NCBI GenBank assembly: GCA_900321655.1
Contig: ONWU01000028.1
Coordinates: 1 to 35,546 of the forward strand
Source: an uncultured Bacteroidales bacterium
Lineage (GTDB): Bacteria; Bacteroidota; Bacteroidia; Bacteroidales; UBA932
Direction of reading: 5' to 3'
DNA length: 35,546 bases
Shown: piece by piece, positions 1 through 35,546 of the stretch
Numbering within the stretch: position 1 is the stretch's first letter
Layout: the number at the start of each line of letters is the position of its first letter
The notes under the pieces: generated by a model
Seen by the model: only the letters and a program-made list of their open reading frames with translations
The model's database searches: none
Told to the model about the DNA's origin: nothing
Program-made: the position numbers and the translations under genes

Positions 1-165
1 TTTAAATGACTAGCTTGCCTGACGCTGTTTCTATTAAGAAACTGACGCTCGTTTAAAGTAAAAAGTGTTACACTTTTTCTCGGTACTTGCTTGTACTTTT
101 AGTCTTTCAATATTGTCAATGAGCCGTAAAAAATCCCGTTCGTTTCAAACGGGACTGCAAAGGTA
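1..165 (-). promoter_or_regulatory. Leftward stable-RNA (probably rRNA operon) promoter and leader
   Basis: Read on the minus strand there is a very good Bacteroidetes promoter: -33 TTTG (185-188) and -7 TACCTTTG (158-165), 19 bp apart. It is followed by a stem TCCCGTT/AACGGGA (134-154), a T-run, then a boxA-like stretch (GGCTCATTGACAATATTG, around 107-125) and two small hairpins (60-78 and 27-42). No protein frame fits. This resembles the leader of an rRNA operon whose 16S gene would lie just beyond the left edge; no 16S sequence is visible, so the assignment is inference. Confidence 0.45.
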
Positions 166-192
166 GCAACTATTTTTGAACTGACAAATTTT

Positions 193-228
193 TTTGAAAG
201 AAAATTCACAAAAAATAAGTTAACTTTG
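193..228 (+). promoter_or_regulatory. Promoter of the chromate-transporter pair
   Basis: A -7 element TAACTTTG lies at 221-228 with a TTTG at 193-196 (spacer 24 bp, longer than usual). It is only 6 bp from the ATG at 235, so the mRNA is probably leaderless or nearly so. It overlaps the upstream part of the leftward promoter at 158-188. Confidence 0.4.
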
Positions 229-234
229 TAACCT

Positions 235-789
235 ATGGAAAAGAAAGCATCACTGTGGCAGATTTTCGGGGTGTTCGCCAAGATAGGAGCGTTCACCATC
301 GGGGGCGGATACGCCATGATTCCGCTCATCCAGGCCGAAATGAGCCGCCGCGGCTGGATCTCGGACGAGGAACTGCCAGACATCGTTGCCCTGTCCCAGA
401 GTGCGCCGGGGGTGATGGCCGTGAACATTTCCATCTTCGCCGGACACAAGCTGAGAGGATTCAAAGGCAGTGTAGTGGCCACCCTGGGCAGCATCCTCCC
501 CTCTTTCCTGGGCATTCTGGCCATCGCGATGTTCTTCACCGCCTTCAAGGACAACCCCTGGGTAGAGCGTGCCTTCAAGGGCATTCGGCCCGTGGTCATC
601 TCCCTCATCGCCGTTCCCATGATCAACATGGCCCGGAAATCCTGCAAGAACATCTGGCACTGGCTGCTGGCCATCGGCTCCCTGTTTCTGGTGGCCTTCC
701 TCAACGTGTCGCCGGTCTATATCATCCTCTGCGTGCTGGTGCTGGGCTTCAGCATAACCTATTATAAAGAAGGCCGATGGAAACACTGA
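235..789 (+). CDS. Chromate transporter family protein, subunit 1 (short ChrA type)
   Basis: An inner-membrane protein of 184 residues from the chromate ion transporter (CHR) family. It has the family signature near the N-terminus (FTIGGGYAMIPLI, about residues 20-32), then a charged stretch and the conserved APGVMAVN segment, followed by several hydrophobic helices. At about 180 residues it is a short-chain CHR protein; these come as adjacent pairs that together equal one full ChrA. The next gene is its partner and overlaps it by 13 bp. The family exports chromate in characterised members, but in gut Bacteroidales the real substrate is unknown. The start is the only reasonable ATG upstream of the signature motif. 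Confidence 0.88.
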   Translation: MEKKASLWQIFGVFAKIGAFTIGGGYAMIPLIQAEMSRRGWISDEELPDIVALSQSAPGVMAVNISIFAGHKLRGFKGSVVATLGSILPSFLGILAIAMFFTAFKDNPWVERAFKGIRPVVISLIAVPMINMARKSCKNIWHWLLAIGSLFLVAFLNVSPVYIILCVLVLGFSITYYKEGRWKH

Positions 790-1379
790 TGCTCATCGGC
801 CAGCTGGCCTGGACCTTCTTCGTGATTGGCGCTTTCACCATCGGCGGAGGCTATGCTATGCTGTCCCTCATCCAGAACCAGGTGGTGGTGGAGCATCCCT
901 GGATCAGCGAATCGGCCTTTACGGACATCGTGGCCATTTCCCAGATGACGCCGGGGCCCATCGGCATCAACAGCGCCACCTATGTGGGGTACGAAGTGCT
1001 TTTTAACGCCACCGGAAGCCACCTTCTGGGCGTTTGCGGCTCTCTGACCGCCACTCTCGCCCTCATCCTTCCTTCGTTTATCATCATGCTGCTCATCGTC
1101 AAGTTTTACCTCAAGTTCAAAAGCAGCCGGCTGTATGCCGGGACGATGAGCTGGCTCAAACCCAGCGTGGTAGGCCTCATCGGAGCCGCCGCCATCATCC
1201 TCATCATCAAGACCACCTGGACGGGCGGGGTGCCTTCTGTTCAGGTGGTCAGCGAGAACTTCCCGGACTGGAAAAGCTGGGTGCTGCTCGGTGTCGCCTT
1301 CATCGCCTCCTACTGGGGCAAGGTGAATCCTATCTACGTGATTCTGGGCGGGGCGGCGCTGGGGCTTCTTCTGTACTGA
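777..1379 (+). CDS. Chromate transporter family protein, subunit 2 (short ChrA type)
   Basis: The second half-size CHR protein, 200 residues. It carries the same signature as its neighbour (FTIGGGYAMLSLI, about residues 19-31) and the TPGPIGINSATYVG segment, with about five to six hydrophobic helices. The start lies 13 bp inside the first gene in another frame, so translation is probably coupled and the two proteins likely form a heterodimer. The two genes are diverged duplicates. There is no terminator before the GH20 gene 62 bp downstream, although that gene has its own promoter-like element. Confidence 0.88.
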   Translation: METLMLIGQLAWTFFVIGAFTIGGGYAMLSLIQNQVVVEHPWISESAFTDIVAISQMTPGPIGINSATYVGYEVLFNATGSHLLGVCGSLTATLALILPSFIIMLLIVKFYLKFKSSRLYAGTMSWLKPSVVGLIGAAAIILIIKTTWTGGVPSVQVVSENFPDWKSWVLLGVAFIASYWGKVNPIYVILGGAALGLLLY

Positions 1380-1385
1380 AACAGG

Positions 1386-1417
1386 CTTGATACAACCACA
1401 AATAATTACTATCTTCG
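1386..1417 (+). promoter_or_regulatory. Promoter of the GH20 gene
   Basis: A -7 like TATCTTCG is at 1410-1417 and a -33 like CTTG at 1386-1389, 20 bp apart. It differs from consensus at one base in each box and leaves a leader of about 18 nt before the ATG at 1442. Confidence 0.4.
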
Positions 1418-1441
1418 CACAGCTAACTTTTTAACCCTGCT

Positions 1442-3148
1442 ATGAAACGAATTTCCATTTTCATCGCGGCTCTCGCCCTGCTGGCTTCCTGCCAGCGGCC
1501 CGTCCCGCAAGCTTTTTCCGTCATTCCCTACCCCAATGAGGTAAATCTTACCGAGGGAACGTACAACGTAAAGGGCACGGCCATCGCCGTGGACCCCGCT
1601 ATGGATGAGGCCTCCAAGGCCGCTGTCCAGCGCTTTGTATCGGCCCTTGAGACCGCCACGGGCGTCAAGACCAAGCAGGCCGACGGCGGCATCGCCTTCG
1701 TCAGGAACGCTTCCCTGGCCCCCGAGCAGTACGTGCTGGACATCCAGCCCAAGGCCGTCCGCGTGGAGGCATCGGCCCTGAACGGCTTCGTGTATGCCTG
1801 CGAGACGCTGAAGCAGATGCTTCCTCCGGCCATCTACGGCTCTTCGAAGGCCCAGTGCGACTGGGTGCTCCCCTGCGGCCGCATCGAGGACCAGCCCCGC
1901 TTCGCCTACCGCGGAATGCACCTGGATCCCAGCCGTCATTTCTGGAGCATCGAGGAAACCAAGAGGTACCTGGACGTGATGGCCACCTACAAGCTGAACC
2001 GCTTCCACTGGCACCTGACGGACGACCAGGGCTGGAGAATGGAGGTCAAGGCGTATCCCAGACTCACGGAAGTGGGCGCCTGGCGCAACGGAACCGTGGT
2101 CAAGAAGGACTGGAGCTCCAATGACGGCATCCGCTACGGCGGCTTCTATACCCGGGAGCAGATGAAGGAAATCGTGGGCTATGCGGCCGAGCGCGGTATC
2201 ACCGTCATCCCGGAGATAGACCTTCCCGGTCATATGGTGGCGGCCCTCACCGCCTATCCGGAGCTGGGCTGCACCGGTGGCCCTTACGAGGTTTGGACCC
2301 GCTGGGGTGTGGCCAAGGACATCCTCTGCGCCGGCAACGACCAGGTATTCACCTTCCTGGAGGGTGTGCTCAAGGAAGTGATGGAAATCTTCCCTTCCGA
2401 ATATATCCATATCGGCGGTGACGAGTGCTTTGGAGGAGACGCAGAGCCCAACAGACCGGATCCCTGGGACGTTTGCCCCAAGTGCGCCGCCAGAATGCGC
2501 CAGCTGGGCATCAAGAAAGGCCCCCAGGCCAAGCACCTGCTGCAGAACTACGTAACAGACCGTGTTCAGAAATACCTCAACGACAATGGCCGCAAGATTA
2601 TCGGCTGGGACGAGGTGCTGGAAGGCAACCTCACTCCCGGTGCCACAGTGATGAGCTGGCGCGGTGTGAAGGGCGGTATCGAGGCTGCCAACAAGGGCTT
2701 CGACGCCATCATGACGCCCAACAGCTATATGTACTTTGACTACTATCAGAGCAAGGAGCGGGACAAAGAGCCCTTCGCCATCGGCGGTTTCCTGCCCGTG
2801 GAGAACGTGTACTCCTACGAGCCCTTCGAAGGCCTCACCCCCGAAGCCCAACCGCATATCCTGGGTGTACAGGCCAACCTGTGGACAGAATACATCGCCA
2901 CTCCGGAACACCTGGAGTATATGCTCCTGCCCCGTATGTGCGCCCTCTCGGAGATCCAGTGGTGCAACGCCGACCGCAAGGACTTCGCCCGTTTCAACGG
3001 CTCCCTGGACCACACCTTCTTTATGCTGGATGCCATGGGCGTGAACTACTGCAAGGATGTGCGCGGCCTTATCGGCCTGGAATACCAGCCCGCCCGCACG
3101 CCCGAAGAGCTGGAGCAGTATCTGAAGGACAATCCCCGCAGCTGGTAG
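1442..3148 (+). CDS. Glycoside hydrolase family 20 beta-N-acetylhexosaminidase, lipoprotein
   Basis: Removes terminal beta-linked GlcNAc or GalNAc from glycans (EC 3.2.1.52 in the family). The 568-residue protein begins with a lipoprotein signal (Cys17 after LLAS), so it sits in an outer or periplasm-facing membrane. Residues about 20-150 form the GH20b domain; the TIM barrel starts near residue 155 (FAYRGMHLDPSRHFW). The catalytic pair is Asp327-Glu328 in HIGGDECFG: the Glu is the acid/base and the Asp orients the substrate acetamido group that acts as nucleophile. Length and domain order are normal for the family. It is a single-gene unit with its own promoter and a strong terminator. It lies about 20 kb from the amino-sugar locus at the right but could feed it. 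Confidence 0.95.
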   Translation: MKRISIFIAALALLASCQRPVPQAFSVIPYPNEVNLTEGTYNVKGTAIAVDPAMDEASKAAVQRFVSALETATGVKTKQADGGIAFVRNASLAPEQYVLDIQPKAVRVEASALNGFVYACETLKQMLPPAIYGSSKAQCDWVLPCGRIEDQPRFAYRGMHLDPSRHFWSIEETKRYLDVMATYKLNRFHWHLTDDQGWRMEVKAYPRLTEVGAWRNGTVVKKDWSSNDGIRYGGFYTREQMKEIVGYAAERGITVIPEIDLPGHMVAALTAYPELGCTGGPYEVWTRWGVAKDILCAGNDQVFTFLEGVLKEVMEIFPSEYIHIGGDECFGGDAEPNRPDPWDVCPKCAARMRQLGIKKGPQAKHLLQNYVTDRVQKYLNDNGRKIIGWDEVLEGNLTPGATVMSWRGVKGGIEAANKGFDAIMTPNSYMYFDYYQSKERDKEPFAIGGFLPVENVYSYEPFEGLTPEAQPHILGVQANLWTEYIATPEHLEYMLLPRMCALSEIQWCNADRKDFARFNGSLDHTFFMLDAMGVNYCKDVRGLIGLEYQPARTPEELEQYLKDNPRSW

Positions 3149-3167
3149 CCATCGTGGGATAATGCTT

Positions 3168-3202
3168 ATGGCGCAGGTTCTGACAGACCTGCGCCATTTT
3201 TT
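3168..3202 (+). terminator. Rho-independent terminator of the GH20 gene
   Basis: A perfect 11-bp stem ATGGCGCAGGT (3168-3178) and ACCTGCGCCAT (3187-3197) with an 8-nt loop is followed by six T. It overlaps the stop codon of the convergent flippase gene. Confidence 0.85.
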
Positions 3203-4637
3203 ATGCCGAAGGAGGAAGCGGCCGGGAGCGGAGCAGCACCCAGGCCATTACGCAATAGGCGCCTATCAGGCCGGTATTTACGGCCATTTTCACCGCCAGG
3301 GCGTCTCCGGCGCGGAGGCCGCAGAAATAGAGCCCGGCATAGGTGAGGCCCATCAGCAGGAAGATGAGGCCGATGCGCCCCCATTTGTACGGAATGGGAT
3401 AGTATCGGGAGCCCAGATATGCGCTGAGGACGAACATCACCAGGTAGCTGGCCAGATGCCCGAAAGCCGATGCCCAGTAGGAGAAGCGCGGCATAAACAC
3501 CACATTGACCACGATGGTGACCAGAAGGCCCGCCAGGGTTATCCAGATGGCCATATTGGTTTTGCCGGAGAGCTTGTACCACATGGAGACGTTGAACAGC
3601 ATTCCCAGCAGCATATAGCTAAGAAGCATCACGGGCACCACGCCCACGCCCACGCGGAAATCCCTTCCCAGAAGAAGCGAAATGATATCGATGTAGCCCA
3701 CTACGCCCAGCAGCACCAGGCCGCAGAAAGCCGTGAAGTACTCCATCACCATGGCGTAAAGCTCTTTGGAGCCCTTGTCTTTGGCCCGCTGGAAGAAGAA
3801 CGGCTCTGCCGCATAGCGGAACATCTGGATGAACAGGTTCATAATGACGGCCAACTTCACCGCCGCCTGATACACCCCCAGGGTGGCCTGCCACTGGGCC
3901 GATGACGTATCGAAGAAACGGAACAGCACCCGGTCCAGGAAATCGTTGGCAACGCCCGGAAGCGCCGCAATCATAAGCGGCAGCGAATACACCAGCATCC
4001 TTTTAACCAGGGCTCCGTCCCACACCAGTCTGAGCCGGACCACATCCGGGATAAAGAGCAACAGGCACAGCACGCAACTCACCAGGATGGCGAAGATGGG
4101 GTACGTGAAATCCGGCTGGGCGGGCCATACGAAGAACAGCACCAGGTTGGCACCCGTCTCCGTAAGGATTTTCACGGTTTTGAGAACGGCAAACTTCACG
4201 GCCTTGTGCTCCTGCCTCAGTTTGGCAAAGAGGATGGCGGTGATGCTGTCGCAGAAAAGGATGGCCGCCACATAGATGATAAGGCGCTTGTAGCCCGCAT
4301 ACCCCATAAGGGCCGACAAGGGCTCTGAGAAGGCCACCATGCAGGCCAGGAAGGCCAGATTGAGGCCGAAGACCGTGAGGAGGGCGCCGGAATACACCTT
4401 GCGGGGGTCCTCCCCTTCTTTGTTGGCGTAACGGAAGCACCCCGTCTCCAGGCCCAGCACCAGCACCACCTGCAGGATGGCGATGTAGGCCATAAACTCC
4501 GTCACCACCCCGTACTGCATCTGGGTAAGGGTGCGGGTATAGATGGGGACGAACAGGAAGTTCAGGATCCTGGCCAGAATGGAGCTGAAGCCGTAGATGG
4601 CGGTCTCCCCGGCCAATTGTTTCAACGGGTTTGCCAT
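3201..4637 (-). CDS. Polysaccharide flippase (Wzx/MATE-like, oligosaccharide flippase family)
   Basis: An inner-membrane protein of 478 residues with about twelve to fourteen hydrophobic helices, of the MOP/polysaccharide-transport superfamily. The N-terminus (LAGETAIYGFSSILARILNFLFVPIYTR) matches the typical opening of Wzx-like proteins; only short parts are quoted as evidence: residues 7-14 and the YTRTL segment. Such proteins flip lipid-linked oligosaccharides for capsule, O-antigen or exopolysaccharide. No glycosyltransferases are nearby, so the glycan is unknown. A longer frame opens at 4667, but the start at 4637 is chosen because it begins with the normal family N-terminus and the upstream ten codons overlap the promoter region. 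Confidence 0.85.
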   Translation of the reverse strand: MANPLKQLAGETAIYGFSSILARILNFLFVPIYTRTLTQMQYGVVTEFMAYIAILQVVLVLGLETGCFRYANKEGEDPRKVYSGALLTVFGLNLAFLACMVAFSEPLSALMGYAGYKRLIIYVAAILFCDSITAILFAKLRQEHKAVKFAVLKTVKILTETGANLVLFFVWPAQPDFTYPIFAILVSCVLCLLLFIPDVVRLRLVWDGALVKRMLVYSLPLMIAALPGVANDFLDRVLFRFFDTSSAQWQATLGVYQAAVKLAVIMNLFIQMFRYAAEPFFFQRAKDKGSKELYAMVMEYFTAFCGLVLLGVVGYIDIISLLLGRDFRVGVGVVPVMLLSYMLLGMLFNVSMWYKLSGKTNMAIWITLAGLLVTIVVNVVFMPRFSYWASAFGHLASYLVMFVLSAYLGSRYYPIPYKWGRIGLIFLLMGLTYAGLYFCGLRAGDALAVKMAVNTGLIGAYCVMAWVLLRSRPLPPSA

Positions 4638-4645
4638 ATGTCTTA

Positions 4646-4662
4646 CAAAATTACTAATTTTG
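4646..4662. promoter_or_regulatory. Back-to-back -7 elements between flippase and cyclophilin genes
   Basis: TAATTTTG at 4655-4662 reads rightward, 19 nt before the cyclophilin ATG. CAAAATTA at 4646-4653 is the same element (TAATTTTG) reading leftward, only 8 nt before the flippase ATG. The two elements sit 1 bp apart, so the two genes cannot easily be transcribed at once. Confidence 0.4.
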
Positions 4663-4681
4663 TACAAAATAAAACGGAAAG

Positions 4682-5356
4682 ATGAAAAAGATTGTCTTTA
4701 TCCTCCTGGCCATCGGCCTCCTGGCCTTTTCCTGCAAAACGCGCAGCACAGAAACGGTAACGGTAGACCTGACGCCCCAGGACAGCCTGGCCGCCACCAA
4801 AGCGGCCCTCACCCTCCCCGAAGAACCAGTGTTTGACATCGTCACCACCGAAGGAACCATCCGCGTGCGCCTGTTCAAGGATACGCCCCTCCACCGGGAC
4901 AACTTCTCCAAGCTGGCCCTGGCCGGTTACTATGACAACCTGCTGTTCCACCGCGTCATCAACGGCTTTATGATCCAGGGAGGAGACCCCTTCACCCGGG
5001 ACACATCCCTGGTCACCCGCTGGGGAGAAGGCGGCCCCAGCTATACCATCAAGGCCGAAATGCGGGATGCCGATGGCAATCCCCTGCACCGGCACGTGAA
5101 AGGGGCCCTCGCCGCCGCCCGTCAGGGAGACCTGGCCAACCCCTTCAAGGAGTCTTCCGGCTCCCAGTTCTACCTGGTCCAGGATCCGGAGCATTGCGTT
5201 CACCTGGACGGGGAGTATACTGTCTTTGGAGAAACCATCGCCGGCCTGCACGTGATTGACAAAATCGCCGCCCAGCCCACGGATCATCTGGACCGTCCCC
5301 TAAAGGAAATCAGAATTTTATCTGTAAAGCCCAACAAAGAGCTTAACAACAACTAA
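4682..5356 (+). CDS. Peptidyl-prolyl cis-trans isomerase, cyclophilin type, lipoprotein
   Basis: Speeds up proline cis-trans isomerisation in exported proteins. The 224-residue protein has a lipoprotein signal with Cys18 (LLAFSC), a short linker and a cyclophilin domain from about residue 52 onward. Family motifs are visible: NFSKLALAGYYDNLLFHRVI, GFMIQGGDP and SSGSQFYLV (the active-site core FHR..., ...QGGD, ...GSQF). Length is normal for the Bacteroidetes lipoprotein form. It is a single-gene unit between its own promoter and the terminator at 5427-5465. Confidence 0.92.
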   Translation: MKKIVFILLAIGLLAFSCKTRSTETVTVDLTPQDSLAATKAALTLPEEPVFDIVTTEGTIRVRLFKDTPLHRDNFSKLALAGYYDNLLFHRVINGFMIQGGDPFTRDTSLVTRWGEGGPSYTIKAEMRDADGNPLHRHVKGALAAARQGDLANPFKESSGSQFYLVQDPEHCVHLDGEYTVFGETIAGLHVIDKIAAQPTDHLDRPLKEIRILSVKPNKELNNN

Positions 5357-5426
5357 TTCGGCACAGTATTTGTTCTTAAGAAGACCGAATAGTTTTTTAA
5401 TAGGTTAAGTTTTTAGGTTAGAATGG

Positions 5427-5465
5427 GAACGGGTCCTGCTGAGACAGCAAGACCCGTTCTTTTGT
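5427..5465 (+). terminator. Terminator downstream of the cyclophilin gene
   Basis: A stem GAACGGGTC (5427-5435) and GACCCGTTC (5451-5459), extended inward after one mismatch by TGCT/AGCA, is followed by TTTTG. It lies about 70 bp after the stop codon. Confidence 0.75.
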
Positions 5466-5494
5466 TCCTTTCCTACTTTTATATCCCTCTGGCT

Positions 5495-5590
5495 CCGGCT
5501 CTTAAACCGATTTTTGCCCATATTGTGGTGAAGATCCGGAAAAGGCCCGCTCTTAACTCGATTTTTGCCCGTATTGTGGCGAAGAGCCGG
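5495..5590. repeat. Two direct copies of a 42-bp palindrome-ended repeat
   Basis: Copy 1 is 5498-5539 and copy 2 is 5549-5590, a period of 51 bp, differing at about six positions. Each copy is bounded by inverted ends close to CCGGCTCTT and AAGAGCCGG, so each can fold into a hairpin with a core reading CGATTTTTGCCC. No gene is needed to explain it. It looks like a small REP-type intergenic element; no further copy is seen in the window. Confidence 0.6.
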
Positions 5591-5617
5591 CGCGGCACCG
5601 GAGGGAGGGTGAAGTGT

Positions 5618-6154
5618 CTACATCTCCGAAGGATACAGCTTCCCGTGGAATTTCAGGCCGTTAAGAAGCGTGTTGAAGTCCGATTTGGAGAGATAGGCAA
5701 CCCGCTCATAACCATCCCGTTCGATGACAAACTGGAGCTGGTTGGTAAGAAGGGGCTTATTCTTAAAGACCTGGATGGTTTCCAGGTTCTCTCCCGGGAA
5801 GAAGGGCTTGAAACTGCCCTGGATTTCCCGCTTGGTGCCTTTGGGCTCCTTGAAGAGGGTCTTCAACTCTTCCATATAGGCAACTGCGTCCGTGATGTTG
5901 TCTCCGAGGGGAATATAGAGCTGGTAAACAGGGTCCAGTTCTACCTGAACCACCTTGTTGCCGATGCCCATATTTCCCACGTGAAGCCAGTAGTGGTTGA
6001 TTCCATCGACGGGGATATTGACGATTTGTACCGCCTGATTGACATTCTCGTTTTCAACGGAAACAATCTCCTTGACGGTAGGAATCTTGTTGGTCTGGGC
6101 AAACAGACCCGCAGTGCAGAGGATTGCAAAGAAAAGGGAAACGATTTTTTTCAT
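5618..6154 (-). CDS. Small secreted protein of unknown function
   Basis: A protein of 178 residues with a clear signal peptide (MKKIVSLFFAILCTAGLFAQ, cleavage after about residue 20) and no lipobox. The mature part is mostly predicted beta strand and has no motif that I recognise. It may be periplasmic or secreted. It begins 25 bp after the CobW-type gene on the same strand, so the two probably share a transcript; whether that reflects a metal-related job is only a guess. A longer frame on the opposite strand is a shadow of this gene. Confidence 0.75.
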   Translation of the reverse strand: MKKIVSLFFAILCTAGLFAQTNKIPTVKEIVSVENENVNQAVQIVNIPVDGINHYWLHVGNMGIGNKVVQVELDPVYQLYIPLGDNITDAVAYMEELKTLFKEPKGTKREIQGSFKPFFPGENLETIQVFKNKPLLTNQLQFVIERDGYERVAYLSKSDFNTLLNGLKFHGKLYPSEM

Positions 6155-6179
6155 AGCGGTGTAAATGATTTAAGGGGTT

Positions 6180-7325
6180 CTATTCCGCCAGGCAGCTGTC
6201 CATCAGCTGTTCCAGGGCTTTTTTGTCCAGGTTCTGGCCGATGAACACAATCTTCTGCATACGGTCTCCGTACTCCGGATCCCAGTCCTGCCTCAGTTTG
6301 CGGTCCCGGTTCATCATAGCCTGGAGCTCGTCCTCCGGCATCGTGGCAAACCACAGGCCGCAGTCTTTGACGCTCTTCTGCTTTCCGGCCTGCTCGAAGA
6401 GGTAGCACTTGTCTATGTCGTCCGAGAAATAGCACAGTCCCTTGGCGCGGATGATGTTCTTCGGCCATTTGGTGGCTACCATATGGTCGAACTTGTTCAG
6501 ATCCAGGGCCGGACGGCGGGTATAGACATAGGTGTCGATGCCGTACTCCAGCGCTTCGCCTTCGGCCTCTTCCTCCTCGTCCTCTCCTTCGATGGCGGCA
6601 ATCCAGGCGGCCGAAGTGGCCACGGCGTCAAAATCGAACATACCGGTGAAGATGATCTCGTCCAGGTCCACGTTTCCGTAGTTGCATTCCAGCACCTTGG
6701 CGCCGGGGTTGATGCTCTTCACAATGCCCTTGAGTTTGCCCAGCTCTTCGGGGGCCACATCGGCCGCCTTGTTCAGCAGCACGATATTGCAGAATTCAAT
6801 CTGCTCTATCACCAGGCGCTCCAGATCGTCTTCGCCGATGTCTTCTTTCTGGAGGGCGGCGCCGCTTTCGAACTCGTCCTTCATCCGGAGGGCATCCACC
6901 ACGGTGGCGATGCAGTCTACATAGGGGGCACCGCTGCGAACGGCCTGGGGGGCCAGGGCCGGCATCGTGCTGATGGTCTGGGCGATGGGGGCCGGCTCGC
7001 AGATGCCGCTGGCCTCAATCACGATGTAGTCGAACTTGTGGGTTTGGACCAGGTCCGAGAGCTGGGCCACCAGGTCCATCTTGAGGGTGCAGCAGATGCA
7101 GCCGTTCTGCAGGGCCACCAGGCTGTCGTCCGTCGAGCCCACGATACCGCCTTTTTCCACCAGGTCGGCGTCTATATTTACCTCGCCGATATCATTCACG
7201 ATGACGGCGAACTTGATTCCTTTCTTATTGGTAAGGATGCGGTTCAGAAGGGTGGTCTTTCCGCTTCCCAGGTAACCGGTCAGAAGAAGGACCGGGATGT
7301 CTTTACGTTGCAATTTGATTTCCAT
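6180..7325 (-). CDS. CobW/P47K-family GTPase (metal chaperone type)
   Basis: A cytoplasmic G3E-family GTPase of 381 residues. It has the P-loop GYLGSGKTT (residues 17-25), the metal-binding CxCC motif (Cys76, Cys78, Cys79), a VIEASG switch segment and a guanine-specificity motif (LLNKAAD). An acidic insert rich in Glu lies between the GTPase and the C-terminal CobW_C domain. Characterised relatives deliver zinc or other metals to target proteins, or support cobalamin synthesis. Nothing nearby identifies the metal. A -7 element TATCTTTG sits 20 bp upstream. The following gene encodes a small secreted protein and is probably co-transcribed. Confidence 0.9.
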   Translation of the reverse strand: MEIKLQRKDIPVLLLTGYLGSGKTTLLNRILTNKKGIKFAVIVNDIGEVNIDADLVEKGGIVGSTDDSLVALQNGCICCTLKMDLVAQLSDLVQTHKFDYIVIEASGICEPAPIAQTISTMPALAPQAVRSGAPYVDCIATVVDALRMKDEFESGAALQKEDIGEDDLERLVIEQIEFCNIVLLNKAADVAPEELGKLKGIVKSINPGAKVLECNYGNVDLDEIIFTGMFDFDAVATSAAWIAAIEGEDEEEEAEGEALEYGIDTYVYTRRPALDLNKFDHMVATKWPKNIIRAKGLCYFSDDIDKCYLFEQAGKQKSVKDCGLWFATMPEDELQAMMNRDRKLRQDWDPEYGDRMQKIVFIGQNLDKKALEQLMDSCLAE

Positions 7326-7344
7326 ATCTCACAATATTGGAGTG

Positions 7345-7352
7345 CAAAGATA
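7345..7352 (-). promoter_or_regulatory. -7 element of the CobW-type gene
   Basis: TATCTTTG on the minus strand matches TAnnTTTG and leaves a leader of about 12 nt. No convincing -33 box is seen. Confidence 0.4.
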
Positions 7353-7366
7353 GCGAAAATATCGCC

Positions 7367-8539
7367 TTAGAAGCGGTAGCTGAGGGAGAAATTCACGCGG
7401 AAATGGGTAAATTTTCCGCTCTGGGCCATCTCGGAAAGCATATCTGAGCCGGCGTTGAAACTGCGTTTTTCGTTATAGAAACGGAATACGCAGTAATCTG
7501 TCCAGAGATTCAGGAAAAAATGCCCCGCCGTCCAGTTAAGCGCCGCACGGGCGATGAAATTGGGCTGGATGTTTCCCATCATAGCCACCTTTACGGCATT
7601 CTCGTCCGTATACACGAAGCTCTCGGTCTGTTTGTACCGGGCGGTTTCGGTGCGGTTAAACACCGTGAGCATAGGCATAGCCGTCAGGTTGATGGTGAGA
7701 TTGCTCAGGCGGGCCAGATCCCTGCTGGTTTCCGGATCCCGGTGGAACAACACCCAGTTGAAGGAATAGCCCCCGCCCAGGGAGAACTGGTAAGTAGAAT
7801 ATTTGCCGATGCCCTGGGAGACGCTCAGGATAACGTCGTCCTTGGGGTTGACGGTAAAGCCGCCCTGCATATACTTGGCGCCCACGATCCAGGAGCCAGT
7901 AGATTTTCTCTGAAGGGTTTTCCCGTCAAAGGCGGCCGTATAGGAGAACTTTTTCCGGTTGAAGGCATAATACCCGTCCACAATGACATTCACCATCTCT
8001 CCGGGCTCTGTGGACAGAAAAGGAGTGTGGGCATCAATGTTGGTGCTTCCGGGAATTTTCAAATCCATAAAGCCCTCCACCAGACTGGAGTAGCGTGAAT
8101 AACGGAAAGATGCCCCCCAGAAGGTGTTTTCGTAGGCCAGGGAAATGCTTTTGCTGGCCCCTTCCTTTCGGCCCACCTCGTGTGAAAGGCCCAGCGAGAT
8201 ACCGCCATAACCTATTTTCAGGCCCACTTCGTGCGCGGCACGGTCTTTAAGGCGCTGCTCCAGAGTAAAATCGTAGGGCTGATTCTGGAACTGGACATTT
8301 TCACTCCTCACGCTGGTTCCTACAGACCGCATCTCGTAGCCGGCCTGCACGCTCCAGAAGCGTCCCGGTTGGTAAACCCGCTCAGAATCCAGATAGGCCT
8401 TGGGCTCATGGATTTTGTTCCAATACTTGATAACCGTCTTCTTGACGGCTTCCTTCCCGGCAGACTGTGCCTGCGCCGGCAGGCCGAGGACCAACATCCC
8501 GGCCAGGGCCAAACAGATTCTATGCATGAGGTTAGACAT
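7367..8539 (-). CDS. Outer-membrane beta-barrel protein, DUF4421-like
   Basis: A protein of 390 residues with a signal peptide (cleaved after about residue 25, ...GLPAQAQ) and a long run of alternating hydrophobic/aromatic beta strands ending in an aromatic residue (LSYRF), typical of outer-membrane barrels. The segment IKYWNKIHEPKAYLD and the following RFWSVQAGYE resemble the DUF4421 family of Bacteroidetes barrels; this is pattern recognition, not a search result. The frame stays open to 8629, but that extra part runs into the tRNA gene and has no signal sequence, so the start at 8539 is chosen (8527 is possible). The function is unknown. Confidence 0.7.
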   Translation of the reverse strand: MSNLMHRICLALAGMLVLGLPAQAQSAGKEAVKKTVIKYWNKIHEPKAYLDSERVYQPGRFWSVQAGYEMRSVGTSVRSENVQFQNQPYDFTLEQRLKDRAAHEVGLKIGYGGISLGLSHEVGRKEGASKSISLAYENTFWGASFRYSRYSSLVEGFMDLKIPGSTNIDAHTPFLSTEPGEMVNVIVDGYYAFNRKKFSYTAAFDGKTLQRKSTGSWIVGAKYMQGGFTVNPKDDVILSVSQGIGKYSTYQFSLGGGYSFNWVLFHRDPETSRDLARLSNLTINLTAMPMLTVFNRTETARYKQTESFVYTDENAVKVAMMGNIQPNFIARAALNWTAGHFFLNLWTDYCVFRFYNEKRSFNAGSDMLSEMAQSGKFTHFRVNFSLSYRF

Positions 8540-8547
8540 ATTGAAGT

Positions 8548-8579
8548 AAATGCCTCCTACAATACTGTAGAAGGCATTT
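8548..8579 (-). terminator. Hairpin behind the tRNA-Ser gene
   Basis: AAATGCCT (8548-8555) pairs with AGGCATTT (8572-8579), and after one mismatch five further pairs close a 4-nt loop. On the minus strand it directly follows the tRNA 3' end and is followed by a weak T-rich stretch, so it probably ends or processes the tRNA transcript. Confidence 0.55.
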
Positions 8580-8582
8580 TGG

Positions 8583-8670
8583 CGGAGAGACCGAGATTCG
8601 AACTCGGGATACCCTTTTGGAGTATACACGCTTTCCAGGCGTGCCTCTTAAGCCACTCGAGCATCTCTCC
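8583..8670 (-). tRNA. tRNA-Ser (anticodon GGA)
   Basis: Reading the minus strand, an 88-nt class II tRNA runs from GGAGAGA (5' acceptor arm, 8670) to TCTCTCC plus discriminator G (8583). The anticodon stem CACGC/GCGTG holds the loop CTGGAAA, giving anticodon GGA (Ser codons UCC and UCU). There is a long variable arm and a normal T arm (GTTCGAATC). The CCA end is encoded at 8580-8582. Frames read through this region are artefacts. Confidence 0.97.
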
Positions 8671-8704
8671 AGACTTAAGTGAACTTTTTAAGAAACTGCA
8701 AAAA

Positions 8705-11158
8705 TTATTTGCAGGCTTCTGCAAGAGGGACAAACTCATAGCCACGACGGCGCAGGATGCGGATGAGCTCCGGCAGACGGGTGTAGAATTTATCCTTCCG
8801 TGCGTCCCCGGTGCCCAGGTGGATGAGCAGGATGTACCCGTTCAGGCCCCGGGATTTCTCCAGGGAAAGCACCTTGTCCATAATGAACTGACTGCTGAGG
8901 TAGCCTTTCATATCGGGCGTGGTGTAGTCTCCGTTGGTATAGGTACCGCTGGTGTAATTGACCACCTGCAGGCCCATAGAGCATGCCCAGGAGGCAATGG
9001 TGGCGTTGTAATACTCGTAAGGCGGCATAAAGAGAGGGGCCGATGCAGGTGTGATCCCAAAGGGGGCCATCACCTCGAAACTGCGGCGGATATCAGCCTC
9101 GAACTCCTCGCGGGAAACAAGAAGCGCATTCCGGTTTTCCCAAGGGCTGTACAGCAGGTGACCGTAGCTGTGACTTCCCACATAGTGGCCATCGGAGAGC
9201 AAATCCTTCACTACCTGCGGGTATTTCCCGAAGAATTCACCGGTAAAAAAGAAGGCACCGCGGATGCCGAAACGGCGAAGCGTCTCCCGGATGGACGCGG
9301 CCCCATCGGCCTTATCGGCCGCCGTAAACACCAGCGAAATGCGCTTTTTCGAAGGATCCGTTCGCACGATGCCGCCCTGGAAAAGCACATTCTTCCCCGC
9401 TTCCCGCCGTCCTTCCATCTGATAAGCCGACAGGGGAAAAGTGAGGCTGGCGGTGCCGTCCATCGTGGGCTCGTTGGTGGAGTAGTCGTGCGTGGAATCG
9501 TGGTAGACTATTTTGCCGGGCTGGAACGGCTCGTAGTTGTTGCCGCCCTCGGTGGAGATGCCTATCAGCGAATTAAAGATGGTGCTGTATACCGGACCGT
9601 CCACCAGGCCGCCCGTGGTGTTGCCCAGCTTGTAATTGATGATAAAGGAATGAGGCTGTTGCGGATAAGTGCCGCCACGGGGCAGTTCCACAATCATACT
9701 CACGCCCCAGGGATTGCAGCCGAAGAGCCAGTCCCGCAGCGAGCCTTCCATTTCCTGGAAGGTGCAGTCTCCGGTAATCTGCCTGTACAGGATGCACTGG
9801 GACAGAAGGGCCGATGTAAGATTGTTGGAGCACCAGATACCGGGAATGCCGTAGAGGAAGGGACTCCCCTTCGCCCGGTCCTGCACGCGGGCGATGCCGC
9901 TGCGGAGGTTGCGGATGAACTCTTCCCTGCCCTCGGCCGCCAGGTGCACGTGGCCCATATTCATAAAAGGATACCACTGGTAGTGGCGGGCGCTGTCGGC
10001 CCCCATCCAGGGCGTAACGGGTTCCTGCCTGCCATACTCCACGGCCTCCAGAAGGTACTTCCGCTCTCCCGTGAGGCGGTACATTTCCACGCCGGCCAGT
10101 TCCATATCGTCCACCCAGTTGGTTTCCTCATAGATATAGGGACTCACGACGGAAGCCGTCTGGTGGAAGCCGGGATAGTCCTTGCCAGTCTGCCACGCAT
10201 CGGCCGCCTTTTCCGCAATACGCGCCGCCAGTTCCGGGTAATAGGGAGCCAGCACGCGGCTGCCGATGGAAAAGCAGGAGGCATACTTGCCCACGACGGA
10301 GGCCTTGCCGGTGGTTTTGTTCACACCACCGTGACGGCCCTGCTGCTGGGGCTTGCCGGTGCAATAATAGACCGGACGGGCACCTCCTTTGCCCCAGCCG
10401 TAGTCTGCCTGGTCTTCCGGAGGACGGCGCATTCCCACGTGGTCCCGGTCATCGGCCAGCTGGTTGTAGTACTCCCCCGGCTCCGGGTTCATTCTGTCCA
10501 GCCAGTCCAGGCCCCAGCGTATCTCGTCCACAATGTCTGGAATGCCATTGGCCCCAGGGGTGCCGTCCGTTCCGTAAGCGTCTCCAAAAGCCTGCGGATT
10601 GCGCTCGAAGGCATAGGCCATCTGGTAGATGGCATTGGCCGTGGTGGTGGTATACTGGAGGCAGTCGGAAGCGTCGTGCCAGCCGCCCCGCACATCCAGG
10701 TGCTGCCCGCTTTTGGTGGGGTGGTAGATGATGATGGCGTCCCTGGTGTGGCAGCTGTCTTTCAGGAAAGGATTCCAGCCGCAGCGCTGCTGACGCATAT
10801 AATTAAGGACAAAATCCGCCGCGCCGTCATACACCTGCGGGCCGATGGGAAAGGTTTCACTCATCGCATCGGCCGTTTTCAGCCGATAGGCCCCCGGCGT
10901 CCGGAAACCGCTGAAATCCAGCCGGGCCGTAGCCGTCATCTGTCCCAGCGGGCCGGTAGGGCGCGTATCGGCCCGGAAGACCTCTTCGCCGGTGTACGCA
11001 TCCACCAGCGCAAATTCTGCGGGCATTTCCTTGCCCATATAGACCGCCACCTTGGTGGCTGTGGGAAGATATCCCAGTTGATTGATCCGGATCCAACCTT
11101 CGGCCTGCGCCTGAATGCACGCCAGGCACAGGACCGCACCTATGAGTAGTTTTCGCAT
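8705..11158 (-). CDS. Secreted GH9 endoglucanase-type enzyme fused to a polysaccharide deacetylase-like domain
   Basis: An exported 817-residue two-domain protein. After a signal peptide (about 1-19) comes the Ig-like CelD_N domain (about 22-100, INQLGY opening), then a GH9 (alpha/alpha)6 barrel to about residue 585, with catalytic-base aspartates in GGWHDASD (Asp162, Asp165), the family CNPWG segment (481-485) and the proton-donor Glu563 in TNE. Residues about 605-817 form a NodB-like fold: HSYGH (His663, His667) keeps the two metal-binding histidines, but the usual TFDDG is replaced by FTAADKADG. GH9 enzymes cut beta-1,4-glucan chains; the C-terminal domain may remove acetyl groups, or may have lost activity. 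A -7 element lies 5 bp upstream. It is a single-gene unit unless the tRNA-Ser behind it is co-transcribed. Confidence 0.88.
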   Translation of the reverse strand: MRKLLIGAVLCLACIQAQAEGWIRINQLGYLPTATKVAVYMGKEMPAEFALVDAYTGEEVFRADTRPTGPLGQMTATARLDFSGFRTPGAYRLKTADAMSETFPIGPQVYDGAADFVLNYMRQQRCGWNPFLKDSCHTRDAIIIYHPTKSGQHLDVRGGWHDASDCLQYTTTTANAIYQMAYAFERNPQAFGDAYGTDGTPGANGIPDIVDEIRWGLDWLDRMNPEPGEYYNQLADDRDHVGMRRPPEDQADYGWGKGGARPVYYCTGKPQQQGRHGGVNKTTGKASVVGKYASCFSIGSRVLAPYYPELAARIAEKAADAWQTGKDYPGFHQTASVVSPYIYEETNWVDDMELAGVEMYRLTGERKYLLEAVEYGRQEPVTPWMGADSARHYQWYPFMNMGHVHLAAEGREEFIRNLRSGIARVQDRAKGSPFLYGIPGIWCSNNLTSALLSQCILYRQITGDCTFQEMEGSLRDWLFGCNPWGVSMIVELPRGGTYPQQPHSFIINYKLGNTTGGLVDGPVYSTIFNSLIGISTEGGNNYEPFQPGKIVYHDSTHDYSTNEPTMDGTASLTFPLSAYQMEGRREAGKNVLFQGGIVRTDPSKKRISLVFTAADKADGAASIRETLRRFGIRGAFFFTGEFFGKYPQVVKDLLSDGHYVGSHSYGHLLYSPWENRNALLVSREEFEADIRRSFEVMAPFGITPASAPLFMPPYEYYNATIASWACSMGLQVVNYTSGTYTNGDYTTPDMKGYLSSQFIMDKVLSLEKSRGLNGYILLIHLGTGDARKDKFYTRLPELIRILRRRGYEFVPLAEACK

Positions 11159-11162
11159 AGTC

Positions 11163-11227
11163 CAAAGATACGAAAAATAATTCAGGATTATCCGATTTGG
11201 ATAATTGGTAGGATTCGATTATCTTCG
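11163..11227. promoter_or_regulatory. Divergent promoters with a palindrome between GH9 and ATPase genes
   Basis: Leftward: TATCTTTG (11163-11170 on the minus strand) just before the GH9 ATG. Rightward: TTTG (11196-11199), a 20-bp spacer and TATCTTCG (11220-11227) before the ATPase ATG at 11244. Between them is a perfect inverted repeat ATTATCC-N5-GGATAAT (11187-11205) that covers the rightward -33 box, a plausible operator. Confidence 0.4.
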
Positions 11228-11243
11228 CAAAAAAATATGCGTT

Positions 11244-12397
11244 ATGGAGAATCCTTTCTACATTACCGGGACCATTCCGGAGGAATACTTTTGCGACAGG
11301 GAAAAGGAAACTGACAAAATCATTACTCTGCTTGAGAACCAGAGTAATGTGCTCCTGACGGCATATAGAAGAATGGGCAAAACGCAGCTCATCCGGCACA
11401 TATTCGAACAAAACCGTGTAAAAGGGAGGTATTACACTTTTTATGTGGACTTGTATGCTACTTCGTCACTTCGGGAAATGGCCTTTTTTATGGGGAAGGT
11501 GATTTATAGCACGCTGGTTCCCCAGGAAAAACGTACGTGGAATCTGTTCTTCTCAACGGTCAAGTCTTTGGCAGCCGGGTTCAGCATAGACCCGGTTACA
11601 GGCGTGCCTTTAGCTAAACTCCAGTTGGGAGATATTCACTCTCCGGAGCTTACTCTCGAAGAGATATTCTCCTATTTGGAACAGGCCGACAAGCCCTGCA
11701 TCTTCGCCATAGACGAGTTTCAACAGATTGCCAAATACCAGGATAAAATGGTGGAGGAGCTGCTGCGCTCCCATATTCAAAAAATGAACAACTGCCACTT
11801 CATTTTCTCGGGAAGCGACAGACATATTTTGGAGCAGATGTTCCAATCCTACGCAAAGCCATTCTACAACAGCTCCAAACCTGTTTTTCTGGACAGGATA
11901 CCCAAGGACCGGTACATCGATTTCGTTGTTTGCCAATTCGGCCGGGCAGGGAAGATATCGGCCGGGCAGGGAAGATAATGCCGCAGGAGGCTGTTGCTTA
12001 TTGCTATGATTTGTTTGATGGTTATACTTTTTACATGCACAATATCTTCCATGACATTTTTGCCTTCGATAAAGGGGAGACGCTTAATCAGGAGACAATT
12101 GTCAATACCTTAGCCAACATCCTGGAAGAGAACAGCCATACCTACAAAGAAATTATTGGCAAACTGACGCTGGCTCAAAAACAAACGTTAGCGGCCATCG
12201 CAAGGGACAGAATAGCCGAGCATCCGACCTCCGGAGCCTTCGTCAAGAAACACGCCCTGGGGTCTCCCAGTTCTGTACAAAAAGCGTTAGCTTCACTTTT
12301 GGACGATCAGCTTATCAGCTATAAGGTAGAGAAGGATGACAAGCAGTATTTCGTCACTGACAAATACCTGGACATCTGGCTAAGAGAAAACTATTGA
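11244..12397 (+). pseudogene. ATP-binding protein of the archaeal-ATPase/AAA type, frame broken by a 20-bp tandem duplication
   Basis: A P-loop ATPase of a family scattered through Bacteroidetes genomes and often accessory. The N-terminal part has a Walker A-like AYRRMGKT (Lys46) and a Walker B IDEFQ; the C-terminal part (KKHALGSPSSVQKALASLL) looks like a winged helix. The first frame stops at 11976-11978; the second half continues in another frame to 12397. The cause is visible: TCGGCCGGGCAGGGAAGATA occurs twice in tandem (11938-11957 and 11958-11977). Removing one copy restores one open frame of 377 residues with the join GRAGKIMPQEA, which matches the family. The start at 11244 is preferred to 11205 because the family N-terminus begins MENPF. 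Its cellular role is not known. Confidence 0.85.
11938..11977 (+). repeat. Perfect 20-bp tandem duplication
   Basis: Two identical adjacent copies of a 20-bp unit inside the ATPase gene. Twenty is not a multiple of three, so the duplication shifts the frame and creates a TAA at 11976-11978. Loss of one copy by slippage or recombination would repair the gene exactly. Confidence 0.95.
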
Positions 12398-12408
12398 GCC
12401 ATAACAAA

Positions 12409-12435
12409 TCAGGCGGCCCGGGGAGGGTCGCCTGA
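12409..12435 (-). terminator. Hairpin between ATPase and DUF4251 genes
   Basis: TCAGGCG (12409-12415) pairs with CGCCTGA (12429-12435), with a GC-rich inner part. On the minus strand it is followed by TTTGTTATGG, so it may end the leftward SusCD operon; on the plus strand no T-run follows. Confidence 0.5.
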
Positions 12436-12460
12436 ATGGAGTAGTATAGGGCCGATGGCC

Positions 12461-12970
12461 TTAGATGGGATTTGCGCGCTTGTTGTAACTGGCCTGGGCA
12501 AGCGGAACGATGGGACCGTGGAAACGACGGGTGGGGTTGTTTCCTCCGGGGGTGAAAATAACATCGGCCGCATTGTCTCCCTTGCGCATATTGATCTTGT
12601 AGGTTCCTTTCCAGCGACGACCCAGAACGGACATCGTAATCCGGACGTTGCCCTTCTTGTCTACATTCACCTCATATTTGGTGACTTCGCCCATGTTGTT
12701 TTCACCGTTTCCGGTGATGAAACCAGCACAGGCAAAGGCATTTTCCCCTTCATATGAAAGGAAGTAGTCGTTGTTGTCATTGGAAACAATCTCTCCCTCT
12801 ACGGTGGTGTACTCGGAGGGAACCAGGACCCATGCCTTGGCGTTGATGGCAGCCACGGCGGCATCGTAACGCTCCTGTCCCTGCGCGGCTTTCTCCTCCT
12901 TGGACAGTTTCTGTCCAAAGAGGGGAAGTGCGCAAAGTGCAAGCGCTACAAGGGTAGCAAGCTTTTTCAT
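12461..12970 (-). CDS. Secreted DUF4251-type protein, last gene of SusCD operon 1
   Basis: A protein of 169 residues with a signal peptide (cleavage after about residue 20, ...LPLFGQ). The mature part begins with a helix rich in Lys, Glu and Ala (KLSKEEKAAQGQERYDAA) and then has beta strands with the order seen in DUF4251 proteins of Bacteroidetes (a start near 'WVLVPSEY', a Gly/Asn-rich middle, a C-terminal strand with FHGPI). The family has no known function. Its start codon overlaps the stop codon of the upstream lipoprotein gene by one base, so it is the last gene of the SusC-SusD operon. Confidence 0.7.
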   Translation of the reverse strand: MKKLATLVALALCALPLFGQKLSKEEKAAQGQERYDAAVAAINAKAWVLVPSEYTTVEGEIVSNDNNDYFLSYEGENAFACAGFITGNGENNMGEVTKYEVNVDKKGNVRITMSVLGRRWKGTYKINMRKGDNAADVIFTPGGNNPTRRFHGPIVPLAQASYNKRANPI

Positions 12971-13827
12971 TATCTGAGGGCTCCGCTAAGGGTTATACCG
13001 GCCTTGGGAGTGCCGCCCACCACACCACGGTAAATGTGCTTGACGGAGGTTCCGATATACGTGGTCCAATAGTCGTTGGCAATAACCACATTGCCTTCTT
13101 CATCGATGCCACGGAACCAGAGCTGCTCGTTACCGCCGCTGTTGAAGGTCTCCTTCCAAACCTGGATGGGTTCGAAGACGGTGGCCTCACCGAAAGCAAC
13201 GGGACCGCCAATGTTGTGCCAGTTGCCGTCTACGCCACCACGGCCGGTAGCACCCTTGGACTTGTCGTGGCACCACTGATACTGGATCTTGGTGGGGTTG
13301 GGGGTGTTGGCGTCTCCCTTGAAGGAGAAGTTGATGAAGCGGATGCGGGCGATAGAGTCTGTGTCGAACGTAGCCGTGGTGGCACGGTCCGGATTGCCCT
13401 TGTAAGGATACAGGTTGTCCAGGATGATGGGATCCTCATCCAGTTTGAACACAAACAGTTCCTGACGACCTTCCTTGAGGTTGACATCCTTGTCATACAC
13501 CAGGTTGCCCTTGCGATAGAACTTGATGTTCGTATTGCCAGGCTTCGTAGCAAAGAACTTACCTGTGGCACCGGAAGGACCGTAAGGGTAAGTGCCGTTG
13601 ACGGTGAGCTGTCCCACACCGGTGGAACCGGCCACCAGCTTATTGTTAACAAACACCGAGTCTATGGCGTTGGCGGCGTTAACGGCGATGGGCTCCACAT
13701 AAGTAATCTGGAACATAGCCATATTGTCTGCAGCTACCTCCGGAGCAAAGGAAAGACCATGCTTCTGGCAGCTCAGGAGCGCGCAGGCGGCTATAGCAGA
13801 AAACAGAATATATTTAACGTTTTTCAT
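12970..13827 (-). CDS. Lipoprotein of SusCD operon 1, probable surface ligand-binding protein
   Basis: A lipoprotein of 285 residues from this start (lipobox ALLSC about residue 20). The rest is predicted beta-rich, with two stretches resembling Ig-like DUF4397-type repeats (IDSVFVNNK and ARIRFINFS); I am not certain of the family. The position directly after susD is that of SusE/SusF-like surface binding proteins, so a role in binding the nutrient outside the cell is likely. A GTG codon two codons upstream (13833) opens the frame, but the ATG at 13827 is preferred. It is 19 bp after the SusD gene. Confidence 0.7.
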   Translation of the reverse strand: MKNVKYILFSAIAACALLSCQKHGLSFAPEVAADNMAMFQITYVEPIAVNAANAIDSVFVNNKLVAGSTGVGQLTVNGTYPYGPSGATGKFFATKPGNTNIKFYRKGNLVYDKDVNLKEGRQELFVFKLDEDPIILDNLYPYKGNPDRATTATFDTDSIARIRFINFSFKGDANTPNPTKIQYQWCHDKSKGATGRGGVDGNWHNIGGPVAFGEATVFEPIQVWKETFNSGGNEQLWFRGIDEEGNVVIANDYWTTYIGTSVKHIYRGVVGGTPKAGITLSGALR

Positions 13828-13846
13828 ACTCACTGAGAATTAAGCA

Positions 13847-15766
13847 TTACAGAGAAGCAGGGATATCGCCGGGATAGGCGAACCAGGGAATGGAGCACTG
13901 ATAATTGTCGGCATCACCGGCAATGGGTTTCAGGGCCTTCAGGGAATTGAGGTTCCACATATACTCCGAGTTGTAACGGGGACGTACGCGGTAGCAGGGA
14001 GAGCCTTCGTTGCGGCTGTTGTAAGCGCTCTTGCGGTTCTCCACCTGGGCAGGGGCCAGATAGAAGCCCTTGTATACCTTGGTAGGATCCGTATCCCACT
14101 TCTGGTTTACGCTGGACACATCCCAACCGTTACCCTTGGTAGGATAATCTCCGGTGTAGATGATGTCATAGTGGTACTTGCGAAGGTCTGTCCAAGCCTC
14201 GAGAGCACCCCAGGGCCACAGGGCCACATACTTCTGCATCATAATGTGAGAAAGGGTGAGATCTGCCTCGGTGATTCCGTTTACATAAGGGCCGGCCAGA
14301 TATTCGGCAGCCATCTCGTTGTAAGTAGCCTTGGCAATGGCGCTTCCACCGGGGAGGTCTCCACCCACGGCGTAGATGGGATTGTCATCGTCATCCTTAC
14401 CGGTCTCCTTGGGTTTACCAGGATTCAGGTAATTGCCGGTGAACTCCATATCCAGGGCCACACCGTCCTTGAAAGCAGCCAGGGCTTCTCCCTTGCGACC
14501 CATCTTGAACAGGACTTCGGCCACCTCGAACTTGATCTCGGAAGCGGTGAGGAGAATGTAGGGAGCATCGTCACGGAAAATCCAGCGGCCACTGCCTTCC
14601 ACGGTGGTAGTAGGAGTGGCGGCGCGGAAACCGTACAGGTTGGGAGCCGTGCCAGAAGGACCGGAAGCTCCGGTGAAGCCGGAACCGAAATAGGTCCAGT
14701 CCATAATGGCTTCCTTGTCCGTCATCTTGTCATAGTACTGACCGTCAACCGTGCTGAGCTTGGCAGCGGCACGGGGATCGTAGTGACCGGCCACCTTGGT
14801 GGTGTCGCAAATGATCTGATTGGGGTTCAGTTCCCACTTGGTACGGGGAGCGGCGTGAGGGGCAAGGACTTTGTCTCCCGTGGTTTCGTCGTACTGAGGA
14901 ACGGTACCGGTCATAATTTGCACTATGTAGTCTGACTGCCAGTATACATTGGTGAGGTTCTGACGGGTGGTGCCCCAGAAGTTGTTATAGGCGCTGAACT
15001 GGGCATCGGCACCGCCGCCGCCACGCTCCACGGCAAAGTTGGAACCATTACCGTCGATGGCCAGGGCTGCGTGCTCGAAGAAATCATCGGCATACTTTTC
15101 GGCGAAATCCTTCTTGTTGGAGAGAGCGGCCAGGTCTGTCACGATTACGGAATGGGCAAACTTGATCCACTTGGATTTGTCTCCGTGGTAAGCAAGGTCT
15201 CCCTTGGTAAGGTAGGTGCCATAATCGCTGTTGTCCTCCTTCTCCAGGTATCCGATAGCGGTTTCGGCCCATTCACGGGACTTCTCCATAAGGGTGTACT
15301 CATAGTCGTAGTCGTGGGCCAGGCGGCCGGGCTCATATGCCTGCAGGACGGGAGCGTCTGCGTGATACTTGGCAATGCAGTCCCAGGAGAAGGCCTTGAT
15401 GGCATAGCCGATACCGGCCAGCGTCCACTGCTCGGCCTCGACGGCCTGGTTGATCATATTCTCCAGGTTCATACCCTGAAGCCAGTAGGTCATACGCCAC
15501 ATTTCGCCGCCGGCATCGCTACCGGCCGTGTAGTAGTTGTTGGCAAAGTTGGTGTAGGAGTTGGTTCCCATCATCTGGGTAAGCGGGCCCAGGGCTCGGA
15601 TATCCCAGTAGAAACCCTGATAGGCAGACAGGACACCCGGCAGATAAAGACCGGCGTCCACATAGTCCGGTGCATCCTGGTTGGTGTTGACATCCATAAA
15701 TTTCTGGCATCCGCTGAAATTCAGAACGGCTGCAGCAAGAAGGATGGTAGATATAATCTTTTTCAT
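13847..15766 (-). CDS. SusD/RagB-family outer-membrane nutrient-binding lipoprotein (SusD-like_2 type), operon 1
   Basis: The surface lipoprotein lid of the SusCD import complex. It has 639 residues from the start at 15766, with a lipobox around Cys20 (FSGC). The N-terminal part (VNTNQDAPDY, then ALGPLTQMMG) and the TPR-like helices match the SusD-like_2 branch rather than the classic SusD/RagB branch; this branch is common in pairs whose substrate is not a plain polysaccharide, so the ligand could be a peptide or glycoconjugate. The open frame extends four codons upstream to a TTG at 15778. It follows the SusC gene by 12 bp. Confidence 0.9.
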   Translation of the reverse strand: MKKIISTILLAAAVLNFSGCQKFMDVNTNQDAPDYVDAGLYLPGVLSAYQGFYWDIRALGPLTQMMGTNSYTNFANNYYTAGSDAGGEMWRMTYWLQGMNLENMINQAVEAEQWTLAGIGYAIKAFSWDCIAKYHADAPVLQAYEPGRLAHDYDYEYTLMEKSREWAETAIGYLEKEDNSDYGTYLTKGDLAYHGDKSKWIKFAHSVIVTDLAALSNKKDFAEKYADDFFEHAALAIDGNGSNFAVERGGGGADAQFSAYNNFWGTTRQNLTNVYWQSDYIVQIMTGTVPQYDETTGDKVLAPHAAPRTKWELNPNQIICDTTKVAGHYDPRAAAKLSTVDGQYYDKMTDKEAIMDWTYFGSGFTGASGPSGTAPNLYGFRAATPTTTVEGSGRWIFRDDAPYILLTASEIKFEVAEVLFKMGRKGEALAAFKDGVALDMEFTGNYLNPGKPKETGKDDDDNPIYAVGGDLPGGSAIAKATYNEMAAEYLAGPYVNGITEADLTLSHIMMQKYVALWPWGALEAWTDLRKYHYDIIYTGDYPTKGNGWDVSSVNQKWDTDPTKVYKGFYLAPAQVENRKSAYNSRNEGSPCYRVRPRYNSEYMWNLNSLKALKPIAGDADNYQCSIPWFAYPGDIPASL

Positions 15767-15778
15767 GGTCTCGCTCAA

Positions 15779-18700
15779 TTAAAAGGTCAGGTTGAAACCG
15801 AAGGCAACGCCACGGGGGCTGGGGAAGCCCCACAGGTCTATACCCACACCACCGGAACCACCAAGGGAGGCGGAGTTGGAGTTACAGACCACGTCAATGC
15901 CGGAGTAGTTGGTGAGAGTAACCAGGTCGGTACCCTTTACCCAAACGGTAGCAGAAGAGAGGAAGTTGGCCGTCTTGTTCTTGAGCCATCTCTGAGGGAC
16001 GGTGTAGGAAAGACGGATTTCGGACAGACGGAGATAGTTCACGCCCTTCTCCAGCCAGTCTTCATCCGTACCCGTATAGGTGTACGTGCCAAAGTTGCTG
16101 TAGTCTACGGCGATGGTATTGACCGTAGGATTGGCAGAATTCTGCTTGCCATCCTTAAGGACACCCTCGAACACAACAGGACCCTTCTCACGCATCTCGA
16201 CAGACTGCCAGGAAGAGCCGGTGCCCATCAGGTCTCTCATGGTTCCGTTCACGACGGTGGCACCGAAACGGCCGGAAGCCACGGCGCTGAGGCGGAAGTT
16301 GTTCCAGGACAGGGAGGTGGTAAGACCGAACTTGAGTTTGGGCTCGCGGTCTCCCATCACCGTCCAGACAGAGCTCACAACCGGGAGACCGGTTGCAGGA
16401 TCGATCAGGACCTGTCCCTTATCGTTGCGCTCGTAACCCTTACCGGTCATGGTGGTGATAGGGTTGCCCACGGAGATACCGTTACGGAGGTTACCGGACA
16501 CCCAGGTGTAGGCGTTGTAGTATTCGCTCACGTTCTCGGGAAGCTCGGTAACGCAGGACGTGCTGTGGTCCATATTCAGGCCCAGGTTCCAGCGGAGGCC
16601 GTTGGAGAGGCGCAGGACATCGGCATCGATGTGGAATTCCCAACCACGGGTGGTGAAGGTACCCACGTTCATATTATTGAGCACGAAACCGGTGGCGTAG
16701 GACAGACGGAAAGCCGTGATGTACTGGTTCTGGCACTTGGTCCAGAAATAGGTGAAGTCCGTATTCACACGGTCGTTGAACAGGCGGGCCTCGAAACCGA
16801 CCTCATAGGAGGTGGTCATCTCGGGCTTCAGCTGCGGGTTGGGACCGTAGTAGCCATAGCGGAAACCGCCACCCCAGTCTTCCGTAGCCTCCAGGGCAGG
16901 ATAAATGGAAAGCGGAGTGGCATCCTTACCTACCTGGGCGATAGCGCCACGGAGTTTGAGGTAGGAGACATAGTCCTGCTGCTGCATAAACGGAAGCTCG
17001 GAAGCTACGAAGGAACCTTCGACTGCCGGATAGAAATAGTGATTGCTGCCCACCGGCAGGGTGGAGGACCAGTCGTTACGGGCACGCAGGGTGAGGAAGG
17101 CCATATTGTTGTAGCCGAACTCTGCCTGGGCCGAGATGGCCTGCACGCGACGGTTCGTGGTCTTGGTACGGGTGATGATGGTGGCAGGATCGCAGTTGGA
17201 GATGCTGTAGAAATCAATCACCTGGAAATTGGAACCATACACGGACAGAATCTTCTGGGCGTTTTCCTTCTGGTGATAACCCACCTGGGCGGAGAAGGAG
17301 AACTTGCCCCACTCGTTGTTATAACCGGCCAGGACGTCGATAACCTGGTCCCGGTAGGTGGGCTTGGAGAAGTTCAGGGAACCCTTACCGTAAGAAGAGG
17401 AAGTGGGGTTGCCGTAGTACGGGTGGGTATATACCTTATATTCACCCACGGAGAAGTCCATACCGTAAGTGGCACGGATAAAGGTGTGCTTGGTAGGAGT
17501 GATGTTAGCCGAGAAGGCAGCCACCATACGGTTTACATCGTCGTGGTTGTAGTTCTTATAGAGGGCGAACATCGGGTTCAGAAGGTCTGTATCCGTGTAC
17601 AGGGCCGGACGGCTCATGGTTCCGTCGGGGGCGATGTAGTTGGACATATCGTCGTTCAGGGGCCAGCGGGAGGCACGGTACAGAACGCCGTACAGACCTT
17701 TCTCGGCCTTGGTGTTACCGGTTTGCATATACTGCATCGAGGCATCGAAGGACAGCCACTTGGTAACCTCGGCCTTACCGGACAGGGTTACGTTGATACG
17801 CTGGTAATCCGTGGTCTTGATAACACCCTTCTGGTCTGTGATGGAAGCGGCACCACGGACGGTGATCTTGTCGGTACCTCCTTCCACGGAGATGTTGTGG
17901 TTCTGGGAGAAGCCGGTCTGGAGGAGGGCGCCCATATTGTCATAGAGCTTCATTCCTTCCGGATAACGGCCGCCGTAACGGGAAGTATAATAATAGTTGG
18001 TGACACCGTAGGCACCGTTGGCATACTTGTTCTGGATCTCGGGCAGGCCGTGAGGCATATCCCAACGGAAAGAGTTGGAGTAGCTCACCTTGCCACGGCC
18101 GGCAGCACCCTTCTTGGTGGTGATGATGATAGCACCGTTGGAAGCGTCGGAACCGTACAGGGCAGCGGCGGCGGCGCCCTTCAGGATGGTCATAGACTCG
18201 ATGTCTTCCGGGTTGATATCGTTACCACGGGAGGAGAAGTCCATACCATAGCTGTTCACAGCGTCGTCGATGGCGAAGTCCGACTGGGTACTGAGGGTGT
18301 TGTTGTTGATGGGAACACCATCCACAACATACAGCGGCTGGTTGTTACCGGAGATGGAGGTGGCCGAACGCAGAATCACGGAAGTGGAGGAACCCGGAGC
18401 ACCACCGGTAGAGGTGATGGTCATACCGGAGACACGGCCCTGGAGAGCATCTACGAAGCTCTCACGGCCAGACTCGGCAATTTCCTGGGCCTTCACGCTC
18501 TGGACAGAAGCACCTACGGAACGAGCCACACGTTTCATACCGAACTCGGCGGTAACCGTGGCTTCCTTCAGGCGCTCCGCATCCTCATTCAGCGTTACGC
18601 TGATGTTGGCGCGACCTCTGACGGGAACTTCCTGGTCTGCATAGCTGAGCGCAGTAAAGCGCAGCGTTGCATTGGCGGGGACATTGATGGAATAATTACC

Positions 18701-18886
18701 ATCAATATCGGTAGTGACACCGGTCTGTGTCCCCTTGATCAGAACGCCAGCACCCACGATGGGCTCTCCGTTCGAATCCTTGACCGTTCCCTTCACAGTG
18801 ATGTTCTGTGCAAAGAGGCTTGCACAGACAAACAGCATGACGAACACCGTCGCCACACGTGCTGTAAATAGTTTTTGAAGAGACAT
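15779..18886 (-). CDS. SusC/RagA-family TonB-dependent outer-membrane transporter, operon 1
   Basis: The 1,035-residue barrel half of a SusCD importer. It begins with a signal peptide (1-26), then a carboxypeptidase-regulatory-like Ig domain (about 28-105, KGTVKDSNGEPIVGAGV), then the plug domain with GRVSGMTIT and QPLYVVDGVPI (about residues 150-193) and a 22-strand barrel ending GFNLTF. It imports a ligand across the outer membrane with energy from TonB. Length and architecture are normal. It is the first gene of a four-gene operon that has no degrading enzyme. Codon choice appears different from that of surrounding genes: the heptamer ATCGGCC, frequent elsewhere, is absent. Confidence 0.96.
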   Translation of the reverse strand: MSLQKLFTARVATVFVMLFVCASLFAQNITVKGTVKDSNGEPIVGAGVLIKGTQTGVTTDIDGNYSINVPANATLRFTALSYADQEVPVRGRANISVTLNEDAERLKEATVTAEFGMKRVARSVGASVQSVKAQEIAESGRESFVDALQGRVSGMTITSTGGAPGSSTSVILRSATSISGNNQPLYVVDGVPINNNTLSTQSDFAIDDAVNSYGMDFSSRGNDINPEDIESMTILKGAAAAALYGSDASNGAIIITTKKGAAGRGKVSYSNSFRWDMPHGLPEIQNKYANGAYGVTNYYYTSRYGGRYPEGMKLYDNMGALLQTGFSQNHNISVEGGTDKITVRGAASITDQKGVIKTTDYQRINVTLSGKAEVTKWLSFDASMQYMQTGNTKAEKGLYGVLYRASRWPLNDDMSNYIAPDGTMSRPALYTDTDLLNPMFALYKNYNHDDVNRMVAAFSANITPTKHTFIRATYGMDFSVGEYKVYTHPYYGNPTSSSYGKGSLNFSKPTYRDQVIDVLAGYNNEWGKFSFSAQVGYHQKENAQKILSVYGSNFQVIDFYSISNCDPATIITRTKTTNRRVQAISAQAEFGYNNMAFLTLRARNDWSSTLPVGSNHYFYPAVEGSFVASELPFMQQQDYVSYLKLRGAIAQVGKDATPLSIYPALEATEDWGGGFRYGYYGPNPQLKPEMTTSYEVGFEARLFNDRVNTDFTYFWTKCQNQYITAFRLSYATGFVLNNMNVGTFTTRGWEFHIDADVLRLSNGLRWNLGLNMDHSTSCVTELPENVSEYYNAYTWVSGNLRNGISVGNPITTMTGKGYERNDKGQVLIDPATGLPVVSSVWTVMGDREPKLKFGLTTSLSWNNFRLSAVASGRFGATVVNGTMRDLMGTGSSWQSVEMREKGPVVFEGVLKDGKQNSANPTVNTIAVDYSNFGTYTYTGTDEDWLEKGVNYLRLSEIRLSYTVPQRWLKNKTANFLSSATVWVKGTDLVTLTNYSGIDVVCNSNSASLGGSGGVGIDLWGFPSPRGVAFGFNLTF

Positions 18887-18954
18887 AAATTGGTTGGTTA
18901 ATTAATAGTAGTATAGGTTGTGAGTTTTAGTCTCCTTCGTTCCGTTTCGTTTCA

Positions 18955-18986
18955 CAAAAATAATTTTTTTGCAACAAGGTTGCAAG
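18955..18986 (-). promoter_or_regulatory. Promoter and candidate operator of SusCD operon 1
   Basis: On the minus strand the -7 box is TATTTTTG (18955-18962), with a -33-like CTTG at 18983-18986. A perfect inverted repeat TTGCAAC-AAG-GTTGCAA (18969-18985) fills the spacer and touches the -33 box, the classic place for a repressor. The leader is about 60 nt. The motif TTTTTGCAACAA in it (18966-18977) recurs upstream of the ROK gene (21432-21443). Confidence 0.5.
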
Positions 18987-19014
18987 AAAAACCCTATTTT
19001 TTTAGCGTATATGC

Positions 19015-19056
19015 AAAAAAATAAACCCTATTGGGGCTTTTTCAACCCCAATAGGG
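19015..19056 (-). terminator. Strong terminator of the ROK-DUF4434 operon
   Basis: A perfect 11-bp stem CCCTATTGGGG (19026-19036) and CCCCAATAGGG (19046-19056), followed on the minus strand by TTTATTTTTTTG. It ends transcription before the SusCD operon 1 promoter. Confidence 0.9.
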
Positions 19057-19085
19057 AAAATTATGAATTAGTAAAATGAAACCGT

Positions 19086-20174
19086 CTAGATTCCAAAATA
19101 CTCCCTGTACCGGTCGTACAGATGACCGGCCTGGGCGTAGGCACTTTGGGGGCTCATGAAGTGGGAGAACTCGAAGGTGATGGCCTTGTCGTAGCCGCAT
19201 CGGCCCGCGGCTTCCAGCTTCATCCGAAGCTTGTCAAACTTGATGGGCAGGAAGCGGATGGGCATATCCCGGTCGAAGCTCTCGGCATTGGTCCAGCACT
19301 GCATTCCGTACTTGTCGGCCAGCTTCTTGTTCACGGAGAAGAAGGCGTCCAGCTCGTCGTAGTCAATGTGGCCGTCCTGGAAGGCGCAGGCGTCCACGTA
19401 CTCGTGAATACCGTCGAAAATCTCGTTCCACTCCTTCTCGTGCTGCTCCACGGACACGGCCTGGGCGCGCGTGAGGCTGCCGCTGGCGGCATCCACGGCC
19501 TTCTTACCGTCTATCCAGGGAGAAATGAAGGTGGGAAGACCGCCGGAAACCTCCTTGCACTGCCGGCCCAGGGCCCGGAAACTCTCGATGGCACCCTTGG
19601 TGGCACGGGAAATCTCTCCGGAGATGTACCAGCCGCCGAAGCTCTTGTACTTGGAGCCGTAGTTTTCCCAAATCTCGTCAATCACGTACTTGTTGGCTTC
19701 CACCTCGTAGGACATATCGCCGGTGTCCCAGTATTTTCCGCTGTCGTACAGGCCCAGCCAGAACTTCATCCCGTACTTCTGCGCCAGGCGGCAAAACATA
19801 TCTATAAGGTCTACGGAAGGCATATAGCAGCCCTTCCCCAACAGATACTTGGAAGGATAGGTGATGAACTTGCGGTATCCGCAGCGGATATCGATGACGG
19901 TGTCAATTCCCATATCCTTCATATAGCGGAAGTCCCGGTCCCATTCCGCCTCTCCCCAGTTCTGGTGGGGAATGTCGTGCGAGATCTCGTCCAGGAACGT
20001 TCCCGTGATGGGAAGCGCATTCCCCTTGGGGACAATGAGTTGGGACTTTACGGAAGGATCCAGCTCGATGCCATACTTGTCTTTGGGAGTTTCGTTTTTG
20101 CAGGCCGATGCCAGCAGCGGTGCGGCGGCGGCAGCCAGGGCACCTTTTTTCAAAAATGAACGACGGTTTTCCAT
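19086..20174 (-). CDS. Tat-exported DUF4434-type TIM-barrel protein
   Basis: A predicted glycosidase-like protein of 362 residues. The N-terminus has a twin-arginine signal (RRSFLKKG) and a run of alanines ending ASAC, possibly a lipoprotein site. The body reads like the DUF4434 family: TGTFLDEISHDI, then GIDTVIDIRCGY, WLGLYDSGKYW and GGWYISGEIS, the usual order of barrel strands with a conserved Glu after GWYI. Catalytic activity has not been shown for the family as far as I know. It follows the ROK gene by 3 bp and shares its operon; the family is a frequent guest in polysaccharide loci. Its export folded through Tat suggests a bound cofactor or early folding. Confidence 0.8.
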   Translation of the reverse strand: MENRRSFLKKGALAAAAAPLLASACKNETPKDKYGIELDPSVKSQLIVPKGNALPITGTFLDEISHDIPHQNWGEAEWDRDFRYMKDMGIDTVIDIRCGYRKFITYPSKYLLGKGCYMPSVDLIDMFCRLAQKYGMKFWLGLYDSGKYWDTGDMSYEVEANKYVIDEIWENYGSKYKSFGGWYISGEISRATKGAIESFRALGRQCKEVSGGLPTFISPWIDGKKAVDAASGSLTRAQAVSVEQHEKEWNEIFDGIHEYVDACAFQDGHIDYDELDAFFSVNKKLADKYGMQCWTNAESFDRDMPIRFLPIKFDKLRMKLEAAGRCGYDKAITFEFSHFMSPQSAYAQAGHLYDRYREYFGI

Positions 20175-20177
20175 AAA

Positions 20178-21383
20178 TTAAGCTATTTCATTCAATAACA
20201 AATTCTTACTAAGGAGGCTGGCGCCGATGGCACCGGCCGATTTGCCCAGCCGGGACACTTTGATGACCGTGTCGCTGTTCACCAGGTTCAGGGAAAGGCG
20301 GTTGACGGCACCCCTCAGCGGCGGCATCAGGTACCTCTCCGTTACGGAAAGGCGCCCGCCCACAACCACCATATCCGGATTAAAGATGTTGATGAGCCCG
20401 GCCACCGCCCGGCCCAGCGTGGCGCCAATCTGCTCCACGCACTCTATGCAAAGGACATCCTCCCGCTCCACCGCATCCAGAATGCTCTCCAGAGGGATAT
20501 CCTTCCCTTCTTCCTTATAAAGAGGCGAGAGAAGGGAAGACCTCCCTTCCTTCAGCTTTTCCATCACCAGCCGGTCCAGCGCACTGCCGGAAGCCCCCGT
20601 CTCCAGGCAGCCCACCTTGCCGCACTGGCACACGCAGTTGTTGTCCAGCAGCGGAAAATGGCCCACCTCTCCGGAGAAGCCGGACTTTCCGTAATACAGT
20701 TTACCGTCCATCACCATACCCATACCCAGGCCCCAGCCCACGTTCAGGAAGAGGATATTGCCCTCCGTACCGGGGAAACTGCTCATATATTCTCCGTAAG
20801 CCATCGCACGGGAGTCGTTCTCAACCACCACAGCGTGCCCGAAGCCCTTTTCCAGCAGCTGGGACATCGGCTTCTCCTCTCCCATGAAATAGGAATAGCT
20901 GTAGCCGGTGCGGTGATTGACGCGGCCCGTCAGGTTTACCCCGTATCCCCGGATCTGCTCCTTCTTCACGCCCGCCTTTTCCAAGTTCTCCAGAACAGTG
21001 GCACAGAAGGCCGATACGGAATCTTCCGTATTCTGCAGGCGGAAAGGAATATCCTCCAGCACACGCGTCACCCGGCCGGAAAAGTTGGTAACGGCGACGA
21101 TGAGGGAATCCCGCCCCACATCTACGCCCACGAACGAGCCGGCGCGGGGATTGAGGCCATACAGGCTGGGACGACGGCCGGTGGCCGATTCCAGCTTGCC
21201 GATCTCTACCAGGAATCCTTCCTGGATCATTTCCGTCACTATGCGCGTTACCTTGGGGATGCTGGTCCCCAGTTCTTTGGCCAGATCCGTAATGGAATAG
21301 CTCTCGTGGCTGGAACAAAGGGCCAGCACGGTTTTCTTTTCGGACGCGTAGCGACCGTGGATATTATTCAGCAGGGTTTCCAT
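20178..21383 (-). CDS. ROK-family transcriptional repressor (NagC/XylR type)
   Basis: A sugar-sensing repressor of 401 residues. Residues about 1-75 form a winged helix-turn-helix (ITDLAKELGTSIPKVTRIV), followed by the ROK fold. The sugar-site END (188-190) is present; the zinc site is His242 plus the CxCGxxGCxE motif (Cys252, Cys254, Cys259, Glu261). ROK repressors usually release DNA on binding an amino sugar or hexose. It is divergent from the N-acylglucosamine epimerase gene, so it probably controls that operon and perhaps operon 1. The frame opens at 21446, but ATG 21383 fits the promoter (TATATTTG at 21400-21407) and the family length. Confidence 0.9.
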   Translation of the reverse strand: METLLNNIHGRYASEKKTVLALCSSHESYSITDLAKELGTSIPKVTRIVTEMIQEGFLVEIGKLESATGRRPSLYGLNPRAGSFVGVDVGRDSLIVAVTNFSGRVTRVLEDIPFRLQNTEDSVSAFCATVLENLEKAGVKKEQIRGYGVNLTGRVNHRTGYSYSYFMGEEKPMSQLLEKGFGHAVVVENDSRAMAYGEYMSSFPGTEGNILFLNVGWGLGMGMVMDGKLYYGKSGFSGEVGHFPLLDNNCVCQCGKVGCLETGASGSALDRLVMEKLKEGRSSLLSPLYKEEGKDIPLESILDAVEREDVLCIECVEQIGATLGRAVAGLINIFNPDMVVVGGRLSVTERYLMPPLRGAVNRLSLNLVNSDTVIKVSRLGKSAGAIGASLLSKNLLLNEIA

Positions 21384-21399
21384 GCGACGTCGATTTTGA

Positions 21400-21443
21400 C
21401 AAATATAAGGAATATTTGGTTCTCCGTCAAATTTTTGCAACAA
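21400..21443 (-). promoter_or_regulatory. Promoter of the ROK-DUF4434 operon with a motif shared with SusC operon 1
   Basis: Leftward: -7 TATATTTG (21400-21407), 20-bp spacer, -33 TTTG (21428-21431): a full match to the Bacteroidetes consensus. The motif TTTTTGCAACAA (21432-21443) abuts the -33 box. Confidence 0.6.
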
Positions 21444-21445
21444 CA

Positions 21446-21519
21446 CGTTAAAAATAATCTCTTTGTTTTTAATAAATCGTTAAAAACTCTTGCTTAGTTA
21501 AATTTTATTTGTAATTTTG
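21446..21519 (+). promoter_or_regulatory. Promoter and repeats in front of the amino-sugar operon
   Basis: Rightward -7 TAATTTTG (21512-21519) with a -33-like CTTG (21489-21492), 19 bp apart; leader about 40 nt. CGTTAAAAA occurs twice (21446-21454 and 21478-21486), 32 bp apart, about three helix turns on the same face. These repeats are candidate regulator sites. Confidence 0.45.
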
Positions 21520-21562
21520 TACGCGCACTATAAACTCAAACCGACAATAATTCAGTATTACT

Positions 21563-22750
21563 ATGACAAATATCAACTTTAAGGAAATGGCCGAGCGCTA
21601 CCGTAAGGAGCTGTATGGCAGCGTCTTACCCTTCTGGCTGGACAAGTCGCAAGACCTGGCCTGCGGCGGTTACTTCACCTGCCTCAACCGCGACGGCAGC
21701 GTATTCGACACCGACAAGTTCGTCTGGCTGCAGGGCCGGGAGGTATGGATGTTCGCTATGCTCTATAATAAGGTAGAGAAGAACGAGGCCTGGCTCGCCT
21801 GCGCCAGGCAGGGGGCCGATTTCCTGGAAAAATTCGGCCACGACGGCAACTACGACTTCTACTTCTCCCTCACGCGGGAAGGAAAGCCCATCATCGCCCC
21901 GTACAACATCTTCTCCAACACCTTCGCCTGCATGGCTTTCGCCCAGCTGGCCGTGGCTACAGGAGAGGAGCATTATGCCGATATCGCCAGAAAGACCTTC
22001 CAGCGCATCCTGGAGCGCCGGAGCAATCCCAAGGGGAAATGGACCAAAGCCGTTCCCGGAACCCGTCCTATGAAAGACTTCGCCCTCCCGATGATCATCT
22101 GCAATATGGCTCTGGAGGTAGAACCCATCATCGAAGACAAGGCCCTGCTGGACAAGACCATCGAAGAAGCCCTGCACGAGGTATTCGATGTCTTCTACCA
22201 GCCGGACCTTGGGGTGATGGTAGAGAACCTGGCCCCGGACGGCAGCCTGGTGGACTGCTTCGAGGGCCGCAGGGTGAACCCCGGCCACGACCTGGAGGCC
22301 CTGTGGTTCATGATGAACCTGGGCATCCGGCTCCATCGGCAGGACATCATCGACAAGAGTATGGAGATTGCCCTCCGCGTGATTGACTACGGCTGGGACA
22401 AGGAGTACGGCGGTATCTTCTACTTTATGGACCGCAAGGGCTATCCCACCCAGGAACTGGAATGGGACCAGAAACTGTGGTGGGTGCACCTGGAAAGCGC
22501 CATCTGTATGATCAAGGGTTACCAGCTCACCGGCAACGAGAAGGCCCTGGAGTGGTTCCTCAAGCTGGACGAGTACCTCTGGACCCGCTTCAAGGATCCG
22601 GAGTACCCGGAATGGTTCGGCTACCTGAACCGCCGCGGAGAAGTGCTTCTCCCGCTCAAGGGCGGCAAGTGGAAGGGCTGCTTCCACGTACCCAGAGGCC
22701 TTTACCAGATTGGAACCATCTTGCAGGAAATTGCAGACAAACAACAATAA
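21563..22750 (+). CDS. N-acylglucosamine 2-epimerase (AGE family)
   Basis: Interconverts GlcNAc and ManNAc (EC 5.1.3.8 in the family). The 395-residue cytoplasmic protein is an (alpha/alpha)6 barrel with no signal peptide. It has the AGE residues: Arg59 in LQGREVW, His242 and Glu245 in NPGHDLEALW, His309 in LEWDQKLWWVHLE and His375 in KGCFHVPR, the last two segments closely like the animal renin-binding-protein enzymes. This makes GlcNAc epimerase more likely than the cellobiose or mannobiose 2-epimerase branches. It is the first gene of the operon, with SusC 21 bp behind, and shows that the pathway handles an N-acetylated hexosamine. Confidence 0.85.
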   Translation: MTNINFKEMAERYRKELYGSVLPFWLDKSQDLACGGYFTCLNRDGSVFDTDKFVWLQGREVWMFAMLYNKVEKNEAWLACARQGADFLEKFGHDGNYDFYFSLTREGKPIIAPYNIFSNTFACMAFAQLAVATGEEHYADIARKTFQRILERRSNPKGKWTKAVPGTRPMKDFALPMIICNMALEVEPIIEDKALLDKTIEEALHEVFDVFYQPDLGVMVENLAPDGSLVDCFEGRRVNPGHDLEALWFMMNLGIRLHRQDIIDKSMEIALRVIDYGWDKEYGGIFYFMDRKGYPTQELEWDQKLWWVHLESAICMIKGYQLTGNEKALEWFLKLDEYLWTRFKDPEYPEWFGYLNRRGEVLLPLKGGKWKGCFHVPRGLYQIGTILQEIADKQQ

Positions 22751-22771
22751 ACACTAACCCAAAACTACATT

Positions 22772-25700
22772 ATGAAAACCATTATCCGTCTTATGGTCAC
22801 ATCCCTGGCCGCCCTTCTGCTGGCACAGGGTGTGGCGCTAGCACAGAAAACGGCGACGGGAAGGGTAACAGATCCTGAAGGGCAGCCCCTGGCCGGGGTT
22901 ACCGTGATGGTGAAGGGAACGCAGACCGGTACTATGACCGGCCCTGACGGCTCCTGGTCCCTGAAAGTGCCGGAAGGCGCAGTCCTGGAATTCTCCTCCC
23001 TGGGACTGGCTACTGTCACCCAAACCTACAAGGGTGAAGCGCGTGTCAACATTACCATGCAGGAAGACACCTACTATTTGGAAGATGTCGTGGTGGTAGG
23101 TTATGGCACAGCCAAGAAGGAAACCCTCACTGCGGCCGTATCGGCCATCAAGGGTGACGAACTTCTCAAATCCCCCTCCACCAACGTCTCGCAGGTGCTG
23201 GCCGGTAAGCTCCCGGGCATCTCCTCCGTGCAGGAGTCCGGTGAACCGGGCCTGGACCAGGCCTCTCTGCGCATCCGCGGTTCCGTCTACGGCGTATCCT
23301 ACGTGGTGGACGGTTTCCCGGTGGACAACATCAACGACATAGACCCTTCGGACATCGAGAGCGTGTCTGTGCTGAAGGATGGTGCATCGGCCGCCGTCTA
23401 TGGCCTGAAGGCTGCCGGCGGTGTGATCATCATCACCACCAAGAAAGGCAACAAGGGAGACGTCCACATCACCTATAACGGCTCTGTGGGTGCCTCCATG
23501 AACGCCAACTTCCCCCAGTTTATGAACGGTCCCCAGTTTGCCTACTACTACAATATGGCACAGATGATGGACCAGCTGGCCAGCGGAGTCATCTCCGACC
23601 GCAGCGAGTACGTCCCTTACTTCTCCAAAGAGAACGTGAACGCCATGACCAACGGCAACCCCAATGACGGCTGGGACAACGTGGACTACATCAAGAAGGT
23701 CTTCGGAACCGGCATCACCCAGAAGCACAATGTAACCGTGCAGGGCGGCAACGACAAGATCCGCTACTTTGTGGGCGCCGGCTTCCTGGGCCAGAACGGT
23801 AATATCAAGGGGTATAACTACAACCGCTTCAACCTCCGCGCCAACGTGGAGTCCAAGATCGGCAAGTACCTCACCTTCACCGCCGGCCTCAGCGGCGTGG
23901 TGGGCAACCGCCACACGCCCCGCTTCGCTTCCGGCGGCTCTGATGGCGGCACCTACGAGGTAGGTTACTTCTCCATCGCCCGCCAGACCATCGGCATGCT
24001 CCCCTTCCTTCCCGAGAAGGTGGGAGACTACTACACCGGCGCCTATGCCAACAACCAGGGCTATCCCTACAGCCCTCTGGCCGCCCTCTACGAGTCCGGC
24101 AACAAGACCACCAAGAGCCTCAGCGCATCGGCCAACGCCTCCCTCGCCTGGGACATTCCCTGGGTGAAGGGCCTGCAGCTGAAGGTAAGCGGCGCCTATG
24201 ACAATTCCAACTCTTACAACAAGAACCTGGATACCCCCTACTACGTGATGGCCGCCTCCCGCGCCGCCGACGGTTCCTGGAACTGGGTGGGGCCGCTGGT
24301 GGATGTGAACGGCGCATCCGACGGCATCAAACTGGGTGAAGGATCCTGGTACTCCGAGTCCCTCACCGGCCAGGTGAGCCTCTCCTACGCCAACACCTTC
24401 GGGAAACACGGCGTGGAAGCCCTGGTGCTCACCGAGCTCCGGGACTACAAGACCAACAACCTGAGCGCCTACGTGAAGAACCTGCCGTTCGCCCTCCTGC
24501 CGGAGCTGAACAACGGTACTCCCACCGCCAGCCCGGTGCTGGGATCCAGCAACGCTTCCCGCAGCGCCGGTTATGTGGGCCGTATCCGCTACAACTATGA
24601 CGAGAAGTACCTGGCCGAATTCACCGGCCGCGTGGACGGCTCCTACAAGTTCGCCGGAATGACCAAGACCCGCTGGGGATTCTTCCCTTCGGCCTCCCTG
24701 GGCTGGAGACTCTCCCAGGAAGACTTCCTGAAGGGCTCCACCATCCTGGACGACCTGAAACTGCGCGCCAGCGTGGGTCTGCTGGGAAGTGACAATGTGA
24801 GCGCCTTCATGTTCCTGAGCCAGTATGCCGAGGGCGGAAAGGTGGTCTACTCCGGTGGTGCCACTCCTTCCTATTATACCTACGGCATCCCCAACCGTGA
24901 TCTCACCTGGGAAAAGACCCTGTCTTACAACATCGGTACGGACTTCTCCCTGTGGGGAGGCCTGCTGGGAGGTGAAATCGACCTCTTCTACAACTACACC
25001 TACGACATCCTTACCGGCAACAGCGGTGGCAAGCCTTCCTCCATGGGCGGCTACTATCCCACCTATATCAACAAGAACGCCATCGACTCCAAGGGTATCG
25101 ATATCCTCCTCACCCACAAGAACCGCTTCGACCTGGGCGGCAAGCCTTTCTTCTACGAAGTGGGCGCCACCCTCACCTACTCCAAGACCCGCTGGCTGGT
25201 GTATCAGGACCAGCCCAACGTGCCGGAGTGGCAGAAGCGCACCGGCACCACCTACGGTGCCCACTGGGGCTGGCTGGCCGAAGGCCTGTACCGCTCCGAG
25301 GAAGAGATTGACAACAGCGCCTGGTACGGCACCCGCCCGAACGTGGGTGACATCAAGTACACCGACCTCAACGGTGACGGCAAGATTGACTGGGACGACC
25401 GCGGTATCTTCGGCAAGAGCAACCGTCCGGAGCTCACCTTCGGCCTCAACTTCAACGCCGGCTGGAACGGCTTCGACATGAACCTCCAGTTCACCGGCGG
25501 AGCCCTGTTCCAGGTATCCATGACCGGCACCTACTACAACGGTTACGATGACAACACCATCTGGACCCAGACCTTCAAGGAGGGCAGTAACTCCCCTCTC
25601 TTCCTGGTGGAAGGAGCCTACAGCCTGGATAATCCTGGCGGCGAATGGCCCCGCCTCACCCTGGCCACCACCGGCCACGGCGGAGACAACGGCCTGGCTT

Positions 25701-25942
25701 CCAGCTTCTGGTGGAGAGACGGTAAATACATCCGTCTGAAGACCGCTCAGCTGGGTTATACCCTTCCCAAGACCTTCACCCGCCGCTTCGGCGTAGAGGG
25801 ACTGCGTCTTTTCGTGGAAGGCAACAACCTGTTCACCCTCTCCGGCCTGCCGAAGGGCGTAGACCCGGAATCCCCGGGTGTGAACAACGGCTACTACCCG
25901 CAGCAGCGCAACCTGATGGGCGGCATTACCTTAACCTTCTAA
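22772..25942 (+). CDS. SusC/RagA-family TonB-dependent outer-membrane transporter, operon 2
   Basis: A 1,056-residue outer-membrane importer. Signal peptide about 1-24; carboxypeptidase-regulatory-like Ig domain about 26-98; TonB box/plug start EDVVVVGYGTAKK (104-116); then QVLAGKLPG, YVVDGFPVDNI and GASAAVYG, the normal SusC plug order; a barrel to the C-terminal ITLTF. It should work with the SusD protein encoded 12 bp downstream to bring an oligosaccharide into the periplasm. Length is standard. It has only two or three of the ATCGGCC heptamers, fewer than its enzyme neighbours. Confidence 0.97.
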   Translation: MKTIIRLMVTSLAALLLAQGVALAQKTATGRVTDPEGQPLAGVTVMVKGTQTGTMTGPDGSWSLKVPEGAVLEFSSLGLATVTQTYKGEARVNITMQEDTYYLEDVVVVGYGTAKKETLTAAVSAIKGDELLKSPSTNVSQVLAGKLPGISSVQESGEPGLDQASLRIRGSVYGVSYVVDGFPVDNINDIDPSDIESVSVLKDGASAAVYGLKAAGGVIIITTKKGNKGDVHITYNGSVGASMNANFPQFMNGPQFAYYYNMAQMMDQLASGVISDRSEYVPYFSKENVNAMTNGNPNDGWDNVDYIKKVFGTGITQKHNVTVQGGNDKIRYFVGAGFLGQNGNIKGYNYNRFNLRANVESKIGKYLTFTAGLSGVVGNRHTPRFASGGSDGGTYEVGYFSIARQTIGMLPFLPEKVGDYYTGAYANNQGYPYSPLAALYESGNKTTKSLSASANASLAWDIPWVKGLQLKVSGAYDNSNSYNKNLDTPYYVMAASRAADGSWNWVGPLVDVNGASDGIKLGEGSWYSESLTGQVSLSYANTFGKHGVEALVLTELRDYKTNNLSAYVKNLPFALLPELNNGTPTASPVLGSSNASRSAGYVGRIRYNYDEKYLAEFTGRVDGSYKFAGMTKTRWGFFPSASLGWRLSQEDFLKGSTILDDLKLRASVGLLGSDNVSAFMFLSQYAEGGKVVYSGGATPSYYTYGIPNRDLTWEKTLSYNIGTDFSLWGGLLGGEIDLFYNYTYDILTGNSGGKPSSMGGYYPTYINKNAIDSKGIDILLTHKNRFDLGGKPFFYEVGATLTYSKTRWLVYQDQPNVPEWQKRTGTTYGAHWGWLAEGLYRSEEEIDNSAWYGTRPNVGDIKYTDLNGDGKIDWDDRGIFGKSNRPELTFGLNFNAGWNGFDMNLQFTGGALFQVSMTGTYYNGYDDNTIWTQTFKEGSNSPLFLVEGAYSLDNPGGEWPRLTLATTGHGGDNGLASSFWWRDGKYIRLKTAQLGYTLPKTFTRRFGVEGLRLFVEGNNLFTLSGLPKGVDPESPGVNNGYYPQQRNLMGGITLTF

Positions 25943-25954
25943 ACAGACAGCATC

Positions 25955-27610
25955 ATGAAAAAGATTTTGATTCTTGCCTCTGCAGTCGCGATGCTTTCTG
26001 CTACCGCCTGCAACAAGCTTTTGGACCTCACCCCCAGGGACAGCATCTCTGACAAGGTGATGTGGGCCGATGTTAAATCGGCCGAATATGCCGTCAATTC
26101 CATCTACTCCTACGTGTACGACATCTACGCCAGCTACCCCTGCTGGGCGGGAATGACGGAATCCCTCACGGACCAGATGAAATACGGTTCCACCCTCTAT
26201 AGCAGCATGTGCTTCATTCCCAGCGAAATCGCCTATGGCGGATCCACGCTCACAGCCAACTATGTGGACGTCTACCTGGGCGTCTGGGGCAGCCTGTACG
26301 GCAACATCCGCCGCACCAACGAAGCCATCTACAACCTCCACACCCTGGGAGGAGAGCTCCCCGATGCCGACAAGGCCCGTCTGGAGGGCGAACTTCGCCT
26401 GATGCGCGGCTGGCTGTACTTTGAGCTGGTCAAGCGCTACAAGGAAGTCATTATCTACGACGAAGACCTCACCGCCATCACCAAGGACAAGGCCCTCTCT
26501 TCCGAGGCCGACGGCTGGAAGATGATCAAGGAAGACCTCGCCTTCGCCCAGCAGAACCTTCCCGAGAAGGCCGAAGCCCGCGGCCGTCTGGACAAGGGTG
26601 CCGCCTACGCCCTGGCCTCCCGTGCCCTGCTGTATGCCAAGGACTACGAAGGCGTCATTGCGGCCGCCAATAAGGTGAAAGAACTGGGCTACGGACTGGA
26701 AGACGACTACGCCGGTGTCTTCAACGGCGGCGGAAAGGAAAGCATCCTCCAGTACAACTTCTCCTATGCCGACAACGTGATGCACTCCTTCGACTTCTAC
26801 TACAGCCCGGGCGGAGACTTCGTCCAGGTGGGCCTGCAGGGCGGTGCTTACGGAACGCCCACCCAGGAGATGGTAGAAAGCTACGAGCTGGCTACCGGCG
26901 GCTTCCCGGACTGGAGCCCCTGGCACGGCACCACCACGGAAAATCCTCCGTACGAGCTGCTGGAACCCCGTTTCCAGGCCACCATCCTCTACAACGGCGC
27001 CTCCTGGAAGGGCCGCACCATCGAGCCCTACGTGGGCGGTGAGGACGGCTGGGCCGAGTGGAGAAAAGAATCCCAGCCCCAGGGCCGTACCACCACCGGT
27101 TACTACCTGAAAAAGGGTGTGGACCAGAAGCACTCCTTTGCCGAGCGTGACGCTTCCCACGGCCTTCAGCCCGCCATCGTCCTCCGTTACGGAGAGGTGC
27201 TCCTGAACAAGGCCGAGGCCTGCTACCGCAACAACGACCCCACCGGTGCCAACGAAGCCGTCCGCGCCATCCGCGCCCGCGTGGGCCTGCCCTACACAGA
27301 CCTCGCCGGTGACGAGCTGTGGGCAGCCATCCGCCAGGAGCGCCGCGTGGAACTGGCCTACGAAGGCCTGTGGTTCTGGGATCTGCTGCGCTGGCAGGAT
27401 GCCGCCAAGCCCTATCCTGTGGGCCTGAACGGCTACCAGGTGCACGGCCTGAAGATTGCCCCTGCTGCCGTAAGCGGACAGTTCGAATATACCTATGTGT
27501 CGGTGGACGACAAGGACCGCAACTTCCCCCAGAAGATGTACCGTTTCCCCATGCCGGCAGATGAACTCAACAGTAACGCCCTTGTAGAACAATATGCCGA
27601 ATGGAAATAG
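25955..27610 (+). CDS. SusD/RagB-family outer-membrane nutrient-binding lipoprotein, operon 2
   Basis: The classic SusD partner of the preceding SusC, 551 residues. It has a lipobox (SATAC, Cys19), the SusD opening LLDLTPRDSISD, a TPR helical core with LRLMRGWLYFELVKRY, and the C-terminal SusD_RagB part (ALRYGEVLLNKAEACYR-like segment, then RQERRVELAYEGLWFWDLLRW). It sits on the cell surface and binds the glycan over the SusC barrel. It is 4 bp before the DUF5018 lipoprotein gene. Confidence 0.96.
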   Translation: MKKILILASAVAMLSATACNKLLDLTPRDSISDKVMWADVKSAEYAVNSIYSYVYDIYASYPCWAGMTESLTDQMKYGSTLYSSMCFIPSEIAYGGSTLTANYVDVYLGVWGSLYGNIRRTNEAIYNLHTLGGELPDADKARLEGELRLMRGWLYFELVKRYKEVIIYDEDLTAITKDKALSSEADGWKMIKEDLAFAQQNLPEKAEARGRLDKGAAYALASRALLYAKDYEGVIAAANKVKELGYGLEDDYAGVFNGGGKESILQYNFSYADNVMHSFDFYYSPGGDFVQVGLQGGAYGTPTQEMVESYELATGGFPDWSPWHGTTTENPPYELLEPRFQATILYNGASWKGRTIEPYVGGEDGWAEWRKESQPQGRTTTGYYLKKGVDQKHSFAERDASHGLQPAIVLRYGEVLLNKAEACYRNNDPTGANEAVRAIRARVGLPYTDLAGDELWAAIRQERRVELAYEGLWFWDLLRWQDAAKPYPVGLNGYQVHGLKIAPAAVSGQFEYTYVSVDDKDRNFPQKMYRFPMPADELNSNALVEQYAEWK

Positions 27611-27614
27611 CCCT

Positions 27615-29300
27615 ATGAAAAGACTTCTTATCATATTGTCTCTGGCCCTGGTGGCAGCTGCCTGCCACCAGCCCGAATACGTGAAGCCCACCGCCGAGAG
27701 GCAGGGCATCACATCCCTGACGGCCTATTTCACCTTCGGTCCCTTCGTGGACCAGGAGATGGCCAAACTCAACATTGACAACCCGGAACAGACCCGTTTC
27801 GTGATTCCGGTTCCCTACTATTATCCCGAAAGCTCCTTCGACGAGACGGAGATTTATATGATCAAGGCCCGCATCACGGCCGAGCTGCAGCCCAACTGCA
27901 AGATCGAGCCCGGTCTGAATGTCCTGGACCTGACGGAAGAGAACGAGTTCACCTACACGGACGCCTCCGGAAACAGCCGCAAGATTGTCATCACCGGTAC
28001 CCGGGTGCACTCCGCCAAGGCCCAGCTCCTCACCTTCGACCTCGTGGAACCCGCCATCAGCGGTATCGTGGACGAGGCGCAGCACAAGGTCTCCCTCGTG
28101 AGCGCCGATGACCTGTCGGCCGCCGTGGCCAAGGTCTCCATCTCTGCCCACGCCTCCATTTCCCCGGATCCTTCCGAGCCCCACGACTACAACAACGGCA
28201 TCACCTTCACGGTGACGGCCGCCAACGGCGTGGACAAGACGGAATACACCGTGATGAAGGAGGTGCCCGAGAAGATCGATTACGGCTTCAACGGCTCCAG
28301 CGTGAAGCAGCTGTTCAACTTTGATCCGGTTTCTAACATCGGACTGCCGCCTTACAACAGCGTCGCCTACATCTCCATGGCCGTTACCGGCAACTTCCTG
28401 GTGGTTTCCACCGGAGACGGAGCGCCCATCTATCTGAACAAGCTCACCGGTGTGAAGGCCGGCAACCTCAATACCGGAGCCGCCACCGTGGCCGGCATCA
28501 CCTCCGACGAGGCCGGTAACCTCCTCCTGTGCAACCACGCCCAGGGCGGTGAGACCTTCACCATCTGGACCTCCGCCTATGTAAATGAGCCTCCTGTGGA
28601 ATTCTATTCCTTTACCAACACCTCCGACCTTCCTATGGGTTACAAGGTGAAAGTGATAGGTGACATCACCGGGAATGCCCAGATCATCGCCACCCTGGAA
28701 GGCATTGACGGAATTACCTCCTCCAGCAAGTTCTGGTCCATCCAGGTAGAAGAGGGCAACGTGGTATCGGCCGAACTGATTGACGCCAGCGCCTCCGGCC
28801 TGGTCTGGGGCAGCGCTCCGGTGAACGTGACCAGTATGTGCGCCGCTTCCGTGAATCCGACCGACGGCTGGTTCGGTGCCTGCTACGATCCCAACGTCCT
28901 CACCTGGGTGAAGGCCGACGGATCCGCCGGTTCCACCGCCTCTACCGGTGACGGCAACAGTTGGGGCTGGAACTACAACTGCTTCGATTCCAAGCAGTTC
29001 AACAACGCTACCTACCTGTCCGGCCTCGTGGTGAGCCACTTCCCGGCCTGGGGCATCGGCCCGCGCCTGTATGTGTACGACATCACCAACCCGGCTGCCG
29101 TGAGCGGAGACTTCGAGTCTACCGGAGCCCTGGTCATGTCCAATACCAACATTGCCTGGTACCAGACGGGAGACTACTCCGTAGCGGCCGGTGATGTGCT
29201 CATCGCTCCTTCGGCCGACGGCTTCATGCTGTACATCTACTATTACGACCATAACTCCCAGGTTATCGGTGGCTATAGCGCAGATTGTATTAAACGATGA
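27615..29300 (+). CDS. DUF5018-type lipoprotein, probable surface glycan-binding protein
   Basis: A surface lipoprotein of 561 residues from ATG 27615 (lipobox AAAC, Cys17). The first about 215 residues look like two Ig-like domains; the rest is a beta-rich domain with repeated strands and a motif GITSDEAGN that recurs as GITNDEAGN in the BACON protein four genes along the operon. DUF5018 proteins commonly follow susD, the place of SusE/SusF-like glycan-binding proteins. No catalytic motif is visible. The first ATG of the frame (27594) lies inside the SusD gene; the later one has the lipoprotein signal. It overlaps the next gene by 4 bp. Confidence 0.75.
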   Translation: MKRLLIILSLALVAAACHQPEYVKPTAERQGITSLTAYFTFGPFVDQEMAKLNIDNPEQTRFVIPVPYYYPESSFDETEIYMIKARITAELQPNCKIEPGLNVLDLTEENEFTYTDASGNSRKIVITGTRVHSAKAQLLTFDLVEPAISGIVDEAQHKVSLVSADDLSAAVAKVSISAHASISPDPSEPHDYNNGITFTVTAANGVDKTEYTVMKEVPEKIDYGFNGSSVKQLFNFDPVSNIGLPPYNSVAYISMAVTGNFLVVSTGDGAPIYLNKLTGVKAGNLNTGAATVAGITSDEAGNLLLCNHAQGGETFTIWTSAYVNEPPVEFYSFTNTSDLPMGYKVKVIGDITGNAQIIATLEGIDGITSSSKFWSIQVEEGNVVSAELIDASASGLVWGSAPVNVTSMCAASVNPTDGWFGACYDPNVLTWVKADGSAGSTASTGDGNSWGWNYNCFDSKQFNNATYLSGLVVSHFPAWGIGPRLYVYDITNPAAVSGDFESTGALVMSNTNIAWYQTGDYSVAAGDVLIAPSADGFMLYIYYYDHNSQVIGGYSADCIKR

Positions 29301-30340
29301 AAAACTTCTTCCACTTCCTGGTGTCCACCCTGCTGGTCCTGTCCTGCACTCCCGACAGTGCAGGCGGGACACCGGAGTGGCCCTGGACAGAACCGGACAC
29401 TCCTCCCGCGGCGGCAGAACCCAATCCTGCCGTCGTGGAAAAGGGGTGGACCAACGTATCGGCCTCCTACACCCTGCCGGAAGGACTGCAGGTCTACAAA
29501 AGCCCTTCCTCCCTGCAGGGCGTGAAAGCCGTGGCCTACCTGGCTGTAGCGGACCCCTCGAAGATTGCCTGGGACGTCTGGAGCATATCCGACCCCGAGA
29601 TGAAGGGAACGGACGAGGCCCTCAAGACGCCTTCAGAGGTGTTCTCGGCCACATCGGCCCCGCTTATCATCAACGGAGGGTACTTCTTTGCTGAAGGAGG
29701 CAAGCGGTATAACGCGTCCGTCGCCTACAGCAGCGGAAAGCGCTATGGCGTGAACCTCAACTACGCTTCCCAGGACTGGGAGACCTACTACTACCCCACC
29801 CGGGGCGTCTTCTACCAGGCCGACGGGAAAACCCTCTACGGATGGACGTATTACACCCCTTCGGGACAGCATTACCTCTATGGGAAGCCCGCCCCGAACA
29901 GCTGGGAGAAAGCTCCGCTGCAGGCTCCTGACGCCAATTTCCCGGAGAAAGCCGCTTCCTTCGCTCCCACCACTGCCATCGGTGCGGGGCCCGTTCTCCT
30001 GCACAACGCGGAAGTGACGGACAGCTGGGAGGCCGAGCTCTTCTACGGAGACGGGGCCGATGACAAGATGCCCAAGGCCCGTCATCCCAGGACCGCCATC
30101 GGCAGCAGCAGCTCCCGCCTGTTCCTGTTTGTCTGCGAAGGACGGCAGATGACGGAAGGCGTGTCCGGTCTCACCACCGCTGAAGTGGCCCGTGTTCTGA
30201 AAGAGCTGGGCTGCACAGAGGCCCTGAACCTGGACGGAGGCGGATCCTCCTGTATGCTGGTGAACGGAAAGTCCACCATCCGGGAATCGGACGGGAAGCA
30301 GCGGGCCGTAGGAAGTGCCATTATCCTCAAGAAAAAATGA
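29297..30340 (+). CDS. Phosphodiester glycosidase (NAGPA-family) lipoprotein
   Basis: A 347-residue lipoprotein (Cys17) of the family that includes the animal 'uncovering enzyme', which splits GlcNAc-1-phosphodiesters. Family motifs present are NGGYFF (from Asn126), the AIGAGPVLL segment, the RTAIG segment, and the signature LNLDGGGSS (Asp313 with three Gly). Bacterial members are poorly characterised, but the fold suggests cleavage of a sugar-1-phosphate diester. With the GlcNAc epimerase and SusCD genes this points to a substrate with phosphodiester-linked amino sugar (inference). Starts and stops overlap by 4 bp with both neighbours, so translation is probably coupled. Confidence 0.85.
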   Translation: MKNFFHFLVSTLLVLSCTPDSAGGTPEWPWTEPDTPPAAAEPNPAVVEKGWTNVSASYTLPEGLQVYKSPSSLQGVKAVAYLAVADPSKIAWDVWSISDPEMKGTDEALKTPSEVFSATSAPLIINGGYFFAEGGKRYNASVAYSSGKRYGVNLNYASQDWETYYYPTRGVFYQADGKTLYGWTYYTPSGQHYLYGKPAPNSWEKAPLQAPDANFPEKAASFAPTTAIGAGPVLLHNAEVTDSWEAELFYGDGADDKMPKARHPRTAIGSSSSRLFLFVCEGRQMTEGVSGLTTAEVARVLKELGCTEALNLDGGGSSCMLVNGKSTIRESDGKQRAVGSAIILKKK

Positions 30341-31716
30341 GAAAACTGACAACCATACTGCTGCTGGCCCTCGCGGCCCTTTCCTGCCAGGCGGAGAAAC
30401 AGAATCCGTGGGACGAGGACTGGGACAAGCCCGACCAGCCGGACAAGCCCCAGCCCGTGGCTACGGCCAAACCCCGCTATGTGTGGATCGATGCCGCCGC
30501 CAACTTCGACGACTACGGAAACAGCCGGGACCGCATCCGCGAAGACTGCAAGAGGATTGCCCAGACCGGGTTCACAGACATCATCGTGGATGTGCGCCCC
30601 ACCACCGGAGACGTCCTTTTCAAGTCTTCCGTGGCTCCTGCCCTGAAGCGGATAGACCGCTGGAAAGGCTCTTCCTACGGATGGGCGGAGAGAACGGCTG
30701 ATTTCGACTACCTCCAGGCCTTCATCGAGGAAGGCCACGCCGCCGGGCTCAAGGTGCACGCCGCCATGAATACGATGGTGGGCGGATACCTTTGCCCCTA
30801 CGGCCTGGGAAAGGAAGGAATGGTTTATTCCGACGAAGCCAAGAGGGAATGGTGCACGGTACAGAACCGTCCGGAAGGGCTTGTCAACTGCTTGGACATA
30901 GACGAGTATGGTGCCCGTTTCCTGAATCCCGCCCACAAGGACGTACAGGCGTTCGTGATCTCCCTGGTGGCCGAACTGGCCGCCTACAAGGAACTGGACG
31001 GCATTGTCCTGGACCGCTGCCGTTACGATGACAGCGGCCTGATGAGCGATTTTTCGGAAACCACCCGGAAAGCCTTCGAGCAGTTCTGCGGGCATAGCGT
31101 GAGCCCCTGGCCTTCGGCCATCTTCGCTCCGGGAACGGAAAGCCTGGGATCGGCCGTCTCCTCCCTTCAGAGGGAATGGCTCACCTTCCGGGCCAGAACC
31201 ATCCACGACCTGGTGGAGAAAGCCGCCAAAAAGGCCCACGAAGTGAACCCCAAGATCCGCTTCGGCACTTATGTGGGAGCCTGGTATTCCAGCTATTACA
31301 CCAGCGGTGTCAACTGGGCCAGTCCCTCCTATAACTGCAAGACGGAATACCTCTGGGCATCGGCCGACTACCAGGCCGCCGGATATGCCGACCATCTGGA
31401 CTATATCTTCCTGGGCGCCTACGCCGGGGCCGACCACATTCACGGAACCACGGAATGGACGATGGAAGGCTTCTGCAAGCTGGGAGCCAAGAGGCTGGCT
31501 TCGGCCGTTCCCTTTGCCGCAGGCCCGGATATCGGCAACAGCAGCGGATTTCCGGAAGGCGGCAAGGGCAGCCTGATGCCGGACATTGTCAAAACCTGTA
31601 TCGGGAATGCCGACGGGCTGTTCATCTTTGACCTTTGTCATATCAAAATGTACGACTACTGGTCTTCCCTGAAAACAGGGATTGACGCTTATTTGAAAAC
31701 TGTAAATAACCAATAA
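30337..31716 (+). CDS. GHL10-type (family-10-like, DUF187) glycosidase lipoprotein
   Basis: A 459-residue lipoprotein (Cys17), with a Pro/Asp/Lys-rich linker (about 21-45) and a TIM barrel from about residue 50. Visible barrel motifs include RYVWIDAAANF, FTDIIVDVRPTTGDV, GLKVHAAMNT, and the active-site-like LDGIVLDRCRYD and YIFLGAYAG. These fit the GHL10 group (YngK-like), related to barrels that act on amino-sugar polymers such as the C-terminal part of PgaB. The exact activity is unproven; deacetylated or phosphate-linked hexosamine chains are a reasonable guess. It overlaps the NAGPA-family gene by 4 bp and lies 1 bp before the BACON gene. Confidence 0.82.
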   Translation: MRKLTTILLLALAALSCQAEKQNPWDEDWDKPDQPDKPQPVATAKPRYVWIDAAANFDDYGNSRDRIREDCKRIAQTGFTDIIVDVRPTTGDVLFKSSVAPALKRIDRWKGSSYGWAERTADFDYLQAFIEEGHAAGLKVHAAMNTMVGGYLCPYGLGKEGMVYSDEAKREWCTVQNRPEGLVNCLDIDEYGARFLNPAHKDVQAFVISLVAELAAYKELDGIVLDRCRYDDSGLMSDFSETTRKAFEQFCGHSVSPWPSAIFAPGTESLGSAVSSLQREWLTFRARTIHDLVEKAAKKAHEVNPKIRFGTYVGAWYSSYYTSGVNWASPSYNCKTEYLWASADYQAAGYADHLDYIFLGAYAGADHIHGTTEWTMEGFCKLGAKRLASAVPFAAGPDIGNSSGFPEGGKGSLMPDIVKTCIGNADGLFIFDLCHIKMYDYWSSLKTGIDAYLKTVNNQ

Positions 31717-31717
31717 T

Positions 31718-33613
31718 ATGAAAAAAGTATTCGCTCTCCTTCTGATAGCAGGCGGTGTGCTCTCTGCCTGCACCAAGGCGCCCGAAGTGGCGACCCAACT
31801 GGAGGTTGATGCCACCGAGCTGGTCATTACCGATGACCCTGGCGTGAAACAGCTGAGTATCAAAGCCAACGGCCCCTGGCATATGGAAATTTCCGAAAAG
31901 TGGGTGGTGGCTTCCAAACTGAGCGGCAGTGGTGACGCCGTCGTGAAATTCGGCGTCCTGCCCAACAAGGACTATTCTTCCCGCGAGGCGCTGATTACCA
32001 TCAAGGCCGGCAGCCAGACCAAAACTGTCAAGCTCACCCAGGCCCAGATGGACGGCATCATCCTGGACGTAGATGCCCTGGATATTGATTATGAAGCCGG
32101 AGAGTATGTCATTCCGGTAGAGACCAACATTGCCATCACGGCCGAATCCGACGCCCCCTGGCTGGAGGTGGACGCTACCAAGGGTCTGGTGGAGAAGGGC
32201 ATCACCATCCGCTACGCCCTCAACCCCGGCCGTGAAAGCCGCGAGGGTCATATCACCATCAGCGGAGATGGCCTGACGCAGGTATTCCCGGTAACCCAGG
32301 GCGCCTTTGAGCCCGAATTCAACCTGGATGACGAGCAGGGCGTAGGCCCCTGGGGCACGCTCAACGCTCCCAAGGAAGGCCTCACCTACACCTTCACGGC
32401 CGTCACCAATATGGACTTCACGGCCGATGCCCCGGATGCCGACTGGATCCACGTCACCAAGGAAGGGGATGTGGTTACCGTCACCATTGACGAAAACCCC
32501 GACGCCGCCCGTGTAGAGTACATTTATATGGGCTGCTCCAAGGAAGACGTGGACTACAGCGACTACGGTGCCATGATCAAGGTTAAGCAGAAGGGACAGG
32601 CCCAGGCCGAAGAGCTCTGGAAGATGGACTTCTACTGGGGCATCTTCCCCCAGAGCACCCGCGTTTCCACGGCTGTTGCGGGAGATTACTTCATCCTGTA
32701 CTCCCCCAATGCCATTACCCCCGGCTTCCATCTGATGAACAAGGCCGATGGCACCGAGGCCGCCGTTGTGGAAGCCCCTGATAACGTGACCGGTATCACC
32801 AACGACGAAGCCGGCAACGTGATTGTGACCACGGGCGGCAATTTCCCCATCAGCACCGAAACCTGGGCCCTGATTCCGGAAGAGCAGATCCCCCTGAAAG
32901 TATACGTACTCACCCAGGAAGAATTCCTTGCCGGCACGGTGGGAGAGCCCATCATTACCTACTATGACGAGTTCTACGGCTATGGCCTGGACAATGCACA
33001 GGTGAACGGAAATGCCAAGGGAGACGGCCTGCTCACGATGACTTCCGGTGCAGCCGGTGGCGGCAGCTTCGTCGTTGCCTGGGAGATCAAGGACGGTGTC
33101 GCGACGGATACGCCCACCGCATCTGCCTCCTGCGCTTCCATCGGCGGAGACCTCTGGGATTCCTTCCACGGTGTTTCCATCGGCGCAGGCACCACGGCAG
33201 CCGAAGGCTTCTACTTCGCCGGTTATCTGGGAGACTATAACCTCCATTACACGGCCAAGGCGGGTGAAGAGACCAGCTGGAGCGTGGCCTTTGAAACCGG
33301 TTACACCTGGGAAGGCGCCATCAATACGGGTGATGTCTTCACCTATGAAGGCCACCGTTACCTGGCCGTTCTGGGTATGAACTACTTCGCCTATTCCGAC
33401 TGGGGCCTGAATCCCTGCAAGATCTGGGTGTTCAATATGGACGACCCGGCAGACCCCGTGCTGGTGATCAACCAGGAGTACTGGGCCAACGAAGAGAACT
33501 GGCAGTACGGAAGCAATACCGACATAGAAGTGGTAGAGGAAGACGGAATGCTGGTGGCCTATCTGGTAGATGTTGCCGCTTCCACCTACCGGAAGCTCGA
33601 AATCCAGCTGTAA
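31718..33613 (+). CDS. Triple-BACON lipoprotein with DUF5018-like C-terminal domain
   Basis: A 631-residue lipoprotein (lipobox SAC, Cys18). Three BACON-type Ig modules follow one another: about 27-109, 114-195 and 215-294, each with the pattern W...G / R..-I.I / V.Q. Residues about 300-631 are a beta-rich domain related to that of the earlier DUF5018 gene (shared GIT.DEAGN). BACON domains are often carbohydrate-binding or spacer modules, so this is likely a tall surface glycan-binding protein. No catalytic motif is seen. It belongs to the same operon and is 43 bp before the MFS gene. Confidence 0.75.
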   Translation: MKKVFALLLIAGGVLSACTKAPEVATQLEVDATELVITDDPGVKQLSIKANGPWHMEISEKWVVASKLSGSGDAVVKFGVLPNKDYSSREALITIKAGSQTKTVKLTQAQMDGIILDVDALDIDYEAGEYVIPVETNIAITAESDAPWLEVDATKGLVEKGITIRYALNPGRESREGHITISGDGLTQVFPVTQGAFEPEFNLDDEQGVGPWGTLNAPKEGLTYTFTAVTNMDFTADAPDADWIHVTKEGDVVTVTIDENPDAARVEYIYMGCSKEDVDYSDYGAMIKVKQKGQAQAEELWKMDFYWGIFPQSTRVSTAVAGDYFILYSPNAITPGFHLMNKADGTEAAVVEAPDNVTGITNDEAGNVIVTTGGNFPISTETWALIPEEQIPLKVYVLTQEEFLAGTVGEPIITYYDEFYGYGLDNAQVNGNAKGDGLLTMTSGAAGGGSFVVAWEIKDGVATDTPTASASCASIGGDLWDSFHGVSIGAGTTAAEGFYFAGYLGDYNLHYTAKAGEETSWSVAFETGYTWEGAINTGDVFTYEGHRYLAVLGMNYFAYSDWGLNPCKIWVFNMDDPADPVLVINQEYWANEENWQYGSNTDIEVVEEDGMLVAYLVDVAASTYRKLEIQL

Positions 33614-33656
33614 TTTCCTTTCTATTCACTAACTTTACGGGATAGAACCTTATTCA

Positions 33657-34916
33657 ATGACACAGAAAATAAGCGCAAAAGTAGTGTTCATAGCCCTGGT
33701 AGCAGCCCTGGGCGGCATCCTGTTCGGCTATGACACAGCTGTTATCTCCGGCACCACCGAGGTGGTGAAGTCGCAGTTCGGCCTCACCACCGGAGGTGAG
33801 GGCTGGTATGTGGGATGCGCCCTCATCGGTTCCATCGCCGGTGTGCTGGTAGCCGGAATGTTGTCGGATTTCCTGGGCCGCAAGAAGACGATGCTCATAT
33901 CGGCCGTCCTCTTTTCCATATCGGCCATCGGATGTGCCTTCAGCCAGGATTTCACCCAGCTGGTGATCTACCGCATCGTGGGCGGCTTCGGCATTGGCAT
34001 TGTCTCCATCGTCTCGCCGGTGTACATCTCCGAGGTGGCACCGGCCGAGGTGAGGGGCACTATGGTGAGCCTCTACCAGCTGTTTATCACCATCGGCTTC
34101 CTGCTGGCCTACCTGGCCAACTACCTCATCCTGAAAGGGACGTCGATGCCGGATTACTGGAGGCCGATGCTGGGAGCCGAAGCCATCCCGGACCTGCTTT
34201 TCCTGGTGCTCATTTTCTTCATCCCGGAAAGTCCGCGCTGGCTGGCCGTCCGCGGCCAGCGGCAGGATAACAGCGAGGCCTGGAAGGCCCTGCGGGAGAA
34301 AGGCATCCTCAAGGCCGTCCTCATCGGCAGTGCCATCGCCATCCTGGGCCAGTTTATGGGCGTGAACGCCGTGCTCTACTACGGACCCAAGATCTTTGCC
34401 GACGCCGGCTTCCCCAACCCGCTCTTCTCCACCGTGCTGGTGGGCGTGGTGAATATGCTCACCACGGTGATCGCCCTCCTGATCATAGACAAGGTGGGCC
34501 GCAAGCAGCTGGTCTGGTGGGGTGTGGGCGGAATGATCGTGTGCCTGCTGATGATCGGCCTCTACTTCCTGCCCTCCACGAACCTTCCCAATTGGTTTAT
34601 GCTCACCTTCTTCCTGCTGTACGTGTTCTGCACGGCCATCTCCATCAGCGCCGTGGTGTTCGTGCTGCTCTCGGAGATGTATCCCAACCGGGTCCGCGGC
34701 CTTGCGATGTCTATCGCCGGCCTGGCCCTCTGGGTGGGAACGTATCTGATTGGCCAGCTCACGCCCTGGATGCTGGAGAACCTCACACCGGCCGGAACCT
34801 TCTTCCTCTTTGCCTTTATGTGCCTGCCGTACCTGTGGATTATGTACAAGTACGTGCCAAACACCACCGGCAAAACACTGGAGGAGATTGAAGACTACTG
34901 GCGTGCGAAGAACTAA
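33657..34916 (+). CDS. MFS sugar porter (sugar:H+ symporter type), shortened central loop
   Basis: Inner-membrane sugar uptake protein of 419 residues with twelve hydrophobic helices. Sugar-porter signatures: GYDTAVISG (helix 1), GRKKT (loop 2-3), PVYISEVAPAEVRG, PESPRWL, GQFMGVNAVLYYGP (usual QQ replaced by GQ), DKVGRK, SEMYPNRVRG and a C-terminal GKTLEEIEDYW. Family members are normally 450-490 residues; here the cytoplasmic loop between helices 6 and 7 is only about 20 residues instead of about 60, which accounts for the difference. A weak -7-like TAACTTTA at 33630-33637 could add a local promoter. The likely cargo is the sugar released in the periplasm by the enzymes of this locus. Confidence 0.88.
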   Translation: MTQKISAKVVFIALVAALGGILFGYDTAVISGTTEVVKSQFGLTTGGEGWYVGCALIGSIAGVLVAGMLSDFLGRKKTMLISAVLFSISAIGCAFSQDFTQLVIYRIVGGFGIGIVSIVSPVYISEVAPAEVRGTMVSLYQLFITIGFLLAYLANYLILKGTSMPDYWRPMLGAEAIPDLLFLVLIFFIPESPRWLAVRGQRQDNSEAWKALREKGILKAVLIGSAIAILGQFMGVNAVLYYGPKIFADAGFPNPLFSTVLVGVVNMLTTVIALLIIDKVGRKQLVWWGVGGMIVCLLMIGLYFLPSTNLPNWFMLTFFLLYVFCTAISISAVVFVLLSEMYPNRVRGLAMSIAGLALWVGTYLIGQLTPWMLENLTPAGTFFLFAFMCLPYLWIMYKYVPNTTGKTLEEIEDYWRAKN

Positions 34917-35546
34917 CCTATCCGTCCTGCTGCTGGCAGCGCTCCTCTCCTGCGGCGGCCATCGAGGCGGCCCGCGGCGGGGCCCGGGTGCTGGTGGTGG
35001 AGGAAACGCCCTGGCTGGGCGGGATGCTCACATCGGCCGGCGTAAGCGCCATCGACGGTAACTACAGGCTGCGCGGCGGGCTGTTCGGGGAATTCACGGA
35101 TTCCCTGGCGGCCCGCTACGGCGGCTATGAAGCGCTGAAAAGCGGCTGGGTTTCCAACATCCTTTTCAATCCGCGTGTAGGGGCCGATATCCTGCGAAAT
35201 ATGGCCGATGAGGCCGGCGTGAAGCTGCGGATGGGCACTTCTCTCTGTCATTCTGAGCGCAGCGGAGACTCTCCATGGGAGCTCACCCTCTCTGACGGCA
35301 GCCACGTCAGGGCCCGCATCCTCATCGACGGGACGGAGCTGGGAGATGTGGCCGAGGCCGTGGGCGCAGCAGAGCTCCAGGACCGGGTCACGGCCCAGGA
35401 TATGACCTATGTAGCCATCGTGAAGGAATACGACCATCCCGCCCCCGCCGAAAAGCCGGAAGGCTACGACCCGGAGCTGTACCGGCACTGCTGCGACACC
35501 TGGGACAAGGAGATGATGCTTTCCTACGGCCGGCTGCCGGACGGGC
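34903..35546 (+). pseudogene. FAD-dependent oxidoreductase lipoprotein, N-terminus broken; runs off right edge
   Basis: A GTG at 34903 starts a good lipoprotein signal (RRTNLSVLLLAALLSC). From about 34958 the next frame (+1) reads AAIEAARGGARVLVVEE, then TPWLGGMLTSAGVSAIDGNY, ILFNPRVGADIL and LIDGTELGD, a family of exported FAD-dependent oxidoreductases seen in Bacteroidetes sugar loci. Between the two, the glycine-rich GxGxxG start of the FAD-binding fold is missing and the frame changes, so about 20-25 codons have been lost at TCCTGCGGCGGC. The rest stays open to the edge. The cause may be a real deletion or an assembly error. The start overlaps the MFS gene by 14 bp. Confidence 0.7.
35246..35274 (+). 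repeat. Dispersed-repeat-like sequence inside the oxidoreductase coding region
   Basis: TGTCATTCTGAGCGCAGCGG, continuing AGACTCTCC, is close to a repeat that I recall as common in intergenic DNA of many bacteria (GTCATTCTGAGCG... core). Here it lies in frame and encodes CHSERSGDSP at a point where relatives have a variable loop. No other copy is seen in this window. Confidence 0.5.

Follow-up and report, generated by a model that had tools for sequence, protein, structure and literature searches.

The heptamer ATCGGCC and its complement GGCCGAT constitute a genome-wide iterated DNA word in an uncultured gut Bacteroidales bacterium. Its recurrence about once per kb throughout the genome and, with slightly altered spellings, in near relatives suggests that it serves some cellular machinery as a label of the cell's own DNA, and it is conceivable, if short of probable, that it is a self-DNA recognition word working like the uptake sequences of Neisseria and Haemophilus, with a putative protein as its reader.

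Occurrence of the word in the window and its genome

The window, i.e., the complete stretch of 35,546 nucleotides analyzed here (GC content 56.8%), contains exactly 50 copies of the word, which bears out the approximately 50 copies claimed in the initial annotation. Thirty of these exact matches read ATCGGCC on the plus strand and are located at positions 795..801, 911..917, 1639..1645, 1771..1777, 3071..3077, 4712..4718, 6759..6765, 9305..9311, 9314..9320, 10199..10205, 10451..10457, 10868..10874, 10967..10973, 11957..11963, 12563..12569, 19199..19205, 23140..23146, 23386..23392, 24127..24133, 26077..26083, 28766..28772, 29055..29061, 29458..29464, 29653..29659, 31149..31155, 31359..31365, 33899..33905, 33920..33926, 34554..34560 and 35032..35038. 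The other 20 appear as GGCCGAT, i.e., as the word on the minus strand, at positions 772..778, 3368..3374, 3897..3903, 6236..6242, 9038..9044, 9809..9815, 10840..10846, 12450..12456, 20103..20109, 20235..20241, 21009..21015, 21183..21189, 21814..21820, 26065..26071, 30055..30061, 32422..32428, 32743..32749, 34162..34168, 35182..35188 and 35203..35209. The 16 positions quoted earlier were either correct or displaced by one to two bases (911 instead of 910, 3897 instead of 3898, 35182 instead of 35180). The copies at 33899..33905 and 33920..33926 are indeed, as had been stated, parts of two ATA-TCG-GCC codon triplets, which start at 33897 and 33918 and are in frame with the sugar transporter (MFS) gene at 33657-34916.

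In the genome from which the window stems (MAG G000, 2.11 Mb, 82% complete), 2,980 copies of ATCGGCC/GGCCGAT were counted vs. 287 for the reversed word that served as control; stretches reading as N were left out before counting. Expectations for the window amounted to 6.1 (Markov order 0), 9.6 (order 2), 13.6 (order 3), 24.1 (order 4) and 48.9 (order 5). Composition and low-order Markov models were rejected because their expectations lie far below the observed 50, and the order-5 value is circular because the hexamers feeding this model are already inflated by ATCGGCC. Within the coding sequences of a 679 kb sample of G000 (606 kb), the word occurs 923 times vs. 209-216 expected from protein-preserving codon shuffles and ranks first among 8,192 heptamers. 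Models based on codon use and codon junctions were likewise rejected, as the shuffles fall about 4-fold short. Neighboring spellings are far less common in the same coding sequences (ATCGGCA 275, ATCGGCG 134, ATCGGCT 97), with ATCGGCA and also TTCGGCC (481) being raised about 1.7- to 2.4-fold. The over-representation noted in the initial annotation is thus confirmed by window, genome and codon-shuffle counts alike.

The signal sits at the DNA level. In G000, each of the six frame/orientation classes is enriched by a factor of 2 to 25, the two orientations relative to the coding strand are nearly equal (492 vs. 431 copies), and non-coding DNA is enriched as well (48 copies vs. about 10-12 expected), albeit without any non-coding preference (0.66 copies per kb vs. 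about 1.5 in coding sequence). The remark that the serine codon TCG is rare except before GCC holds: TCG accounts for 270 of 328 serine codons (82%) between xxA and GCC and for 843 of 10,046 (8%) away from both. The effect is absent from two outgroup species, in which TCG makes up 4 of 18 and 2 of 9 serine codons between xxA and GCC vs. 19-21% elsewhere. Among 392 amino-acid pairs, SA ranks 106, IG 34, GR 222, AD 4 (z 3.3) and PI 21; SA and GR are unshifted and IG is shifted little. A proteome-driven signal was rejected on the basis of this little shift, notwithstanding the ranks of AD and PI. Together with frames, orientations, non-coding DNA, shuffles and the interspecies retention described below, it supports the earlier statement that the signal resides in DNA and not in protein. 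An effect of codon pairs, translation or composition could draw on the location of most copies in coding sequence and on the order-5 Markov model reproducing the window count; against it stand the enrichment in both orientations, all frames and non-coding DNA, the 4-fold deficit of codon- and junction-preserving shuffles and the lack of enrichment in outgroup species of the same genus under the identical test. As modeled, this explanation is already refuted and retains a negligible probability.

Arrangement, retention and distribution of the word

With regard to its arrangement, the word shows no strand bias along contigs in any of the seven clade species tested, and a strand fraction of 0.60 was rejected at P=0.0005 in a contig-level test. 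A strand-oriented replication word was rejected on these grounds, and the replication-related function offered in the initial annotation is not supported. Gaps between copies average 637 bp (CV 1.10) and follow a near-Poisson, almost exponential distribution, so that clustering and fixed spacing were rejected, too. Neighbors 7-100 bp apart in the coding sequences of seven species exhibit a slight excess of opposite orientation (200 of 336 vs. 179 expected). The core comprises 7-8 bp with a consensus of about 5'-YATCGDCM; clear additional information is confined to positions -1 and +8, with a weak contribution of +10, and AT-rich repeat flanks were not found within 12 bp of the word. As a separate observation, one run of 7.9 kb contains no copy vs. 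9.4 expected and may offer a glimpse of depletion in foreign DNA.

Comparison of G000 with its sister species G019 revealed that 45 of 59 copies are kept vs. 19.3 expected from codons (z 7.6), which places ATCGGCC first among 153 words (mean z 1.4, sd 1.3) in aligned blocks of at least 20 codons at sites with conserved amino acids. A hand count of the bases differing at conserved amino acids, for which the underlying comparison took each pair in both directions, yielded 33 transversions and 16 transitions. As both kinds of change are seen at the word, no single mutation type creates it.

The word or close spellings of it are enriched in nine sampled species that form one clade inside one uncultured gut Bacteroidales genus, the preferred spelling being ATCGGCC, ATCGGCM, ATCGKCM or ATCGDCM depending on the species. 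The summed excess over codon-preserving controls amounts to 0.94-1.58 copies per kb in these nine species and to 0.06-0.19 per kb in four outgroup samples; most of the excess copies occupy synonymous or non-coding positions, and the two strands do not differ in this respect. In the codon test, no enrichment was found in G003, G034, G036 or four pooled low species, and G014, with 15 copies vs. 8.4 expected in 18 kb of coding sequence, may or may not be enriched. Raw counts are misleading for G003 (0.49 copies per kb, 0.9-fold of the codon model) and G036 (632 vs. 87 for the reversed word; 14 vs. 12.5 expected in 30 kb of coding sequence) because they are accounted for by the codon expectation. 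Beyond the genus, the raw counts for G077 (474 vs. 34 for the reversed word) and G290 (1,435 vs. 193), which carry no codon correction, indicate that the word may also be raised elsewhere. Among 80 named contigs around AlaRS, a set in which near records may be absent, none exceeds 0.56 copies per kb. One small Prolixibacteraceae contig around AlaRS has seven copies vs. two to three expected. Low species feature no comparable other dominant word in any of three tests, in one of which the samples of G016 and G030 comprised only 21 and 11 kb. CATAGAC was rejected as a second DNA mark, since 142 of its 178 copies are frame-bound as xxC ATA GAC, and its excess is read as avoidance of ATCGAC. The AlaRS tree leaves out G005 (fragment), G047 (no match) and the second fragments of G036 and G037, and the rpoB tree leaves out G027 (fragment). 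The gain of the word appears to lie within a single genus, where it separates species that carry the word from close relatives that lack it.

Possible functions of the word

Among the functions offered in the initial annotation, DNA uptake fits best. A putative sequence-specific DNA-processing protein would recognize DNA as the cell's own by approximately 5'-YATCGDCM, and molecules bearing the word would be favored in uptake or in recombination into the chromosome. Copies would arise by point mutation and would then spread and persist because conspecific DNA is exchanged preferentially, a scenario also proposed for the uptake sequences of Neisseriaceae and Pasteurellaceae. The dialects would reflect drift in the specificity of the putative reader protein. 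Codon-independent enrichment, retention, strand symmetry, the non-palindromic nature of the word and the occurrence of dialects with similar totals argue for this reading, which as a whole we hold to be plausible without deeming it probable. A core of 7-8 bp, shorter than the 9-12 bp of known uptake words, the lack of non-coding preference, the distribution of ComEC, the high raw counts in G077 and G290 outside the genus and the lack of a known precedent in the phylum count against it. A gene of the ComEC family is present in 34 of 34 genomes searched; in the genus, its frame is short (354-477 aa) and occurs equally in species devoid of the word, so that ComEC explains neither its presence nor its absence. 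Excerpts of PMC8459023 describe Riemerella as a naturally competent member of the Bacteroidota that lacks pilus homologs. Enrichment is nearly uniform across codon-typicality bins (3.4- to 4.7-fold), genes with atypical codons included, which suits a process internal to the cell equally well.

The same uniformity speaks for context-dependent mutation or repair bias making the word without any function. This explanation is improbable, given that the differences between species are mostly transversions that affect several positions of the word (hand count) and that several codon positions are set together, as evident from the use of TCG between xxA and GCC (82% vs. 8%); moreover, SA and GR being unshifted and IG shifted little, set beside AD (z 3.3) and PI (rank 21), indicates filtering by selection. 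A role resembling that of Chi, with RecBCD/AddAB reading the word on single strands and stimulating recombinational repair and with a lineage-specific change of the preferred word having driven its spread, would agree with a short, GC-rich, non-palindromic and over-represented sequence that is retained as a word. An altered enzyme specificity could yield dialects, and across the stretches of G000 (3 of 40 with under eight sites left out) strand balance of the word and GC skew show a weak correlation (Spearman -0.33, P=0.043). Such a role is nevertheless unlikely, though somewhat less so than mutation bias: Chi of Escherichia coli is strongly strand-skewed and none of the seven clade species tested is strand-biased, about one copy per kb is a high density for a 7-bp Chi, and Chi is stable within families, unlike a word gained inside one genus.

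As little probability as to mutation bias is assigned to a HIP-like word that owes its creation or maintenance to a DNA methyltransferase, acting either by methylation-directed mismatch repair, as in Elhai's model, or by a methylation-gated process. In being degenerate and asymmetric, the spellings observed here resemble targets of Type IIG and Type III enzymes. In addition, passages of PMC4390886 give a density near one per kb as a prediction of Elhai's model and report alternate words from sporadic cyanobacterial lineages. In the clade, however, the C5 methyltransferase family PF00145 was not found in eight of the nine species, PF01555 exceeds the cut-off in only three, PF07669 in five, in one of them barely, and PF02384 is present in two. 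None of these families is common to all nine species and none was found in G000 (82% complete). Consequently, the four families searched do not support the modification target considered in the initial annotation. A binding site for a chromosome-organizing or defense protein, e.g., a nucleoid protein, an SMC loader or a system sparing DNA that bears the word, would be compatible with the even density of about one copy per kb and with the slight excess of close neighbors in opposite orientation. The chromosome-organizer sites known so far are few or clustered, and we regard this option as very unlikely.

If the word is indeed read as a mark of own DNA, gut Bacteroidales would possess a protein that reads DNA sequence-specifically and is without description among the matches listed. 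More tentatively still, a Bacteroidota self-recognition code acting in uptake or recombination may have arisen once in one genus, with about one excess copy per kb and a drifting spelling (ATCGGCC, ATCGGCM, ATCGKCM, ATCGDCM) that would set up genetic barriers among close relatives in the uncultured gut flora. Neither ATCGGCC nor any Bacteroidota uptake word was found among the matches listed in the open-access literature (titles and abstract openings), and therefore no precedent in the phylum is known to us. Few groups are known to have such words, namely Neisseriaceae and Pasteurellaceae with uptake sequences and cyanobacteria with HIPs. As the word was apparently gained inside one genus and sister dialects occur at similar density, its origin, drive and dialect shift become directly comparable.

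Comparison with known systems

Like Chi, the word is short, asymmetric and over-represented; it differs from Chi in being denser, in having been gained within a genus and in lacking an orientation bias of the E. coli type. With HIP1 (GCGATCGC) and the alternate HIPs of cyanobacteria it shares a frequency of about one per kb and lineage-specific word replacement (passages of PMC4390886), and to this extent the HIP1-like character proposed in the initial annotation stands. On the other hand, the HIPs described there are palindromes tied to matching methyltransferases, whereas ATCGGCC is not palindromic and is not tracked by PF00145, PF01555, PF07669 or PF02384, the four families among which no cognate enzyme was found.

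The USS of Pasteurellaceae are likewise short and over-represented, exist in two variants that differ between subclades and originate by mutation rather than copying, according to excerpts of PMC1626085, and are described in parts of PMC2346458 as biased to gene termini. They consist of a 9-bp core plus flanking AT-rich repeats, unlike the word studied here. DUS and USS typically possess an extended consensus around a core of 9-12 bp, in place of which the present word has 7 bp plus positions -1, +8 and, weakly, +10. DUS measure 10-12 bp vs. 7-8 bp for the present word, which was found in one clade of one Bacteroidales genus. Several other traits of DUS and USS, i.e., a copy number above composition and codon models, asymmetry without orientation bias, genome-wide spread and clade-wide dialects, are shared by it. 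In passages of PMC3630211, the DUS of Neisseriaceae are portrayed as non-palindromic, with species-specific spellings around a fixed core that follow phylogeny, and parts of PMC2346458 describe them as devoid of general orientation bias; the same applies to the present word, and its 2,980 copies in G000 lie within the range of 943 to 5,918 per genome given for Neisseriaceae uptake sequences (PMC3630211).

Abundance of the heptamer in the source genome

About 50 copies of ATCGGCC and its complement GGCCGAT had been claimed for the window in the initial annotation, and the count is indeed 50. The window is part of a metagenome-assembled genome (G000; 2.11 Mb, 59 contigs, 82% complete), whose host is judged to be an uncultured Bacteroidales bacterium on the basis of SusC/SusD-type genes and AlaRS relatives. 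The assembly as a whole contains 1,492 forward and 1,488 reverse copies as compared to 135 and 152 for the reversed word, which served as control, and its density equals that in the window (1.41 per kb). For the window, Markov expectations at orders 0–4 amounted to 6 to 24 copies, while the order-5 expectation of 48.9 was discounted because the underlying hexamers are themselves inflated by the word.

The decisive control was codon shuffling with preservation of every protein, performed on the predicted CDS (606 kb) of 41 stretches that cover 679 kb or one third of the genome, the window among them. These CDS contain 923 copies vs. 209 expected from within-gene synonymous shuffles, or 211–216 when the codon-junction dinucleotide was also preserved. 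ATCGGCC ranked first among 8,192 heptamers (z 48–49, the spread of z across all heptamers being 2.7–3.3). In the three frames of the coding strand, 201, 21 and 270 copies were observed vs. 84, 6.5 and 10.8 expected, and 34, 13 and 384 vs. 3.7, 6.6 and 95 on the other strand. Enrichment held across all codon-typicality bins (3.4- to 4.7-fold), and non-coding DNA of the sample carried 48 copies vs. approximately 10–12 expected. The earlier remark that TCG is rare except before GCC proved exact: TCG accounts for 270 of 328 Ser codons between xxA and GCC vs. 843 of 10,046 away from both. The amino-acid pairs involved are little affected, and the word has therefore spread mainly via synonymous sites.

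Several further features were noted in the same genome. The word is absent from a four-gene run (L017:2800-6626, C17), in which the protein encoded at 3310-4683 matches the phage-family reverse transcriptase phrog_1423 (E 9e-39); a Pfam search with this protein and its three neighbours gave no match. The run could be a diversity-generating retroelement or another retro-element. L024:11699-19597 (C12), with 0 copies vs. 9.4 expected and low GC3, encodes a near-duplicate pair of coiled-coil-like proteins (about 1,150 aa), each adjoining a small lipoprotein-like gene. In the window, a glycosyl hydrolase family 9 enzyme fused to a polysaccharide deacetylase domain (8705-11158, minus strand) lies opposite a 972-aa open shadow frame (8231-11149). 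The reading of an ATPase_2 (PF01637) protein (11205-12397, plus strand) may be split across two overlapping frames near 11930-11978, a region in which the word occurs at 11957.

Anatomy and retention of the word

In a frame-matched test of the flanks, C or T was favoured and A and G were disfavoured at position -1, A was disfavoured at +8 and position +10 was weakly informative; other flank positions held no clear information. Distances between copies follow a near-exponential distribution (mean 637 bp, G000 sample). There is no contig-strand preference in this sample (476 vs. 497 copies), the orientations relative to the coding strand in its CDS number 492 and 431, and no strand bias was seen among the seven clade species tested; for G000, a strand fraction of at least 0.60 was rejected. 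A weak contrary signal is the correlation of strand balance with GC skew (Spearman -0.33, P = 0.043, 37 G000 stretches). Neighbouring words at distances of 7–100 bp tend slightly towards opposite orientation (200 of 336 in CDS of seven species, 179 expected).

Between G000 and its congener G019 (60 orthologous genes, 71 kb aligned), ATCGGCC was retained in 45 of 59 cases at conserved amino acids, the codon prediction being 19.3. This retention ranks first among 153 words (z 7.6; runner-up 4.4, mean 1.4, sd 1.3). The differing bases comprise 33 transversions and 16 transitions (hand count). ATCGGCC is thus preserved at the level of the word itself, and it does not arise through any one type of mutation. 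In comparisons with more distant clade members, raw retention resembles that of all heptamers, e.g., 9 of 57 from G000 to G054, while at conserved amino acids it amounts to 16 vs. 5.5 expected from codons, both directions counted.

Dialects and distribution

Enrichments in the nine clade species were computed under the codon and junction model from 48–606 kb of CDS, with wide errors for the smallest samples (G051, G005). In G000, G019 and G028, ATCGGCC is enriched 4.5-, 5.4- and 3.5-fold and ATCGGCA 2.2-, 1.8- and 1.7-fold, with ATCGTCC/A at 0.9–1.6-fold; TTCGGCC is also elevated in G000 (2.1-fold). G057 prefers ATCGGCA (4.7-fold) over ATCGGCC (3.0-fold). G054 uses ATCGGCC, ATCGGCA, ATCGTCC and ATCGTCA (3.0-, 2.9-, 2.9- and 2.5-fold) and is resembled by G051 and G038, with two and three of four words firm, respectively. 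ATCGACC is additionally enriched in G037 (3.1-fold). In G005 (57 kb CDS), ATCGGCC (3.0-fold) and ATCGGCA (2.7-fold) are firm and ATCGTCA (2.9-fold) rests on few counts. Across the nine species, the summed ATCG[GTA]C[CA] excess lies between 0.94 and 1.58 per kb vs. 0.10 (G003), 0.06 (G034), 0.17 (four pooled species) and 0.19 (G036) outside the clade. The spelling therefore moves while the total stays similar.

Raw ATCGGCC counts in 61 genus genomes range from chance level up to 1.5 per kb. Among the other 394 of 395 genomes sampled from the phylum, raw density peaks at about 0.65 per kb, and it is at most 0.56 per kb in the 80 named AlaRS contigs. The AlaRS tree unites eight enriched species in a single clade (support 100/99); in the rpoB tree G005, G037, G038, G051 and G054 group together with G003 as sister (SH-aLRT 99). 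A match to PF00562 (RpoB family) was obtained for only 38 of the 61 genus genomes and not for the 94%-complete G057. Under the codon model, ATCGGCC is approximately 1.0-fold in G003, G034, the pooled low species (G016, G041, G044, G052) and G036 (14 vs. 12.5 expected). G014 has 15 vs. 8.4 and a summed excess of 0.77 per kb, on 18 kb of CDS only. For the remaining genus species and all genomes outside the genus, the assessment used only raw counts, which in a few cases far exceed the reversed-word control, e.g., G077 (474 vs. 34).

Candidate factors and known systems

C5 methyltransferases (PF00145) were detected in 7 of the 34 genomes searched and in one of the nine clade species, PF01555 exceeds the cut-off in three of the nine and PF07669 in five (one of the five barely), PF02384 is present in two, and none of the four families was found in the 82%-complete G000. 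One methyltransferase from these families common to the clade is therefore unlikely. GATC, CATG and CTAG are strongly depleted in the G000 sample, as are TTGGCCAA (4 vs. 38 expected) and, in CDS, CTCGAC/GTCGAG (32 vs. 296), which looks like restriction avoidance despite the four families not being found. The Ile codon ATA is preferred before GAC, apparently to avoid ATCGAC, with a mostly frame-bound excess of CATAGAC/ATAGACC. The ComEC family is encoded in all 34 genomes searched, independent of the presence of the word, with short frames throughout (354–477 aa; G054 362 aa, G033 412 aa).

We tentatively read the word as a possible self-DNA mark recognized by a putative uptake or recombination protein, a choice based on its non-palindromic, unoriented nature, a density of about 1 per kb, gain in a single clade and dialects. 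Chi of the E. coli type is oriented, unlike the word described here. HIP1 differs in being palindromic and methyltransferase-linked (PMC4390886). The pattern is that of uptake sequences, whose dialects in the Neisseriaceae number 943 to 5,918 copies per genome (PMC3630211). The word would work like an uptake sequence, yet we do not class it as one; its length departs from that usual for uptake words.
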